Assembly: GCA_001302245.1 (NCBI GenBank)
Contig: LGYU01000016.1
Span: 186,001-250,000, forward strand
Origin: Chitinophagaceae bacterium PMP191F
Lineage (GTDB): Bacteria > Bacteroidota > Bacteroidia > Chitinophagales > Chitinophagaceae
Reading direction: 5' to 3'
Length of the DNA: 64,000 nucleotides
Shown here: positions 1 through 64,000 of the stretch, piece after piece
Position numbering within the stretch: position 1 is the stretch's first letter
Layout: each line of letters opens with the position of its first letter
Position numbers and translations under genes: made by a program
Notes under the pieces: model-generated
What the model was told of the DNA's origin: nothing
The model's database searches: none
The model's input: the letters and a program-made list of their open reading frames with translations, nothing else

Positions 1-2734
1 ATGAATTAAAGGTGACGTAGAGAATGAAGGCGATGATCAGCATTACAATCGGTATGATTACCTTTAACCGCTGCTCTGCTCTTACCTGGTTCTCATACTG
101 GCCGCTCCAGTCTATATAGTAACCCTGGGGAAGTTGTTTGAAGGTTTCTTCTATCCTTTTTTTGGCATCGTTTACCACACTACCCATATCCCTTCCCCGC
201 ACATTGAAAAGCACTGTGCCCCTGAGCATGGCATTTTCAGAATTGATCATCGGAGGCCCTTCCGATACTTTTACATCCGCAACGGAAGAAAGTGGCAATA
301 CCCCGTACTTCATCGTTTGGATGGGAATGCGTTTGATCTCGTCAATATCATTGCGGTATTCCTGCGCCAGTCTCAGGTTTACACTGAACCTTTCCCGGCC
401 TTCAACGGTAGTGGTGAGGATCATGCCGCCCAATGCACTTTCAATAACCATGTTCACGTCGTCAATATTCAATCCATACCGGGCAGCATCCTTTCTCCTG
501 ATCTTAATATCAAGATATTTGCCTCCGGTGAGCTGCTCAACATACAGATCTTCCAAACCCTCAATTCCTTTGAGGGACGCTTCTACCTTACGGCTGATAT
601 TATAAATGCTGTCAAGATTGCTTCCATAGATTTTAACGCCCACATCTGTCCGGATACCGGTGGATAACATATTGATGCGATTAATGATCGGTTGTGTCCA
701 GCCGACAACAACACCGGGTATCTGCACTTTTTCATTCATTTCCTTGATCAGTTTCTCTTTGGTCATCCCACTGCGCCATTGACTTTTTGGCTTCAGCACG
801 ATGATCGTCTCGATCATGCTGATGGGCGCATTGTCTGTGGCAGTATAGGCGCGTCCGGCTTTACCAAGTACATTATCCACTTCCGGGAAGTCTTTGATGA
901 TCTTGTCCTGTAACTGGGTGATGCGTTTAGCCTCAGAATTGGATACATCCGGTAATGTAACGGGCATTAATAATAAAGAGCCTTCATCCAGCGGTGGCAT
1001 AAACTCTGTACCGAGGTTTATAACCAGGGGTACGCTTCCTGCAATGAGTACGAAACACATGGCCAGCACTGTTTTGCGCCATTTCAAACACCATCTTGCC
1101 ACCGGCTGATAAAGAAGAATAAAGAAATTGGATACGGGATTTCTGCTTTCCGGCACTAAGCGGCATTTCATCAAAGTGCGCGTTAACATCGGCGCAACCG
1201 TTATAGCAAGAATGGCCGCACCAATCAGGGAAAACGTTTTGGTAAGCACCAGCGGTGCAAACAGTTTCCGTTCCTGGCCGGTCAGGAAAAGAATAGGTGC
1301 AAAGGAGATGACCATGATCACTACGGAAAAAAATACCGAGCGGCCCACCGTCCGTGATGATTCTTCTATAATTGCCACTCTTTCCGCTTCAGGGATCTCC
1401 CTGGTGTGGCCTATTCGTTCTTTTACTTTCGTTTGTTTTTCGCTTGCCATACCTGGTTACTTGTTTTCTACGTTAAGAACTCTGTTGGTTAACATCCTGT
1501 AGGCATTCTCTGCCATGACAATACCGGGATCTACCACATCACCAATGGCAAGCGCAATACCGCCCAATGAGAGGATATTGGCCGTAACCCCGAATAATTT
1601 CATGAGGATAAATCCGATAAGTACCGACAGGAGAATGGAAACAATCGCGACCAGCCCGCTTTTGCCGCTAAAGAGAAATAAGATGACAACGATACAAACA
1701 ATCAGTATTTCCTGCCAAAGGGCCTCTTTGAGGGTATCTATTGCAGCCAATATGAGGTCGCTGCGGTCGTAGGCCGTTTTAAATTTGACACCGGCAGGCA
1801 ATCCTTTTTCAATGTCTTTCATTTTGGCCTTTGCCCTTTCAATCACGTCCTTCGCGTTTTCCCCGAACCTGGCCACAACAATGCCTCCGACCACTTCTCC
1901 TTCGCCATTCTCATCTACAATCCCGAGCCTCAGATCGGGACTCATCTGCACTTCCGCAATATCACTCAGTGTAATCGGTATGGATTTATAGGTGCCGATA
2001 GGGATTTCCTTGATGTCGTCGAGGCTGGTAATATAGCCCTGACCCCGGATCAAATAGCCGGTTGAGTTCATCTCATACAAGCTGCCCCCGACATCTTTAT
2101 TATTGGCGGAGACGGCACGGGTTACATCCATCAGTGAAACCCCATAGTACACCAGCTTATGCGGATCTATTGTAACCTGGTAGCCTTTCTGGAAGCCGCC
2201 AAAGGAAGCTACTTCGCTGACACCTTCCACATTCTGAAGCGCGAACTTTACGTACCAGTCTTGCAGTGCCCTGAGTTCCCCAAGATTATAACCCTTTCCA
2301 TCGAGTGTGTACCAAAAAACATGACCCAGCCCGGTACCGTCCGGCCCCAAAGAAGGCGTAACCCCCTGTGGCAGGAATTTCTGCGCATAATTGAGCCTTT
2401 CCAAAACCCTGGTTCTTGCCCAGTAAACATCCACGTCATCCTTGAACACGACAAATATGAAACTCATCCCGAACATGGATGCTGCTCTGATGGACTTGAT
2501 GCTGGGTATGCCTTGCAGGTTGGAGACTAACGGGTAGGTGATCTGGTCTTCCATAATCTTGGGATTTCTCCCCATGTATTCTGTATAAATGATCACCTGG
2601 TTTTCGGAAAGGTCGGGCAATGCATCTACCGGCGTCTCTTTTATGGAGTAGATGCCACCAACTACGATCATGATAATGCCGATCCAGACAAAGAACCGGT
2701 TCCGTATAGACCATGAAATTATTTTTTCTATCAT
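1..2734 (-). pseudogene. CusA/CzcA-type RND metal efflux pump, interrupted by in-frame stop and cut by window edge
   Basis: Inner-membrane RND proton-driven metal exporter. The first 425 codons (2734-1457) show the typical N-terminus (IRNRFFVWIGI, then TPVDALPDLSENQVIIYTE) and the TM4 region. A TAA at 1459-1457 follows ENK. Reading on in the same frame, 485 further codons run to the window edge without another stop and carry the rest of the pump (ESSRTVGRSVFFSVVIMVIS, GTEFMPPLDEGS, LSTGIRTDVGVKIYG). So this is one gene with a nonsense codon, not two genes. TM4 reads GDVVDPGIVMAEN where the family usually has GVVVDAGIVMxEN: the proton-relay Asp and Glu remain, but Asp and Pro replace small or hydrophobic residues. 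An internal ATG at 1447 could restart translation but would give only half a pump. Confidence 0.85.
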
Positions 2735-2795
2735 GATATCATTGTTTTAGTAGTTGTCTTTTCATAACACTACGATGGTTGTGGTTTTAATCAAA

Positions 2796-2822
2796 GGGCT
2801 GCCGCCCGCAAAGAGGCAGCCC
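2796..2822 (-). terminator. Hairpin downstream of the small secreted protein gene
   Basis: Perfect 8-bp inverted repeat GGGCTGCC / GGCAGCCC with an 11-nt loop. It lies just past the stop at 2831 and before the RND gene start at 2734. On the minus strand it is followed by a short T-rich stretch, so it may attenuate transcription into the pump gene. Confidence 0.6.
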
Positions 2823-2830
2823 CTGAATAA

Positions 2831-3229
2831 TCAGAGATGGTTTTTCAACACCCAGTTTACTTTATACATTTTGTGGAAACTGTCATATGCAGTAAGTTCT
2901 CCGTCTTCTTTGAAGGTCTGATCCAAAGCGTCGTGGAAAGGATGGTTTTGCGGAAACGCTTTTTTCAGGTTTGTCTTTGTAAGCGGTTGCAGTACGTCGG
3001 AATCTCCCGTTGTAAAGAAATAGGTGATTGGATATTTGTCTGCCTGTTTGGGCGCATGTGCCTTGTGTTCGTATTTATACAGGACGACTTTCTCCCCGGC
3101 GTTCAGAACGGTATAGCCGTTCTTTTTAGTAGCGGTTGCAGCCGTTACTGAATTTTTCTGTGCTACTGAATTTTGTGAGAATGCCAGCAGGCTTCCTGCC
3201 AGCATAAAAAAGAAAAGGAACTTTTTCAT
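2831..3229 (-). CDS. Small exported protein of unknown function
   Basis: About 132 residues. I chose the start at 3229 because it gives a clean signal peptide (MKKFLFFFMLAGSLLAFSQNSVAQ); an upstream in-frame ATG at 3313 would add 28 unlikely residues. The mature part is charged and rich in Lys, His and Asp, with segments such as YKYEHKAHAPKQADKYPITY and KMYKVNWVLKNHL, and has no cysteine. I do not recognise a domain. It sits between a HYC_CC_PP protein and an RND pump, all on the minus strand, so a periplasmic role linked to metal export is a guess from position only. Confidence 0.65.
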   Translation of the reverse strand: MKKFLFFFMLAGSLLAFSQNSVAQKNSVTAATATKKNGYTVLNAGEKVVLYKYEHKAHAPKQADKYPITYFFTTGDSDVLQPLTKTNLKKAFPQNHPFHDALDQTFKEDGELTAYDSFHKMYKVNWVLKNHL

Positions 3230-3426
3230 TGTTTTTGATTTTAATTGTGAAATATTGATTAATGAACGAATTGAAATAACAAACGGCTGAGCTGCCTGCG
3301 GAAGCTTTGACAATATTTACCACATCAAACAGGAGTGGAAAATCATTCATGCCAACTGAAGAATAGGCATAAGTATATCTTCAGTCTGAATGTAACAGAC
3401 CGGCAGCGCCGCACACAAGGGGGATC

Positions 3427-3463
3427 TCATCAACCTGCCTGAGCCGGGCGTGTTGGTTGATGA
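3427..3463. terminator. Inverted repeat downstream of HYC_CC_PP gene
   Basis: Perfect 9-bp arms TCATCAACC / GGTTGATGA with a 19-nt GC-rich loop, located 11 bp past the stop of the minus-strand gene at 3474. There is no clear T-run, so it may be a processing or pause hairpin rather than a strong terminator. Confidence 0.45.
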
Positions 3464-3473
3464 TTTTGGAACA

Positions 3474-3863
3474 TCAAATCCGGAAAACCCGGTTTAAAAC
3501 ATACAGCCGTGGATGTAGCTGGTCGGGGGGATGATAGAAGGATGGTTTGGGACTGGCTGACCAGGTGAATAGTTGAAAATCGGAATGAGAGGCTGGTACC
3601 AATGCGATATCAACGTCAAATGTTTTGGACAGGTCGAAGGATACCTGCGTTGATTTTTGATGACCATCATCCAGATGCAGGTAAAAATCTTTGTCATGGC
3701 AGCAGTCCTTCATATCCTCGCTGCCACAGGCACATTTATTGGTATGGTTGTGCCCAAAAGAAACAGAGGCAACGGTATCGCCGCAATAGTGTATGGAGCC
3801 GCTGATACCTGATGATGCGATCAGGTAAACGAACATTAACGCTATGACGGCTATTGGTTTCAT
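3474..3863 (-). CDS. HYC_CC_PP family exported protein
   Basis: 129 residues with an N-terminal signal peptide (MKPIAVIALMFVYLIASSG). It shows the three motifs that name this Bacteroidota family: HYC (SIHYCGD), CC (KDCCHD) and PP (YHPPDQ). An additional Cys/His stretch (FGHNHTNKCACGSEDMKDCC) could bind a soft metal. Such genes sit next to CusA-type pumps and metal regulators in this phylum; here it follows the AraC-HMA regulator with a 65-bp gap on the same strand. Molecular function is not established. A second member lies at 7560-7946. Confidence 0.8.
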   Translation of the reverse strand: MKPIAVIALMFVYLIASSGISGSIHYCGDTVASVSFGHNHTNKCACGSEDMKDCCHDKDFYLHLDDGHQKSTQVSFDLSKTFDVDIALVPASHSDFQLFTWSASPKPSFYHPPDQLHPRLYVLNRVFRI

Positions 3864-3928
3864 TGTTTATTTTACAACTATTTCAATTTTAGCAAAGTTA
3901 GTTTTAGGTGTTTTGAACTTTGTACGCA

Positions 3929-4531
3929 TTATTTTGGATTTTGTATAAAATTTTGCACCTCTATTTTATCCAGATGAACACGCGCCGGAACCGGACTGAG
4001 CCGGTATTGTCCAGGTGTTTTTCCGGTAACTTTTTTAAACTGGGAGGACATGCTCTGTGACGAACTGTAACCCAAATCGTATGCGATATTGCTGATTGTT
4101 GTTTCGTCCTGTAAAAGCAGTTCCTTCACCCGTTCCACTTTTAACAGGATCAGGAACTTTTCCATCGTTATCTTTTCTGCCTCTGAAAAAATGCGGCTGA
4201 TGTAGTAATAACTCATGCCGACTTTTTTTGCTACATAATCTGATAACCGCAATTTTGAGGTCTTGCCTATCATCTCATTCATATACTCAAAAATGGCTGT
4301 CTTTGCTTTGGCAACTACCTGCTCTGTATGTGAGTTCACCACGGTAAAGCCCCAGGTTGCCAGCTTTCGGTTTAAAGCCGCCAAATCCTTTTCTGTCAGT
4401 TTATTTTCAAGCGTTACTTCGCCGAGGGTCGTTTTCAGGGCCTTGTAATTTCCTTCACCAAGCAGTTGTTTCACCTTGTCAATACAACGTTCACAGCACA
4501 TGCCTTTGATATATAACTGATTTTGTTTCAT
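3929..4531 (-). CDS. AraC-family regulator with N-terminal HMA-like metal-binding domain
   Basis: 200 residues. Residues 1-70 look like a ferredoxin-fold heavy-metal-associated domain, with GMCCERC at 10-16 matching the GMxCxxC metal motif. Residues ~100-190 are a C-terminal AraC helix-turn-helix pair (SDYVAKKVGMSYYYISRIFSE, then ISNIAYDLGYSSSQSMSSQFKKVTGKTPGQYR). The protein therefore appears to couple direct metal (probably Cu(I)) sensing to AraC-type DNA binding. It is the first gene of the minus-strand cluster with the HYC_CC_PP protein and RND pump, so it is the likely regulator of that cluster. Which metal it senses cannot be read from sequence. Confidence 0.85.
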   Translation of the reverse strand: MKQNQLYIKGMCCERCIDKVKQLLGEGNYKALKTTLGEVTLENKLTEKDLAALNRKLATWGFTVVNSHTEQVVAKAKTAIFEYMNEMIGKTSKLRLSDYVAKKVGMSYYYISRIFSEAEKITMEKFLILLKVERVKELLLQDETTISNIAYDLGYSSSQSMSSQFKKVTGKTPGQYRLSPVPARVHLDKIEVQNFIQNPK

Positions 4532-4749
4532 TCTTTATTACGCTTGCAATAGACTTCGCATTTTGAACGTCCTGTATTAAAAACCAGGTTGTATAAAATC
4601 TTGCATAAAGGTAAACCGTGAACAGCCGTTTAAAGAATGACCGTTATCACGGGAAAACCTGATTTCCGTCATGCGTGAAACCCCGCCTTTATTTCACTGT
4701 GCTAACCATGATGTTATGCTAACATTTCAAAGAAATCCGCTTAAAATTA

Positions 4750-4757
4750 TATCTTTG
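4750..4757 (+). promoter_or_regulatory. Bacteroidetes -7 element (TATCTTTG) of ncRNA copy 1
   Basis: Matches TAnnTTTG exactly. It ends 6 bp before the first base of the 109-bp conserved element, where transcription would be expected to start. The flanking DNA is not similar to that of copy 2, yet the -7 motif and its spacing are kept. Confidence 0.65.
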
Positions 4758-4763
4758 CACAAA

Positions 4764-4872
4764 ATATTCTTGAAGCGTTTTAGCTTTAAGTCCCGCACTG
4801 AAACTTAGGAACTTTCAAAGAGGCAATGGGACAATAAGTGAGAACGCTCATGCTACGGCGTGGGCGCACTTA
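4764..4872 (+). ncRNA. Candidate structured RNA, copy 1 (left flank of metal block)
   Basis: 109-bp element about 90% identical to 19705-19811. Its 3' part (4846-4865) folds into an 8-bp stem GCTCATGC / GCGTGGGC around a TACG loop (UNCG-class tetraloop; C-G closing pair). A longer-range pairing AGCGTTTT (5' side) with AGAACGCT is possible; copy 2 has AAAACGCT, so the one changed base keeps pairing (A-U versus G-U). A TATCTTTG promoter motif lies directly upstream. It points rightward, against the 3' end of the minus-strand metal block, and nothing on the plus strand follows it, so it would act as a stand-alone RNA. Its identity is unknown to me. Confidence 0.65.
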
Positions 4873-5261
4873 GGACATGAACCCGGAGCATCTCTAATGA
4901 TTTCAGGATGCATTGGGCAAGTGTACTGTACATTCTTTGGCTGAACTGACGGCAGCTTTTCTAAGTTCATACCACACACAGGGCAATTGCCTGGTTTATC
5001 ATACACTTTGTCCCCTTCGCAGTGCATAGGGCAATAGTATTTGCCAGTTGCACCAACAGAAGGTTTATCTTTTTGGTGCTGGTGATGTTCATGTTTTTTA
5101 TTTCTTTCATCCTGTACCGGCACTAACTGCATACCGCATACGGGACAGTTGCCGGGTTCATCATAAACTTTATCGCCTTCGCAATGCATGGGGCAATAGT
5201 ATTTAGTTTGAACATCACTAACCTTATTATGGCTATGTGTGTGTAATAGACTGTTATCCAT
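4848..5261 (-). CDS. Heavy-metal-binding (HMBD) repeat protein, 3' end overwritten by ncRNA element
   Basis: 137 residues with a His-rich N-terminus (LLHTHSHNK), then two near-identical HMBD units (YYCPMHCEGDKVYD.PGNCPVCGM) and a third, YTCPMHPEIIRDAPGSCPKC. The third unit is the type found at the N-terminus of copper P-type ATPases, where CPKC is followed by GMALVP. Here, right after CPKC, the frame enters the antisense of the ncRNA hairpin and ends with AHAVA and a stop. The gene therefore seems to be a longer protein (perhaps a CopA-like ATPase) truncated at the element boundary. The start overlaps the upstream membrane-protein gene by 8 bp. It has no signal peptide, so it is likely cytosolic, binding Cu or similar metals through Cys/Met/His. 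Confidence 0.75.
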   Translation of the reverse strand: MDNSLLHTHSHNKVSDVQTKYYCPMHCEGDKVYDEPGNCPVCGMQLVPVQDERNKKHEHHQHQKDKPSVGATGKYYCPMHCEGDKVYDKPGNCPVCGMNLEKLPSVQPKNVQYTCPMHPEIIRDAPGSCPKCAHAVA

Positions 5262-5781
5262 AATTTTTTACTTTGAAACTCAAATAGTATATAAGAGCGG
5301 GTAATATCATAAACTGTAGTACAGGAGAAATACCTACCTTAATGACCGGTATGAGAGGCATTGATTTGTCATAAGCCCAATTGCCTAATGAAAGGTGTCT
5401 CATTTCTGCTAAAATTGCCCCTATGCCACCCACTAACATCAATATCAAAATTCGAAGCATGGTAAATTCCTGCACCCATAACGGGTTTTTATAAATCAGT
5501 GCAAAGCAGAAATAAATTAGAAGAACCATTATAGCATCGGCTACCGATGCCAAAGCACAGAATGCAATGTGTTGTATATTGAACGGAGCGTCTTTATACA
5601 ACGGCATTTGTAATACTTCCCATGCCAAATTAAACAGGAAAGCGAGCACAAGTGTAATGACAACAAATCGTTTAAAAACTTCTTTATTATCTACTTTCTT
5701 TAACAAATAAAGAAGCAATAAGACCACCAGTATCAGAGCGATTACCGGTACAAGGAAAATGATAGGATTAAGAGTGTTCAT
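5254..5781 (-). CDS. Polytopic membrane protein, unknown
   Basis: 175 residues with about five hydrophobic segments: residues 5-27, 38-58, 70-93, 103-123 and 150-170. Distinctive loops are AWEVLQMPLYKD and LGNWAYDKSMPLIP, the second followed by VGISPVLQFMILP. I do not recognise a named family. It lies between the copper-storage protein and the HMBD protein in the same minus-strand series and overlaps the latter by 8 bp, so the two are probably translated together. A transport or metal-handling role is inferred from context only. Confidence 0.65.
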   Translation of the reverse strand: MNTLNPIIFLVPVIALILVVLLLLYLLKKVDNKEVFKRFVVITLVLAFLFNLAWEVLQMPLYKDAPFNIQHIAFCALASVADAIMVLLIYFCFALIYKNPLWVQEFTMLRILILMLVGGIGAILAEMRHLSLGNWAYDKSMPLIPVIKVGISPVLQFMILPALIYYLSFKVKNYG

Positions 5782-5865
5782 TACACTTGTTTTAATGTTC
5801 TTTTATAACATGATTTACTCTATAGTAATGAGGGCTGTAACCTTTGGTTAAAACCCTCATAGAAT

Positions 5866-6177
5866 TTAAGCAGCAATCTTTCTGCATTCAGCTTCACATC
5901 TTCTGCATTCTTCTGCGCAACGTTTGCAATGTTCATCGTTATGCTTTTCGCATTCTTCGGCACAAGCACGGCAGGCATCGGCACATTGTTGTACTGAATT
6001 AGTACTGCCATTCCTACATTCCTCTGCACATCTGCGACATACATCAGCACATTGCCTGCATTGTGTTTCACACTGTTCCATTCCTGGCTGTCCTGCGCAA
6101 TTTTCAGCACAGGAGTTGCACTCTTCTTCACATGCTTCACAAGCATCAATGCAGCTTTGGAGATTTTGATTACTCAT
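5866..6177 (-). CDS. Cys-rich four-helix bundle copper-binding protein (Csp-like)
   Basis: 103 residues with about 24 cysteines in the helical spacing CxxxC and CxxCxxxC (IDACEACEEECNSCAENC, RQCADVCRRCAEECRN, KRCAEECRRCEAECRK). This is the hallmark of copper storage proteins, where four helices line a core of thiolates holding many Cu(I) ions. It lacks a signal peptide, suggesting the cytosolic type. A small Met/Gly loop (GQPGMEQCE) separates the first two helices. It lies among HMBD proteins, supporting a copper-buffering role in this block. Confidence 0.9.
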   Translation of the reverse strand: MSNQNLQSCIDACEACEEECNSCAENCAGQPGMEQCETQCRQCADVCRRCAEECRNGSTNSVQQCADACRACAEECEKHNDEHCKRCAEECRRCEAECRKIAA

Positions 6178-6250
6178 TTTGTAATAGATTAAAGATGTCT
6201 TCAGTTCCGCTGTTGCCCGGTCTTCAGATTAGCTGTTGCCCTTAAAGTGA

Positions 6251-6508
6251 TTACTTAGTAGGTTTTGTGTATGTACCTTCTTTCATCATCTTTTGCTGCT
6301 CGGCTGTCATTTTCTGCTTTACCAGTTTCATCCCGCATTTTGGACATTCACCTTCATGGTCGCTCATTACCTCGTTGTGCATTGTGCAGGTGTACATTTC
6401 GTCTTTAGCTAATTGCTCTGTTTTTGGCTTGCTACTGTTGCCTGAACAAGCTGTAAATACAAATGCCATTGAAAAAAGGATAGCTGTGATAAAAAATAAA
6501 TTTTTCAT
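6251..6508 (-). CDS. HMBD lipoprotein
   Basis: 85 residues. A lipoprotein signal (MKNLFFITAILFSMAFVFTACSG, lipobox FTAC, Cys21) anchors it at the membrane facing the periplasm. A single heavy-metal-binding unit follows (YTCTMHNEVMSDHEGECPKCGMKLV), then a Met/Lys-rich tail with QKMTAEQQKMMKEG. It is likely a periplasmic metal sink or donor to the Cus system. It belongs to the run of small metal-binding genes and has a 73-bp gap to the Csp gene. Confidence 0.85.
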   Translation of the reverse strand: MKNLFFITAILFSMAFVFTACSGNSSKPKTEQLAKDEMYTCTMHNEVMSDHEGECPKCGMKLVKQKMTAEQQKMMKEGTYTKPTK

Positions 6509-6575
6509 GATTGTTTGTTTTAAAGAGAGGCAGGCATAGCGCTGCCACCCATGTGACTTCGTTTAAAGTTGGGAA

Positions 6576-7016
6576 TTAATCTTTCTTGGTGTTCTTTGCG
6601 ACCATCTGCATACCACAAACCGGGCATTTACCGTTTGTAGCACTACTGACATTTGGGTGCATTGAACAGGTATAAACAGTTGCAGCTTGCTTACTACCTC
6701 GCCTGTCTATAACTAATTTTGAACTGCATTTCGGACAATTACCGGGGCTGTTACTTACCACATCGGTATGCATTGGGCATGTATAGGTTTGCGTTACCTC
6801 TGCCTTCATTTGTTCTTTTTTGGATAGGATTAAATCCATGCCGCACTTGGGACACCTCCCCTGTTGGGAACTGTTCACTTCGGGATGCATTGGGCAGGTA
6901 TAACTTGTTACCACTATTGCGTTACTATCTGCTTTTGATGATGTCTGCTTTGCTTTTTGGGCATAGATTGCTGTAGTACCAGCAATCATTAGCATAAGAA
7001 TGATTAAGCGTTTCAT
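6576..7016 (-). CDS. Exported protein with three HMBD repeats
   Basis: 146 residues from the start at 7016, chosen because it opens a signal peptide (MKRLIILMLMIAGTTAIYAQ); an in-frame ATG 54 bp upstream overlaps the previous gene. Three HMBD units follow: YTCPMHPEVNSSQQGRCPKC, YTCPMHTDVVSNSPGNCPKC and YTCSMHPNVSSATNGKCPVC. The first and third are followed by GM and the middle one by SS, so its metal site may differ. It is probably a periplasmic multi-site metal-binding protein. It has a 29-bp gap to the upstream HMA protein gene. Confidence 0.85.
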   Translation of the reverse strand: MKRLIILMLMIAGTTAIYAQKAKQTSSKADSNAIVVTSYTCPMHPEVNSSQQGRCPKCGMDLILSKKEQMKAEVTQTYTCPMHTDVVSNSPGNCPKCSSKLVIDRRGSKQAATVYTCSMHPNVSSATNGKCPVCGMQMVAKNTKKD

Positions 7017-7045
7017 TTTGTTTATTTTAATTAGTGAATGATAGA

Positions 7046-7411
7046 TTAGATATTGCGGCAATGACAACAATCAGGCAAAGCATTATAGGCTGTATCATTT
7101 GCCTTATATTGGTCATTGTCATGACCTACAGCGGCTAACTTCTTCTGTACTATGTCAGCAGCTTCCTTTTTAAAAATGCTGTATTTTGAGGTTAGTTTCT
7201 TTGTGTTTTCGTCCCATATAGCTGACTTCACACCTTCAACAGATAAAGCGGTATTTTCTATACGCTTTTTACACATTACACAGACACCGTTTACCTTAAA
7301 CGTTTGTGTACTTATACCAATGGTTCTTTGTGATTTGTCGCTTTGTGCTGATGCAGTATGAAAGGTGAACAATGCACCTATTATGACGATTAATGTTTTA
7401 AGCGTTTTCAT
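7046..7411 (-). CDS. Exported HMA-domain metal-binding protein
   Basis: 121 residues with signal peptide MKTLKTLIVIIGALFTFHTASAQ. The mature part is a heavy-metal-associated ferredoxin-fold domain with CVMCKKRIE (CxxC near residue 44) in place of the common GMTCxxC. The C-terminus has a second Cys/His cluster, LPDCCHCRN. It is likely a periplasmic metallochaperone. It lies between the HYC_CC_PP gene and the HMBD repeat gene on the same strand. Confidence 0.8.
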   Translation of the reverse strand: MKTLKTLIVIIGALFTFHTASAQSDKSQRTIGISTQTFKVNGVCVMCKKRIENTALSVEGVKSAIWDENTKKLTSKYSIFKKEAADIVQKKLAAVGHDNDQYKANDTAYNALPDCCHCRNI

Positions 7412-7559
7412 TGTAATATTTATTGAGCTAATTATTGCGAGGCAGCGAAAGCATTGCCTGATAATTAGAAATATGAAGGAATAAATTGAGAAAGTTGAGT
7501 TGATGAACTCAAGAATGCAATGGTATAACAGAACGTTATAGCACTAAAGAGTGGGAAAA

Positions 7560-7946
7560 TCACAGTCTGAAAACGCAATTGTAAATGTAGATGGGTACGC
7601 CCTGATGTAAAGGCGGTGCATTGCTTCTATAAGCAATGGTAGTTTTTTGCGAAACAAAAGAAATATCTTGAAAAGAAGGAGTGTAAAGATGTAAGTCGAT
7701 AAAATGCTTGAATGGAAAATCTGCCTGGTCGGCTGAAATATGATTATCCTTTACTTTGAAGAATTGAAACTTGCTATCGCAACATCCGGTCTTATCATCG
7801 CCATTGCCACATTTATCTTTTGCTTCCTGTAATAATGAAAAAGTTACTGATTTGAGCTTGCCGCAACAATAAAACTGCTTTAGGCTGAAGCCCATTGTTG
7901 CCAATGAGTAAACACAAATAAGCAATATGATTGCAGCTTTTTTCAT
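7560..7946 (-). CDS. HYC_CC_PP family exported protein, second copy
   Basis: 128 residues with N-terminal signal sequence MKKAAIILLICVYSLATMG. The family motifs are present in variant form: FYCCG for HYC, GCCDSKFQFFKVKDNH for the CC region, and APPLHQG near the C-terminus. It is divergent from the member at 3474-3863 (HYCGD, HPPDQ) but has the same length and layout and the same ending (NCVFRL versus NRVFRI). Function is unknown; position in the metal block suggests a periplasmic metal-related role. Confidence 0.75.
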   Translation of the reverse strand: MKKAAIILLICVYSLATMGFSLKQFYCCGKLKSVTFSLLQEAKDKCGNGDDKTGCCDSKFQFFKVKDNHISADQADFPFKHFIDLHLYTPSFQDISFVSQKTTIAYRSNAPPLHQGVPIYIYNCVFRL

Positions 7947-8112
7947 TATCTTATAGCGAAAGTACGAATATTTAAAAGGGAAGGTTTACAGAATTATGGT
8001 TAAGTTTTACAGAATTTTTGGATGAGCTGCTAAACTCTTACCTTTTGTATTCTTGCAGCCTTGATATTCAAGGCTTTTTTCCTTTAACTCAACAAGAAGG
8101 TCGTACCATTCA

Positions 8113-8328
8113 TTAGTTACAACAAGATTTGCTCGTTTGTATCGGCGGGCAAGCTACAGTGCCATAGCTGCAAAATACGCAACAATCTCCCTGCTTGGGC
8201 TTTAGTATTGTCTCACAATTTGTACACTTGTAGAAATACTGACAAGCATCTGTAGGCATGGTTTCTTCTTTCTGAAAACCGCAATTAGGGCAAGTGATAG
8301 TCGATTGTAGTGTTAGTGTTTTTTCCAT
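8113..8328 (-). CDS. GDCCVxC-domain protein, cassette 1
   Basis: 71 residues from the start at 8328, two bases after the MerTP stop. It has an N-terminal ITCPNCG zinc-knuckle, then CxxC (YKCTNC) and the motif GDCCVFCSYGTVACPP that names the GDCCVxC family; some family members have selenocysteine at one of these positions, here all are Cys. The tail is SKSCC. It is always seen next to merTP-type genes in this window (also 27941-28153), suggesting it receives or traps the metal that MerTP imports. Biochemical role is not established. Confidence 0.85.
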   Translation of the reverse strand: MEKTLTLQSTITCPNCGFQKEETMPTDACQYFYKCTNCETILKPKQGDCCVFCSYGTVACPPIQTSKSCCN

Positions 8329-8330
8329 GA

Positions 8331-9026
8331 TTACTCTGCTTTCTGGCAACTTGACTTCGATGAACTGCTGCACTCTTTTGTATTGCTTGCTTGTGCTGTT
8401 GAACCGCTATTTAGTAATTCGTACCCTTTTACTTTGTAGCCTGTTTTGTTAATGGCTACTTCAATGGTTTTTACATCAACTTTTGATTTATTGAAAGTAA
8501 CCAAGCTACTTCTTGTTGCATAAGAGGTTTTATAGGCTAATATACCGTTCACTTTAGACAGTTCATTGTTTACATGCTCTTCGCAACCTTCACAAGTCAT
8601 GCCTTGTATAGTGAACTTAACTTGTTGCTTGTTATCGACAACTGCAAGTTCCGTTGCCGTCGTAGTGGACTTTGGATAGAACACTTTAGCGTATAGTGGA
8701 AATGCCATCATTAAAATAGCAAAGACAGTGACAATACCCAGGAATGCTTTTGACTGAAGGAAAGATGCCTTCCTTGTTGTTTCGCAATTGCACTCTGTAT
8801 CGTTTGTTTTAGCAGGTTTTAGTTTTCCGTACCAAGCAAAGGCAAGGACAGCTATAGATAGTCCTATTAAATAGGGTCGTGCGGGTTCTATCCAAGAAAA
8901 GTTTGCTGCAATGCTGCTACTGCCTGCAAGCAAGGCAACAAAAGGTGCAATGCAACAAAGCGAAGCTGCAATAGCCGATAATATTCCTGCACTTGTGAAT
9001 GTGCCTGATGATTTTAAACTTATCAT
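8331..9026 (-). CDS. merTP: Mercuric transport fusion protein MerTP, cassette 1
   Basis: 231 residues. MerT-like N-terminal half: first helix with the CC pair (ASLCCIAP, Cys24-25), a second helix and a cytosolic Cys pair (CNCETT). A third helix (~95-115) is followed by a MerP-like HMA domain with GMTCEGC (Cys145/148). In the family, MerP Cys residues capture Hg(II) outside and hand it to MerT for import. The start overlaps the arsR stop (ATGA-type overlap), so it is translationally coupled. No merA reductase is present in the window, so the physiological substrate is open; Hg is the family default. Confidence 0.9.
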   Translation of the reverse strand: MISLKSSGTFTSAGILSAIAASLCCIAPFVALLAGSSSIAANFSWIEPARPYLIGLSIAVLAFAWYGKLKPAKTNDTECNCETTRKASFLQSKAFLGIVTVFAILMMAFPLYAKVFYPKSTTTATELAVVDNKQQVKFTIQGMTCEGCEEHVNNELSKVNGILAYKTSYATRSSLVTFNKSKVDVKTIEVAINKTGYKVKGYELLNSGSTAQASNTKECSSSSKSSCQKAE

Positions 9027-9400
9027 ACTGTTTCCAGTTTTTGTGTTTGTTGGTTGATGTGCTTAAAGAAAGGCTTCAAAATCTTTATGTTCTCTTGGGT
9101 AAGTGAGTAATAAATGGTTTGTCCTTCTTTTCTTGCTTCTACAATGTTGCCATCTTTCAATTTGCGTAAGTGCTGTGATACTGCCGGAATGCTCATGCCT
9201 AAAATATCGGCAAGGTCACAAGGGCATAGCTCTTTTTCTTCTTCCAATAGATAAACAATCTTCAGCCTTACTTCGTTACCTGCCAATGCCAAGATATTTG
9301 AAAGGCTTACAAATGATTTTTGTGCCGTCTTCAACTTGCCTTTACAATTCTTAATCTGCTCCTGGTCGGCAAAAAGTCTGATACATGTATTGTCATTCAT
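9023..9400 (-). CDS. ArsR/SmtB-family metal sensor of merTP cassette 1
   Basis: 125 residues with a winged helix-turn-helix. ELCPCDLADILGMS (residues ~58-71) has the Cys pair in the position of the ArsR alpha-3 metal site (family ELCVCDL), and SIPAVSQHLRKLKDGNIVEARKEGQTIYYSL forms the recognition helix and wing. A further Cys is in the N-terminus (NTCIRLFAD). It should repress its own operon (arsR-merTP-GDCCVxC) until metal binds. A perfect dyad at 9423-9444, 23 bp upstream of the start, is the likely operator. Confidence 0.9.
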   Translation of the reverse strand: MNDNTCIRLFADQEQIKNCKGKLKTAQKSFVSLSNILALAGNEVRLKIVYLLEEEKELCPCDLADILGMSIPAVSQHLRKLKDGNIVEARKEGQTIYYSLTQENIKILKPFFKHINQQTQKLETV

Positions 9401-9422
9401 GCAGCGAAGGTAACAAAAAAAC

Positions 9423-9444
9423 TATTTAAGCAAATTCTTAAATA
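9423..9444. promoter_or_regulatory. ArsR operator dyad, cassette 1
   Basis: TATTTAAG-CAAATT-CTTAAATA: 8-bp perfect arms with a 6-bp spacer. The same arms and spacer length occur upstream of the second arsR at 29182-29203 although the surrounding DNA differs. It lies where the -33 region would be, upstream of a TTACCTTCG that resembles the -7 element. Confidence 0.8.
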
Positions 9445-9500
9445 TGAGCTAGGCCTATTTTAACAATGGTAAGCTATTCAAAGTTGTATTGGATAGTGCT

Positions 9501-11477
9501 CTAAACCTTGATTTTCTGAATGCGGACAGCATTTAAAATTGCTAACAGTGCTACTCCTACATCTGCTATTACTGCTTCCCAAAGATTGGCAACACCACCT
9601 GCTCCTAAGATGAGCACTACAATCTTTACACCCATAGCTAAAAAAATGTTTTGCCAAACAATGTTGCGTGTAATCTTTCCCACCCTGATTGCCGAAACGA
9701 TTTTGGAAGGCTGGTCGTTTTGAATAACAACATCTGCTGTTTCTATTGTGGCATCACTTCCTAAACCGCCCATTGCAATGCCTGCATCTGCTAAAGCAAC
9801 TACCGGTGCATCGTTTACACCATCACCAACAAATGCAATGTGTCTGCCTTCGTTCTTTAGCTGTTGTACTTTTTCTACTTTTCCTTCGGGCAATAAATCA
9901 CCATAACCATTGTCTATGCCAATTGCCTTTGCCACCTGGTCAACTACTTTTTGCTTGTCGCCTGATAACATCACTGTTTTTATGTTCAGGTCATGCATAG
10001 CCTTGATAGCCTGTACTGCATCTTCTTTTACTTCGTCGGCTATGGTAATGTAGCCTGCATATTTATTATTGATTGCTACAACTACAATGGTATCTACAAT
10101 GTTTTCTGCTTCCGAAGGATAAGAGATATTGAACCTTTTGAGCAGTTTTAAATTGCCTGCTAAAACTTCCTTACCTTCAACTGTTCCTTTCAAGCCATGA
10201 CCCGCAATCTCTTCTACATTCGTTGCTTTGGTATTATCTTCTGTATTGCCTGCATAGTCAACCACTGCTTTGCCGACAGGGTGTGTTGAGTTGCGTTCTA
10301 ATGCTGCTGTAATTCTTACTAACTCTTTTTCATCAATTCCACTGCCTACAACTTTCTGTACTTTGAAAACGCCTTTGGTTAGTGTGCCTGTTTTATCCAT
10401 CACCACAGTATCAACCTTTGTCATTACATCCAAGAAGTTGCCACCTTTAAATAGTATTCCGTTTCTGGATGCTAAACCTATTCCGCCAAAATAGCCTAAT
10501 GGTATTGACACAACCAATGCACAAGGACAACTAATCACCAGGAACACCAATGCCCTGTAGAACCATGTATAGAAAACATAATTGTCAACAATGAAGTAAG
10601 GCACAACACAGACTGCAAGAGCTAAAAAGAATACGATGGGTGTGTAGACTTTGGCAAACCGTGAAATGAATAGCTGTGTTTGTGATTTACGTGCTGTGGC
10701 ATCCTGTACCATTTCCAAGATGCGGCTTAGCTTACTGTCTTTAAAAGCTGATGTTACTTTTACCTGTGAAACGGTATTAAGGTTTATCATTCCTGCTAAA
10801 ACCTGTTCTCCTTTGTATTTCGTATCGGGTCTGCTTTCTCCTGTAAGTGCTGCTGTATTGAATGAAGCATTTTCTGAAATCAGTTCACCATCTAAAGCCA
10901 CTTTCTCACCTGGCTTTATTTCTATGGTTTCTCCAATGCTTACCTGTGACGGATTTACTACCTGTGTATTGTTATTCCTAACGACTGTTACTTCATCGGG
11001 TCGAATGTCAAGCAGGGCTTTAATATTTCTCTTTGCCCTGTTTACTGCTGCACTTTGAAACCATTCTCCAATCTGATAGAAAAGCATTACTGCAACACCT
11101 TCTTCAAATTCACCAATAGCAAATGCTCCAATGGTTGCAACACTCATTAGAACGAACTCATTGAATACGTCTCCACGTTTTGATTTGCGAAATGCCAATG
11201 CCAATACTTCTCTACCTGCAAGCAGGTATGCTACCAAGTTAATAGTTAGTCCTACCGGTTTGCTTAGCTCTATTCTGAAACCATACTCCAGCACCAAAAT
11301 GATTGTAAGTATTACAAATGACAACAGCAAATCCCAATGTGCTCTCAAGCTATCTTTATCTACTTCAACCTTTGGCGGTTGTACATCTGATGTTGTTTGA
11401 TACTGGTCAGACGGATTATCTGTAATTTTCGATAACTCGTCTAACTGCAAACTCTTGTCTTTATTTGTGTCTGCCAT
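9501..11477 (-). CDS. cadA: Zn/Cd/Pb-type P1B ATPase
   Basis: 658 residues. ATP-driven export of divalent soft metals across the inner membrane. Motifs in order: phosphatase loop TGES, membrane metal site SCPCALVVS (CPC of P1B type), phosphorylation site DKTGT, HP locus (STHPVGKA) and GDGVNDAPVVALADAGIAMG. The C-terminal helix has the Asp typical of Zn/Cd/Pb pumps (VIADVGVAL). The N-terminus is acidic and lacks an HMA CxxC domain. The start at 11477 lies 6 bp after the neighbouring membrane-protein gene. Substrate class is from the CPC-plus-Asp pattern; the exact metal is not determined. Confidence 0.92.
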   Translation of the reverse strand: MADTNKDKSLQLDELSKITDNPSDQYQTTSDVQPPKVEVDKDSLRAHWDLLLSFVILTIILVLEYGFRIELSKPVGLTINLVAYLLAGREVLALAFRKSKRGDVFNEFVLMSVATIGAFAIGEFEEGVAVMLFYQIGEWFQSAAVNRAKRNIKALLDIRPDEVTVVRNNNTQVVNPSQVSIGETIEIKPGEKVALDGELISENASFNTAALTGESRPDTKYKGEQVLAGMINLNTVSQVKVTSAFKDSKLSRILEMVQDATARKSQTQLFISRFAKVYTPIVFFLALAVCVVPYFIVDNYVFYTWFYRALVFLVISCPCALVVSIPLGYFGGIGLASRNGILFKGGNFLDVMTKVDTVVMDKTGTLTKGVFKVQKVVGSGIDEKELVRITAALERNSTHPVGKAVVDYAGNTEDNTKATNVEEIAGHGLKGTVEGKEVLAGNLKLLKRFNISYPSEAENIVDTIVVVAINNKYAGYITIADEVKEDAVQAIKAMHDLNIKTVMLSGDKQKVVDQVAKAIGIDNGYGDLLPEGKVEKVQQLKNEGRHIAFVGDGVNDAPVVALADAGIAMGGLGSDATIETADVVIQNDQPSKIVSAIRVGKITRNIVWQNIFLAMGVKIVVLILGAGGVANLWEAVIADVGVALLAILNAVRIQKIKV

Positions 11478-11483
11478 AATTTA

Positions 11484-12098
11484 CTATTTAATGAGAAATG
11501 AAAGAATACCTGTTATGACCAGCGTGAAACCTGTAATGATACCGGCTTTATGTTCCAATGAATGCCAACTAAGTTTCAAGATGCCTTTGTAAGCATAGCG
11601 AACCAATAGCACCATGCCTGTTGTAGTTACCAGTAAATATGTTGCTGCAATCAGTATGACCAGCCATGTGCCGACAGCTCCTGCCAATAAGAAATAGACT
11701 TCTATTTCCATGCAGGGAGAAAAGAACATTGCTATAACCAATGCTGTTATGATGGCGGCTTTTGTCTTTTGCTTCTTCAGTTCGTCGTTTATATGAAAGT
11801 GTTTGTGTACGTGGTGACGGTAGATGAAGATTAAACCAATTGCAATTAGTATTATTGGAGCTATAATGTTTGTAAAATGAGTAAGACTGTCATCCAGTTT
11901 TGAACCCAGGAGACTTAAAACAACTCCTATCAATACTGTACTAATGCCGTGAGCTAAAGCAAAAACCAAAGTAACTTTTGTAACTTCTTCTAAGGACCAT
12001 TGCTCTTTTCTGCCAATAGCTATTACAGGCAGCCAATGATTGGGAATGACTGCATGTAGTAAACTTATGATTAAGCTGCCTGTAATGATGCTAAGCAT
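11484..12098 (-). CDS. Polytopic membrane protein, possible metal transporter
   Basis: 204 residues with about six hydrophobic segments. Helix 1 has HAVIPNHWLP, helix 2 ALAHGIST, and a cytosolic loop is His-rich (YRHHVHKHFHINDELKKQKTK). A SPCMEIE motif follows in helix 4. The His motifs in helices and loop resemble NicO/UreH-like (LysE-superfamily) nickel/cobalt or metal exporters, but I cannot assign the family firmly. It sits directly upstream of the P-type ATPase (6-bp gap) and overlaps the preceding small membrane gene by 8 bp, so it is part of one operon. Confidence 0.7.
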   Translation of the reverse strand: MLSIITGSLIISLLHAVIPNHWLPVIAIGRKEQWSLEEVTKVTLVFALAHGISTVLIGVVLSLLGSKLDDSLTHFTNIIAPIILIAIGLIFIYRHHVHKHFHINDELKKQKTKAAIITALVIAMFFSPCMEIEVYFLLAGAVGTWLVILIAATYLLVTTTGMVLLVRYAYKGILKLSWHSLEHKAGIITGFTLVITGILSFLIK

Positions 12099-12330
12099 TT
12101 CGTGCTTTTTGATTTAGAGTGTTTCTGGTGCGAAGACCGTAATAAAGAAGTATCACTGTCAGAATGATTGATAGTACCAGCATGGTTTTGTGTGATGCTG
12201 CTGTGATAGTGAAACCAAATATTTGTATCGGGTATTTATCAATCATCAAAAAGAAAACATCATCAATAATGTCTTTTGCAAAGAAGCCTGCTAAGAAGAT
12301 AGCAAGTATTTTTTTGGAAGATATTTTCAT
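12091..12330 (-). CDS. Small two-helix membrane protein, unknown
   Basis: 79 residues with two hydrophobic spans, about 8-30 and 45-65, and a basic C-terminus (RTRNTLNQKARNA). The helices flank a loop with DKYPIQIFG. No known domain. Its 3' end overlaps the start of the next membrane protein, which supports it being real and co-translated. Function unknown. Confidence 0.6.
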   Translation of the reverse strand: MKISSKKILAIFLAGFFAKDIIDDVFFLMIDKYPIQIFGFTITAASHKTMLVLSIILTVILLYYGLRTRNTLNQKARNA

Positions 12331-12368
12331 AACTATTTTGTTTGATGTTATAAGAAATGTGTTTGTTT

Positions 12369-12824
12369 CTATTTGCCTTTCTTACCTGCTGCTGCTCTCC
12401 TGATTATTAATTCGATGGCTTTTTGCTTGTCGCTTACCAATGGGTCAAGCTCTGCCTTTATAATGCCCAATGAAGAAACGCCTATGCCTAATACACCTTC
12501 GATGCTGTTCAAATCATCTTCTTCTGTGGTTGCCACTACACTTGCACCGTATGGGTCTGCCGTGCCGCTTACAACAGAAGGAAAATGAATGTTTATACCA
12601 GTAATGTTTGCACCACTACTTTCTACTGTTTCTTCAATTTTGTTGAAAGGCAATTTCTGTACATCGTAGTTGATGTTTATTTTTGCATGGCTACTTTCGT
12701 TTTCTTCAATGGCCATTACACTTTCAACACCTTCCAATTGTTTTAGTGCCGCATCAATTTGCTTGTTCCATTCGTTGTTCAATCCTGGCTTATGAATGTT
12801 TAGAAATAAGAGTGTTGCTTCCAT
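12369..12824 (-). CDS. HMA-like fold protein lacking CXXC
   Basis: 151 residues. The N-terminal half follows the beta-alpha-beta pattern of HMA domains (ATLLFLNIHK, then a helix to GVESVMAIEENESSHAKININYD, second helix LPFNKIEETVESSGANITGINIHFP) but has no cysteine. The C-terminal part includes GVSSLGIIKAELDPLVSDKQKAIELIIRRAAA. It lies 24 bp downstream of cusB, so it probably works with the efflux complex, but without metal thiolates its role is uncertain. Confidence 0.65.
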   Translation of the reverse strand: MEATLLFLNIHKPGLNNEWNKQIDAALKQLEGVESVMAIEENESSHAKININYDVQKLPFNKIEETVESSGANITGINIHFPSVVSGTADPYGASVVATTEEDDLNSIEGVLGIGVSSLGIIKAELDPLVSDKQKAIELIIRRAAAGKKGK

Positions 12825-12848
12825 AACAATATCAAGTTTGGGTCTGAT

Positions 12849-14159
12849 TTATTCTTCTTCTTCTCCACCACCTTTTGCTTTTGATAAAATGTAGTTTGCT
12901 CCTTTTACGACAATCTTTTCTTTATCAGGAAGCTCGCTAATGGGAGTAATTTTGATGTAACCTAATTCACTAACACCCGTAACGACTTCTACCATTTTGA
13001 AGCGTACTGATTTCTCATCTTGTTCACCCTTTTCTTTGCCTTCTGCCTTTTCCTTTTCTTCAGCTTCTTCACTACCTTTTTCTTTTTTTTCTGCTGCTTC
13101 ACTATTTTCTTCATCCACGACAAAAATGTAGTTCTTGCCTTCTGACTGCACTACTGCATCTACAGGAATTGCCATAACCTGTTCGCTGCCAACACTGATT
13201 AAAGCAGTAACATACATTCCAGGGATGAGCCTGTATGTATTGGCATTCTCAATGATTGCATGAACAACAATGCCTTTGCTTTCGTTCTCGAAAGATTTAT
13301 TTACGCCATAGACCCTGCCTGTGATTTCCCTGTTGTCCTGATTGGTTAAAGTGAAGGTCACCTTCTGCCCATTCCTAACTCTAAAAAGGTCTTTTTCAAA
13401 TACAGTAAGGTCAGCATGGATTTGTGAATTGTCTATGATTTCCATTAAGGAGTTGCCGGGTTGAGCATAAGCCCCTGTGTTTACCAAGATGTGACCTACT
13501 GTGCCACTGATGGGAGCATACACATTAATTCTTGTAATGATGCTGCCCCTTGATACTGTGCCGGAATTGATGCCTAATTGCTTTAGCTGTGCTTCCAGTG
13601 TTGTTATCCTTGCTCTTTCGGTATTGTAGTTTGCCTGTGCTTCCTGCAACTTTTTCTTTATGCCTGCACCTGCTTCATCCAATTCTTTTTGTCTTTGCAA
13701 CTCGGCTGCGGTGTAAGAGAAAGAATTTTTAGCGGTCAAGTAGTTTTCCTGAATAGTAACTAATTCAGTATTTTCTATTACTGCCAATACCTGCCCTTTC
13801 TTAACTTGTTGCCCTTCTATCGGTACAATTCTCCTGATAACCCCACCTGCCAAAACATTTACATCAGCTCTCTTTTGTGGTGGTACTGCAAGCTGACCAC
13901 TTGCCTTTACTACCTGGCTTAAATTCTTTAGTTCTATTGTGCCATACTCAATGCCTACGGCTTCGATCTGTGCCTGTGTAAGCTCTATGCCTTCTTCGGC
14001 TTCTTCTGTTTTTGTGGTTTCCTTCTTTTCTGTTGCCGTTTCTTCAGTAGTCTTCTTGTCCGAACAACCGGTAAGAATGATGGATGCACCTATGCAAAGA
14101 ATTAGCAGGATGCTTTTATAGAATGATGATGACATTTTATCTATGCTTTTATAGTTCAT
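12849..14159 (-). CDS. cusB: Periplasmic adaptor (CusB/CzcB) of RND pump
   Basis: About 436 residues. Lipoprotein signal ending ILTGCSDKK, an acidic linker (ETATEKKETTKTEEAEEG), a barrel-sandwich/lipoyl part (RIVPIEGQQVKKGQVLAVIENTEL), a coiled-coil hairpin (~150-200) and a beta-barrel (YAPISGTVGHILVNTGAYAQPG). A long Glu/Lys-rich stretch (EKKEKGSEEAEEKEKAEGKEK) is inserted near residues 355-385, and the C-terminus is acidic. It links the inner-membrane pump to the outer-membrane factor. I take the start at 14159 right after the pump stop; ATG 14135 is an alternative. Confidence 0.85.
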   Translation of the reverse strand: MNYKSIDKMSSSFYKSILLILCIGASIILTGCSDKKTTEETATEKKETTKTEEAEEGIELTQAQIEAVGIEYGTIELKNLSQVVKASGQLAVPPQKRADVNVLAGGVIRRIVPIEGQQVKKGQVLAVIENTELVTIQENYLTAKNSFSYTAAELQRQKELDEAGAGIKKKLQEAQANYNTERARITTLEAQLKQLGINSGTVSRGSIITRINVYAPISGTVGHILVNTGAYAQPGNSLMEIIDNSQIHADLTVFEKDLFRVRNGQKVTFTLTNQDNREITGRVYGVNKSFENESKGIVVHAIIENANTYRLIPGMYVTALISVGSEQVMAIPVDAVVQSEGKNYIFVVDEENSEAAEKKEKGSEEAEEKEKAEGKEKGEQDEKSVRFKMVEVVTGVSELGYIKITPISELPDKEKIVVKGANYILSKAKGGGEEEE

Positions 14160-14160
14160 G

Positions 14161-17100
14161 TTATTGCTGACCATTTAGGTATTTAAGATTGATTACTGCC
14201 TCGTTCAACTGTTGCAATGCTTCCAGGTATTGCAGTTTAATCTGCATTGCCTGTGTTAAGTTCTGCACCATTTCAACATAACTGATTTCGCCTTTGCTGA
14301 AAGCAAAACGTGCAATACGTATTTGCTCATTTGCCAAACTGATGCCTTCTGTCTGGTAATAATCTACCCGCTCTCTGTGCTTGAGGTATTGCTGGTAGGT
14401 TGACTGATATTCAGATGTTAGTTGCCATTGGGCCCTGTTAAGGTCCTGCTGCGCAATAGCTACATTCAACTTTTCTGCTTCTACTCTCGCTTTGTATGGT
14501 TTTGTAAACAAAGGCAGTGACATTCCTAACTCAACACCTGCTATACGAGTGCCAGGGAAATAGTTGCGATTGATTTTTGCAGGGTCAAAACCTTTTACAA
14601 CAAGCTGGTGATTGTAACCAATGGAAAACTCCGGTAGCCTTTTTGTTCTTTCTAATGCTACTCTTGATTGAGCAACATTTATGTTTTGCATGTGATACGT
14701 CAATATAGGATTTTGATTAGCCGCCGTATCAAAAGAAATGGTTTCAGAAGGGTAAAAAGTTTTGTCTGTTGTGTCAATGGCTATGTCACCTGTGACATTT
14801 GTTTGCTGTCTTATCAGGGTTTCATATACTCTTAAATCTGCCAACGATTCTTTCTTCTGTAGCCGGATTTCAAACGATTGGTTTTGTGCTGTGAGCCTTT
14901 CAAGGTTTGATGTTTCGCCTACTTTGTACCGGATGTTTGCTTTGGATGAAAAGTCTGTATAAACACTATCCAAGTAGTTAAGCAATCTCAATCTTTCGAC
15001 CGTGTATAGGTAATTGTAATAAGCAAGCTTGATGTTACGCACTATTTCTGCTTCGGTAACCTGCTTATTTGCTTCTGCCAATTTGGTTTGCTGCTGATAT
15101 ACGTTTCGCTGTGTCTTGTAAACACCAGGCAAAGAGAATGATTGAGAAACACCGATAGAGTTATCAATGTTGCCGCCGCTTGTAGGGTCTTGCGTTACAG
15201 TGAAGTTTGTTTTTGGTAAATCAACGGCTGTATTTTGCATGGTTCTGTTTTGTTGTATCTCCAAACCTGAACGGCGAAGCTGCGGATTGTTTGCTCTTGC
15301 CTGCTGTATCAAGTTCTCCAAAGTTGGATTTCTTGATTGTGCATGGAGCTTTCCAAACAAGCCTAAGGAAGCAACCAAAATAACTAGAGGTAGTTTGTTA
15401 GATTGTAGAATTACCTTCTTGGTTCTGAACTTTTTCGATATTAAAACGTATAAGCTGGGCAGTACAAAAAGCGTAAGCAGGGTTGCAGTAAGCAGCCCAC
15501 CTATAACAACTGTTGCCAATGGCTTTTGTACCTCACCGCCTGCACCTGTTGATAATGCCATAGGCAAGAACCCAAGCGAAGCAACTGCAGCCGTCATTAC
15601 TACCGGTCTTAACCGAACTTTTGTGCCTTCCATCACCCGTTGGTTTATGTCTTCCATGCCTTCCTTTTTAAGTTGATTGAAATACCCTATCAGTACAATT
15701 CCATTTAGAACAGCTACACCAAATAATGCAATGAAACCTACACCGGCTGAAATGCTGAAAGGCATACCCCTGATTAATAAAGCAAATACACCGCCTATTG
15801 CTGAAAGCGGAACGGCAGTGAATATGAGCAAGGTTTGAGGAATTGACTTGAAAGTTACATAAAGCAGCACAAGGATTAATAACAAGGCAACAGGCACTGC
15901 TATTGATAGCCTTGACTTGGCTTCTTTCAGGTTCTGAAATTCGCCACCATAAGTGATGTAATAACCTGCCGGAAGTTTTAATTCTTTGTCCAGCTTCTCT
16001 TGTATTTCTTCTACTGTGCTTTCTACGTCTCTGCCCCTTACATTAAAACCTACAAACGTTCTACGCTTCCCGTTTTCTCTTGATACCTGTGCCGGTGCTT
16101 CTTTGAACTGAATGTTTGCTACCTGATTTAACGGCACTTTGTTACCTGATGGAAGCGGTATATAAAGGTTCTCAATGTTTGTTACATCTTCTCTTAGGTT
16201 TCGCTGAAGCCGAACTACCATGTCAAACCTTTTTTCCCCTTCAAACACAACACCTGCTGTACTACCCGCAAAGGCAGTTTGCAAAATGGTATTCACATCA
16301 TTGATGCTTAACCCGTATTGTGCCATCTTATCCCTGTTGTACTCTACCGTTATTTGCGGCAATCCTGTAACTCTTTCAACAAAGGGCTCACTTACTCCTT
16401 TGACAGGGGCAATGATTTTGGATATTCTGTTTGCCTGCTGTGCAAGAATGTCTAAATCGTCACCAAATATTTTTATTGCCACATCCTGCCTGATGCCGGA
16501 TAAAAGTTCATTGAACCGCATTTGCATGGGCTGTGTAATTTCTACCCTAAGCCCAGGGAGAATTGATAGTGCTTCTTCCATTTTCTCCATCATTTCTTCT
16601 CTTGTCTCTGCACTGGTCCAATCTTCTTTTGGCTTCATGGCTACCATCATATCTGCTCTTTCAACCGGCATGGGATCTGTTGGTATTTCTGCACTACCTA
16701 TTCTTGTTACCACCTGCTTTACTTCAGGGAATTGTTTCTTTAAAATCCTTTCTGCTTTGGAGAACATCGCAACTGTTTGTGTTAATGATGTTCCCTGCAT
16801 CATGGAAACTTCTACGGTTAAATCGCCTTCTTCCAATGTTGGTATAAACTGACCGCCCATCCTGTTGAAGACTACGAGTGACAAAATGAATAATGCAAAA
16901 GCAATCAGCACTGTTGTTACTTTCCACTTTAGTACGGTACGCAAAGCAGGTTCGTAAATCCTATGCAATGCATTCATTATTTTATCAGAAATGGATTTCT
17001 TGTGAACGGTGCTCTTACTTAAAAATAAAGCACTCATCATAGGCACATAAGTGAGTGATAGAATGAAAGCGCCCAAGATGGCAAAAGCAACTGTTTGAGC

Positions 17101-18537
17101 CATCGGCTTAAACATTTTTCCTTCCACGCCGATTAACGCAAAGAGTGGTAAGTAAACGATAAGAATAATGATTTCACCAAAGGCTGCACTGTTCCTGATT
17201 TTGGATGATGCTGTATAAACTTCATCATCCATTTCTGCCTGTGTAAGCCGGGTCTTACCGGGAAATAAATTGCTTTCAGTAAGTCTAAAGATTATTGCTT
17301 CTACAATGATTACTGCACCATCTACAATTAATCCAAAGTCAATTGCACCCAAGCTCATTAGGTTTCCTGACACGCCAAAGGTTTTCATCAATGCAAAGGC
17401 AAAAAGCATAGCCAATGGAATAACTGATGCTACCAATAATCCAGCTCTCCAATTACCCAGTAATAACACCAGCACAAAAACGACTATCAAGCCGCCTTCG
17501 ACGAGGTTCTTTCTAACAGTGCCAATGGTTCTGCCTACTAATTCTGTTCGGTCAATAAACGGTTCTATAACTACGCCTTCAGGTAAAGACTTTTGAATTT
17601 GCTTCATCCTTTCTTTTACGTTCGCAATTACCTTGTTGAAGTCTTCACCTTTCAACATGAGTGTAATACCTGCCACGACTTCGCCTTCGCCGTTACGAGT
17701 AACAGCTCCGTACCTGGTAGCACTTCCAAACTGTACAGTTGCAACGTCTCTTACCAATATTGGAATTCCGTTCACTGATTTAATAACAATCTTCTCTATA
17801 TCAGACAAAGATTTTACCTGACCGATGCCCCTGATGAAATAGGAATTGTTGCGCTGCTCTATGTATGAGCCACCTGTATTGCCATTGTTATTTTCCAGTG
17901 CTTCATACAGTTCAGGTATGGTTATGTTGAGTGAATTGAGCCTGTCGTTATCTACCGCTACTTCATACTGCTTTACATATCCACCCCAGCCACTTACTTC
18001 CGCCACACCTTCTGTGCCTGCTAACTGGGTTCTTACGATCCAGTCCTGTATAGTTCTTAGATCAGTGGGAGAATATTTGTCTTTGTATTGAGGCTTTGTG
18101 TGTATGGTGTACTGGTAAATTTCACCCAAACCTGTAGAGATTGGAGCAAGTGAGAGCTTGCCAAAGCCTTCTGGAATGACTTCCTGAGCTTCCTTTAGCC
18201 GTTCATTTACCTGCTGCCGTGCCCAATAAACGTCTGTATTGTCATGAAATACCAGTGTAACTACTGAAATGCCTGAACGGGAAATAGAACGCTTTTCAAT
18301 CATTTCGGGTATGTTGGACATTGCCAATTCAACCGGTGCTGTAATGAACTGTTCTACTTCCTGTGCCCCTAAGTTGGGAGCCTGTGTGATAATCTGTACC
18401 TGGTTATTGGTAATATCCGGCACGGCATCAAATGGGAGTTTTGAAAGCGAATAGCTGCCCCAAATGATTAAGCCTAAGACAAAAAAGCCAATAACCAATT
18501 TGTTCCTGATGGAGAAATGAATGATCCTGTCTAACAT
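14161..18537 (-). CDS. cusA: CusA RND pump fused to TolC-type outer-membrane factor
   Basis: 1458 residues from the start at 18537, where the standard CusA N-terminus begins (MLDRIIHFSIRNKLVIGFF); the upstream in-frame extension is basic and unlikely. Residues 1-1045 are a complete RND metal pump with TM4 relay residues (GAIDFGLIVDGAVIIVE). A hydrophobic segment ending AQS near residue 1064 resembles a signal peptide. Residues ~1065-1458 are an outer-membrane efflux domain (NPTLENLIQQARANNPQLR, two coiled-coil repeats). Fusions of this type are known in Bacteroidota. How the fused OMF reaches the outer membrane is unclear; cleavage at the internal site is possible. The stop is adjacent to cusB. 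Confidence 0.9.
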   Translation of the reverse strand: MLDRIIHFSIRNKLVIGFFVLGLIIWGSYSLSKLPFDAVPDITNNQVQIITQAPNLGAQEVEQFITAPVELAMSNIPEMIEKRSISRSGISVVTLVFHDNTDVYWARQQVNERLKEAQEVIPEGFGKLSLAPISTGLGEIYQYTIHTKPQYKDKYSPTDLRTIQDWIVRTQLAGTEGVAEVSGWGGYVKQYEVAVDNDRLNSLNITIPELYEALENNNGNTGGSYIEQRNNSYFIRGIGQVKSLSDIEKIVIKSVNGIPILVRDVATVQFGSATRYGAVTRNGEGEVVAGITLMLKGEDFNKVIANVKERMKQIQKSLPEGVVIEPFIDRTELVGRTIGTVRKNLVEGGLIVVFVLVLLLGNWRAGLLVASVIPLAMLFAFALMKTFGVSGNLMSLGAIDFGLIVDGAVIIVEAIIFRLTESNLFPGKTRLTQAEMDDEVYTASSKIRNSAAFGEIIILIVYLPLFALIGVEGKMFKPMAQTVAFAILGAFILSLTYVPMMSALFLSKSTVHKKSISDKIMNALHRIYEPALRTVLKWKVTTVLIAFALFILSLVVFNRMGGQFIPTLEEGDLTVEVSMMQGTSLTQTVAMFSKAERILKKQFPEVKQVVTRIGSAEIPTDPMPVERADMMVAMKPKEDWTSAETREEMMEKMEEALSILPGLRVEITQPMQMRFNELLSGIRQDVAIKIFGDDLDILAQQANRISKIIAPVKGVSEPFVERVTGLPQITVEYNRDKMAQYGLSINDVNTILQTAFAGSTAGVVFEGEKRFDMVVRLQRNLREDVTNIENLYIPLPSGNKVPLNQVANIQFKEAPAQVSRENGKRRTFVGFNVRGRDVESTVEEIQEKLDKELKLPAGYYITYGGEFQNLKEAKSRLSIAVPVALLLILVLLYVTFKSIPQTLLIFTAVPLSAIGGVFALLIRGMPFSISAGVGFIALFGVAVLNGIVLIGYFNQLKKEGMEDINQRVMEGTKVRLRPVVMTAAVASLGFLPMALSTGAGGEVQKPLATVVIGGLLTATLLTLFVLPSLYVLISKKFRTKKVILQSNKLPLVILVASLGLFGKLHAQSRNPTLENLIQQARANNPQLRRSGLEIQQNRTMQNTAVDLPKTNFTVTQDPTSGGNIDNSIGVSQSFSLPGVYKTQRNVYQQQTKLAEANKQVTEAEIVRNIKLAYYNYLYTVERLRLLNYLDSVYTDFSSKANIRYKVGETSNLERLTAQNQSFEIRLQKKESLADLRVYETLIRQQTNVTGDIAIDTTDKTFYPSETISFDTAANQNPILTYHMQNINVAQSRVALERTKRLPEFSIGYNHQLVVKGFDPAKINRNYFPGTRIAGVELGMSLPLFTKPYKARVEAEKLNVAIAQQDLNRAQWQLTSEYQSTYQQYLKHRERVDYYQTEGISLANEQIRIARFAFSKGEISYVEMVQNLTQAMQIKLQYLEALQQLNEAVINLKYLNGQQ

Positions 18538-18791
18538 TGTAAAATTTGTATGGATATTAATCTGTAATACTTCAGAATTGCTCCTATTACGCCTAATAAG
18601 ACTATTGCGCTGAACAATATGCAAAAAACAGTGAAAAACATTTTTTTTGCTTTTCGACCATTTTCGACTTGCCATTTTTCGGCTGTACTTTTTTCTATTC
18701 GCTCTTAGTCGGGTCTTTGGCATAAGACAGACAACAATCAATTAACAGATAGAACTACAGACGGTAATTCTATAATCTATTTGATGTTATC

Positions 18792-19097
18792 TTAACACTG
18801 AGGAGGCTGTAGAACAGCACGGGTGTATGACGATGGGAGAAACAAACGTTGATATTCGTAATGCTTCAATACGGGTGCAGGTATTGTTGAGACTGGAGCT
18901 ATTTTAGCAATAATCACAAAGCCTACACAAGATGAACAGGAAAAGAAAGGAGAGCAAGTGCCTTCCTGTTTAATGGGATGGTTTCGAGAAGTGGATGAAG
19001 TGGTTTGGTCCGCGCCACAATTGTCCGTTGTGCAGCAGGGTACGAAGACCGCTACCGCAACAATGATGAGCAATATGAAGGCGAACCATTTCTGCAT
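18792..19097 (-). CDS. Small Cys-rich exported protein (DUF6660-like)
   Basis: 101 residues. A hydrophobic signal (MQKWFAFILLIIVAVAVFVPCC) is followed by Cys-rich DNCGADQ and CSPFFSCSSCVGF, with a C-terminal PPQC. Size and the C.PF.C.SC motif resemble the DUF6660 proteins of Bacteroidota; I make this assignment from memory of the motif and hold it loosely. It lies between the Fur-type regulator and the cusA fusion on the same strand, with a 254-bp gap before cusA that has no gene I can support. Confidence 0.6.
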   Translation of the reverse strand: MQKWFAFILLIIVAVAVFVPCCTTDNCGADQTTSSTSRNHPIKQEGTCSPFFSCSSCVGFVIIAKIAPVSTIPAPVLKHYEYQRLFLPSSYTRAVLQPPQC

Positions 19098-19146
19098 TGT
19101 TTACAAAGATAACAAAAGAAGACATGCAATAGTATTGCAATGTTAA

Positions 19147-19560
19147 TTATGGCGAACATTTCTGACATAAACCCTTGATAACCATGTTTATTTCCTGAGT
19201 TATGAACTTCTCAGGCAAGGTAACAAAAGGAATAGTATTGTCAGCTAAACAATACGTTCTTTTGCACGTGGTACAATGGAAGTGAACATGCAAATCTTTA
19301 AGGTGGCATTCGCAACCATCAATACACAGAGCATACTTAAGGGCCCCGGTTCCGTCATCAACACGATGAATTAGATTATGCGTTTCAAAGGTTTTGAGTG
19401 TCCTATAAAGTGTTATCCTATCAGCCTTTGCAAACGAACTCTCCAACTCACTAAGACTAATGGCTGCATCCTGCTTTGATAAAACATCCATGACCAAAAG
19501 GCGCATGGCAGTCGGTTTTACTCCTTTAGCTGCTAATTTAAATTCCATTTCCTTTTCCAT
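19147..19560 (-). CDS. Fur-family metalloregulator
   Basis: 137 residues with an N-terminal winged helix (GVKPTAMRLLVMDVLSKQ, RITLYRTLKTFETHNLIHR) and C-terminal dimer/metal domain. HVHFHCTTCKRTYC and a final GLCQKC provide two CxxC pairs for structural zinc, and His residues (HLKDLHVHFH) the regulatory site. Sequence does not separate Fur, Zur and PerR types. It is first in the minus-strand series leading into the cus operon and divergent from ncRNA copy 2, so it could control either. Confidence 0.85.
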   Translation of the reverse strand: MEKEMEFKLAAKGVKPTAMRLLVMDVLSKQDAAISLSELESSFAKADRITLYRTLKTFETHNLIHRVDDGTGALKYALCIDGCECHLKDLHVHFHCTTCKRTYCLADNTIPFVTLPEKFITQEINMVIKGLCQKCSP

Positions 19561-19689
19561 ACCAACCTTTTAATGTTTATTGTAGAGGCAGAGTGTACCA
19601 TATCACAAAGTTAATTATATCCCTTGTCACAGCCCTGTGTTAGAAGGTCATATTTGCATAAATCCTATGTCATTTCTCATCTGAAATTG

Positions 19690-19697
19690 TACCTTTG
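19690..19697 (+). promoter_or_regulatory. Bacteroidetes -7 element (TACCTTTG) of ncRNA copy 2
   Basis: Matches TAnnTTTG. It ends 7 bp before the conserved element begins, nearly the same spacing as at copy 1, although the rest of the upstream DNA is diverged. Confidence 0.65.
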
Positions 19698-19704
19698 TAA
19701 CAAG

Positions 19705-19811
19705 ATATTCTTGAAGCGTTTTTGCTTTAAGTCCTGCACTGAAACTTAGGAACTTTCAAAGGTAACGGGACATAAGTGGAAAACGCTCATGCTACGGCGT
19801 GGGCGCACTTA
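19705..19811 (+). ncRNA. Candidate structured RNA, copy 2 (right flank of metal block)
   Basis: 107-bp element matching 4764-4872. The tetraloop hairpin is at 19785-19804 and identical to copy 1. AGCGTTTT near the 5' end pairs fully with AAAACGCT before the hairpin. The two helices share GCT, so they could be alternative states, as in a switch. Downstream on the same strand, 101 bp away, is a 73-residue gene, so here it could be either a separate small RNA or a 5' leader; a second weak hairpin (TGCCTG / CAGGCA) lies between. Differences from copy 1 are clustered in the middle (around 19761-19780). Confidence 0.65.
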
Positions 19812-19912
19812 TTCGTTACCAGGTTTCCTAAGACCTCAGTGCGGTAAGTTGTTGCCTGCGCTATTTTTTATACAGGCAGCGAGTCGAATGAAACCATTAA
19901 AAGTAACATACC

Positions 19913-20134
19913 ATGACTTCAGCCGATCAATTCCCGGATTTTGATTACACTGCGGGACAATTATCGAAGTTTCTTGCTGCAAGTGACTTTTTCACCATCA
20001 TGCTAAAAAACGGCGACATCATTCATTTTACTCCTAAAGATGTACCAGCATTCAAAAAATGGTTAGAGAAAAACAAAATATCCAACATCAGATCTGAGGA
20101 CGGATGGGTAATAACCAGGAAACATAAAGGCTGA
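19913..20134 (+). CDS. Small cytosolic protein, unknown
   Basis: 73 residues, soluble. Sequence runs DYTAGQLSKFLAASDFFTIMLKNGDIIHFTP, then a short helix (AFKKWLEKNKI) and RSEDGWVITRKHKG. The pattern of a short beta-rich domain with GDIIHFTP suggests a small regulatory or adaptor fold, but I do not recognise it. It follows ncRNA copy 2 on the same strand and ends in a hairpin overlapping its stop codon. Confidence 0.6.
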   Translation: MTSADQFPDFDYTAGQLSKFLAASDFFTIMLKNGDIIHFTPKDVPAFKKWLEKNKISNIRSEDGWVITRKHKG

Positions 20135-20150
20135 ATGCTCTTTTTCAGCC
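20129..20150 (+). terminator. Hairpin at end of the 73-residue gene
   Basis: Arms GGCTGAA / TTCAGCC with an 8-nt loop; the left arm includes the stop codon of the gene. There is no strong T-run after it. Confidence 0.45.
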
Positions 20151-20183
20151 AACAAGATTGCTCTTTCTTTAACTTTAATTCGA

Positions 20184-20423
20184 TTAACCTTTTTTCGATT
20201 TGCTAATTGGATCTGGCAACTTAATATTTCCATAGAACGCCTCCAATAATTCGCAGGGGCTTACGCCTATTGCCAATGCAATAAGGTAAAGTTCCTCCGC
20301 CCTCAAATGGCTACGCTCATTTAGGGTCAGCTCATTCATCCGAGCTTTCGTTAAGCCAGTTTTCCTGGCTACCTCAGCTTTGTTTACGGACTTCTGCGCT
20401 AAATATAATCCGAGTTTTGTCAT
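20184..20423 (-). CDS. Xre-type helix-turn-helix regulator
   Basis: 79 residues. A single HTH domain: LGLYLAQKSVNKAEVARKTGLTKARMNELTLNERSHLRAEELYLIALAIGVSPCELL is the classic five-helix Xre/Cro layout, followed by a short basic tail. It is divergent from the 20617 gene, and two 25-bp direct repeats (20436-20460, 20532-20556) lie in the shared control region, one directly upstream of its own start. It is likely a self-regulating switch for mobile-element genes. Confidence 0.85.
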   Translation of the reverse strand: MTKLGLYLAQKSVNKAEVARKTGLTKARMNELTLNERSHLRAEELYLIALAIGVSPCELLEAFYGNIKLPDPISKSKKG

Positions 20424-20435
20424 TGATTATTAGCC

Positions 20436-20460
20436 TTTTCTATACTTACGTGAGCTTTAA
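20436..20460. repeat. 25-bp direct repeat, copy 1 (probable regulator site)
   Basis: Begins TTTTCTATACTTA and matches 20532-20556 at 22 of 25 positions. The core CTTACGTGAG is an imperfect palindrome. It sits 12 bp upstream of the Xre gene start. Confidence 0.6.
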
Positions 20461-20531
20461 ATATATAAAAGGACGGGAAAAACATACATACATTTGGAAA
20501 TATGGAATGTTTTTCCTTACTTTAGTTAGGA

Positions 20532-20556
20532 TTTTCTATACTTATGTTAGTTTTAA
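20532..20556. repeat. 25-bp direct repeat, copy 2 (probable regulator site)
   Basis: Begins TTTTCTATACTTA with core CTTATGTTAG. It lies 61 bp upstream of the rightward gene at 20617 and 96 bp from copy 1. The pair is well placed for control of both divergent promoters. Confidence 0.6.
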
Positions 20557-20616
20557 CTGACTTAGTCAAATTGAATTAACAGATAATTCCACTACGTGTT
20601 CTTCAAATTAATCATT

Positions 20617-21063
20617 ATGAGAAAAACTTCGTCTAAAAAAGCTGCATCTAAAAAGCCAAAACCAGAACTAAAATGGCAAACAGGTAAGTATGACCGTCAT
20701 GCTCAATTTAGTTATTTCTTGCCTTATCAGTTTCTTCTATTATGTAAACTAATGGATGTAACACCGGAGAATGTAGTACGTGACTTTACAGACAATTTAT
20801 CATGTGGTAGTTGGAAAAGAGAAGGAAGAGATAAAATAAAAGAACATCTCATCAATTATTTCATAGAGCATGGCTACGGACGACATCATTACAGCGAAGA
20901 TGATATACGCGAAATTTTTAAAGAAATGGATGCTTTAGGATTGTTGTTTCCGAAGGAGGGAAAAAGCAGTTTAGTTGACAAGTACGCAAGTTGGCGTGAC
21001 AAACATTACAAATACTGGTTCAAAAAATGGTTCTGGAAGCCAAGGAGAAAACTTCAAAAATGA
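20617..21063 (+). CDS. Basic protein of mobile-element backbone, unknown
   Basis: 148 residues from ATG 20617, which opens a strongly basic N-terminus (MRKTSSKKAASKKPKPELKW). The middle has YFLPYQFLLLCKLMDVTPENVVRDFTDNLS and the C-terminus is basic and aromatic (YKYWFKKWFWKPRRK). It is predicted soluble; the basic ends suggest nucleic-acid contact. I do not recognise a family. It is divergent from the Xre regulator and shares its control region. Confidence 0.65.
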   Translation: MRKTSSKKAASKKPKPELKWQTGKYDRHAQFSYFLPYQFLLLCKLMDVTPENVVRDFTDNLSCGSWKREGRDKIKEHLINYFIEHGYGRHHYSEDDIREIFKEMDALGLLFPKEGKSSLVDKYASWRDKHYKYWFKKWFWKPRRKLQK

Positions 21064-21146
21064 CATCCCAATTCTTACAGCACACGCCAAGTTGATGTAA
21101 TCGAATAAAAACAATTTACACTTACATTAAAAATACCCAATAACCG

Positions 21147-22010
21147 ATGAAGCCTTTTACAATCTATCATCTCTTTCACAACTTGTTCTTGTCCATCCAG
21201 CAGCCTTTGGTAAATGTCATCGTTAAGGAAGCAAACCCTGATCTTATATACTTATTAGGTGCTTCCATCAGCAGACGTAGAACCGAAAGCATTTTTCAAC
21301 AATCTGCTCCTACATCCCATCATATCTCCAGTTGTTTCCTACTCATCCTTATGCAAGATCTCGGAAACAAAGAAACGCACGATTGGCAAGATAAGTTAGA
21401 AACTAACTGCAAAGCGTTTTTGCCTGTTACCATTATTGTCCTGCAACAATCATCTTTTAAAGAATGGTTAACTAATGGCCATCCTTTTGCCGCTAATGTT
21501 CAGGAGATAGCGCCAATTATTTACAAATCCGAACAGTTCTGTCTGCCAGATCACATTCCCACACACAACGAAGAGCAACCTAAATCACTTGAAAAATTTC
21601 ATCTTGAAGGGTTGAGAAAATCAAAGGAGTTCCTCGCCGGATCAGAGTTATTCAGGATTAGAAAACAACATGCCATGGCAGCATTTATGTTGCATCAATG
21701 TGTTGAACAATCACTACGGACAATTATTCAAATTGGAACTGGCTACCACTCCAATACCCATAGTATCGATAGATTAATACGCTACGCAGGTTTAATTTCA
21801 TATCAGTTGCCCGACGTGTTTCCTCAGCATAATGAGGCTGATAAGCGTCTGTTTTCTCTTTTGCAAAAGGCTTACATAGATGCCCGATACAAGGACTATC
21901 AGATAGCTAATGATGATTTATTGAAATTGACTGAAAGAGCTAAGCATATCATTACAATCGTATCAGAGGTGGGAAAGCAAATTCTATCTTCCTTGAGATC
22001 AAACCTATAA
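21147..22010 (+). CDS. HEPN-domain protein with N-terminal nucleotidyltransferase-like region
   Basis: 287 residues. The C-terminal half (~150-280) is a HEPN helical bundle (SKEFLAGSELFRIRKQHAMAAFMLHQCVEQSLRTIIQIGTGYHSNTHSIDRLIRY). The N-terminal half has alternating strands and helices (PDLIYLLGASISRRR, HHISSCFLLILMQD, TIIVLQQS) in the style of MNT/nucleotidyltransferase folds, but no GS-x-DxD motif is visible. Proteins of this layout are common in Bacteroidota conjugative elements; role unknown. Its stop overlaps the next start (TAATGATG region), so the two are coupled. Confidence 0.7.
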   Translation: MKPFTIYHLFHNLFLSIQQPLVNVIVKEANPDLIYLLGASISRRRTESIFQQSAPTSHHISSCFLLILMQDLGNKETHDWQDKLETNCKAFLPVTIIVLQQSSFKEWLTNGHPFAANVQEIAPIIYKSEQFCLPDHIPTHNEEQPKSLEKFHLEGLRKSKEFLAGSELFRIRKQHAMAAFMLHQCVEQSLRTIIQIGTGYHSNTHSIDRLIRYAGLISYQLPDVFPQHNEADKRLFSLLQKAYIDARYKDYQIANDDLLKLTERAKHIITIVSEVGKQILSSLRSNL

Positions 22011-22588
22011 TGATGGAAAAAAAAGCTACAGAACAACAACGGTTTTACAAGCCATATCATTTCCGAACGGAAATCGTACGTAATAAAGAGGGCCCTTTAT
22101 CCCTGATATTTACAAATTTTCACTTAGACGATTTCAATAGAGAGCTGAAATTATGGTTGCATGTAGCCCTTGTGAACGAGCAAAGTGCATATGAAGAAGG
22201 AGGCGCAAGGGAAGACTTAATTGATTTCATAGATCAACTTCACAGACTTATCGAGGCTCTGTATCTCATACATAAGAAAGGGATGAAAGTGGATAAACCG
22301 TCGCCTAATAAAATAGCAAATATCATCGGAAAAAAGAACGTGCCTATTTCCCTTAGCGAGACGGAAAGTGATAACCCTTTAATTGTTATTTTGTCGTTTG
22401 GTAAGACCTTCAACGCAGATTATGTAAAAGCTGAATTACTGGATATGTTAGAAGCTCTGATAACCTACGACGGCCATAGGAAAATCTATTTAGGTGGTCT
22501 GGTATCATTTTATCAGCATCTGCATTTCCTGATCAAAATAGCATATGACATTTACAATAAAAATAAAAAGAGGCTGGATAGTAAATAA
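22010..22588 (+). CDS. Mobile-element protein, unknown
   Basis: 192 residues, soluble, mostly helical. Segments include FYKPYHFRTEIVRNKEGPLSLIFTNFHLDD near the N-terminus and a C-terminal helical part with YQHLHFLIKIAYDIYNKNKKRL. No recognisable domain. It is translationally coupled to the HEPN protein (start overlaps its stop by one base), which suggests they act together. A strong convergent terminator overlaps its 3' end. Confidence 0.65.
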   Translation: MMEKKATEQQRFYKPYHFRTEIVRNKEGPLSLIFTNFHLDDFNRELKLWLHVALVNEQSAYEEGGAREDLIDFIDQLHRLIEALYLIHKKGMKVDKPSPNKIANIIGKKNVPISLSETESDNPLIVILSFGKTFNADYVKAELLDMLEALITYDGHRKIYLGGLVSFYQHLHFLIKIAYDIYNKNKKRLDSK

Positions 22589-22598
22589 CCAGCCTCTT
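22568..22598. terminator. Bidirectional terminator between convergent genes
   Basis: Perfect 10-bp stem AAGAGGCTGG / CCAGCCTCTT with an 11-nt loop. It overlaps the stop of the plus-strand gene ending at 22588 and precedes the 3' end of the minus-strand gene at 22602. Confidence 0.75.
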
Positions 22599-22601
22599 AA
22601 A

Positions 22602-22892
22602 TCATTTTGAGGTACTCAAATTTTTCAGTTTCTCACTAAGCTCCGTAAGACCTGCTTTTGTAAGATAGTCATCAGCAATTACGTGTAATTCCTGCAATGC
22701 TTCCTGCGGAATGCTTTCCAGCAAAGCAGACGATTTATCATCGTCTTTCGCCATCAGCCCACGTTTGAGGACACTGTGCAATAACAAAACATTTTTGCGG
22801 GAAATCCTCATGTCAATCTTCACTGTTTCACTCATGCCTGGGATACTAAGAATAGTATCATACACTTTGGCTATATCACTTGTTGTTAGCAT
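22602..22892 (-). CDS. Small helical protein, unknown
   Basis: 96 residues from ATG 22892 (an upstream in-frame GTG at 22898 is less likely). All-helical soluble sequence: TTSDIAKVYDTILSIPGMSETVKIDMRISRKNVLLLHSVLKRGL, then an Asp/Ser patch (DDDKSSA) and two further helices. It is divergent from the primase gene at 23048. No family recognised; it is probably a mobile-element backbone protein. Confidence 0.6.
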   Translation of the reverse strand: MLTTSDIAKVYDTILSIPGMSETVKIDMRISRKNVLLLHSVLKRGLMAKDDDKSSALLESIPQEALQELHVIADDYLTKAGLTELSEKLKNLSTSK

Positions 22893-23047
22893 AATCACAC
22901 GATTTTAATTTGAACAATACTCACTTCACAAAAGTAAATAACAGCGCGTTTCGTATCCTCATCAAAATATGATGAGGATAGGTTAATCCCATATCGTGTG
23001 TTTAACTTCGCTTTGAGAACTGAATGTGTAGTTGAAAAAGTGTAGTT

Positions 23048-23944
23048 ATGGATTTCAGTAACAAAAGGCTTTCCGTCAGCGAAGCCAAAGAAATAGACAT
23101 GGTTCATTTCCTTGCAGGCTTAGGTTATGAGCCAGCAAAGATCAGGAACAACGATTATTGGTATCACTCTCCTTTAAGGGATGAAAAGACACCTTCATTT
23201 AAGGTTAACAAGAGACTAAACCGCTGGTACGATCACGGTCTTGGCAAAGGTGGCAACCTGGTTGATTTTGCTATCCTTTTTCATGGGTGTACCGTGTCCG
23301 AATTGCTCCAGAATTTAAGCGGAAGTTTTTCTCTTCAAAAGCCGGTTTTCCAACAATCATTTGCGAGAGAAGAACGGGAAAAGCAGATAAAGATTTTAGG
23401 GGATTTTGCTCTGTCTTCCTACGCCCTTTTACGGTACTTGCAGCAACGGCGAATACCCGTTGATGTAGCTGACCATTACTGCCGGGAGGTCCGTTATGAA
23501 TGTAATGGAAAAGTTTATTATGGCATCGGCTTCAGGAATGATTTGGGAGGCTTTGAAATACGGAATCCTTACTTTAAAGCCAGTAGTTCACCCAAAGGTA
23601 TTACGAGCTTTGATAACAATGCCGATGATGTGATCGTCTTTGAAGGTTTTACCGATTTTCTTTCTTTCAGGGCCATTCATCAACAAGACCACGAAGACCG
23701 CTTTGATTTTGTAGTGCTGAACTCTGTTTCTTTCTTTGAAATCGCACGTCCCTTTATGGAAAAACATAACGCTATCAAGCTCTATCTGGACAGGGATGCA
23801 ACCGGACAAAATTGCAGTCGTTATGCACTTTCCCTAAGTGCCAAATACAAAGATGAAAGCAGCCTTTATCAAAACCATAAGGACTTCAACGACTGGGTAA
23901 TGAACTTCGGTAAGGCTGATAAGAAGCATATAAGACAATACTGA
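23048..23944 (+). CDS. Toprim-domain primase-like protein
   Basis: 298 residues. The N-terminus resembles the CHC2 primase zinc module (YHSPLRDEKTPSFKVNKRLNRWYDHGLGKGGNLVDFAI) but the zinc-ligand cysteines are absent. The C-terminal toprim part shows IVFEGFTDFLSFRA (catalytic Glu motif) and IKLYLDRDATGQNCSRYAL (DxD). It probably primes or processes DNA during element transfer or replication. It is located upstream of the candidate oriT and mobilisation genes, a common arrangement in Bacteroidota conjugative transposons. Confidence 0.85.
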   Translation: MDFSNKRLSVSEAKEIDMVHFLAGLGYEPAKIRNNDYWYHSPLRDEKTPSFKVNKRLNRWYDHGLGKGGNLVDFAILFHGCTVSELLQNLSGSFSLQKPVFQQSFAREEREKQIKILGDFALSSYALLRYLQQRRIPVDVADHYCREVRYECNGKVYYGIGFRNDLGGFEIRNPYFKASSSPKGITSFDNNADDVIVFEGFTDFLSFRAIHQQDHEDRFDFVVLNSVSFFEIARPFMEKHNAIKLYLDRDATGQNCSRYALSLSAKYKDESSLYQNHKDFNDWVMNFGKADKKHIRQY

Positions 23945-24075
23945 GATAAGTAATACAGAAGCTGTAAGGCAGGCTTTAGTTCATTTGAAGCTGTCAGTTC
24001 CTTACACACTCTGGAGCCTTTAAAATGTCTTAAAGACGTTCATAAGGCTGGAAGATTGCAACTTTCCCGCAATCG

Positions 24076-24137
24076 GCCAGATGAACGGTTGTTAAACAAC
24101 CGGATCTGGCTGCCCAACACTCGGAACTCGTGGGCAG
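24076..24137 (+). other. Candidate origin of transfer (oriT) with two inverted repeats
   Basis: A nested inverted repeat at 24076-24110 (GCCAGAT and CGGTTGTT arms, mirrored by AACAACCG and ATCTGGC, with 3-nt versus 1-nt bulges and a 1-nt centre) is followed directly by a second (CTGCCCA / TGGGCAG, 24110-24137). They lie 46 bp upstream of the relaxosome accessory gene, the usual position of oriT for MobA/MobB-type systems. No nick site can be identified from sequence alone. Confidence 0.6.
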
Positions 24138-24182
24138 GGCGTCTGAAAGGTGAAAATGAGTTTGAAAACGTGAAAATGAATA

Positions 24183-24575
24183 GTGATGGAAGGACAAAAT
24201 TCAAACAGGACACGCATCATCGGCTTGCGTTTAACACCCGATGAGTATGCAAAAATTGAAAGGAAATGGAAGGCTTCAACCTGTCGGAAGCTAAGCGACT
24301 ATGTGCGTCGAAGCATCTTCGACAAGCCCATTGTGACCACCTATCGTAACACTTCACAGGATGACTTAATGGCAGAACTTACACGGCTTCGCAACGAGCT
24401 AAACGCAGTTGGAAACAACTTCAACCAGGCCGTTAAAAAGTTGCATACGCTTAGCCAGATAGCTGAATTTAGGAGCTGGTTGATTGCTTACGAAGTAGAG
24501 AAAAAAATCCTTAGCAATAAGATAGATGAGGTAAGGAATAACGTAAAAAAAATATTGGAAATATGGTTGCGGTGA
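24183..24575 (+). CDS. Relaxosome accessory protein, MobC-domain
   Basis: 130 residues. A ribbon-helix-helix-like N-terminus (RTRIIGLRLTPDEYAKIERKWKASTCRKLSDYVRRSIFDKP) is followed by the MobC helical pattern (DLMAELTRLRNELNAVGNNFNQAVKKLHTL). It would bind oriT and assist the relaxase. Its 3' end overlaps the relaxase start by 13 bp. Start at 24183 or the adjacent ATG 24186. In Bacteroides nomenclature this position is called mobA. Confidence 0.85.
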   Translation: MMEGQNSNRTRIIGLRLTPDEYAKIERKWKASTCRKLSDYVRRSIFDKPIVTTYRNTSQDDLMAELTRLRNELNAVGNNFNQAVKKLHTLSQIAEFRSWLIAYEVEKKILSNKIDEVRNNVKKILEIWLR

Positions 24576-25870
24576 TCAAAGCAGGTCACTCCATGCACCG
24601 TATTTTCAATTACAATGAAAACAAGGTAAAAGAAGGTGTAGCGGAGTGCATCGGGGCGGAAAATTTCCCTTTGAACGCAGATGAAATGAGCCTGAAAATT
24701 AAGTTGGGCTATCTGCTGAAAAGGACAGAATTGAACGAAAATGTTAAACGAAACAGCGTACACATTTCGCTCAACTTCGACCCATCTGAAGCTCATTTGA
24801 GCAAAGAAAAGCTGACGCAAATTGCCAATCTCTATATGCAAAAATTAGGCTTTGGTGACCAGCCTTACCTTATTTATCAGCACCACGACGCAGGCCACCC
24901 CCATATACACGTAGTTACCACAAATATTCAGTCCGATGGCAAGCGAATTGACCTGCATCACCTGGGTATTCGCAAGTCGGAACCGGCACGTAAGGAGATT
25001 GAAAAAATGTTCGGTCTTGTAGTAGCTGATGCACACGCAAGACGGGAAGCATTCAGGTTAAATCCGATAGACGTAAAGAAGGTACAGTATGGGCGTGCTG
25101 AAACTAAAAGAGCCATCACAAATGTGCTGGATGCGGTGCTGGATAAATACAAATATACCAGTTTGCCGGAACTGAACGCGGTTTTGAAACAATACAACAT
25201 AATGGCTGACCGCGGCAGTGAAGAATCAAAAATTTTTCAGGGAGGCGGCCTTGTTTACCGGGTACTTGATGAAGATGGAAAACCTATCGGTATACCTATA
25301 AAAGCCAGCGACTTTTACAACAAACCTACCCTGAAATTTCTGGAGCAAAAATATAGCTCTAATGATGCCCAACGCCAGCCACTCAAAGCTCGTGTAAAAA
25401 CTGAAATAGACAGGTTGTTTATTGGCAAAACGCCCACGCTCGATGAGTTAGTCGCAAAACTTCAAAGGAAGGGCATTCACCTTGCTTTGCGCAAGAGCGA
25501 TACAGGTTTAATCTATGGTATAACCTACGTGGATCACCAGACCAGGTGCGTCTTTAACGGCAGCGTATTAGGAAAGCAATACAGCGCCAAAGCCATACAG
25601 GAAAGATGCAGCTCTCTGAAAGCGATCAAACAGGAGCTATTGCCACAAACAGGTCAGGAAATGGAACAAGCCTTATTGCCTGTCCAAAACACTAACGCTG
25701 GGCTTTCATCCACTTCACACAGCAATGTTAACCCGGCTGATGCAATGCTTAAAGGCGACCTGCTGGAGGCCCTTTTACAACCGGAACAGGCAGCCGATTA
25801 TATACCTGGCCAACTAAAGAAAAAGACCAGAAAAAAGAAAAGAAGAAAAAACATTTCCAATAACCAATAA
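24563..25870 (+). CDS. mobB: Relaxase/mobilisation nuclease (MobB-like, MOBP type)
   Basis: 435 residues. The HUH metal motif GHPHIHVVTTN (His112/114/116) and the upstream KRNSVHISLNFDP match Bacteroidota relaxases that nick oriT and carry the strand in transfer. A conserved Tyr in the first 30 residues (FNYNENKV, Tyr17) is the likely catalytic nucleophile. The C-terminus is basic (KKKTRKKKRRKN). It overlaps the accessory gene and is followed 11 bp later by the coupling protein gene. Length is normal for the family. Confidence 0.92.
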   Translation: MVAVIKAGHSMHRIFNYNENKVKEGVAECIGAENFPLNADEMSLKIKLGYLLKRTELNENVKRNSVHISLNFDPSEAHLSKEKLTQIANLYMQKLGFGDQPYLIYQHHDAGHPHIHVVTTNIQSDGKRIDLHHLGIRKSEPARKEIEKMFGLVVADAHARREAFRLNPIDVKKVQYGRAETKRAITNVLDAVLDKYKYTSLPELNAVLKQYNIMADRGSEESKIFQGGGLVYRVLDEDGKPIGIPIKASDFYNKPTLKFLEQKYSSNDAQRQPLKARVKTEIDRLFIGKTPTLDELVAKLQRKGIHLALRKSDTGLIYGITYVDHQTRCVFNGSVLGKQYSAKAIQERCSSLKAIKQELLPQTGQEMEQALLPVQNTNAGLSSTSHSNVNPADAMLKGDLLEALLQPEQAADYIPGQLKKKTRKKKRRKNISNNQ

Positions 25871-25881
25871 AATATAAAGCT

Positions 25882-27879
25882 ATGGCAGTACAGACAGGTG
25901 AAAACGAACAGGCGCTGAGGAAAATTCTGGACATGACCAGGTTGATCAGTATCGTTATTTTAGTGATACACTTCTATTATTATTGTTATGCTGCATTCCA
26001 TGAATGGGGATTGACCAGCAGTTTCAGCGACCGGATTTTAGGTAATATTTACCGTACAGGTATATTCAGCAACTTCGTTAAAAGCAAGCTGATTTCTTTA
26101 GGCTTTTTGGCTATCTCCCTGCTCGGAGCAAAGGGACGCAAAGATGAAAAATTAAGCTATAAAACAGCATTTGCCTATCTCATTACCGGGCTATTGCTAT
26201 ACTTTGCCAGCTATCTTTCCCTGCTGCTTCAGTTACGGGCACAGGAGAAGGCAATCGTTTATGCAGGCATAACTTCAATAGGCTTTTTGCTGATGCTTTC
26301 TGGCGGCACCTTGCTTTCCCGTATCATCAAAAGCAAGTTTAACAATAAGGACATTTTCAACAAGGAAAACGAGACGTTCCCACAGGAAGAACGCCTCCTG
26401 GAGAATGGGTTTTCAATCAATCTTCCGGCACGTTACAGGCTGAAAAATAAGGTACGCAATAGCTGGATAAATATCATCAATCCCTTCAGGGCGATTATGG
26501 TATTGGGCACACCAGGAGCAGGTAAATCTTACTTTGTCATCAGGCATGTCATAACCCAACATATCCGCAAAGGATTTACGATGTTCGTGTACGATTTCAA
26601 GTTTGACGACCTTTCCAGGATCGCATACAATTCATGGCTAAAAAACAAACATAGGTATCCTAAACCACCGAGGTTTTTTGTTATCAATTTTGATGACCTC
26701 ACAAGGAGCCATCGCTGCAATCCTTTAGAGCCGTCTGCCATGACGGATATTACCGATGCCGCAGAATCCGCACGTACTATTTTAATGGGCTTAAATAGAG
26801 AGTGGATAAAACGCCAGGGCGATTTTTTCGTGGAATCACCAATCAATTTCCTGACTGCCGTAATATGGTATCTGAAGAAATACAAGGACGGTGAATTTTG
26901 CACGTTGCCTCACGTCATCGAGCTTATGCAAGCTGATTATGACAGCCTTTTTACCCTGTTCAGAACAGAAGCCGCCAAAGAATGCGAGGTATTAATTAAC
27001 CCGTTTTTGAATGCCTATCTGAACGATGTAATGGAACAGCTTGAAGGCCAGATAGCATCCGCTAAAGTGGCTATGGCAAGGCTTTCTTCACCTCAACTAT
27101 ACTATGTTTTATCAGGCAACGATTTCAACCTCGATGTAAACAATCCCGATGATCCCAAAATCGTGTGCATGGGTAATAATCCACAGAAAATACAGATCTA
27201 CGGAGCGGTGCTTTCCCTGTACGTAACCCGATTGGTAAAACAGGTCAATAAAAAAGGAAAACTGAAAAGTAGTTTGGTGTTTGACGAGTTCCCTACAATC
27301 TATCTGAACAATATGGATAGCCTGATCGCCACGGCGAGAAGTAATAAAGTTTCTACGTGCTTGGGCATTCAGGATTTCAGCCAGCTCCGTAAGGATTATG
27401 GCAGAGAACAGGCCGATGTGATTATGAATATTACAGGCAATATTGTAGCTGGACAAGTAACAGGAGATACAGCAAAACAGCTTTCAGAACGCTTCGGCAA
27501 AATCATGCAGGACAGGGAAAGCTATTCAATCAATAGTGGTGATACGTCCATCAGTCGTTCAAAGCAACTGGAAACCGCTATACCGCCCTCCAAAATATCA
27601 GCTTTGAGTTCAGGTGAATTTGTGGGAATGGTAGCTGACGACCCGGACAACAAAATTGAATTGAAAGCCTTCCATTGTGAAGTTATCAACGATCATGAGG
27701 CGCTGAAAAAAGAGGAAGAAGGCTATAAGGATATAGAAGTTATTCGTAAGCTCGATACCAGTATGGTGCAGCGTAACTACTTTCAAATAAAGCAGGATAT
27801 ACAGGATATCATTCAGTCAGAAATGGAGCGGCTTTTGAATGATCCAGGGTTGGCCCACCTGGTTGTTAAGAAAGGATGA
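25882..27879 (+). CDS. mobC: VirD4/TraG-type coupling protein (Bacteroidota MobC)
   Basis: 665 residues. N-terminal membrane segments (~15-35, 70-85, 95-115, 128-150), Walker A GTPGAGKSYFV near 208-218, and a Walker B region SSLVFDEFPTIY, followed by the ARSNKVSTCLGIQDFSQL motif. This hexameric ATPase would bring the relaxase-DNA complex to a type IV secretion channel. Because no tra/mating-pair genes are visible, the channel must be encoded elsewhere. 11 bp after the relaxase gene. Confidence 0.92.
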   Translation: MAVQTGENEQALRKILDMTRLISIVILVIHFYYYCYAAFHEWGLTSSFSDRILGNIYRTGIFSNFVKSKLISLGFLAISLLGAKGRKDEKLSYKTAFAYLITGLLLYFASYLSLLLQLRAQEKAIVYAGITSIGFLLMLSGGTLLSRIIKSKFNNKDIFNKENETFPQEERLLENGFSINLPARYRLKNKVRNSWINIINPFRAIMVLGTPGAGKSYFVIRHVITQHIRKGFTMFVYDFKFDDLSRIAYNSWLKNKHRYPKPPRFFVINFDDLTRSHRCNPLEPSAMTDITDAAESARTILMGLNREWIKRQGDFFVESPINFLTAVIWYLKKYKDGEFCTLPHVIELMQADYDSLFTLFRTEAAKECEVLINPFLNAYLNDVMEQLEGQIASAKVAMARLSSPQLYYVLSGNDFNLDVNNPDDPKIVCMGNNPQKIQIYGAVLSLYVTRLVKQVNKKGKLKSSLVFDEFPTIYLNNMDSLIATARSNKVSTCLGIQDFSQLRKDYGREQADVIMNITGNIVAGQVTGDTAKQLSERFGKIMQDRESYSINSGDTSISRSKQLETAIPPSKISALSSGEFVGMVADDPDNKIELKAFHCEVINDHEALKKEEEGYKDIEVIRKLDTSMVQRNYFQIKQDIQDIIQSEMERLLNDPGLAHLVVKKG

Positions 27880-27940
27880 AAAGGTTGAAACACAATTTCC
27901 GTCTGTACCAATTTTGCATTCAATTCAATGTTATAGGCTA

Positions 27941-28153
27941 TCAGCAGCAGGAAGTCCCCAATTGTTTAGGAGGGCATTTAATGGTTCCATAACTGCAATA
28001 AACGCAACAGTCACCTTGTTTGGGTTTTAGTCTTGTTTTGCAGTTTTCACATTCATAAAAAAACTGGCAAGCATCAGTTGGCATTGTTTCTTCTTTTTGG
28101 TGCCCGCAGTTGGGGCAGGTGATTACTGATTGAAGTATTATTGTTGTGCCCAT
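27941..28153 (-). CDS. GDCCVxC-domain protein, cassette 2
   Basis: 70 residues from ATG 28153, one base after the MerTP stop. Same layout as the cassette-1 protein: VITCPNCG, YECENC, then GDCCVYCSYGTIKCPP, ending SCC. Close similarity in the core (KEETMPTDACQFFY identical bar one residue) shows common descent of the two cassettes. All motif positions are Cys, none appears to be Sec. Confidence 0.85.
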   Translation of the reverse strand: MGTTIILQSVITCPNCGHQKEETMPTDACQFFYECENCKTRLKPKQGDCCVYCSYGTIKCPPKQLGTSCC

Positions 28154-28154
28154 T

Positions 28155-28775
28155 TTATTTGTTGTCAATGATGGTTGATGAAGTTACTTTATAGCCGATG
28201 CTGTTTATACTGTTTGCAATAGTGTCAGCAGATGTTTTACTATTGTCAAACTTTACGATTGCATTTCCATTTTTGTAAGATGTATTAGCTTCAATAACTC
28301 CGTTTACTTTGGAAAGTTCTCCGTTTATGTGAGCTGTACAACCTTCACAGTCCATTCCGCTAATGTTGAGTTGAACCGTTGCAATATTGGCTTTATCAAC
28401 TATGATTACTTTTGTTTCTTGTGGCTTGGAATAAAATATTTTAGCATAGTAAGGAAACGCAATTAGAAGTCCCGCTATAATTGTGACGATGGCTAAAAAT
28501 GATTTTGATTGCCAAAATGATTTTTTGTTATCTGCTTCGCAATCGCAATCAACCTGTTTTTGTGGTTTCAATTTTTTATACCAGGCAAATGCGAAAATTG
28601 CAATTGTTAAACAAATTAAGTAAGGTCTGTATGGATCCATCCACGAAAAAGATGAGGCAAGTCCGCTTGCACCACCCAAGAAAGCCAAAACAGGAGTAAT
28701 GCAGCAAAGCGAAGCTGCAACTGCCGTCAACAGTCCTGCAATCCAGCTTTTATTTTTTTTTGTTGTCATTGTCAT
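28155..28775 (-). CDS. merTP: Mercuric transport fusion protein MerTP, cassette 2
   Basis: 206 residues, 25 shorter than cassette 1, mainly at the C-terminus. ASLCCITP (Cys24-25) in helix 1, cytosolic CDCEAD, third helix, then HMA domain with GMDCEGC. The start overlaps the arsR stop by 4 bp as in cassette 1. It lies between the coupling-protein gene and SSB, opposite in strand, so it looks like an insertion in the mobile backbone. Confidence 0.9.
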   Translation of the reverse strand: MTMTTKKNKSWIAGLLTAVAASLCCITPVLAFLGGASGLASSFSWMDPYRPYLICLTIAIFAFAWYKKLKPQKQVDCDCEADNKKSFWQSKSFLAIVTIIAGLLIAFPYYAKIFYSKPQETKVIIVDKANIATVQLNISGMDCEGCTAHINGELSKVNGVIEANTSYKNGNAIVKFDNSKTSADTIANSINSIGYKVTSSTIIDNK

Positions 28776-29146
28776 ACTGTCGCCAAATTTTGGTGATTGA
28801 TAATTTTAAAAAACGGTCTTAAAATTTTCAAATGTTCACTGCGTAATGAATAGAAAATAGTTTGTCCTTCCTTTCTGGCTTCAATAATATTCCTATCTTT
28901 TAGTTTGCGTAAGTGTTGAGAAACAGCCGGGATGCTCATTCCTAAAATATCGCTAAGGTCGCAGGGGCAGAGTTCATTTTCTTCTTCAAGCAAAAATAGG
29001 ATTTTCAATCGTGCTTCGTTGCCTGCCAAAGCAAGAACCTGTCCCAACTGTAAAAAGGCTTTTGAATTAGCCTTTAATTTTTCACGGCAACTTTTAATTT
29101 GTCCGATGTCTGCTTGCAACCTGATGCAGGTATCACCCATTGTCAA
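28772..29146 (-). CDS. ArsR/SmtB-family metal sensor of merTP cassette 2
   Basis: 124 residues. Same metal and DNA-binding motifs as the cassette-1 regulator: ELCPCDLSDILGMSIPAVSQHLRKLKD is near identical, and the N-terminal Cys (DTCIRLQAD) is kept. It should sense the metal handled by MerTP. The start at 29146 or ATG 29140. Its operator-like dyad is at 29182-29203. Given the shared recognition helix and operator, the two ArsR proteins probably cross-regulate. Confidence 0.9.
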   Translation of the reverse strand: MTMGDTCIRLQADIGQIKSCREKLKANSKAFLQLGQVLALAGNEARLKILFLLEEENELCPCDLSDILGMSIPAVSQHLRKLKDRNIIEARKEGQTIFYSLRSEHLKILRPFFKIINHQNLATV

Positions 29147-29181
29147 ACTTTTTGTTTTAGCAAATGTAAGAATTATTTACT

Positions 29182-29203
29182 TATTTAAGCAAATACTTAA
29201 ATA
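29182..29203. promoter_or_regulatory. ArsR operator dyad, cassette 2
   Basis: TATTTAAG-CAAATA-CTTAAATA: arms identical to those at 9423-9444, same spacer length. It lies 36 bp upstream of the arsR start at 29146. Confidence 0.8.
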
Positions 29204-29222
29204 TAATATAGATACTCCATAA

Positions 29223-29634
29223 GACATACTCACAAAACACCCATTAAAATTCATTTTTCTTTAAAAGTGCATGTCCCTTTGGGTCGGGTCATTCCAGGGT
29301 ACGCTTCGCTTCCGTCCCTCTTTCATCGGGACCGGGTCGTACCTCACCGCCTTACATCCCCCTCATGCTTTACTATACAAGTGAATAACAAGTCCTGATT
29401 GGTTGAGATAGCAACCAACCTGCTCTGGCATTTTCCAACGAAACGGGTAAAAAGGCAGCTAAGATAGTTACGCCTTCGTTGCTACGAGCGCATAATGCTG
29501 CGCTGCGCTTGCACCCTTCGGGACTTATAGCTCTCCGCGCCTCCGTCTCCACTCTGTCGCTGCTTTCTTTTTTCCCGTTTTTTCTTTTGGAAAAATGCTT
29601 TTAGGGCAGGCGGGTGAAAAAAAAAGTAAACAAA
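29223..29634. other. Intergenic region between merTP cassette 2 and ssb
   Basis: About 410 bp without a gene. The part 29280-29600 looks more GC-rich than both neighbours and holds imperfect inverted segments (for example GGGTCGGGTC and GGACCGGGTCG). This is where the tra module of a complete conjugative element could have stood, but no remnant of tra coding sequence is recognisable. Confidence 0.5.
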
Positions 29635-29661
29635 ATGGTTTCACAATTAAAATTAAAAATC

Positions 29662-30051
29662 ATGAACATCATTGGCAGATTAACGAGGGACGCACAAATC
29701 AGCACCTTGCCGAGCGACAAACAGGTAGTGAATTTTTCCGTAGCAGTGAATGACAGCTACCGTAACAAACAGGGCGAACGAGTGGAACACACCGAGTATT
29801 TCAACTGCGCCTACTGGATTTCGACAAATGTAGCAAAGGTACTCACCAAAGGAACATTGGTAGAACTCAATGGCAGGGTGAGTGCAAGAGCATGGATTGG
29901 TGGAGATGGTGAGGCGCACGCAGCACTCAATTTCCATACATCAAAAATCAAATTGTATGGAGGTGGTAAACGGTCTGAAACCGTAGCAGGTGGTAACAGA
30001 AACGACTCCGCAGTACCTGCTAACAATGGCACAGACGATTTGCCTTTTTAA
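29662..30051 (+). CDS. ssb: Single-stranded DNA-binding protein
   Basis: 129 residues from ATG 29662, giving the standard start MNIIGRLTRDAQ. OB-fold with VVNFSVAVNDSYRNKQGE, TEYFNCAYW and LVELNGRVSARAW, a short Gly/Asn-rich linker and the acidic tip DDLPF that recruits partner proteins. It protects single-stranded DNA during element transfer or replication. It is first in the rightward series leading to the PRTRC genes. Upstream in-frame ATGs at 29614 and 29635 give unlikely basic leaders. Confidence 0.92.
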   Translation: MNIIGRLTRDAQISTLPSDKQVVNFSVAVNDSYRNKQGERVEHTEYFNCAYWISTNVAKVLTKGTLVELNGRVSARAWIGGDGEAHAALNFHTSKIKLYGGGKRSETVAGGNRNDSAVPANNGTDDLPF

Positions 30052-30090
30052 TCATTCATTTTCATTTATCAACTTTTAAAAATTACAATC

Positions 30091-31164
30091 ATGGCACATA
30101 ATCTTAATTATAACGAACGTACAGGCAAATACAGCTTCTTTAGCGTACAGCAGAAAGCATGGCACAATTTGGGACAGATAGTAGAGCAATATCCCACCAG
30201 TGCCGAAGCTATCAAATACGCAGGACTTGATTTCGAGGTTATCAAATCTCCCTTATATACTCGTGGCACAGGCATCAGTATAAGTGATGACGGTGAAATA
30301 AAAGAAGGCGGTAACATCTTGTTGCCCGACAATTTCGCAACCATGCGTACCGATACCAATACGGTTTTTGGCGTAGTAGGAAAGGATTACCAGATAGTAC
30401 AAAATGCAGATGCCTTTGCTTTTTTCGATGCTATCGTAGGTGGTGGTGATGGTATCCTGTACGAAACAGCAGGTTCATTAGGAAACGGAGAACGCATATT
30501 TATTACGGCTAAACTCCCTGATTATATCCGAGTAGGTAACGGTGATGACATTACCGAAAAATACATCTTCCTGACCACCTCTCATGATGGCACGGGAAGT
30601 ATTACCGCAGCGTTTACACCTGTGCGTGTCGTTTGTCAAAACACCCTCAATGCAGCATTAGGCAATATGTCTAACGTGGTACGCATTCGCCATACATCAG
30701 GTGCGAAACAACGTTTGGAAAACGCCCATAAAGTAATGGGATTGGCTAATCAGCTAAGTGTACAACTGGAGGGAATATTCAACCAATGGACAAAGGTGCG
30801 TATCTGTGATGAAGAAGTAAAGAAACTTATCCAACTGGCACTTTGCCCCAATAAGGAAACATTGGACGCACTTAAAAAAGGTGCAGAGGATGAACTGTCA
30901 ACCGTTTTTAAAAATACGGTGGAAGATGCCTTTGCTTATGCAATGATGGCAGATACACAACAGTTGAATACTACCAAAGGAACAGTGTTCGGGGCATACA
31001 ATGCGGTGACAGGTTACTATCAGAATGTACGCAATTACAAGGATGATGAAAGCAAACTGCAATCCATTGTAATGGGAGGCACAGCACAGGCTAAAGCACA
31101 ACGAGCATTTGAGTTGTGCAGCCAGTTTGCAAAAGACGGAGCAGACGTGCTTGCGCTGAACTAA
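30091..31164 (+). CDS. DUF932 plasmid/phage-type protein
   Basis: 357 residues. Typical start HNLNYNERTGKYSFFSVQQKAWHNLGQIV and the middle TSHDGTGSITAAFTPVRVVCQNTLNAAL identify DUF932 (plasmid and phage proteins, TIGR03299-like). Function is not known; it often accompanies PRTRC genes and SSB. 39 bp after ssb, same strand. Confidence 0.9.
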   Translation: MAHNLNYNERTGKYSFFSVQQKAWHNLGQIVEQYPTSAEAIKYAGLDFEVIKSPLYTRGTGISISDDGEIKEGGNILLPDNFATMRTDTNTVFGVVGKDYQIVQNADAFAFFDAIVGGGDGILYETAGSLGNGERIFITAKLPDYIRVGNGDDITEKYIFLTTSHDGTGSITAAFTPVRVVCQNTLNAALGNMSNVVRIRHTSGAKQRLENAHKVMGLANQLSVQLEGIFNQWTKVRICDEEVKKLIQLALCPNKETLDALKKGAEDELSTVFKNTVEDAFAYAMMADTQQLNTTKGTVFGAYNAVTGYYQNVRNYKDDESKLQSIVMGGTAQAKAQRAFELCSQFAKDGADVLALN

Positions 31165-31220
31165 AGTAACAGGACAGGCAGCAATGCCTGTCCTTATTAT
31201 CCACTTACAAAAACAGGTAT

Positions 31221-31598
31221 ATGAAACCGTTAAATAATTTGATAAACGTAGAGAAGGCAAAATTGCTGCACGAACTATTTCCGCAGGAAATTCCTGCCTT
31301 ACTGGAATACACCGACAATATGTGCCTTACCATACAGGAGGACGAACAGTTGATACGCAGCCAGTGGGAAAACGGGTTGCTAACAGTAGAAGCCTGGCTA
31401 TCCTTTGTTGAGGAAGTCAGGAACAAGATAAATAAGTATGGAAAACGTCTGCATACGCACAGCCGCTTATTTGCAGACCAGCTTTTTGATGGCTATGTCG
31501 CATTGTATATGGTGCATTGTATGACCTTATATACTACTGTAAGGAAGCATAGCAATCCCAAGTTTACATTAGCCATAGACCTATTATTTAACTCATAA
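31221..31598 (+). CDS. Mobile-element protein, unknown
   Basis: 125 residues, soluble and helical (PLNNLINVEKAKLLHELFPQEIPALLEYTDNMC near the start). It contains a conserved-looking LIRSQWENGLLTVEAWLSF segment and ends in DLLFNS. No recognised domain. It is located between DUF932 and the PRTRC genes with a 56-bp gap, in the same direction, so probably part of that operon. Confidence 0.7.
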   Translation: MKPLNNLINVEKAKLLHELFPQEIPALLEYTDNMCLTIQEDEQLIRSQWENGLLTVEAWLSFVEEVRNKINKYGKRLHTHSRLFADQLFDGYVALYMVHCMTLYTTVRKHSNPKFTLAIDLLFNS

Positions 31599-31609
31599 AA
31601 TACAAGGTT

Positions 31610-31843
31610 ATGGAAGCGTTGATAAAACTATTACAGGCAATGTCTTACCCGACTATGGTTTTTGTTGGTTTGGCAATCAGGCTCTTTGTCGGTATGCGAC
31701 AATTCAACCGCAGGGGCTTAGGGGGATTGCAGCATTTCAATAACTATTTCGTGGGTTTAATCACACTTGCGATAGAATGGGTGCTGAAGTGGGCAGCATT
31801 AGCCCTTTTGATTTGGGGACTGTGGGGATGGCTGTTTAGATAA
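31610..31843 (+). CDS. Small membrane protein, unknown
   Basis: 77 residues with hydrophobic spans at about 12-27 and 50-75 (LAIEWVLKWAALALLIWGLWGWLF). A basic loop (GMRQFNRRGLGGLQHFNN) lies between. 11 bp after the previous gene, hence co-transcribed. Family not recognised. Confidence 0.65.
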   Translation: MEALIKLLQAMSYPTMVFVGLAIRLFVGMRQFNRRGLGGLQHFNNYFVGLITLAIEWVLKWAALALLIWGLWGWLFR

Positions 31844-31907
31844 CGCAGCATAGAATAAAACTATACAGGACTGTACAGAAATTCTTTTAACAAAAAAACA
31901 TTTGACA

Positions 31908-32501
31908 ATGGAAACTACAAATTTTTTCAGCAGCATAGCTGCATTGAATATAACAGGCGACCTGCAAGTAACGATACGGAAAGGAGCAGAAAGTAACTGG
32001 ATAGTATCGGTTATGCTCAACAATGAGCAGTGCGGGGACGATGCAAGGAAACTGATACCGCCCCTCAATCTAAGAGGAAGTGCCGAAGAACTGGACAACG
32101 GTTTCTTTGAACGAATAACAACACCCATACAGACCGTTTCAGGTTTAATGGTGGACATGGAAGGCTTTATGAAACAGTTGGAAGAAGTGAAAAAGCAATC
32201 TGCTATGGAAAAGGAAAAGACAGACAGGGAGCGAAAAGAAAAAGAAGCCAAAGAGAAGAAATACAGGGAGGCGATGCAAGAAGTAGATGAACTGGAAAAA
32301 GAAGGAAAGCACAGGGACGCATGGATGAAAGTACCTGACCCTTCAGAATATCCGGAACAGGCAGAAGCCATACGCAAACGAAAATCATCCTTATCCTCAA
32401 AATTTGCCCCTGACTTGTTTGGTGCAACTGCAACACCCGTAACTGATGAACAGCCACAAAGCGATGAAGCGAATGTTGAGGAAGAAGAAACAAATCAATA
32501 A
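31908..32501 (+). CDS. PRTRC system protein E
   Basis: 197 residues from ATG 31908. The N-terminal globular part (TNFFSSIAALNITGDLQVTIRK, IPPLNLRGSAEELDNGFFERI) is the PRTRC-E signature; the C-terminal half is a Lys/Glu-rich coiled coil (EKEKTDRERKEKEAKEKKYREAMQ) with an acidic tail. PRTRC stands for ParB-related, ThiF-related cassette, an uncharacterised set of plasmid and mobile-element genes. It is followed 18 bp later by protein C. Confidence 0.85.
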   Translation: METTNFFSSIAALNITGDLQVTIRKGAESNWIVSVMLNNEQCGDDARKLIPPLNLRGSAEELDNGFFERITTPIQTVSGLMVDMEGFMKQLEEVKKQSAMEKEKTDRERKEKEAKEKKYREAMQEVDELEKEGKHRDAWMKVPDPSEYPEQAEAIRKRKSSLSSKFAPDLFGATATPVTDEQPQSDEANVEEEETNQ

Positions 32502-32519
32502 CCTGTAAAACGAAAAGTC

Positions 32520-32738
32520 ATGTTAATAGCAAAACATTTAGACAGGATTTTCCTGCTCAAAGAAAACGGAACGGATATAAGGCTTACAGACCCTGAACCT
32601 TCATGGAGCTTGGAAGCGGTGATGAACTTCTATGCAAATACCTATCCTATACTCACCACTGCCAAAATATCCGCACCACGAATTGAAGATGATACGGTAC
32701 AGTATCGTTTTGAAAGCGTCATGGGAACAAAAGGTTAA
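32520..32738 (+). CDS. PRTRC system protein C
   Basis: 72 residues. Matches PRTRC-C in size and in the central part, SLEAVMNFYANTYPILTTAKISAP. It is the usual neighbour of protein E. Molecular function is unknown. 17 bp before the next gene. Confidence 0.85.
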   Translation: MLIAKHLDRIFLLKENGTDIRLTDPEPSWSLEAVMNFYANTYPILTTAKISAPRIEDDTVQYRFESVMGTKG

Positions 32739-32755
32739 TCTTAAAATTTAAAGCA

Positions 32756-33910
32756 ATGGAATATGCAACACAATATTATATCGGGCATCATCCAAATGCA
32801 CCAAAAGCAAAGGCAAAAAAAACTATACAAGCAGTTGGGCGAGTTCACAACATGGGTACAAAGGACAAAAGATGCACACGAAATAAGCAAGGACAAACGG
32901 AAGTCAGTACCACAACAAATGTTGCCAATGGTTTTTTAAGAACCACTTTCCTGCCTAAACTGGAGGCGATGAAAACGGTACAACCTGCTACGGAAGTGGA
33001 GAAAATAGAAACTGATTTTTATTGTTCCCTGTGTGCAGTTGCCAGGCATTACAACGGCTTCGAGCCTATGGATACAAGGATGTTTGACTATCCCTACAAT
33101 ATCGCCCTTTCGGTATGGGAAGTGGAGAACCATTTAAAACGGAACACTAAAAACTGGAATTGTTTGCGTTTGGTACAGGACGATAAGGGAAAGACCTTTT
33201 TTATAAGCGAGGAACAATATAATACTGGAACAACCTTGTTTTATATTCCCGTTATACCGTTATATAAAATGCTCAAAGAATCGAAGACAAAAAGAGCAGC
33301 CCGATTATTATTATCCGTATTTGCTTACCTGTATCATGTAGCGGATATACCTTATTACAGGCAGGAAGATGCTTACCTCTATTGGCAATACGAAATGATT
33401 TCAGATTGGATAGAGCAGGACGATGAAGCAGAATTGGACAGCCGTAAAGAAGAATTAAAAATTGCTCAATGGTGCGGTGAAAAGATAGAGCAAAAAATTT
33501 TCAACCGAAAAAATCTTGATTTGTTTGCAGAACGGATAAAGGCATTCAAGCCTAAGAACAACTTTGAACGTGAATGTCTGCATGTAGCGAAAGAAATGTT
33601 TGCGCTTTATACTGTCTATCCTACAACAACGGTTTTCCAAAACGCAAAATATATACAGGATGATGAAGAACAGGAGGACGAAGTAATTGCAATGCGAAAG
33701 TATATATCCTTTATAGCAGATGCAAAGGGATGGCTCTATGAAACGATTGCTGAAAGTGTAAACAATGAGTTCAATGAATGTGGTACAACAGAAGAACCTA
33801 CCATAGTAAAAGAGTTCAATGGTACAGCAATCACCGATTACAGTCTTGAATTTGAAAACAGGCTATTCCCATTGATAGGCGATTTATGTTACCTGTTGAA
33901 TAACGATTAA
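32756..33910 (+). CDS. PRTRC-associated protein, unknown
   Basis: 384 residues, soluble. The N-terminus is basic (APKAKAKKTIQAVGRVHNMGTKDKRCTRNKQG), the middle aromatic-rich (PYYRQEDAYLYWQYEMISDWIEQDDEAELD), the C-terminus acidic. No catalytic motif is recognised. Its place between proteins C and B, with gaps of 17 and 10 bp, makes it a firm operon member and a constant-looking but unnamed PRTRC partner in Bacteroidota elements (inference from context). Confidence 0.75.
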   Translation: MEYATQYYIGHHPNAPKAKAKKTIQAVGRVHNMGTKDKRCTRNKQGQTEVSTTTNVANGFLRTTFLPKLEAMKTVQPATEVEKIETDFYCSLCAVARHYNGFEPMDTRMFDYPYNIALSVWEVENHLKRNTKNWNCLRLVQDDKGKTFFISEEQYNTGTTLFYIPVIPLYKMLKESKTKRAARLLLSVFAYLYHVADIPYYRQEDAYLYWQYEMISDWIEQDDEAELDSRKEELKIAQWCGEKIEQKIFNRKNLDLFAERIKAFKPKNNFERECLHVAKEMFALYTVYPTTTVFQNAKYIQDDEEQEDEVIAMRKYISFIADAKGWLYETIAESVNNEFNECGTTEEPTIVKEFNGTAITDYSLEFENRLFPLIGDLCYLLNND

Positions 33911-33920
33911 ACGAATTATT

Positions 33921-34637
33921 ATGAAAGATGTACTGGAAAATATCGGAACGCTTTACCATCCTAAAACGGCTTTGGTTTTTTATGAAGCGAAAGGAACGAG
34001 TAAAGAAGTGTATGTGGAATATTTTGATATGGATAAGAACGGCAGTCCTATCAATGCCCATCCTTTGACCATCAAGGAAGCACAGCGTTTGTCGAAGGCG
34101 TTGGATACTACAAGAGAAGGCAGTAAGGCTTTTCTGAAACCCAAAGGCATCATCGCTTCAAATGTCCTTTACACAGACCCTTCGGAAAACGGTTTTGTGA
34201 TGTGGTTTACAAAGGCGACCTGTAAAAATCTCTTTTTCGTTGAAGGTTTAGGCATTTCAAACGGTAATGCGAGTGTACCCGCATTACTTTGGATAGCCAA
34301 CAAAGACAAGCTGCATATCTATGCCCTGAAAAGCGTCAGGAAACCAACTGAAAACACACCGCTTTATCATGCTCCTTTTTTCAATGTCTATGCAGAAGGA
34401 AGCGTATGTATGGGTACGGTGGATGTCAATATCAGGAAGTCTGCATCATTGGAGGAATTTACAACCGCATGGGAAGCCTATTTCTTTAACAGCTATTTCA
34501 GCCACCTGATGCAAAATCATAACCCCATACACGGTAACTGTGTGAGTCTATGGAAGAAACTGCGGAAGACTGGAGAGCCATTTCCAAAAGAGGTATTGAA
34601 AAAGACAGACAGAACAATAAAAAATATACTACGATGA
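33921..34637 (+). CDS. PRTRC system protein B
   Basis: 238 residues. The signature region LYHPKTALVFYEAKGTSKEVYVEYFDMDKNGSPINAHPLTIKEAQRLSKAL and the central SNVLYTDPSENGFVMWFTKA match PRTRC-B. It may bind the ThiF-like protein encoded next; its stop overlaps the ThiF start (ATGA), so they are coupled. Function unknown. Confidence 0.85.
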   Translation: MKDVLENIGTLYHPKTALVFYEAKGTSKEVYVEYFDMDKNGSPINAHPLTIKEAQRLSKALDTTREGSKAFLKPKGIIASNVLYTDPSENGFVMWFTKATCKNLFFVEGLGISNGNASVPALLWIANKDKLHIYALKSVRKPTENTPLYHAPFFNVYAEGSVCMGTVDVNIRKSASLEEFTTAWEAYFFNSYFSHLMQNHNPIHGNCVSLWKKLRKTGEPFPKEVLKKTDRTIKNILR

Positions 34638-35440
34638 AAACGGATAAAATAAAAGTACACTTTACAGACAATGACCTGATTGCTCCCACCAATCCCATCG
34701 AGGTAAATCTGATAGGGGCTGGAGGTACGGGTTCAAAGGTGCTTACAGCATTGTTGGAAATGAATTACAGCCTGAATGAATTGGGACATGCAGGGTTAGC
34801 GGTTAGGCTTTGGGATGATGATATTGTAACGGATGCCAATTTAGGCAGACAAAGGTTTGCTGAATGTGAGGTAGGGTTATATAAGTCCGTTGCCCTGATA
34901 AACCGTTCCAACAGATGGGCTGGAACATATTGGAAAGCAGAAACTACGAAGTTTGAGAGGGATGGCTTAGACAGGATGCCGGATCATGCACAGGCAAGTA
35001 TTTACATTTCCTGCGTTGACAGTGTAAAGGCACGATTTGAAATAGCTGAAATACTTAAAGGCCTGAATAATTACAGTGCATACCGCAATCAAGCCAAATA
35101 TTGGATGGATTTCGGCAATAGCCAGTCCACAGGGCAGGTGCTATTGTCCACTATTGGAAGTATTAGGCAACCACAATCTGAAAAATATGAGGCGGTTGCA
35201 AACCTGCCATTCGTTACGGATGAGTATGGGGAACTGCTGAAACAATCCGAAGAAAACGATAATACACCAAGCTGCTCACTTGCAGAAGCTCTGGACAAGC
35301 AAGACCTGTATATCAATCCCTCCCTTGCACAAATGGGTTGCTCCCTGCTATGGGGCCTTTTCCGTAACGGAATGACAGAAAATAAGGGCTTCTTTCATAA
35401 CCTTGCCAACTTTACCACCCAGCCGATAAAGGTCGCCTAA
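34634..35440 (+). CDS. PRTRC system ThiF-family protein
   Basis: 268 residues from ATG 34634. Rossmann nucleotide site IEVNLIGAGGTGSKVLTALLEM, acidic metal/ATP region (VRLWDDDIVTDANLGRQRF) and SCVDSVKARFEIAE match ThiF/E1-like adenylyltransferases. Members activate the C-terminus of a small protein with ATP; there is no obvious ubiquitin-like substrate here, and no E1 CxxC zinc motif is seen. The start overlaps the stop of protein B. It is the last backbone gene before the cargo at 35.7 kb. Confidence 0.88.
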   Translation: MKTDKIKVHFTDNDLIAPTNPIEVNLIGAGGTGSKVLTALLEMNYSLNELGHAGLAVRLWDDDIVTDANLGRQRFAECEVGLYKSVALINRSNRWAGTYWKAETTKFERDGLDRMPDHAQASIYISCVDSVKARFEIAEILKGLNNYSAYRNQAKYWMDFGNSQSTGQVLLSTIGSIRQPQSEKYEAVANLPFVTDEYGELLKQSEENDNTPSCSLAEALDKQDLYINPSLAQMGCSLLWGLFRNGMTENKGFFHNLANFTTQPIKVA

Positions 35441-35486
35441 AGACCTCCCAGGCGGCGCATCGGCATTCCTTTCCCCGTAGGCGGAA

Positions 35487-35509
35487 CACCGCTGCGCGGA
35501 GAAGCGGTG
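35487..35509. terminator. Hairpin after the PRTRC operon
   Basis: Arms CACCGCT / AGCGGTG with a 9-nt GC-rich loop, 46 bp after the ThiF stop. The rest of 35441-35676 holds no gene I can support. Confidence 0.5.
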
Positions 35510-35676
35510 CAGCCACTTATGCAAAACCGTCCTCACTACCTTTTTAGTCCGTTCATCCGTTTCCGCATAACAGGCTGCGGCATTATTAATCATCTATATT
35601 ACCGGAGATGGTCTTCCTTATTTGAGGCTGCAATTATGAATTTGTAAATTCTTCAGTTCTTGCTTTCTATGAGCAT

Positions 35677-36081
35677 CTAAGATTCCTCTTCTTCATCTGA
35701 TTTTGTAGCCCATTCCAGATGTTTTATTATACCTTTTTGTAGGCTCAAAAGGAAAGGTATTCCATCGCTTCTCACTATGCTATTGGGATTGCAAATCTCA
35801 AGAAGAGTGCTTAAAGAATTAGCAAACCAGGCATAATTTCCTCTAAGTGGAGGAATTGCTTGCACATTCAAATACCTGATAGCACCAATAAGTATCTCAT
35901 CACCATCCGGCAAACCCTCCACTTGATAATAATTTTGATTTGCGATTTCAATAAACTTATTGGTCATTTCATTTAATTCAGAAATATCTTCTGGAAGCCT
36001 TTCAATAGGAGCCGAATCCTTATCCCACATTAAGTCTTCCGCTAACATAAAGCAAACCTCAAGTAATTTGTTCTCGTCCAT
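35677..36081 (-). CDS. Acidic protein paired with HEPN protein
   Basis: 134 residues, strongly acidic, ending SDEEEES. Helical soluble sequence (MDENKLLEVCFMLAEDLMWDKDSAPIERLPEDISELNEMTNKFIE). No known domain. It lies 60 bp downstream of the HEPN gene on the same strand. Acidity and pairing are compatible with an inhibitor or immunity role for the HEPN protein, but this is inference. Confidence 0.65.
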   Translation of the reverse strand: MDENKLLEVCFMLAEDLMWDKDSAPIERLPEDISELNEMTNKFIEIANQNYYQVEGLPDGDEILIGAIRYLNVQAIPPLRGNYAWFANSLSTLLEICNPNSIVRSDGIPFLLSLQKGIIKHLEWATKSDEEEES

Positions 36082-36141
36082 GTTATACTTTTAAATCATT
36101 ACGATTGTCAGAGATTATATTTATGCGTCCGGGAGCTTTAT

Positions 36142-36690
36142 CTAAGCATTTACTCTGGCATACACCAGCGGTACTATTCCTCGTAATAATTGAATTGCCG
36201 GTGACAAAAGTATTTCCTGATATTGATGCAGTCCCTTTTCTCCGTGAACAATGTTACACCGGATTGAATAAAGCGTTTTCATTAAAGCAAGGATTTTTGT
36301 CGCAGGTGCTGCTGATTGCAATCCATTGATAAGTTGTTGGTCGCGGTTGGGCTGCGGTGTTCCTCTATTCAGGTCAATATTAAAATGAGGCATCGCCTGA
36401 TATAATGCCTGGATTTGGTTGTCAAGTCCTTGCTGTGTTAAATAATGGGCAATAGCAGCAGCTCCAAGAAAATCAATTGTAAAAGTAGTAGCTCCCGCTC
36501 TGTCACCAACTTGTTCTCTCGCATTACCAGTTTCCTGAGCTTTTTTTATCGGAACAATATTGTACAGGAAGTTATAGTTGATAAATAAGGTTACGTATTT
36601 ATCAATAAGGCTGGCAACATCCCCATCTACTATATTATCGGCTTTCTGAAGCCACCTGTTATAAAAATCCTGTTGATCTGGTGATAGCAT
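36142..36690 (-). CDS. HEPN-type putative RNase
   Basis: 182 residues. The C-terminal motif KTLYSIRCNIVHGEKGL contains Arg144-x4-His149, the RX4-6H catalytic signature of HEPN ribonucleases, followed by G as in many ApeA-like forms. The N-terminal region is helical with a Met-poor, Asp-rich start. HEPN RNases act in toxin-antitoxin, abortive infection and CRISPR systems. It is divergent from the nuclease gene at 36868 with a 177-bp control region, and precedes an acidic partner gene. Confidence 0.7.
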   Translation of the reverse strand: MLSPDQQDFYNRWLQKADNIVDGDVASLIDKYVTLFINYNFLYNIVPIKKAQETGNAREQVGDRAGATTFTIDFLGAAAIAHYLTQQGLDNQIQALYQAMPHFNIDLNRGTPQPNRDQQLINGLQSAAPATKILALMKTLYSIRCNIVHGEKGLHQYQEILLSPAIQLLRGIVPLVYARVNA

Positions 36691-36867
36691 ATTTTAGATT
36701 AATTTGATGCTTTCAAATCTACGGTAATTCACTCCAATGTTGTAAGATTCTGTTCTGGAAATCCGAGAATTTCGTCGGCACTTGGTAATGGTAGAGTGAA
36801 TTAATTATTTAGAACAAAATATTATATTTTGCAACAGTCTATTCAAACCCTGTAAAGAAATTGTCTG

Positions 36868-37986
36868 ATGAATGATATGTCACTTTTTGAAAAGAAAGAA
36901 AGAACATTAGATGGGCCTGCTAAATACAACGTAGATACCTATCAGTATTATAACGATAGTGCCAGGCAAGACATGGAAGTCATAAGACAGCTACTTGAAA
37001 AATGGTTTTCGCATTATCCCGATGATGAAAAGCAAGACCTAAAGACACGATTTCAAGCCTCATTTGATGCCGCATTTTATGAGTTATATATTTATACACT
37101 ATTCACGAAACTGGGATTTTCATTATCAATACACCCTGATATTCCCGGCACATTAAAACGTCCGGATTATCTTGCTACAAAAGATGGGGAGTTTCTTTAT
37201 ATCGAGGTAAAACACATGACAATGCTATCCCAAGATGAGCGGTCGCTTGAAAGGAAAAAGAATACACTTCTCGATTCGTTGGATAAAATTGATGCATCGA
37301 ATTTTTTGTTGAAACTGGATGAAATAGTTTTCAAAGATAACAGCCAGCCAAGTGGAAAAATGATCGTCCGTTATTTTAACCAAGCCATTTCATCGTATGA
37401 TCCTGATATATATACAGACCTTTTAAGTCAACGTGGATTTCAGGCAATGCCTAAAATTGTATATGATGATGATAAAGTCAAAATAGAGTTGCAGTTAATT
37501 CCAAAATCGCCATTACATCGTGGAACTAATTCCCGTTCCATTGGCACTCATCCGATCGTTACCCAAATAGGTAATGATAGCGAGGATATAATTACTGCTT
37601 TGGAATCAAAAGCTACGCGCTATGGAGCATTAAATGCTCCGTACATTATTTGTCTAAATAAGCAGAGCATTTCTCTTGATATTATAGAAGTGCAGGAGGC
37701 GCTATACGGCTCATTGCAAATTTCTTGGCGTGATATTCCTGACAACCGGGATGAAAGATTAGAGCTTTCAGGAAATGGTTTTTTTGGTTCAAAAAATAAT
37801 CCCAAGTTTACAAGAGTGTCAGGAGTATATATTACCAACGCCAATACGGCTAATTTAGCCACAACTGTAGATCACGCATTCCGACACAACCCATTTGCAC
37901 AGTTTCCGACCTATATGGTAATTGACAAGCCGGTGCAGGAATTGTTGAGCATCCCTCTTGATTACCCAATGTCATCTAAAATCTGA
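36868..37986 (+). CDS. PD-(D/E)XK-type nuclease, putative defence protein
   Basis: 372 residues. RPDYLATKDGEFLYIEVKHM contains the PD...ExK catalytic pattern (Asp100, Glu113, Lys115), preceded by a helix with Glu72 (FYELYIYTLFTKLGF), as in restriction-endonuclease folds. The C-terminal half has a second all-purpose part (NAPYIICLNKQS, WRDIPDN, GVYITNANTANLATTV) reminiscent of substrate-recognition or sensor regions. No methylase or helicase is nearby. Four bp before a trypsin-like protease gene on the same strand, so the two form an operon. A Bacteroidota restriction-like role is inferred, not known. Confidence 0.75.
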   Translation: MNDMSLFEKKERTLDGPAKYNVDTYQYYNDSARQDMEVIRQLLEKWFSHYPDDEKQDLKTRFQASFDAAFYELYIYTLFTKLGFSLSIHPDIPGTLKRPDYLATKDGEFLYIEVKHMTMLSQDERSLERKKNTLLDSLDKIDASNFLLKLDEIVFKDNSQPSGKMIVRYFNQAISSYDPDIYTDLLSQRGFQAMPKIVYDDDKVKIELQLIPKSPLHRGTNSRSIGTHPIVTQIGNDSEDIITALESKATRYGALNAPYIICLNKQSISLDIIEVQEALYGSLQISWRDIPDNRDERLELSGNGFFGSKNNPKFTRVSGVYITNANTANLATTVDHAFRHNPFAQFPTYMVIDKPVQELLSIPLDYPMSSKI

Positions 37987-37990
37987 TTCT

Positions 37991-38740
37991 ATGACAGACG
38001 CCGAATTGATGGTTAGAGCATCCATTCAAGTTTTTCTGGCAAAAGCAGATTACCCCAAGCCAGAAGGTTTTGGTTCTTGCTGTGTAATCGTTTACGAAAA
38101 CCGAAGGTTTTTTATTTCAGTTTCGCACGTTACTGATGCAGAAGGATACACCACTTTTTTAGAGACTAATCAACCATTTGATAAGAGGGGGCCAATCATT
38201 CAACCCATAGGAGGTATTTGTTACTTCGATCAGATAAAGGTAACGAAAGACATGTCTCTGGAGGACTTTGAATCGGTATTACAGCAAGGCAAAAGATTGG
38301 ATATTGCGTTTGCTGAAATTAAACATAATATAGAGCTGCTGCAACCTGAAATGGATTTTAAAGCATTTAAGGTGGAAGCGTCAACAAAGTTGCCGTTGTT
38401 TATGGAGGATGCTGCTATGCCAACCAAAGACGAACGGTATGGCTTCTTTGGAAAAGTTAGGCATAGCTATAATGGAATACAACTTTCCATGATACCAACC
38501 TTGAAACATAGTTTAAAGTTCCATCGCACTAAAGGAGAATTTTATATGTTCTTGGCTCCCCAGATAATATCCGATAGCGAGGATTATGAAGGATGCAGTG
38601 GTGCGCCTATTTTAGATAGTCAATGCAGAATTGTGGCTCTTGCCTGCGCAGTACACACTGGTACCAGGATTATTTATGGGTTCCCGATTCAAAAGTGTAA
38701 GGAATTATTAGACTACGCACTGCAAACTGGTATGCTATAG
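37991..38740 (+). CDS. Trypsin-like serine protease partner
   Basis: 249 residues from ATG 37991, 4 bp after the nuclease stop. Catalytic triad pattern: FFISVSHVTD (His46), RLDIAFAEI (Asp104), EGCSGAPILD (Ser203) in the standard GxSG-AP context. No signal peptide and no transmembrane segment, so it is cytosolic, unlike most trypsin-fold proteases (DegP type). Cytosolic trypsin-like proteases next to nucleases occur in several phage-defence systems, where proteolysis activates an effector. Here the nuclease is the obvious candidate substrate; this is inference. Confidence 0.8.
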   Translation: MTDAELMVRASIQVFLAKADYPKPEGFGSCCVIVYENRRFFISVSHVTDAEGYTTFLETNQPFDKRGPIIQPIGGICYFDQIKVTKDMSLEDFESVLQQGKRLDIAFAEIKHNIELLQPEMDFKAFKVEASTKLPLFMEDAAMPTKDERYGFFGKVRHSYNGIQLSMIPTLKHSLKFHRTKGEFYMFLAPQIISDSEDYEGCSGAPILDSQCRIVALACAVHTGTRIIYGFPIQKCKELLDYALQTGML

Positions 38741-38871
38741 TGTCGTATCTTAAATATTGAAAATCAGCATATTGTATTGTAGTATTTTGAGTGTATTTTT
38801 TATTTAAAGTTCGCACAACAGCTTTAAATCCGCTAAAAAGTGGTTCGAGTTTTGTACCACAGGGTTCACCA

Positions 38872-38911
38872 AAAGGGACAAGTTAGATAAACCTAGCTTG
38901 TCCCTTTTTTT
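38872..38911 (+). terminator. Rho-independent terminator after protease gene
   Basis: Stem AAAGGGACAAGTTAG / CTAGCTTGTCCCTTT (15 bp, one G-T pair) with loop ATAAAC and a T-run. It ends the defence-type operon and lies in the border zone between mobile cargo and chromosomal genes. Confidence 0.8.
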
Positions 38912-39054
38912 ATCTTCTCTTTTCCAGCTTATGTTGGATTGTCTATGCCCTTCCATAGCGTATTTTTAATCTTTGAACTATCAGTCAACTTATTATGGAC
39001 AAAGTGTAACCTTTAAAATATTTCTTCGTCTTATTAAAGACAAACCAAAAACAT

Positions 39055-40185
39055 ATGAAAAAGGCACCCTTCTTTTTAGCGTTTGTAGCATGTACCAGTG
39101 TATGCGTTGCACAAACCGACCCGGTAAAAATAGCCTCCGACAATAAATTAAAAACATACCTGGATTCACTGGTAGATCAATCCGTTTCTGTATTTATGAA
39201 AAGCGGCTCCAGGGTGGGCATTTCAATAGGGATCATAAAAAATGGAGAGCCATATATCTATAATTATGGTTCCACACAAAGAGAGAAGGCCGAATTGCCA
39301 ACTGGCAATACAGTTTATGAACTGGCATCCATTACAAAAACCTTTGGGGCTACGCTGCTTGCCAAAGCTGTGCTCGACAAAAAGGTTGATCTAAATGATG
39401 ATATACGCAAATACCTGAAAGAGGATTATCCTAACCTGAATTACAATGGAAAGTCTGTTACCCTGCTTAATTTAGTGAATCTCACCTCCGGATTGCCTAA
39501 CTGGATGCCTGATAAGGACATTTTTGCAAATGCAGACCCCGCCTCCATCCCCCGTATTTTGGATTCGGTTCACCAAAAATACAGCAGGCAGGATTTTTAT
39601 CACGACCTGCATGATGTAAAACTAAATGTGTCACCAGGCACCGTTGCACGTCATTGTAACACGGCTGCTCAATTGCTCGGTTTTTTCATGGAAGGCGTTT
39701 ATAACAATACTTATGACAATCTCTTAAAAATACATTTTACCGATCCGCTCAAAATGAAAAATACATTCCTGATCAAACCAGGAAAACAACCTGCCCTCAT
39801 GGCAAAAGGTTATGACGGCAGCGGACGGTTAATGCCGGTTACTAATTGGGAAGATCTAAAAGTGGCTGCAAGTATCGCCTCCTCTGCCTCAGACATGTTA
39901 AAGTACATGGCCTTTCAGTTAAATGAAGCAAATCCCGTAGTAAAATTAAGTCATCAGCCAACTTTTGGAAAGGCAGAAGATGGTGCCATTGCCCTTAACT
40001 GGAAAGTACGTAAAACGGCCAACGGCAACAGGAGCATCTCTCATACAGGCGGTAGTTTGGGATTCAGCAGTTACATGGTATTTTATCCCGATTTGAATAC
40101 AGGCGTTGTCTTACTTTCAAATGAAGCAGGCCAGAATACACAAAATGAATTGATCGCGTTGTCAGAAAATATCCTGCAACTTTAA
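39055..40185 (+). CDS. Serine hydrolase, beta-lactamase class C/PBP-like
   Basis: 376 residues with signal peptide MKKAPFFLAFVACTSVCVAQ. Catalytic SITK (SxxK) near residue 87-90; the second motif region reads RHCNTAAQLLG where YxN is usual (HCN here), and HTGGSLGFSS is the third (KTG-like) motif. Family members act as beta-lactamases, esterases or peptidases in the periplasm. The changed second motif argues for an esterase/peptidase rather than resistance enzyme. It has no close partner gene. Confidence 0.85.
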   Translation: MKKAPFFLAFVACTSVCVAQTDPVKIASDNKLKTYLDSLVDQSVSVFMKSGSRVGISIGIIKNGEPYIYNYGSTQREKAELPTGNTVYELASITKTFGATLLAKAVLDKKVDLNDDIRKYLKEDYPNLNYNGKSVTLLNLVNLTSGLPNWMPDKDIFANADPASIPRILDSVHQKYSRQDFYHDLHDVKLNVSPGTVARHCNTAAQLLGFFMEGVYNNTYDNLLKIHFTDPLKMKNTFLIKPGKQPALMAKGYDGSGRLMPVTNWEDLKVAASIASSASDMLKYMAFQLNEANPVVKLSHQPTFGKAEDGAIALNWKVRKTANGNRSISHTGGSLGFSSYMVFYPDLNTGVVLLSNEAGQNTQNELIALSENILQL

Positions 40186-40223
40186 ATGAGAAATACCCGG
40201 CATTTTATTGCTGACCTTTATCG

Positions 40224-40525
40224 GTGCAGTGCTTTCAGCATGTTATTACGATATACTTTACCCACCGGGAGTTTTTTATCGCCGATGGATACCTCCTGGC
40301 TAGAGAATTTTTACAACTTGTTGCGATCTCGTGCATCATTGTTTTTCCTATTGTATGGTGGTTCATGCACAATTGGTTACAGAATTATGCATACCGTACA
40401 ACGATACAACACTGGATGTTTATACTGGCAGGGGGCACTGCTTTATCATTGCGCTGGTAACGGTAAGCTTCCAGGCAATAAATACAGCAATAGCGAACCC
40501 GGTTAAAAGTCTTCGTTCGGAATAA
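40224..40525 (+). pseudogene. C-terminal remnant of FtsX/MacB-type ABC transporter permease, frameshifted
   Basis: The first frame gives AREFLQLVAISCIIVFPIVWWFMHNWLQ and NYAYRTTIQHWMFILAGGTALSLRW, then a stop; the +1 frame continues with IIALVTVSFQAINTAIANPVKSLRSE. Together they are the conserved C-terminal end of FtsX-like permeases. The break is at a run of five G (around 40431-40435): one extra G would join the frames. The N-terminal bulk of the protein (periplasmic domain, first helices) is missing, so the remnant is a true fragment even if the frameshift is a sequencing error. Follows the serine hydrolase gene. Confidence 0.7.
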
Positions 40526-40568
40526 ATTTTTACTTGCGTTGAAAAATAAACGCAAGAGTACAGAAATA

Positions 40569-40605
40569 AAAAGCCGCATAGATCCTGACGATCTATGCGG
40601 CTTTT
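40569..40605. terminator. Strong bidirectional terminator
   Basis: Perfect 16-bp stem AAAAGCCGCATAGATC / GATCTATGCGGCTTTT with a 5-nt loop. It serves the permease remnant on the plus strand and the SRPBCC gene on the minus strand. Confidence 0.85.
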
Positions 40606-40624
40606 CTCCTTAGACATCCAATCA

Positions 40625-41074
40625 TTAAGCATCTGGTATTTCCGGCTCTACCAGCTTAGCCAGTTTTTCCAATGATTCCTGCCAGCCCAGGTAGCACATT
40701 TCCACAGGTATCATAGAAGGAATACCTTCCTGTGTAACTTTTAACTCAGTACCCACAATCGTTTTCCGGAGCCAGACAGTGGTAGTCATTTCTCCGGGCA
40801 GATTGGGATCGTCAAACTTATCACTGTATTTCAATAACTCACCGGGTTTTAGTTCAAGGTATGTTCCCCCGAATGAATGGCTGTTGCCGGTAGAAAAGTT
40901 CTGAAATGACATTTTATAAACACCTCCTACTTCCACCTGCATCTGGTGAACGGTGCAGAGAAATCCATAAGGAGGTAACCATGATGCAATTGCAGTAGCA
41001 TCGGTAAAAGCTCGGTATACTTTTTCCGGGGAAGCTTTAAGAACTCTGTGTAGTGAAACAGCATTGCCTGACAT
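40625..41074 (-). CDS. SRPBCC/AHSA1-family protein
   Basis: 149 residues. N-terminal HRVLKASPEKVYRAFTDATAIASWLPP is the START/SRPBCC signature; the middle (GGTYLELKPGELLKYSDKF, TTTVWLRKTIVGTELKVTQEG) continues the fold and C-terminus MCYLGWQESLEKLAKLVE is the closing helix. Binds hydrophobic ligands; individual function not known. Likely single gene with its own terminator. Confidence 0.85.
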   Translation of the reverse strand: MSGNAVSLHRVLKASPEKVYRAFTDATAIASWLPPYGFLCTVHQMQVEVGGVYKMSFQNFSTGNSHSFGGTYLELKPGELLKYSDKFDDPNLPGEMTTTVWLRKTIVGTELKVTQEGIPSMIPVEMCYLGWQESLEKLAKLVEPEIPDA

Positions 41075-41196
41075 AAAATATGTTTTTGATCCCTACTCGT
41101 ATGGCTTTTCGGTTTCGCCCGTTTTTAAAGTGGTTGCTGCTCCACTTACCTTGTATATCGATCGTTATCCATTACACTTTTATGTGCTCACCTCGC

Positions 41197-41697
41197 CTAC
41201 TTCATTTGTTCAATAGCACTCCACCCTTCAGGTGTAATACCCATAATTTCGGTAACAACACCCAGTGTTTTATAGGTATCAAAAAAAGCCATCCGGGCAA
41301 TGGGATGATCCACTTCACTGACAACTACATACCCCTGCTCACGCAGTTCATCAGTGATCCGTTCAAAATCACTTACCGGTAAACGGAAAGCAAGATGTTG
41401 TGTTCCACCGGCGGGATACTGAGCGAGATAGTCATGGAACATACTCTGACCGGAAAGCGGCTGCACAAGTTCAATAAAAGTACCGCCATTATAGGTTTGA
41501 GCGGTTAACCATTCCCCGGCCACAACCTTACCATAATAAGACATATTGAGATCCTGTGCACGTACATGTTCCGGTGCAGGAAAGCCAGCAATGCCCAGGA
41601 CATTTGAAAGAAATTTTACAGCGGTATGAATATCCGGAACCACCCAACCGATCTGGGCCAGTTCAAGTTTTGCTATAGTATTGTTAATACTGCCCAT
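41197..41697 (-). CDS. VOC-family (glyoxalase/dioxygenase fold) protein
   Basis: 166 residues. LAQIGWVVPDIHTAVKFLSNVLGIAGFP starts the first paired beta-alpha-beta-beta-beta unit; LAFRLPVSDFERITDELREQGY begins the second. Metal ligands (His in TQHLAFR, Glu near TEIMG) are present but substrate cannot be told. 500-bp region up to ChaA contains no further gene. Downstream of the gene a short AT-rich intergenic stretch follows. Confidence 0.8.
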   Translation of the reverse strand: MGSINNTIAKLELAQIGWVVPDIHTAVKFLSNVLGIAGFPAPEHVRAQDLNMSYYGKVVAGEWLTAQTYNGGTFIELVQPLSGQSMFHDYLAQYPAGGTQHLAFRLPVSDFERITDELREQGYVVVSEVDHPIARMAFFDTYKTLGVVTEIMGITPEGWSAIEQMK

Positions 41698-41933
41698 ATT
41701 TGTTTACTTTCAGGTTAATGATTGAACAAAGTTAAAACGGACCTCTCTTTTTCTTCAGGGGCAATTACGTCAATAAAAAGGCAGTTCACGACTAATGTGT
41801 GGGGATTGAGATAAAAGTTTCAGATCAACAAGTAAACAATTCAGCCTGGGTACACTTCAAAACAAATATCTTTTAAAGCCTTTTTAATTTCAATATTCAG
41901 GCATCAGTAGCCAGGAATCTTATATTTAAATTT

Positions 41934-43013
41934 ATGAAGTTACAATTATCTATTCCTTTATGGCTTATTGTCACACCTGTACTGGGGTGGCTGGCAATTG
42001 TGTTTGGTCCTGCCAATGCCGGCATGCCGGTTATCATTCTCCTGTCAGTAGTGCTGATAGCATCTGTAATGGCCTCTGTGCATCTTGCAGAGATCATTGC
42101 TCATAAAGTAGGAGAACCTTTTGGAACGCTGATCCTGGCACTTGCTGTTACGATCATTGAACTGTCACTGATCGTTTCACTGATGTCTTCCGGTGGAGAA
42201 CAAAGTCTTACCCTTGCAAGAGACACCATTTTGGCAGCCAATATGATCATCCTGAATGGTATCATCGGCCTATCCATATTAGTAGGAGGACTGAAATTTC
42301 ATGAACAGGAGATCACCAAACACTCTGCTACTTCTGCCCTGGTAGCGCTTATATCTATCCTGATACTAACACTGGTCTTACCCAACTTTACCACCAGCAT
42401 TAATGGCCCGGAATACAACAAGGCTCAGCTCACATTTGTAGCGGTGGTATGTATTGTTATTTATGTGGCATTTGTATTTGTACAATCTGTACGCCACCGC
42501 GATTATTTTCTGCCTGCCGGGGAAAGTAATGAAGATCATCACGCAGAACCACCGTCCGGTAAAACAGCGCTTTTAAGCCTGTTGTTATTACTGGGTTGCC
42601 TGGGAGCAGTGGTTTTACTGGCAAAATCGCTTTCGCCTGCCATAGAAACGGGAGTTGACAAAATGGGCGCCCCCCAATCGCTGGTAGGTGTTATTATCGC
42701 CATGATCATATTGCTGCCTGAAGGAATTGCGGCAATACAGGCTGCAAGAAAGAACAGGTTACAGACCAGTATGAACCTGGCGCTGGGGTCTGCACTGGCC
42801 AGCACCGGCCTCACCATTCCGGCTGTAGCTGTATACTCATTGTTCAGCGGCTCTACGGTACTACTAGGCATAAGTACTTCCTCGATAGTACTGCTGATGC
42901 TTTCGGTATTTATCGTTATGCTATCACTGGTAACAGGCAGAACCAATATACTTTATGGCATTGTACTGCTTACGATTTTTGCAACATATCTTTTCACAAG
43001 TATTATACCATAG
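41934..43013 (+). CDS. chaA: Calcium/proton antiporter ChaA family
   Basis: 359 residues, 10-11 hydrophobic segments. Two inverted CaCA-type repeats: helix motif VGEPFGTLILALAVTIIELSLI in the first half and GAPQSLVGVIIAMIILLPEGIAAIQAARKN in the second, both with the conserved acidic residues (TIIE and LLPEG). Exchanges Ca2+ (or Na+/K+) for H+ across the inner membrane. Central loop YFLPAGESNEDHHAEPPSG is His/Glu-rich. Convergent with the LuxR-type gene, 10-bp gap. Confidence 0.9.
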   Translation: MKLQLSIPLWLIVTPVLGWLAIVFGPANAGMPVIILLSVVLIASVMASVHLAEIIAHKVGEPFGTLILALAVTIIELSLIVSLMSSGGEQSLTLARDTILAANMIILNGIIGLSILVGGLKFHEQEITKHSATSALVALISILILTLVLPNFTTSINGPEYNKAQLTFVAVVCIVIYVAFVFVQSVRHRDYFLPAGESNEDHHAEPPSGKTALLSLLLLLGCLGAVVLLAKSLSPAIETGVDKMGAPQSLVGVIIAMIILLPEGIAAIQAARKNRLQTSMNLALGSALASTGLTIPAVAVYSLFSGSTVLLGISTSSIVLLMLSVFIVMLSLVTGRTNILYGIVLLTIFATYLFTSIIP

Positions 43014-43023
43014 ATGTATATTA

Positions 43024-43782
43024 TTAAATCAGCTTACTGCTCACAGCATACGACAATGCTTCCACTATACTACTTACCTCCAGGCGTTCAAAGATCTTTC
43101 TGCGGTAGTATTTAACGGTATCAGGTACCACAAAAAGCTTGTCAGCAATTTGCTGAATGGTAAGTCCCTGGGCGTGCAGGCGCAGCACTTCTGTTTCTCT
43201 TTCGGTGAGTACAGGCTTTTCCGTTTTACGCCATATTTTCTTATCAGCAATCAGCTCCCACATCTCACCAGACCCCTGTTTATAAATACGGGCGTTACCA
43301 GCCTCCTGGTGAGGAGACAGCGATACCAGGCACATGGCCTTCCACATTTTGCCATCGGGGGTAAGAAAAAGCGGTGTTAGTTTATGATTGATCAGGATAT
43401 ACCTGCCTTCTTTACTGACCAGGTGAAAGTCATAAGTGATACTGTAAAGTTTTCTTTCCGCTGGGAGTAGCTGCGCATAAAAATCAAACCCCACCTCGTT
43501 GACCAGCGTCAGTAGCGCCAGGTCTTTTTCAGGAACATTCCGGAAATAGAACTCATAGCCCAGTTGCAGCACTTCTTCAGCCGAATGACCGCATAGAAAT
43601 AACGGGTTCTCCGATACATATTCAAACGACATATTGGTATAATCGATCAGGTACACACTTTCGTATGTCAGGCGCGCAAAGGCTTTTACCACTTCCAGGT
43701 AATGCTGCTCAGCATCCGGCACTTCTCCTAGCCTGTTCTTTGTCAACAGACCTGAACTGGAATTATTTTTCATAAAAAGCAT
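43024..43782 (-). CDS. PAS-domain LuxR-type transcriptional regulator
   Basis: 252 residues. N-terminal PAS-like sensor (FEYVSENPLFLCGHSAEEVL, then YSITYDFHLVSKEGRYILINH) and a C-terminal LuxR/GerE helix-turn-helix (LTERETEVLRLHAQGLTIQQIADKLFVVPDTVKYYRRKIFERL). No receiver domain. The PAS region resembles that of the AraC-type regulator at 55950-56942. Start at 43782; ATG 43773 is an alternative. It may regulate the divergent gene at 43864. Confidence 0.88.
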   Translation of the reverse strand: MLFMKNNSSSGLLTKNRLGEVPDAEQHYLEVVKAFARLTYESVYLIDYTNMSFEYVSENPLFLCGHSAEEVLQLGYEFYFRNVPEKDLALLTLVNEVGFDFYAQLLPAERKLYSITYDFHLVSKEGRYILINHKLTPLFLTPDGKMWKAMCLVSLSPHQEAGNARIYKQGSGEMWELIADKKIWRKTEKPVLTERETEVLRLHAQGLTIQQIADKLFVVPDTVKYYRRKIFERLEVSSIVEALSYAVSSKLI

Positions 43783-43863
43783 TTAACTGGCTGCAAATTT
43801 ACACTCAAGTGTAGGGTTTAACAGATTTTTTGTCTTGACTTTTGCCAGAAACCGGACTGTATC

Positions 43864-44100
43864 ATGAAATTATTAAGTGCCAGTACTGAAAAACTACGCC
43901 AGACTGAGGCGACACTTAAAAAACTATTAATCATTTTTTCAGCATTGGGGGGCACCGCTGTTATCATTCTTTTCTTTCTGAAGGCAAAATTCATCTTTTT
44001 TATCCCGGTACTGATGATGCCAGTCATTTTTGCGTCAATGGCAGCAAATCTGAAGGTCATCAGGACTGAATTAAAATCCCGTTCTTCAGGCACACGTTAA
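43864..44100 (+). CDS. Small two-helix membrane protein, unknown
   Basis: 78 residues: a polar N-terminal helix (STEKLRQTEATLKKLL), two hydrophobic spans (~20-38, ~43-62) and a basic tail (RTELKSRSSGTR). No family recognised. It lies divergent from the LuxR-type gene and 11 bp upstream of the DUF3667 gene, with which it is probably co-transcribed. Confidence 0.65.
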   Translation: MKLLSASTEKLRQTEATLKKLLIIFSALGGTAVIILFFLKAKFIFFIPVLMMPVIFASMAANLKVIRTELKSRSSGTR

Positions 44101-44111
44101 TAATCAAAGCA

Positions 44112-44828
44112 ATGAATTGTAGAAATTGTAACCAGAATATCAGTGAGAAGTACTGCGGCAATTGCGGCGTGCCGGTTGATCTGACAAGAGTTGACTCGCA
44201 TTATATCGTACATGAAATACAACATATACTGCATTTTGAAAAAGGTATCCTGTACACTGTCAAAGAGCTATTGCTGCGGCCCGGACAAAGCATCAGGACA
44301 TTTCTTACCGAAGACAGGAGCAGGCTTGTTAAGCCGATCATTTTTCTTATCATCACTTCGCTGATCTATACCACCATTGCCCATTTCTTTCATCTTGAAA
44401 GAACGAATACAATACCGGAAAAAGCTGCTCATTCAGCTATGGTAGCTATCATGGCATGGATTGAAAGTCACTACGGATATTCCAATATCATTATGGGAGT
44501 TATCGTCGGTGGGTGGCTGAAATTAATATGCAAAAAAAGCAGCTACAATTTCTTTGAAATATTGATCATGCTGTGTTTCGTAATGGGGGCAGGTATGCTG
44601 CTGCTTGCAATATTTACCCTGGTACAGGGAATAAGCGGCATTAACCTGCAACTGGTGGGCGGTACACTTACGTTCATCTATTGTCTATGGGCAATCGGGC
44701 AGTTCCTGGATGGAAAAAAAGGGCTCAGCTATTTGCTTGCATTTATAGCATACCTGCTGGGAATAATATCATTTACGGTATTAGCTGTTCTGACCGGTCT
44801 TTCAATAGACATTCTTAACACTATCTGA
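44112..44828 (+). CDS. DUF3667 membrane protein
   Basis: 238 residues. N-terminal zinc-ribbon-like CRNCNQNISEKYCGNCG, then VHEIQHILHFEKGILYTVKELLLRPGQSIRTFL and RLVKPIIFLIITSLIY, typical of DUF3667, followed by four to five membrane segments. Function unknown. 11 bp after the previous gene. Confidence 0.85.
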   Translation: MNCRNCNQNISEKYCGNCGVPVDLTRVDSHYIVHEIQHILHFEKGILYTVKELLLRPGQSIRTFLTEDRSRLVKPIIFLIITSLIYTTIAHFFHLERTNTIPEKAAHSAMVAIMAWIESHYGYSNIIMGVIVGGWLKLICKKSSYNFFEILIMLCFVMGAGMLLLAIFTLVQGISGINLQLVGGTLTFIYCLWAIGQFLDGKKGLSYLLAFIAYLLGIISFTVLAVLTGLSIDILNTI

Positions 44829-44908
44829 AAAAGCACGGTTTCCTGCCAGGTTGTTTTATCCGGAAATCGTTTTACATAAGTAGTTTTATTAAACATAGCC
44901 CTGGAAAG

Positions 44909-44940
44909 AAAAACAGGTTCGTGTCTACGAATCTGTTTTC
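44909..44940. terminator. Bidirectional terminator
   Basis: AAAACAGGTTCG / CGAATCTGTTTT, 12-bp stem with one G-T pair and a 6-nt loop, between the convergent DUF3667 and reductase genes. Confidence 0.8.
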
Positions 44941-44955
44941 TATTTATAAAAACCC

Positions 44956-45519
44956 TTATAAATCTATTACTTTTAATTTTGCAGGCTCATAAATGAGCTG
45001 TACTACACCCGATCTGAAAACATTTGTTTTGACCAGGTTTAGTTTCAATCGTTGTTGCAGGTTTTTAAACAATGGTTTACCTGTTCCCAATGCCACCGGG
45101 TGTACAGATAACCTGTATATGTCAATAAGACCGGCATTGATAAACGTTCTGATCAGACCGGCTCCGCCATACAACCAGATATCTTTCCCTTCCTGAGCTT
45201 TGATCTCAGCTACTTTACCAGCAATATTGGTATTGATAAACGTGGCGTTTTCATCTTGCCTGTTCTGGCTGGAAAAAACAAACTTATGCTTTGCATGCAC
45301 AGCCTTCCACAGATTCTGTTCCGCAGCACCGGCATTTGCATCCGGTTGAAAATCCCCCCAGGCATCATAACTGACCCTGCCGTAAAATATAGTGTCAATA
45401 CCGGCTAAAAACTCATCAAAGTTCATATCATCATCCAGGATGCACCAGTCAATTTCTCCATTAGTGCCTTCTATAAAACCATCCAGTGTTACAGCCAGAT
45501 CCAGGATCACTTTTCTCAT
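44956..45519 (-). CDS. Dihydrofolate-reductase-fold protein (RibD C-terminal family)
   Basis: 187 residues. MRKVILDLAVTLDGFIEGTNGEIDWCI is the standard start of YyaP/RibD-C reductases, with INTNIAGKVAEIKAQEGKDIWLYGGAGLIRTFINAGLIDIYRLS the NADPH-binding core. Probable NADPH-dependent reductase of unknown substrate. Single gene. A second, more distant member is at 61620-62318. Confidence 0.88.
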   Translation of the reverse strand: MRKVILDLAVTLDGFIEGTNGEIDWCILDDDMNFDEFLAGIDTIFYGRVSYDAWGDFQPDANAGAAEQNLWKAVHAKHKFVFSSQNRQDENATFINTNIAGKVAEIKAQEGKDIWLYGGAGLIRTFINAGLIDIYRLSVHPVALGTGKPLFKNLQQRLKLNLVKTNVFRSGVVQLIYEPAKLKVIDL

Positions 45520-45598
45520 ACCATAAAATCTTATACAGTGTTCTTCAATATTAAAGATCCAATGACAAAAAGCCTTTAACTGGTAAATGAAATCATTA

Positions 45599-46276
45599 TC
45601 ATTTGCCGGCTTCCTGTCTTTTCACCATCTCGTTGATCCATATAGGTGCAAAAGGAGAAGTACAGCCTTTGGAAACAGGATAATTGCGGTAGATACCCAG
45701 TTTTTCACCAATAGCAATAGCACGTTTGCGATGTTTCGGAAAGTTGATACCGATCTGTGCTAACGCGGAGTTCATGGTCCATTGCACCTCAGGTGCAGCA
45801 CCAGGCATTTCAGTTTCTATACGATCTAATATTTTATTCAGATCCAGCCCTTCGGGTTCTCTTGCTATTCTTCCGGCAGTTAAGCTCCACCCTGCCCTGG
45901 CTGCCCACACATTATCAGTATCCAGCCACCCTTCGCGGAGTGATTCTTTTCCGGGATGTTCTTTCAATACATAGCTGTTAAACCAATCCGCTACCTGTGG
46001 AAGATCAATAGACCTTACCATTTCATCTAGCTCGCTGGCTGATAGTTCTTTTGGCTTTATAATAAGGGTAGCCAGCAATTGTGCATCAATATTTTTGGTA
46101 TTCCACAATTCCAAAGCCAGTTTATGATCGGTCTTTATCTTTTGCGCTACGTTCCGGATATCGCCCATCTTAACACCAAACTGGTTATTTTTACCGGCTC
46201 CGTTTTTAATATTGAGCGCAATCATTTTTTCGTTACTTAGTGATTTAAGCTGGGCCAATGCTTCTTTCAGTGTCAT
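45599..46276 (-). CDS. DNA alkylation repair protein (AlkD/HEAT-like)
   Basis: 225 residues of paired helices (ALAQLKSLSNEKMIALNIKNGAG, FGVKMGDIRNVAQKIK, LALELWNTKNIDAQLLATLI). VRSIDLPQVADWFNSYVLKEHPG and WTMNSALAQIGI match the AlkD-type DNA glycosylase family that removes 3- or 7-alkylpurines. Length is normal for the family. Single gene. Confidence 0.88.
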   Translation of the reverse strand: MTLKEALAQLKSLSNEKMIALNIKNGAGKNNQFGVKMGDIRNVAQKIKTDHKLALELWNTKNIDAQLLATLIIKPKELSASELDEMVRSIDLPQVADWFNSYVLKEHPGKESLREGWLDTDNVWAARAGWSLTAGRIAREPEGLDLNKILDRIETEMPGAAPEVQWTMNSALAQIGINFPKHRKRAIAIGEKLGIYRNYPVSKGCTSPFAPIWINEMVKRQEAGK

Positions 46277-46486
46277 AACTGGTGATTCTTTTAGGTGTAG
46301 CCTTCATTTGCAAAGGCATAACAGAACACTACAAAGTTAACGGTTACCGGGGCTATTGTTGCACATGTGGACAAACTGGTAACACACTGCTTTATTCAGC
46401 AGTCCTGATAATATCTTCTGTGTATCACCGCACCCGTCTGTTCTTTGCAGTATAATTGATAGTATCTTGCTGTTTTAAGAACCGAT

Positions 46487-46946
46487 ATGTATACGAGAGA
46501 AGAGATTTCCAGGCAAAAACAAGCCTTCTGGACAACATTTGGCAGGTATATGCAACCGGTATTGTCTGTGGAGGGCTCACCCGTAAACTGGATCAACTAC
46601 AAAACCGGCATCAGTGGCATCAGCTTTAAAATGGATGCAGACCGTGATCATGCAGTGATTATGATCTTGTTGTCACACAGCAGTGCTGCCGTACAGCAGT
46701 TGCACTATGATACCTTTGTACAGTTAAAAAGCATGCTGCAGGAATCGCTGGAAGAAACTGACTGGATATGGCAACAGACAAACATCCAGACAACCGGCAA
46801 AAAAGACCGTTTCTATCAGCAAAACACTTAAAGGGGTCAATATTCATAATCAATCCGATTGGGCAACCATTATTTCATTCCTCAAACCCAGGATCATGGC
46901 ACTGGATGCATTCTGGAGCATGGCAAAGTATTCATTTGAAGCGTGA
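46487..46946 (+). pseudogene. DUF4268 protein, split by single-base insertion in an A run
   Basis: Frame 1 (46487-46831) gives the first 108 family-like residues (EEISRQKQAFWTTFGRYMQP, ISFKMDADRDHAVIMI, LEETDWIWQQTN) then changes to noise and stops. The other frame continues exactly where the family would: TVSISKTLKGVNIHNQSDWATII, SFLKPRIMALDAFWSMAKYSF, stop at 46946. The switch lies at A6 (46799-46804); five A would restore a protein of about 152 residues. Either a homopolymer sequencing error or a real frameshift. DUF4268 function is unknown; some copies sit in restriction loci. Confidence 0.8.
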
Positions 46947-47130
46947 AATGTCAAATATGAAACGTGCACAATGCCTGGCGACCCACCGGATACCAGATTC
47001 CTGATTCCGCATCCTAACCTTAACAACCAACCTACTTTTCAACAAAATCCCCATTTTTTATGTAAATCCCTGCATCACTGTATCTTTCATAGAAATAGCA
47101 TGGTTAGTACTGACCATAAACTATCTTTTT

Positions 47131-47792
47131 ATGAAGACAATCGCCTTATCCTTCTTATTAGTGATATTTTCATTATGCTCAGCTTTCGGACAAACCGGGC
47201 AAGACAGCCTGGTCGTTTTTATCGGGAAAAGATATCACTCACCTACACTCCAATAGAATCCCCTGTTGACACCATTATCAAGGGCAAAGACACTACCTAC
47301 CGCAAACAGTTCCCCGTAATTATGGACAACAAGTATATTGCGAAGTATAAGGTCCTGCAACTGGTGCATGGAATTTATCAATGGGATACCATTGTGTTTA
47401 CTGTATTTGACCACTATGGCATACCGGCATTTTCAAAATTTCCTACGGTGCTGTTATTTCTTTCTTATTACAACGGGAAACTATATCATGAAAAATACCA
47501 GTATTTTGATCTGTATATCACCCGCAGCGGCAGGTGGGCGAGCCCCTATCCTGCCGGAGACTACAATCATCCGTATAAAGGCAGCATTACAGTGAAGCCG
47601 GAAAAAATCCCTTTTACAAACCAAGTTTCATTTCCCGTAAACGGGTTAACCAGTAAACAGGTACAAACAATATATCCGGCACCTTATTATGAAATCAAAG
47701 ACGGTAAAGCCATTGCCATCTACGGCAACTATGTGGATGACCTTTTCAAACTTAAACAACAGACTATTTTAAAGGCAAGAGGAATATACTAA
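47131..47792 (+). pseudogene. Exported protein split by single-base deletion
   Basis: ATG 47131 opens a signal peptide (MKTIALSFLLVIFSLCSAFGQ) followed by TGQDSLVVFIGK, which stops at once. The next frame continues with ISLTYTPIESPVDTIIKGKD, a beta-rich stretch (FPVIMDNKYIAKYKVLQLVHGIYQWDTIVFTVFDHYGIP) and ends at 47792 with ILKARGIY. One added A in GGGAAAAGAT (about 47222) would join them into about 220 residues. I do not recognise the domain. It may be a sequencing artefact like the neighbour at 46487. Confidence 0.65.
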
Positions 47793-47896
47793 GCGATCTC
47801 CATCAAGCAATATTTACCAGCCAGATAACTATTACGCACTGCAAAAGGTTGTCATCCCCTGCAACAACTTCATTAATAATTCCAAAAAAAATTTGC

Positions 47897-47938
47897 GCAG
47901 TTAAATAGCTGCACATATATTTGCAGTCAAATAACTGC
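47897..47938. promoter_or_regulatory. Twin 16-bp ArsR-type operators around the -7 element
   Basis: GCAGTTAAATAGCTGC (47897-47912) and GCAGTCAAATAACTGC (47923-47938) are palindrome-like copies starting 26 bp apart. The -7 element TATATTTG (47916-47923) lies between them. The second copy ends 5 bp before the arsR ATG at 47944. They fit autorepression by the HTH protein. Confidence 0.75.
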
Positions 47939-47943
47939 ATAAA

Positions 47944-48264
47944 ATGGAATTAAGGAGAGACGTGTTCCAGGCCATTGCCGACCCTACACGGAGAGCCATT
48001 CTTACATTGGTGGCGTTACAGGCCATGACACCCGGTGCAATAGCCGATAATTTTGATTCGTCCCGGCAAACGATCTCTAAACATATACAGATACTTACCG
48101 AATGCGAACTGTTACAACAGCAGCAGAACGGCCGCGAGATCTATTATCACTTCAATGCTAAAAAGATGAAAGAAATAGCAGACTTCATTGAGCCATTCCG
48201 CAATATGTGGGAAGACAGATTTAACAAACTGGAAGCTGTAATGAAAAAATACAAATCAAAATAA
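47944..48264 (+). CDS. ArsR-type HTH regulator
   Basis: 106 residues. Winged HTH with [46 protein letters not shown], and the wing [16 protein letters not shown]. Cysteine pair of metal sensors is absent (single Cys in TECELL), so it is the ligand- or stress-type regulator commonly found in front of SRPBCC genes. Followed 9 bp later by such a gene; operators at 47897-47938. Confidence 0.9.
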
Positions 48265-48273
48265 CAGTGCCAT

Positions 48274-48738
48274 ATGCAAAGAAAAACAACACTGCATGCA
48301 GAAGAGGGTAAACAGGAGATCCTGATAACAAGGGAATTTGATCTGCCACTGGAATTACTTTTCAAAGCATATACAGAGGCCGACATTGTTGAACAATGGA
48401 TGGGAACCAACGTACTGAAGCTTGAGAACAAACAGCACGGAAGTTACCTGTTTGAAACCACTGATCCCAAAGGCAACAAACACAGGTTCAACGGCACCAT
48501 TCATGAGTTCACCCCCCACCGGAAGATCACCCGCACATTTGAAATGGAAAACACGCCTTTCCCGGTTCAACTGGAGTTCCTGGAATTTGAGCAACTGACA
48601 GATGATACCAGTAAACTGAGTATGCATATTATATACCGTTCTATAGCAGACAGAGACCAGATGCTGAAACTTCCTTTTGCCCAGGGCATCAATATGGCAC
48701 ATAACCGCATACAGGACATTGTAAGCAAATTAAAATAA
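48274..48738 (+). CDS. SRPBCC/AHSA1-family protein
   Basis: 154 residues. ILITREFDLPLELLFKAYTEADIVEQWMG is the AHSA1-type start. HRFNGTIHEFTPHRKITRTFEME and LPFAQGINMAHNRIQDIV complete the fold. Partner of the ArsR-type regulator in a conserved pair; ligand unknown. 6 bp before DoxX gene. Confidence 0.88.
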   Translation: MQRKTTLHAEEGKQEILITREFDLPLELLFKAYTEADIVEQWMGTNVLKLENKQHGSYLFETTDPKGNKHRFNGTIHEFTPHRKITRTFEMENTPFPVQLEFLEFEQLTDDTSKLSMHIIYRSIADRDQMLKLPFAQGINMAHNRIQDIVSKLK

Positions 48739-48744
48739 CATACC

Positions 48745-49128
48745 ATGACAAAAAGAAACAAGATCATCTACTGGATCGCTACCGCCTGGCTTTCACTGGG
48801 AATGTTGTCTACCGGCATTGTACAGTTACTCAGGGTAAAAGAAGAAGCAGCACTGTTTACACACCTGGGATACCCACTCTACTTTCTCACCATACTGGGT
48901 GCCTGGAAATTACTGGGTGTTATTGCTGTACTTATTCCTAAATTTCCGGTAGTAAAAGAATGGGCCTATGCGGGCTTTTTCTTGTCCATGTCGGGTGCTG
49001 TTATTTCGCATGCCGCAGTGGGCGATCCGGCTAAAGAGTCATTTGGCCCGGTTTTATTGATCGTTTTAACAGTAATATCCTGGTATTTCAGACCGGCAGA
49101 CAGAAAGCTTGTTTTGGTTAATCATTAA
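48745..49128 (+). CDS. DoxX-family membrane protein
   Basis: 127 residues with four hydrophobic spans. YWIATAWLSLGMLSTGIVQLLRVKEEAALFTHLGYPLYFLTILGAWKLLGVIAVLIPKFPVVKEWAYAGF is the DoxX signature layout. Its role is not well defined; family members are linked to redox or thiol stress. Third gene of the operon. Confidence 0.88.
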   Translation: MTKRNKIIYWIATAWLSLGMLSTGIVQLLRVKEEAALFTHLGYPLYFLTILGAWKLLGVIAVLIPKFPVVKEWAYAGFFLSMSGAVISHAAVGDPAKESFGPVLLIVLTVISWYFRPADRKLVLVNH

Positions 49129-49138
49129 AACGAAGATC

Positions 49139-49717
49139 ATGAACCCGGAGGTTGATTTCTTTTTTGACAAAGATTCACAATGGCAGCAGGCTTACGGACA
49201 ACTAAGAAAGGTTGTTCTGGATTGCGGACTTACCGAAACATTAAAATGGGGCAATCCCTGTTACATGTATGGCGATAGCAATATTGTACTGATACATGGC
49301 TTTAAAGAATATTGCGCATTGCTGTTTTTTAAAGGTGTATTGCTGAATGATCCGGATGGAATATTGATCCGGCAAACAAAGAATGTGCAGGCTGCCCGCC
49401 AGCTCCGGTTCACCAATGCCCGGGAAATCAGTAAACTGGCTAAAACCATTAAGGCCTATATTTACGAAGCTATTGAAGTGGAAAAGGCAGGATTGAAAGT
49501 GAAACTGAAAAAGAGTTCAGAATTTGAAATGGTGAAGGAATTTAAAACCAGGTTAGATAAAAAGCCGGCCTTGAAGAAAGCTTTTGAAGCACTGACACCA
49601 GGCAGACAAAGAGCTTACTTATTATATTTCTCCCAGGCCAAACAAGCTAAAACCAGGGAGGAAAGGGTAGAAAAGAGTATTGCGCAGATTCTTGATGGAA
49701 AAGGGCTAAACGATTAA
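49139..49717 (+). CDS. DUF1801/YdeI-family protein
   Basis: 192 residues from ATG 49139. Start PEVDFFFDKDSQWQQAYGQLRKVVLDCGLTETLKWGNPCYMY is the DUF1801 part; the C-terminal LKKAFEALTPGRQRAYLLYFSQAKQAKTREERVEKSI is the YdeI-type tail seen in bacteriocin-protection-like proteins. 10 bp after DoxX, so fourth member of the ArsR operon. An upstream in-frame start at 49109 would overlap DoxX and is unlikely. Confidence 0.88.
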   Translation: MNPEVDFFFDKDSQWQQAYGQLRKVVLDCGLTETLKWGNPCYMYGDSNIVLIHGFKEYCALLFFKGVLLNDPDGILIRQTKNVQAARQLRFTNAREISKLAKTIKAYIYEAIEVEKAGLKVKLKKSSEFEMVKEFKTRLDKKPALKKAFEALTPGRQRAYLLYFSQAKQAKTREERVEKSIAQILDGKGLND

Positions 49718-49844
49718 AAATACCGGCACCGGACAACAATACCGAAAACAGGCAATTATGCAATACCCAGGTCTGATAACACCCAACCTGTTAACCAATT
49801 CCAATAGTCTCATTTGCATTTACTACCTGTAAAGCATCAGCAAT

Positions 49845-50411
49845 ATGACCAGCAGTAAAAAGAAATTATCAGCAGAACAACGTTCAGCATTGCTTAGTAC
49901 ATTAAAGACACGTTTTGAAAAGAACATGAAACGGCATAAAGACCTTGAATGGTTGAAAGTGGCAGCAAAGCTGGAAGCCAGCGAGCATAAGTTATGGTCG
50001 CTTCATGAAATGGAAAACACCGGTGGTGAACCTGATGTTGTTGGTCATGATACAAAAACCGGCGAATATATTTTCTATGATTGCTGTGCAGAAAGTCCTA
50101 AAGAACGCAGAAGTATTTGTTATGACCATGAGGCACTGGAAAAAAGGAAAGAACACAAACCTGCCGATAGTGCTGTGAATATGGCTGCCGACATGGGCAT
50201 TACCCTGCTAACAGAAGAAGAATACCGTGCGCTGCAGCAATTGGGCACATTCGATCTGAAAACCTCCAGTTGGATAGATACCCCCGCTCCTATCAGGAAA
50301 CTTGGCGGCGCATTGTTTTGCGATCGCCGTTATGATCATGTATTTACATATCACAATGGTGCAGAATCCTATTATGCAGCCAGGGGCTTTCGTGGTTCGC
50401 TGAGAGTATGA
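49845..50411 (+). CDS. DUF4256 protein
   Basis: 188 residues. Recognised by LKTRFEKNMKRHKDLEWLKVAAKLEASEHKLWSLHEMENTGGEPDVV and by YIFYDCCAESPKERRSICYDHEALEKRK. Soluble, function unknown. A 127-bp gap separates it from the previous operon, where no further gene is seen. Confidence 0.88.
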   Translation: MTSSKKKLSAEQRSALLSTLKTRFEKNMKRHKDLEWLKVAAKLEASEHKLWSLHEMENTGGEPDVVGHDTKTGEYIFYDCCAESPKERRSICYDHEALEKRKEHKPADSAVNMAADMGITLLTEEEYRALQQLGTFDLKTSSWIDTPAPIRKLGGALFCDRRYDHVFTYHNGAESYYAARGFRGSLRV

Positions 50412-50487
50412 TGCTTATTTTTGTTATGTCTGGCCAGAGACCGGCGCCTATCCAGAAGCAGGTATCCCTTTCAGAACAACCGTGTCA

Positions 50488-51009
50488 ATGAAAATTTCAT
50501 CAAAAAAGCCAATGGCATACACAGGAGAAAATAAAAAACCCTTATATAGAAAAGAGAATAAGACTGTACATGGTTATCGTGGAGATAAAGGCGGGGATTA
50601 TTGTCATTCCCGGCATACCAAACAAACACACCAGGAAGAATTAGACGAAGTAGCTCGTAAAGGCATGAAAGGAAATGTAAAAAGGGGAAGAAACTATACT
50701 CCACTCTTCAGGTTCCTTTTGTCTAAAGTGGGCCAGAACTGGAATGAGGTATATTCAGAAGCCGTTAACAGGTTAGATACTGAAAAACCTATATTCTGGA
50801 TGGTAGCACTAAAAGAAGAAGACAAAAAAGCTACTATCAGAATAAAAGAGTCTTCTTATTGGTCAGGGCTATATGTTGATGAAAACAATATACTTCAGAA
50901 AGTAAATCCCGATTTAACTATCCAAGATTTACACCCCTATTGTAATTGTTGCACCCACACTTTTAACGGCGTTGAGTTTACTAATAAGTTTAAAACACAA
51001 TCAACCTGA
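50488..51009 (+). CDS. Conserved-looking small protein, unknown
   Basis: 173 residues from ATG 50488. A basic, Lys/Arg/His-rich N-terminal half (KKPMAYTGENKKPLYRKENKTVHGYRGDKGGDYCHSRHTKQTHQEE) leads to TPLFRFLLSKVGQNWNEVYSEAVNRL and a C-terminal PYCNCCTHTFNGVEFTNKFK. The Cys/His clusters suggest zinc binding, but I do not recognise a family. Likely cytosolic. No partner gene. Confidence 0.6.
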   Translation: MKISSKKPMAYTGENKKPLYRKENKTVHGYRGDKGGDYCHSRHTKQTHQEELDEVARKGMKGNVKRGRNYTPLFRFLLSKVGQNWNEVYSEAVNRLDTEKPIFWMVALKEEDKKATIRIKESSYWSGLYVDENNILQKVNPDLTIQDLHPYCNCCTHTFNGVEFTNKFKTQST

Positions 51010-51112
51010 AAATGCATAAACATGTATTTGCCGTTCCCGGCATTGTTGCAGCATATTAAAGATCGGCTCTTCCGAAAACGGGCTGTACATCGTTTCCAGT
51101 CGCCCTTTTTGG

Positions 51113-51143
51113 GTTACTTTTTTGGCGAAACAAAAAAAGTGAC
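51113..51143. repeat. Imperfect palindrome of T/A runs
   Basis: GTTACTTTTTTGGC followed by GAAACAAAAAAAGTGAC: near-perfect inverted repeat of the kind scattered between genes in Bacteroidota, with terminator-like form. The rest of 51010-51230 has no gene I can support. Confidence 0.5.
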
Positions 51144-51231
51144 AATAAAAAATTAGCGATTAGCCATTATAAAGCATTCATAAAATATTAACCCAATCCC
51201 TTTTCAGCTTAAAATTAAAAACTATCCTGCA

Positions 51232-51260
51232 CAAAAAAGCCCCCGTTCACCGGGGGCTTT
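51232..51260 (-). terminator. Terminator of katG
   Basis: On the minus strand, AAAGCCCCCGGTGAACGGGG then GCTTTTTT: 7-8 bp GC stem, 4-6 nt loop and T-run, 30 bp after the katG stop. Confidence 0.85.
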
Positions 51261-51289
51261 GCATGTATAATAAATCATGTGATATCCAA

Positions 51290-53679
<2,390 letters not shown>

Positions 53680-53817
53680 TCAAATCTATCAGCCATATTA
53701 TACTCAATCTATTCATCTTTGGTGTATTAGAAAAAAAATGTTTATCCCAGAGCAGGAAACAATTAATTAATATTCCGCAAACCATGCTTTTCTATTGCGA
53801 TGGATTAAAAACAGTAA

Positions 53818-53840
53818 GGGAGATGAATAATTCATCTCCC
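53818..53840. terminator. Hairpin in the katG-WG intergenic region
   Basis: Perfect 11-bp palindrome GGGAGATGAAT / ATTCATCTCCC with a 1-nt centre, followed by CCTTTC on the plus strand. It lies 71 bp below the WG-repeat gene end and 249 bp from katG, so it probably ends the minus-strand WG transcript. The rest of 53570-53910 shows no gene. Confidence 0.6.
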
Positions 53841-53910
53841 CTTTCAATGTGTATTGTAATTAACTGCTTTAATGATCAGCGCTGCGATATACAGACTAAA
53901 TTTCCTGAAA

Positions 53911-54813
53911 TCAGTTTTTCAGGATCATCAGTACCTCGCTGTCACTTAATACTTTCCCGGCTTCATTGATATAAAATGTTTTGCCATCCACGCTTACCCT
54001 TGCTATACCAGACTGAAAGTTTTCTGCTTCATCGTATTTAATAGGTATCACCTCTTTACCCGATACATCTATAAAACCCCATTTGCCGTTCAGCTTTACC
54101 TTTGACAAACCATTTTCAAAACCGCTCATTGCCTCATACCGGACAGGAATATCTATTTTTCCATGTTCATTAAGACATCCCCATTTTTTATCCAGTTGTA
54201 CAACTGCCAGTCCTTTTACAAACGAAAGTATTTTGCTATAAATAATGGGTATAAATATCTTTCCCTCCCTGTCAATATAGCCAAACTTGCCATTCAGTTT
54301 CACTTTTGCATAATGTGCGTCTTTTCCATTATGAAATTCTTCAAAAGGTCTGGCATCATCATAGGTAAATGGAATGATTACTTTACCGGTTCTATCAATA
54401 AAGCCGAACTTACCATTCAATTGTACACTTGCCAGTCCATCAGAGAAAGAATAATTACTCTCATACTGTATAGCAATAACTTCTTTGCCCGTCTTATCTA
54501 TAAAACCATATTTCCCATCCTTCCGCACACCAGCCAACCCTTCTCGAAAATCAGCTAACGCGTCATATTTTAAAGGAACGATCTCATTACCATTCCTGTC
54601 AATGCATCCCCACTTGCCATCCAATTTCACGCCGGCTCTTTCTTCCCTGAAGTCGCCTGCCAGATCATATTTAGCGGGAACAATTACTTTTCCACCTGCA
54701 TCTTTATAACCGTACTTTCCGTTTGCATCTTTAAACTGGTTCAGTTCCTGCGCCTGTACTATAGAAGTAACACAAACAGCCAGCAATATGGCAACAGCAT
54801 TTATTGTTTTCAC
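53911..54813 (-). CDS. WG-repeat exported protein
   Basis: About 300 residues from GTG 54813, which opens a signal peptide (VKTINAVAILLAVCVTSIVQAQ). A longer in-frame start exists but would add basic non-signal sequence. The rest consists of about nine WG-type repeats of ~30 residues (GKYGYKDAGGKVIVPAKYD, GKWGCIDRNGNEIVPLKYD, GKYGFIDKTGKEVIAIQYE). They form beta-propeller-like or beta-hairpin arrays in Bacteroidota secreted proteins; function unknown. Related copy at 55206-55760. Confidence 0.85.
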   Translation of the reverse strand: MKTINAVAILLAVCVTSIVQAQELNQFKDANGKYGYKDAGGKVIVPAKYDLAGDFREERAGVKLDGKWGCIDRNGNEIVPLKYDALADFREGLAGVRKDGKYGFIDKTGKEVIAIQYESNYSFSDGLASVQLNGKFGFIDRTGKVIIPFTYDDARPFEEFHNGKDAHYAKVKLNGKFGYIDREGKIFIPIIYSKILSFVKGLAVVQLDKKWGCLNEHGKIDIPVRYEAMSGFENGLSKVKLNGKWGFIDVSGKEVIPIKYDEAENFQSGIARVSVDGKTFYINEAGKVLSDSEVLMILKN

Positions 54814-54835
54814 GTTTGTATGTTTAAAAGTTATT

Positions 54836-55080
54836 TTATTGATTTCTTCCGGTATTACCATCTGATAAATATTCAGTAGCCAGGCCATCCTTTTCAAAAG
54901 CTGCTTTTTTGTTCTCAACTGTTTTGGCTTTCGTAGCCATACTCCTCGTCGGGCATTGACCATTTTAACGATGGCTTGTCCAGTATTACAGTTTTAGATT
55001 GTTTTGCTTCATTACTATTTTGAGCAGACACTATATGCGCCCATCAAACAGATGAGAACCATTACGATCAGTCGGTTCAT
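54836..55080 (-). pseudogene. Possible small exported protein with two frame shifts
   Basis: ATG 55080 opens a signal-like sequence (MNRLIVMVLICLMGAY). Continuity then needs two single-base changes: frame 3 gives SAQNSNEAKQSKTVILDKPS and WSMPDEEYGYES, and another frame VENKKAAFEKDGLATEYLSD and GNTGRNQ with a stop at 54836. The junctions are at GCATATAGTGTC and GAAAGCCAAAAC. If true, about 82 residues upstream of the WG gene. No domain is recognised; the evidence is only the plausible secretory start and residue composition. Confidence 0.35.
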
Positions 55081-55205
55081 GATAACATATTTTATTTGAA
55101 ATTTTTAATAATACAGCTACGCATTCCTGTTTTTAAGAAACAGAAATGCCTGCCGTAACAGGGTTCGTCTGGCTCGCCAGGAAATGTTGTTGTAAACGGT
55201 GATTA

Positions 55206-55760
55206 TTATTGTACTTCTTTACCGGTTTTGTCAATGTTAAATTCCCGCCCGCTCAGTTCAACCCGGGCTTTACCATTCTTAAAAGGCAAGGCATAATCAT
55301 ATTTCAGGGGAATGATCTCCTTTCCTGTTTTATCTACAAAACCGTATTTGCCATTCAGCTTTACGAGAGCTAAACCGCCAGAGAAAGACTCTGCACTGTT
55401 ATATTGAAAAGGAATCACCACTTTACCGGTTTTGTCAATAAAACCATACTTTACGTTATCACTGGTCATTACTGATTCTATAGCAACCAGGGCCAAACCT
55501 TCGGAGAAAGAGGCAGCAGTACCATACTTGAAAGGGATCACTTCTTTATCCTGTTTGTCAATAAATCCCCATCCGGTATTCAGATACGCCAGCGCCAGAC
55601 CTTCGGAAAAAGGCCGCAGGTTATTATACCTGGCAGCAATCACTTCTTTACCGCTTGAGTCTTTAAAACCATATTTATTACCGGCTTTAAAAAGTAATAA
55701 CTCCTGGGCACTTAGCGTGGTGCTTAGCAGGCACATTACAACAAAAAGGATCTGCTTCAT
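55206..55760 (-). CDS. WG-repeat exported protein
   Basis: 184 residues with signal peptide MKQILFVVMCLLSTTLSAQ and five WG-type repeats (KYGFKDSSGKEVIAARYN, GWGFIDKQDKEVIPFKYG, KYGFIDKTGKVVIPFQYN). Similar in repeat type to 53911-54813 and probably an old duplicate. Function unknown. The region between the two genes holds the doubtful small coding remnant. Confidence 0.85.
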   Translation of the reverse strand: MKQILFVVMCLLSTTLSAQELLLFKAGNKYGFKDSSGKEVIAARYNNLRPFSEGLALAYLNTGWGFIDKQDKEVIPFKYGTAASFSEGLALVAIESVMTSDNVKYGFIDKTGKVVIPFQYNSAESFSGGLALVKLNGKYGFVDKTGKEIIPLKYDYALPFKNGKARVELSGREFNIDKTGKEVQ

Positions 55761-55949
55761 GATGGCAAGGGTTTAAGAATAGCAGTTTTACGCCATTTTG
55801 TTATTACGGGTAAAATACTATCGGGGTTCGGGGGGCTTGTGCATTGTTTATGCATCACCAACAAAAATAGATTATGGTAAAATCAAAAATGTCCCACTTT
55901 ATAAAGTGAGACATAAAAAAGAGCAACCACATTATCGTTATTTACAGGC

Positions 55950-56942
55950 CTATTGAGCAGATGGATCAATACCCGCCCCGTTCTTAAACAGCAGCCGGTA
56001 ATCACCCGGCGACATTCCCGTATGCTTTCTGAACAAACGGTAGAAAGCTGCTTTTGAATTGAACCCACACATATAGAACAGGCTTTCTACGGTAATATTA
56101 TCATAAGACGGATCCGTTAGCTTTTGCATAAACTCCTGCACCCTGAAAGTATTTACATAATCAGCAAAGCTTTTTCCAAAACACTGGTTGATCACCTGTG
56201 AAACATAATGCGCCGGGATATTACTTTTTGATGACAACATTTTCAGATCCAGTTCATTGTCCAGGTACCATTTTTCGTCAGAGAATCCTTTTTGCAATCG
56301 CATTGAATACTCCTTCATCCTGGATATGGATAGTACAGAAGAACTATACCTTTCTTTCTTACCATTCTTTTGTTTCAGATAAGGATAATTAATATCCACA
56401 TCCATATAACAAGGCTCATTGTCCATACCAATATAGGACAAACAAGGAGCGCCATTTTTCTTTATGTGTGAAATATCAGTCAGCACAGTCAGTGTCCGTA
56501 TAATTCTCCCTTCCTCATCCGTATGGATCACTACAGATTGCAGGATCAACTGAGCATATTGCCCACTCTGCTTTTTCAACCGCAGATCATACTGTACTTT
56601 ATACTTCATTTTTTTATCAGCAGGCAGTGTGGTAGAAAAATGAGTAGCATGCTCCTGGCAGGCCAGGAACCAGCCTCTGTCCTGCGGGTGTACATTTTCC
56701 AGGAGAAAAGAAGATGTGATGTTCTGCACACGGTACCCCAGCAGCGTTTCTACTTCATCACTCACATAATCAAAAGCCAGTGTCTGAAAATTGAAAATAA
56801 AAAAACAGCTCTGGCCAAGCTGAAAATAGACCAGCAGTTTCCTGTATAGCTGAATTTCAAATTGTGCCAGATCGCTTGAAGCATTTCCGGAAATACTTGT
56901 CCATACTTTTTTGGTTTCCTGGTTGAACAATTCAAGCTTCAT
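55950..56942 (-). CDS. PAS-domain AraC-type regulator
   Basis: 330 residues from ATG 56942. Residues ~40-150 form a PAS-like sensor (FNFQTLAFDYVSDEVETLLGY, YDLRLKKQSGQYAQLILQSV, RTLTVLTDISHIKK). The C-terminal 100 residues are an AraC helix-turn-helix pair (LKMLSSKSNIPAHYVSQVINQCFGKSFADYVNTFRVQEF, VESLFYMCGFNSKAAFYRLFRKHTGMSPGDYR). The sensor is like that of the LuxR-type protein at 43024-43782. Ligand unknown. Its possible target is the divergent lipoprotein gene at 57187. Confidence 0.88.
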   Translation of the reverse strand: MKLELFNQETKKVWTSISGNASSDLAQFEIQLYRKLLVYFQLGQSCFFIFNFQTLAFDYVSDEVETLLGYRVQNITSSFLLENVHPQDRGWFLACQEHATHFSTTLPADKKMKYKVQYDLRLKKQSGQYAQLILQSVVIHTDEEGRIIRTLTVLTDISHIKKNGAPCLSYIGMDNEPCYMDVDINYPYLKQKNGKKERYSSSVLSISRMKEYSMRLQKGFSDEKWYLDNELDLKMLSSKSNIPAHYVSQVINQCFGKSFADYVNTFRVQEFMQKLTDPSYDNITVESLFYMCGFNSKAAFYRLFRKHTGMSPGDYRLLFKNGAGIDPSAQ

Positions 56943-57166
56943 AAGCAATCGGTTTGTTCTCCCAAAATAATACAATTATATTACAGAACAAGCCTGCGCA
57001 GAAAACCATTAGCTACTACATATACTGTGCATACGTTACTATGCATTTACCTGCATTGATTGCAAACACCAGTTCAACATGTCTGATTATATTATCATTT
57101 CAACAACTCATACCTGTTTTGCTACAATTTAGTACAAATAGGGTATTCATCATTTTTACATGAATG

Positions 57167-57174
57167 TAATTTTG
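57167..57174 (+). promoter_or_regulatory. -7 element TAATTTTG upstream of lipoprotein gene
   Basis: Exact TAnnTTTG, 12 bp upstream of the ATG at 57187. It implies a very short leader. Confidence 0.6.
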
Positions 57175-57186
57175 CCGCAAAAAGCC

Positions 57187-57738
57187 ATGAACAATCTTAA
57201 ACTGACAGTAGTCATTGCATTATCCCTTTTATTGGGCAGTTGTCAAAAAGACAGCGACAAAAACAGTTCAAACGATTACGGAAATGGTCCGCGTACCGAT
57301 GTGCCTGCGGCACTACAGGGCAACTGGATGTATGGTAGTTTCTCAATGACCGAATACTGGAGTCAGAACCCGGCTGATTATTTGGGCAATGGTGTACAGA
57401 TTGCTATTGCTTTCAGGTTCAATGCAGATGGCACTTTTGATCAGTATTTTACTTCCAGTACTGTTTCCGGCGGCATAGTAGCTTATCAGCAATCTGTTAC
57501 AAAAGGCACCATTGAAATTGATGAAAACACTAAAACGATCATAGCGCATGCCAATACCGCGCATTACAAAAAAACGCAGAACGGTCAAACAAAGGAAGAA
57601 AGAGACCTGGCAAAAAATGAGCTAACCCTTATCACCAATTATTCCTACACCACAGGGACAGAAAACAATGGAACAAAAGCCATCTATCTGAAACTGAATG
57701 GCGCCGGCAATGCACTTACTTTTCTGCAGAAGTTTTAA
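57187..57738 (+). CDS. Lipoprotein, unknown
   Basis: 183 residues from ATG 57187, giving MNNLKLTVVIALSLLLGSCQKD with lipobox LLGSC. After a Ser/Asn-rich linker comes a lipocalin-like beta pattern (LQGNWMYGSFSMTEYW, IAFRFNADGTFDQYFTSS, KGTIEIDENTKTIIAHA), suggestive of a small beta-barrel. Family not assigned. It is followed directly by the 223-bp tandem repeat. Confidence 0.75.
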   Translation: MNNLKLTVVIALSLLLGSCQKDSDKNSSNDYGNGPRTDVPAALQGNWMYGSFSMTEYWSQNPADYLGNGVQIAIAFRFNADGTFDQYFTSSTVSGGIVAYQQSVTKGTIEIDENTKTIIAHANTAHYKKTQNGQTKEERDLAKNELTLITNYSYTTGTENNGTKAIYLKLNGAGNALTFLQKF

Positions 57739-57754
57739 GTGAAACATGCTATTT

Positions 57755-58200
57755 TAAATGCAACGTTCTGCAATATCCGGGTTGCCGGTATTCAGCATAT
57801 ACAACACAGTAGCGAACCGTCATTCAGAACAAGCTGCAACGGCTATAGGCGATAGCGTTTGCATACGCGAAGCAAGGAATCGGGAAACCGCATATGTTGC
57901 ATGCAATATTAAATGCAGCTCGCTTACCCGGCATGCTTTCAGACCTCTTCCTTCGGTCGAGGTGACAGCCCGCGAAGTAAATGCAACGTTCTGCAATATC
58001 CGGGTTACCGGTATTCAGCATATACAATACAGTAGCGAACCGTCATTCAGAATAAGCTGCAACGGCTATAGGCGATAGCGTTTGCATACGCGAAGCGAGG
58101 AATCGGGAAACCGCATATGTTGCATGCAATATTAAATGCGGCTCGCTTGCCCGGCATGCTTTCAGACCTCTTCCTTCGGTCGAGGTGACAGCCCGCGAAG
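57755..58200. repeat. Tandem duplication, 2 x 223 bp
   Basis: Copies 57755-57977 and 57978-58200 are about 97% identical (at least six point differences, no indels). A third copy is cut off after TAAATG at 58201. Each unit has internal inverted pieces, such as CTAT-AGGCG-ATAG and ACCTC/GAGGT around CTTCCTTCGGTCG. No clear coding sequence: the frames through it keep changing reading quality. It may be an intergenic repeat family member that duplicated. Confidence 0.85.
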
Positions 58201-58244
58201 TAAATGTAGAATTCTCTATGATCGAGGCACCTTTATCAATTGTA

Positions 58245-60788
58245 TCAGAATTGCAGGTTTACGCTGCCGAATACACCAAAGCCAGACTGCTGCTGAAAGC
58301 CACAAACGTTTTTGCGGGCCATGCGCCATACAAAATCCACCCGCAACACTTTGAAAATATTTTCAACACCTGTTCCTATTTCTGCATAAGGCATCCCGTT
58401 CAGCGATTTCATGCGGTAATTGCCATAACCAAACCTGTTAAATGTACAATTGTTGCGTGATACATCACCTACCACTGCTTTTACATTCCAGAACTGGCGT
58501 ATATCCCATTTGCGCAGGAAAGGAATAAGATTGATAAGTTTCTTTTCAAAATTGTGTTCAATACTGATGCCTGCATAGCGATCACTGAAGAACTCGTACC
58601 GGTTCATCAGGTTGAAGGAATTTTTATTGTAGTAGTAGAACTCGTTGCCAGGGTGCATTTCCAGTAGCATAAAAGGAATCTTGTCTCCAAAGATCTTACC
58701 GGCGTATGCACTGTACGATACCTGTCCGAAGCGTGGTATCCTGAACCAATGACTGAAAGCTGCATTAACTTTGTTGTATGAATACCGGCTACCCAATATT
58801 CCGGGTGTAGCCAGTGTATAGTTCAGTTCGGTTACTGTATGATTGGACCTCAGTTTTTTTACCTTCCTGTGTGTACGTATGGTCTTCTCACCCGGCGCAT
58901 ATCGTAACCTCAACTGGAATGCGGTATTCACCACCTGGTTCTCTTCCGTATTGCGCATAGAGAACCATTTACCGGGCGGCAATGGATCAAAGGTTTCATA
59001 ACTGCTCCTGGATATATCTGTTCCTACGGATAAGCTGTTGTCAAAAGTTTTGGTAACAGACAGCTTATACTCATCTTCCATTATAAACTTCTGTTTGATA
59101 CCTTTTCTGCGTATCAGTTGGTTGAACAGGTTGTCCAGTGAACCTTCCTGCTGGTCTGCAAATCCGCGACGGCCATTATCCAGGTCATGTTTATAATAAG
59201 ACTGAATGCTCCAGCCACCTTCGCCGGGAATATTCCACAATGCCCCTATCCTGCCTTTCCAAACTGCATCCCGGGTACCATACGCAACATAGCCCGACAA
59301 ACGCAGTGCTTTGCTGAAAGCTTCTGTGGTGGCCAGGTCAAACCGCAAACGCATCCCTTCCATGGAGTTATTGCTCATCCATTTATACCAGGGACCGATC
59401 TCGACCATGCCGAATTTTTTATAACCCCCAAAAACAAAATTGGCTGTATTACGCAGCTTTACAAAATCGGGCATGGTGCGCAATGTATCCATCACGGTAA
59501 GCGCCCTTATTTCATTGCGGGATAAAGCTTCCGGACGCGCAGATTCAAAAAACGCATTTCCTTTCACCGTAGCATCTACCGCAACGATCACATCTTCTTT
59601 TTTCCTGCCCTGATCCAGTTTACTGGTGATGAATGCCTCGTTAATGGCAGTATTTTTATAGAACGTGGTGCGTTTTCCGATAAGAGATACATTATCGTCG
59701 CCAAAAGGCGCCAGTTCTGCAACAATATTTTCTTTGGTAACGATCCACGTGGATTTATTGAGTTGTTCAAACTCCTGCACGATCTTTAACTGTTTTACAA
59801 AATTGAGATTTACTACACCTGATATAAACAGGTTCATTTGTTTCAGTGCCCAGCTACGGCTGTGGATCCAGCAATCGCCTGAAAAAAGATTTTCACCTTC
59901 ATGGATCGGTGTAAACAACAGGTGAAAATATGGTTCACCGTTAATCAGCATAGTATCGCGGCCGGTATAATTATAATACTTATCTCCTATTACACTTACC
60001 GGGCTGATGAATTCTTTACCAAACAAGATGATATAATCATCGTATACATTTAATTTCTGGTTCAGTCCGCCCATATAAGGCAACAGCGACTCATTGCCTA
60101 TACCGCTTGACAGTATCGCCTTTACTTCTTCCCTGCGTTTGACCGGATTGCCGGAAACATAATAGTCGGAGATGGTTTCATTAAAACATACCGGCAGGAA
60201 GGTTCTTCCACCGGCAAGGCTGTCTGCATTGTTCAGCACAACGCTTAAGGGTCTTAACAGCCGGTTGCGTTCAAGCTTTTCTTTACTGATATTCGCAATA
60301 TCAATTTCTGATTTTGTGTAGAGATTACTATAGTAGTTCTCAAAATGTCCGGGAGTATTGGCTGCTTTGTGATCAACCACCGATTGCCACCAGCGCAGTC
60401 CTCTTTTAGAGCGGGTCTTTACCACCACCTCGCTGCCGGATGCAGTTTCCATCTGCACCACCAGTTCTGCTACTTTTTCCAGTTCGGTCAATGCAAATCG
60501 CTTATCGGAATAACCTACAAAACTGACTATCAGGGTATCAGCGGCACTGGCATTACCGGTTATTTTAAAACGTCCGGTGCTGTCTGTAACACAACCACGG
60601 CCATTTGCCTTCCAGTAAACACTTGCCAGCGCTACCGGGGCGGATGTAAGTTTGTCTACCACCGTTCCCGATAAAACACTTTTACTTTGCGCTGCCAGCA
60701 TGGTTGGCAACAGCAGAAGTATCATACCACAAATACCATAAAAAGCACGTTTTCCGGCCGAGTCAAAATGAACTTTCCTCATAAGCAA
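58245..60788 (-). CDS. DUF5686 / carboxypeptidase-like regulatory domain outer-membrane protein
   Basis: 847 residues with signal peptide (ICGMILLLLPTMLAAQS). Residues ~35-115 are a CarboxypepD_reg-like beta-sandwich (SVLSGTVVDKLTSAPVALASVYWKANGRGCVTDSTGRFKITG). The rest is DUF5686, beginning KTRSKRGLRWWQSVVDHKAANTPGHFENYYSNLYTKSEIDIANIS, with long beta-strand-rich C-terminal half ending in aromatic GSVNLQF, typical of an outer-membrane barrel. Start may be ATG 60782. Single gene; role unknown. Confidence 0.88.
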   Translation of the reverse strand: MLMRKVHFDSAGKRAFYGICGMILLLLPTMLAAQSKSVLSGTVVDKLTSAPVALASVYWKANGRGCVTDSTGRFKITGNASAADTLIVSFVGYSDKRFALTELEKVAELVVQMETASGSEVVVKTRSKRGLRWWQSVVDHKAANTPGHFENYYSNLYTKSEIDIANISKEKLERNRLLRPLSVVLNNADSLAGGRTFLPVCFNETISDYYVSGNPVKRREEVKAILSSGIGNESLLPYMGGLNQKLNVYDDYIILFGKEFISPVSVIGDKYYNYTGRDTMLINGEPYFHLLFTPIHEGENLFSGDCWIHSRSWALKQMNLFISGVVNLNFVKQLKIVQEFEQLNKSTWIVTKENIVAELAPFGDDNVSLIGKRTTFYKNTAINEAFITSKLDQGRKKEDVIVAVDATVKGNAFFESARPEALSRNEIRALTVMDTLRTMPDFVKLRNTANFVFGGYKKFGMVEIGPWYKWMSNNSMEGMRLRFDLATTEAFSKALRLSGYVAYGTRDAVWKGRIGALWNIPGEGGWSIQSYYKHDLDNGRRGFADQQEGSLDNLFNQLIRRKGIKQKFIMEDEYKLSVTKTFDNSLSVGTDISRSSYETFDPLPPGKWFSMRNTEENQVVNTAFQLRLRYAPGEKTIRTHRKVKKLRSNHTVTELNYTLATPGILGSRYSYNKVNAAFSHWFRIPRFGQVSYSAYAGKIFGDKIPFMLLEMHPGNEFYYYNKNSFNLMNRYEFFSDRYAGISIEHNFEKKLINLIPFLRKWDIRQFWNVKAVVGDVSRNNCTFNRFGYGNYRMKSLNGMPYAEIGTGVENIFKVLRVDFVWRMARKNVCGFQQQSGFGVFGSVNLQF

Positions 60789-61550
60789 ACATTACTTTAC
60801 AAGCCTGATGGATCGGATCCCCTGATTATCCTTTCCCTGAATGCTGCCCCTATTGTTTGTACCTGATCACCCTTATTGTATATAAAACATAATATTTTTC
60901 AACTACCCTATTGCATAGCACAACTATTCTAAAAAAAATTATAAAATTTCTGTAATTTCCTTCCAGCCAGGCAGGGTAATGATCTTTGTCAAACGAAAAC
61001 AACGCATTGTAGCCTTCCGCCCCTTTCAATAGCAGCATACCTACCGGTGATGCCCGCACAGAAAGCTCCTGTACGCTTTCCATACATCTCAGTGGCTATT
61101 TTCCTCCCGTCATATTGCCGATTGCTAGCGGTTTTCTTGCATACTCAAAGGAGCAAACCCTTAGTTTGTACGCTTTAAACCGCAGCAAAGACGCAGCAAG
61201 GTGGCAGGAAGGGAGAAGGAATAAGGGGAAAAGGTGCAAGGTTCGGGAACAAGTATACAAGAGCATATTTCCGGCAAAAATGGCAAATACGGCACAAACG
61301 GCAGATTTGCGGATTGGAGTGATTACTGACAGGAATGAAAATGGCTGCAGCCCCGGGCCTGCCGATCCGTAGCATATTGCTGATAATTCATTAATATAGT
61401 AACCAGCGTAATTGTGCAGGCACATCGCATTTACTATACCAGCCCACGGTTTTATGGGGGTGATACGGGCGCTGGAACAGGTAATCGATGCATTGCATTA
61501 CTGGGGCCTGGCCCATCGCCAGGAGGTTATGGGAAAAGCTATACATAAAA
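60789..61550. other. Long intergenic stretch without supported gene
   Basis: About 760 bp. Short frames exist (for example 60850-61083 minus, 77 codons) but none has a recognisable start, domain or codon pattern; they look like random readings. The stretch 61180-61340 is low-complexity and purine-rich. I see no RNA gene. Confidence 0.5.
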
Positions 61551-61572
61551 TGGCCGGTGAAAACACCGGCCA
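61551..61572 (-). terminator. Hairpin downstream of reductase gene
   Basis: Perfect 9-bp stem TGGCCGGTG / CACCGGCCA with an AAAA (TTTT) loop, 48 bp after the stop of the gene at 61620, followed by ATTTTATG on the minus strand. Confidence 0.75.
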
Positions 61573-61619
61573 CGAAACGGATTGAAAACCATCGTTTATT
61601 TGTAAACAACCACCCCTGA

Positions 61620-62318
61620 TTACTTTACCTGATATTTCAGCCACAATACCCCCTGCTCCAGTTGCTGTACCGACGCAAGTTGTAAATGTGTGGCAGATTT
61701 TTTCGGCAGGTAATCGCTCAGTTCAAACACAGTAATGGAATGCGGCGTGCTGTCGGCCACCGGCAGTAACAATAAGCTGATCTCATCAATCAGTCCTTCA
61801 TTGAGTAATGAGCCATTCACATATCCACCGCCTTCCAGCATCAGCGTACGGATATTGAACAGTTCAGCCAGTTGCTGTAATGCCAGTGCAAAGTCAGCCT
61901 TTTCTTTACCTGCAAAAATATATGAGATACCTTTTTGCTGCAGGTAAAACAGGTAAGCATCACTTACCGCTTCTGTCAGTACTTCGATGATATGATCACC
62001 GCCTATCCTGTTATTTTTCCAGCCTAATTTTCCTTTGGTATCGATAGCTACTGCAAAAGTGGTGGCATTCTTATCAGCAATGAACGGTTGCCTGGGTATG
62101 GATGCTGCAGGTTGTGTAAGTACTGGTTTTTCACCATGTGAAAAATCCTTCTCCATCGTTACTCTTCCGCACATCCACGCCTGGCTTTTGTAGCTTTCAT
62201 GACATTTTTCATAAAAGCCCGAAAATGTTTTAACGGCCTCTTTATCTCCCCAATCGGCCGTTAATATTTTACCATTTACAGTTGATGCCATGTGGCAGAT
62301 AACACGCGGTCTGTTCAT
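61620..62318 (-). CDS. RibD C-terminal-type reductase
   Basis: 232 residues. MNRPRVICHMASTVNGKILTADWGDKEAV is the typical start of RibD-C/DHFR-fold reductases, and LFNIRTLMLEGGGYVNGSLLNEGLIDEISLLLLPV the NADPH-binding part. Longer than the copy at 44956-45519 and only distantly similar. Substrate unknown; in riboflavin synthesis RibD-C reduces a pyrimidine intermediate, but no rib genes are near. Followed by the terminator at 61551. Confidence 0.88.
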   Translation of the reverse strand: MNRPRVICHMASTVNGKILTADWGDKEAVKTFSGFYEKCHESYKSQAWMCGRVTMEKDFSHGEKPVLTQPAASIPRQPFIADKNATTFAVAIDTKGKLGWKNNRIGGDHIIEVLTEAVSDAYLFYLQQKGISYIFAGKEKADFALALQQLAELFNIRTLMLEGGGYVNGSLLNEGLIDEISLLLLPVADSTPHSITVFELSDYLPKKSATHLQLASVQQLEQGVLWLKYQVK

Positions 62319-62362
62319 TACCGGTTCTTTTTAAATATGTGCTGGCGGTTGCCGGTCTGTCC

Positions 62363-63418
62363 TTAGTTTTTCAGGGAAGCCATGTCGATCACAAAGCGAT
62401 AATGCACATCACCTTTCAGCAAACGTTCGTAGGCTTCATTTACCTGTTGAATGTTTATCAGTTCAATATCAGATGTGATATTGTGTTTGCCACAGAAGTC
62501 CAGCATTTCCTGTGTTTCAGCAATACCTCCGATCATGGAACCGGCAAAACTTCTTCTTGAAGGGATCAAACTGAATGCAGAAACGGGAAGCGGATGTTCC
62601 GGAGCACCTACCAGTGCAATGGTACCATCTACTTTCAGCAGGCTGATATACGCATTGATATCGTGTGAAGCAGAAACGGCATCCAGTACAAAATGCAGGC
62701 TGTTGGCATATTTGCTCATCTGGTCTTTATCGGTAGACAATACCACTTCATCAGCACCCAGCCTTTTGGCATCTGCTGTTTTGGAAACAGAAGTGGTAAA
62801 CACCACTACATGCGCGCCCATTGCCTTGGCCAGTTTAATGCCCATATGGCCCAGACCACCAATACCCACAATACCTACTTTTTTACCGGGACCTACATTC
62901 CAGTGTTTCAATGGAGAATAGGTAGTGATACCGGCACACAGCAAAGGAGCTGTTGCAGCAGGATCAAGATTTTCCGGTACACGCAGTACAAAGTGTTCAT
63001 CTACCACAATGCTTTCTGAATAACCACCATAGGTTTGTACACCCAGGTTACTATCGGGCGAGTTGTAGGTTAAGGTATTGCCGGTTGAACAATACTGCTC
63101 CAATCCCTCTTTGCAGTATTCACAGTCCCTGCAGGAATCTACCATACAACCTACAGCAGCCAGATCGCCTACCTTAAAGTTTTTTACATGACTGCCCACG
63201 CTGGTAACACGACCAACAATTTCATGACCGGGCACCACGGGGTATACTGTGCCATGCCATTCGTTGCGGGCAGTATGCAGGTCTGAGTGACAGATGCCGC
63301 AGTACAGTATTTCAATTTCCACATCATGCGCCTGTACACTTCTGCGCTGAATGTTCAGTGATTTTAATGGAGCTTCGGCAGCTTCTGTGCCAAATGCTTT
63401 TACGTTTTTTGTACTCAT
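62363..63418 (-). CDS. Zinc-dependent NAD(P) alcohol dehydrogenase (YahK/CAD type)
   Basis: 351 residues. Catalytic zinc ligands in YCGICHSDLHTARNEW and GHEIVGRV, structural zinc in CMVDSCRDCEYCKEGLEQYC, and Rossmann motif VGIVGIGGLGHMGIKLAKAMG. It belongs to the cinnamyl-alcohol-dehydrogenase-like group that reduces aldehydes with NADPH. Full length for family. The gene is 44 bp before the reductase at 62318 and may share its transcript. Confidence 0.92.
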   Translation of the reverse strand: MSTKNVKAFGTEAAEAPLKSLNIQRRSVQAHDVEIEILYCGICHSDLHTARNEWHGTVYPVVPGHEIVGRVTSVGSHVKNFKVGDLAAVGCMVDSCRDCEYCKEGLEQYCSTGNTLTYNSPDSNLGVQTYGGYSESIVVDEHFVLRVPENLDPAATAPLLCAGITTYSPLKHWNVGPGKKVGIVGIGGLGHMGIKLAKAMGAHVVVFTTSVSKTADAKRLGADEVVLSTDKDQMSKYANSLHFVLDAVSASHDINAYISLLKVDGTIALVGAPEHPLPVSAFSLIPSRRSFAGSMIGGIAETQEMLDFCGKHNITSDIELINIQQVNEAYERLLKGDVHYRFVIDMASLKN

Positions 63419-63472
63419 TGGTTTTTTGATTGTCAGTTTAGTCTTTCTATAATAAACGGATACCTGTTCTTA

Positions 63473-64000
<528 letters not shown>

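Follow-up and report, generated by a model that had tools for sequence, protein, structure and literature searches.

Related Leader RNAs

The closest described systems are the metabolite riboswitches, such as those for c-di-GMP, SAM, and preQ1. Like the element described here, they lie in 5' leaders, contain a two-loop core between covarying helices, carry a competing terminator or start-site helix, and occur in many copies per genome. Riboswitches for c-di-GMP also sit 5' of unrelated genes. The element differs from metabolite riboswitches in that it has no Rfam match and the genes downstream of it have no common pathway. As the signal for this element, c-di-GMP was considered and is unlikely because GGDEF is missing from 32 of the 34 carriers (present in 2).

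Processive antitermination leaders are also similar. JUMPstart/ops with RfaH, the LoaP leader hairpins, and EAR are leader RNAs before surface, secretion, and mobile-element genes, and the element is likewise a leader RNA 5' of such genes. Unlike these leaders, it is a larger covarying rod without an Rfam match, it is found in genomes with a single NusG, and it often precedes one short gene.

Among candidate structured RNAs from human microbiomes, Fremin and Bhatt (2021; PMC8040213) describe near-palindromic ones from Bacteroidetes, 132 and 106 bp long, that carry predicted terminators and lie close to TPR genes or TonB. In the accessible part of that paper, HMP2_4205 and HMP2_1032 can be likened to the element by description alone, and they may overlap with it. 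For Flavobacterium psychrophilum, the accessible part of a further paper reports new structured 5' elements that are conserved in Flavobacteriaceae and not in Rfam (PMC9723704); these are alike in being structured 5' RNAs missing from Rfam. A name for the RNA class was not found in the literature covered, including the accessible parts of PMC10994844, PMC8040213, and PMC9723704. The class is apparently unnamed, and prior publication is possible.

No Rfam 15 family scored at its curated cut-off or higher over the element. The window, which is the whole stretch of DNA that was analyzed (64,000 nucleotides), contained only a DUF805 RNA at 41085-41150 when compared with Rfam 15. When positions 19500-20100 were searched with E values up to 10, five chance-level hits were obtained. 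Two of these touched the element, suhB with 12.5 bits (cut-off 41) and mir-1788 with 14.3 bits (cut-off 57). The loci of 20 relatives gave two tRNAs only, and a permissive search of 14 further loci gave four hits, none on the element.

Structure of the Element

All coordinates are those of the window and lie on the + strand unless stated otherwise. A sequence-only reading of this DNA had placed two elements at 4764-4872 and 19705-19811. Both were recovered there, with 91% identity over 112 matched query bases. Their structure exceeds chance: the z values of the fold were -4.10 and -3.75 for the + strand but just -0.85 and -1.69 for the - strand. The stem GCTCATGC-TACG-GCGTGGGC is identical in both copies, and AGCGTTTT is able to face either GAGAACGCT or GAAAACGCT, as had been claimed. 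The positions given in that reading were therefore correct, but its extent of about 107 bp was too short, as copy 2 runs to about 19869.

Copy 2 appears to be a complete leader RNA of about 165 nt (19705-19869), if its ends are taken as the putative start and the end of the U-run. It was matched by the covariance model at 19731-19845 with 98.3 bits. The stretch 19705-19880 folds with a z of -7.34, and none of 200 shuffles was equally good. Seven nucleotides 5' of copy 2 is a promoter-like TAnnTTTG box, TACCTTTG (19690-19697), a motif that we take to be the Bacteroidota -7 box. Of 71 relatives outside the Kiritimatiellota list, 39 also have such a box upstream, compared to 2.5 in shuffles, which agrees with the promoter linkage that had been proposed.

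Copy 2 consists of helices P1 to P5, then a tail closing in a U-run, and it lies 5' of a 73-aa gene. A 5' leader segment, AGCGTTTTTGCTTTAAG (19715-19731), can form a local hairpin or pair alternatively with 19779-19787. P1 (19736-19842) is formed by GCACTGA (19736-19742) with its 3' partner TCAGTGC (19836-19842). The core helix P2 (19745-19832) is formed by CTTAGGAA (19745-19752) with TTTCCTAAG (19824-19832), and conserved GAAA, UUU, GG, and RCCU flank it. P3 (19761-19820) pairs GGTAAC (19761-19766) with GTTACC (19815-19820). Folding places P4 and P5 within 19772-19811. In P4, ATAAGTG (19772-19778) pairs with CACTTA. P5, which covariation also indicates, has GCTCATGC at 19785-19792, a UACG loop, and GCGTGGGC at 19797-19804. 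The tail, GCCTGCGCTATTTTTT, followed by the terminator-like U-run (19854-19869), is an alternative partner of the P5 3' arm at 19797-19804, and GCCTGCGCT is the 3' partner of GCGTGGGC in copy 2.

Further copies with compensatory pair changes, for which the sequence-only reading had proposed a covariance search, were found. There are 28 pairs in the alignment, 27 of them changed on both sides, and 92.6% of cells were paired compared to 33.5-42.2% in slid controls. In a set not picked by the seed 17-mer, 96.1% of pair cells were standard (34.2-44.1% in slid controls), and 1083 cells were doubly changed compared to 295 in shuffles. Two of the five measures in this set were not above shuffles: pairs with two-sided change (27 versus 25.4) and further pair types (97 versus 97.3). 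Covariation of helix 1 and P5 was found in both alignment tests. Alignments A3 and A6 had been fitted to the structure of the model, whose training set included 22 of the 100 loci in A6. Across two phyla, the core bases that stay unpaired hardly vary, so that the element, like a riboswitch, has a conserved core held by covarying helices.

Alternative Pairings

The pairing tests used 97 of 102 model hits; three were left out as the weakest and two because they lay at locus ends. One more hit, which had no flanks, was dropped, and 81 were left after near-duplicates were removed. The tail was tested in the 74 loci that have a U-run of four. Pairing of the tail with the apical region had a mean score of 20.2, compared to 15.8 with the tails of other sequences and 13.0 with shuffled tails. 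It was above shuffled in 70 of the 74 loci and overlapped the P5 3' arm in 56. For the Kiritimatiellota loci, the same pairing scored 28.0 versus 14.2 (35 of 35). Pairing of the 5' leader with the strand after P3 scored 17.2 versus 14.1 and 13.0, and it was above the cross pairing in 69 of 81 loci compared to 29 of 81 for a control region. When the 5' leader is shuffled, this pairing is still predicted for the half-molecule in about 47.5 of 68 cases, so the half-molecule prediction is weak when taken alone. The competing helices have similar predicted energies, -16.8 and -18.3 kcal/mol.

Of 81 loci, 55 have a run of five U within 60 nt (versus 11.2), and the other 26 have none in this interval. 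The helix of the tail pairing was within 2 nt of the U-run in only 43 of 74 loci. The terminator stem would enclose a long loop of about 50 nt, which counts against an attenuator.

The switch that the sequence-only reading had suggested is well supported by these tests, as the alternative pairings, including that of the 5' AGCGTTTT with AAAACGCT, hold statistically in relatives. They suggest a mutually exclusive expression platform of the riboswitch type. It is unlikely that the element is simply a constitutive leader, in which a structured 5' end stabilizes or insulates the mRNA as a fixed partial terminator and senses nothing. Such a leader would account for the unrelated downstream genes and for the leader position, but a passive stem needs neither a near-fixed core across two phyla nor two covarying alternative pairings.

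Distribution and Gene Context

Five intact copies were identified in the source genome by covariance models. With strict filters, the model matched 22 of the 149 genomes that were sampled from the host's class. In 12 genomes that were picked as carriers, five of them Kiritimatiellota, there are 3-22 copies per genome. A MAG labelled Pseudoflavonifractor (the label as given in the record) holds 11 copies. In loci L009-L126, 119 sites of the seed 17-mer were found, 98 of them with the CCTAAG[AG]C partner. One of these 98, L100 from an alphaproteobacterium, was taken as chance and left out. A control model search covered the genomes of 12 loci, namely 11 without the partner and L100. There was no match in nine of these genomes, all labelled outside Bacteroidota, and the three with matches were a member of the Rikenellaceae, an Alistipes, and a MAG labelled Lachnospiraceae whose contig origin is uncertain. 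Judging from the model matches, the RNA class is present in both Bacteroidota and Kiritimatiellota.

The next gene was co-directional at 105 of 121 sites, compared to 64 of 118 for the upstream gene; after removal of near-duplicates, the values were 85 of 92 and 53 of 90. In a second set, the next gene was co-directional at 46 of 56 sites. The element thus occupies the 5' leader of a gene, as riboswitches do. The sequence-only reading had also considered a small RNA. A free RNA acting in trans would fit the promoter-like box near the 5' end and the U-run at the 3' end, which together with the structure could make a self-standing transcript. However, the next gene is strongly co-directional, and in 23 of 35 Kiritimatiellota loci a start codon lies no more than 8 nt 3' of the tail. 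The bias of the next gene therefore favors a 5' leader, and a free small RNA is quite improbable.

The downstream genes are mixed, and include SusC receptors, BspA and PEP-CTERM proteins, ECF sigma factors, and DNA methyltransferases. There were 107 Pfam families over 105 downstream proteins, the largest group having nine. A second tally, which took 41 of 46 co-directional proteins and left out five doubtful calls, gave 32 families. Neither the 105 nor the 41 proteins had a pathway in common, such as would be expected of genes for one metabolite. A conserved neighbor protein, as in a retron, an RNA-guided system, or a toxin with its partner, was also considered; no gene family accompanies the RNA throughout the set, and the clusters are lineage-specific. 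Genes were called as the longest ORF of at least 80 aa (75 in the second set), so the 73-aa gene 3' of copy 2 (19913-20134) was missed. It has no Pfam family, and 13 of 100 loci have a homologue of it 3' of the RNA.

Factors of the RfaH, LoaP, and UpxY type target surface-polysaccharide, secreted, and mobile-element genes. Genes of these kinds lie behind the element, which could then be the site where a protein antiterminator lets RNA polymerase pass. Against this, many of the targets are short single genes, and 9 of the 22 RNA-positive genomes of the class have one NusG match only, with UpxY-type divergence below the search cut-off being possible. A NusG paralogue is not required because these nine carriers have a single match; a different protein could act here, but a site of this kind appears improbable.

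The Truncated Copy

Copy 1 (4764-4872) is a truncated remnant that retains the 5' portion as far as the 3' arm of P4. It has a TAnnTTTG box, TATCTTTG (4750-4757), but the 3' strands of P1 to P3 and the tail are missing. It scores 38.9-41.3 bits with the covariance model, its P1 and P3 pairs are broken, and it cannot build the sensor core. Positions 1-4872 of the window match a Terrimonas locus (L027) at 98.3%, and 2588-4872 match a Flavihumibacter locus (L044) at 99.1%. Both matches end at 4872, inside the RNA; the element is therefore present as a single intact copy and a remnant. The shared end at 4872/19811 is the point where copy 1 is broken. The 3' end of a heavy-metal-binding-domain gene on the - strand (4848-5261) runs into the remnant. 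The element had been described as maintained in two places and bracketing a metal-resistance block. With the 3' strands of P1, P2, and P3 absent from copy 1, maintenance in two places is not supported, and the bracketing thus results from a rearrangement whose breakpoint lies in copy 1.

This break could also suggest a mobile DNA hairpin or an attachment site for recombination, as could one paralogous pair whose high identity starts at the RNA tail. The homology of that pair covers the RNA, two genes, and flanking repeats, however, which gene conversion fits, and copies within a genome diverge to about 50-66% identity yet keep their pairs. No viral contig contained the exact 17-mer, and phage and plasmid collections gave no blastn match. 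A recombination hairpin, which the sequence-only reading had entertained, is highly improbable. A cassette landing at the RNA tail was also considered and rejected, as there are only two copies of the unit, and the homology starts in the RNA, spans two genes, and is flanked by repeats.

Proposed Mechanism and Significance

The element is probably a cis-acting 5' leader RNA that is built as an attenuator and belongs to a class not in Rfam 15. The best reading is that of a new, riboswitch-like class, with the covarying helices, the alternative pairings, the U-run, and the position before genes all evident in the sequences. In one shape, the RNA would fold as a rod of P1-P2-P3-P4-P5. Unpaired GAAA and RCCU between P1 and P2, and UUU and GG between P2 and P3, would gather around P2 as a sensor core. 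In the other shape, the 5' leader would pair with the strand that otherwise builds P4 and the 5' arm of P5. Since this strand would be occupied, the P5 3' arm would be free to pair with the tail directly before the U-run, forming a terminator. In Kiritimatiellota, where the tail is often directly 5' of the start codon, the pairing could also block translation. Whatever stabilizes the core, possibly a small molecule, a protein, or transcription speed alone, would allow the gene to be read. Both shapes presumably form in cells, and in the window the gene regulated by copy 2 would be the 73-aa gene at 19913.

A broader proposal can be made tentatively. As a riboswitch-type class that occurs in two phyla and reaches 22 copies in a single genome, the RNA may bring one widely used signal, through the two-loop P2 core, to a program of surface, sigma-factor, and DNA-methylation genes. 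It would act by termination in Bacteroidota, and also by masking of the start codon in Kiritimatiellota.

If the attenuator reading is true, a regulatory RNA class common to gut and environmental Bacteroidota and to Kiritimatiellota has been missed by annotation. It would stand before genes on which surface properties, nutrient receptors, and DNA methylation depend. With its conserved core and two competing folds, the element can be tested directly, either as an orphan riboswitch or as a protein-controlled switch. If genes this diverse share one signal, that signal would shed light on how these bacteria choose what to display on their surface.

Two copies of the RNA in the window

The sequence-only reading had described two elements of about 107 bp. 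Two elements, 91% identical, were found at those positions, each preceded at 6-7 nt by a TAnnTTTG box, and both contain the hairpin and the 5' pairing that had been described. Their folding is far above that of shuffles, on the + strand only. However, the element is longer, and the 107 bp make up only its 5' portion. Copy 2 (19705 to approximately 19869, + strand) folds as a single long rod (fold z -7.34).

Copy 1 (4764-4872, + strand) scores 41.3 bits with the covariance model versus 98.3 bits for copy 2, and its P1 and P3 pairs are broken. A Terrimonas locus, L027, matches window 1-4872 (98.3% identity) and a Flavihumibacter locus, L044, matches 2588-4872 (99.1%). Both matches stop at 4872, inside the RNA, and past this point both loci continue through the 3' half of P1-P3. 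In the window, an opposite-strand gene for a heavy-metal-binding domain runs into the remnant. Therefore, the bracketing of the metal-resistance genes is attributed to rearrangement, and not to two maintained switches as had been suggested. A 1526-aa protein (14161-18741, - strand) is a single chain that contains both a complete RND domain of the AcrB/CusA metal-pump type and an OEP (outer-membrane efflux) domain.

Family size and distribution

A covariance search for further copies with compensatory changes found a family, with paired changes in both alignments (A3 and A6). The element lies outside all Rfam 15 families, none of which was found to cover it. No description of the family was found in the literature searched, although the supplementary candidate lists of PMC8040213 could include parts of it. 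A known cis-regulatory family, the DUF805 RNA (RF03081), is present at 41085-41150 (- strand, 70.5 bits), and a second DUF805 RNA lies downstream of the leader RNA in locus L234 (452-520).

The exact 17-mer GAAACTTAGGAACTTTC occurs in at least 118 stretches in a scan of genome contigs, and none were found in viral contigs. Its 3' partner, CCTAAG[AG]C, is present at 98 of 119 17-mer sites in loci L009-L126. Fifty-four of these 98 sites went into covariance model R1, and 100 model-aligned members into R2. In the genome that the window comes from, R2 identified six places, five intact copies and the remnant. R2 matched 22 of 149 genomes sampled from the class, which is a minimum, since the search scores few candidates. 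R1 matched 23 of 296 genomes of the phylum. In a phylum sample of 41, six genomes possess the RNA, all from the same class or nearer, and it was found in none of the 31 sharing only the phylum. Twelve loci were chosen as carriers, and their genomes have 3-22 copies each; the five Kiritimatiellota among them have 8-22 and Bacteroides muris has 14. Among 12 control genomes, none was found in the nine labelled outside Bacteroidota.

Two paralogous loci of the window's genome, L281 and L282 (C12 and C8), have RNA cores that are 55% identical, followed by approximately 600 bp that are 95-99% identical across most of their length. This is probably gene conversion. Numerous dispersed repeats, each a few hundred bp long, flank them.

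Helices and conserved core

A3 and A6 are both structure-fitted alignments. Of the 28 pairs in A3 (102 rows, 101 distinct), 27 have two-sided changes, and 92.6% of cells are paired, versus 33.5-42.2% with slid partners. For A6, the 17-mer was not used to choose the 100 loci (96 distinct, 22 in the training set of R2), and 96.1% of cells are paired versus 34.2-44.1%. Doubly changed cells in A6 number 1083 versus 295 in shuffles; two of five measures, how many pairs change on both sides and how many further pair types occur, are not above shuffles. The core helix, P2, also covaries, for example CTTAGGA/TCCTAAG to CTGGTA/TACCAG. Around it, A6 has near-invariant unpaired RAA before P2 (A 99%, 99%), UUU after P2 (93, 98, 81%), GG before its 3' arm (99, 89%), and CCU after that arm (98, 98, 91%). 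The apical arms are longer in some relatives. Long forms (L045, L057, L126, and similar), mostly from Bacteroidales MAGs, have approximately 50-120 nt extra in the apical arm, and several retain the pairing of tail and apical 3' strand.

Leader position and downstream genes

The nearest downstream gene is on the RNA strand at 105 of 121 sites, and the upstream gene is on the same strand in 64 versus 54 opposite (130 sites, near-duplicates kept). With near-duplicates removed, 85/92 downstream and 53/90 upstream genes are co-directional. At stricter gene cut-offs, the upstream gene leans to the same strand too (53/81 at 150 aa), the downstream gene far more (76/84). In five further genomes, the next gene is co-directional at 46 of 56 sites. 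An ATG begins no more than 8 nt past the tail in 23 of 35 Kiritimatiellota loci. TAnnTTTG is found upstream of the RNA in 39/71 (2.5 expected), at distances that form two clusters.

No dominant family is present among 105 downstream proteins, which include nine SusC/RagA receptors, four BspA-type repeats, three cytosine methyltransferases, and two ECF sigma factors. Forty-one further ones include 11 with a PEP-CTERM signal, three EcoRI-type methylases, two acyltransferases, and two GtrA-type proteins. Copy 2 precedes a gene for a 73-aa protein for which no Pfam family was found; homologues follow the RNA in 13 loci. Also downstream of copy 2 are a HEPN-domain protein (21147-22010, + strand), near mobile-element genes, and one such gene, a toprim/CHC2 primase (23048-23944).

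Alternative pairings and a possible attenuator

Pairing between the apical region and the tail segment that precedes the U-run scores 20.2, versus 15.8 for tails of other sequences and 13.0 for shuffled tails; it beats shuffled tails in 70/74 and crossed tails in 64/74. The helix overlaps the P5 3' arm in 56/74 and extends to the U-run in 43/74. In Kiritimatiellota loci, this pairing scores 28.0 versus 14.2 and is the higher in 35/35, with a different sequence. Within 60 nt, 55/81 have a run of five U (11.2 expected). Pairing of the 5' leader with the strand that follows P3 scores 17.2 (versus 14.1 and 13.0) and beats crossed pairings in 69/81, compared with 29/81 for a control region. The isolated 5' half is predicted in this fold in 66/68, although still in 47.5 with a shuffled leader. 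The predicted energies of the apical hairpin (-16.8 kcal/mol) and tail duplex (-18.3 kcal/mol) lie close together. Since P1-P5 and the alternative pairings share strands, they should be mutually exclusive.

GGDEF proteins are absent from 32 of 34 carriers, so c-di-GMP is unlikely as the signal. A single NusG is found in 9 of 22 carriers, so there is no need for a NusG paralogue. We read the RNA as an attenuator leader, and infer its direction of control and signal. In the rod (P1-P5), the sensor core would form and the P5 3' arm would be held occupied. In the competing shape, this arm would be released for a terminator or start-site helix.
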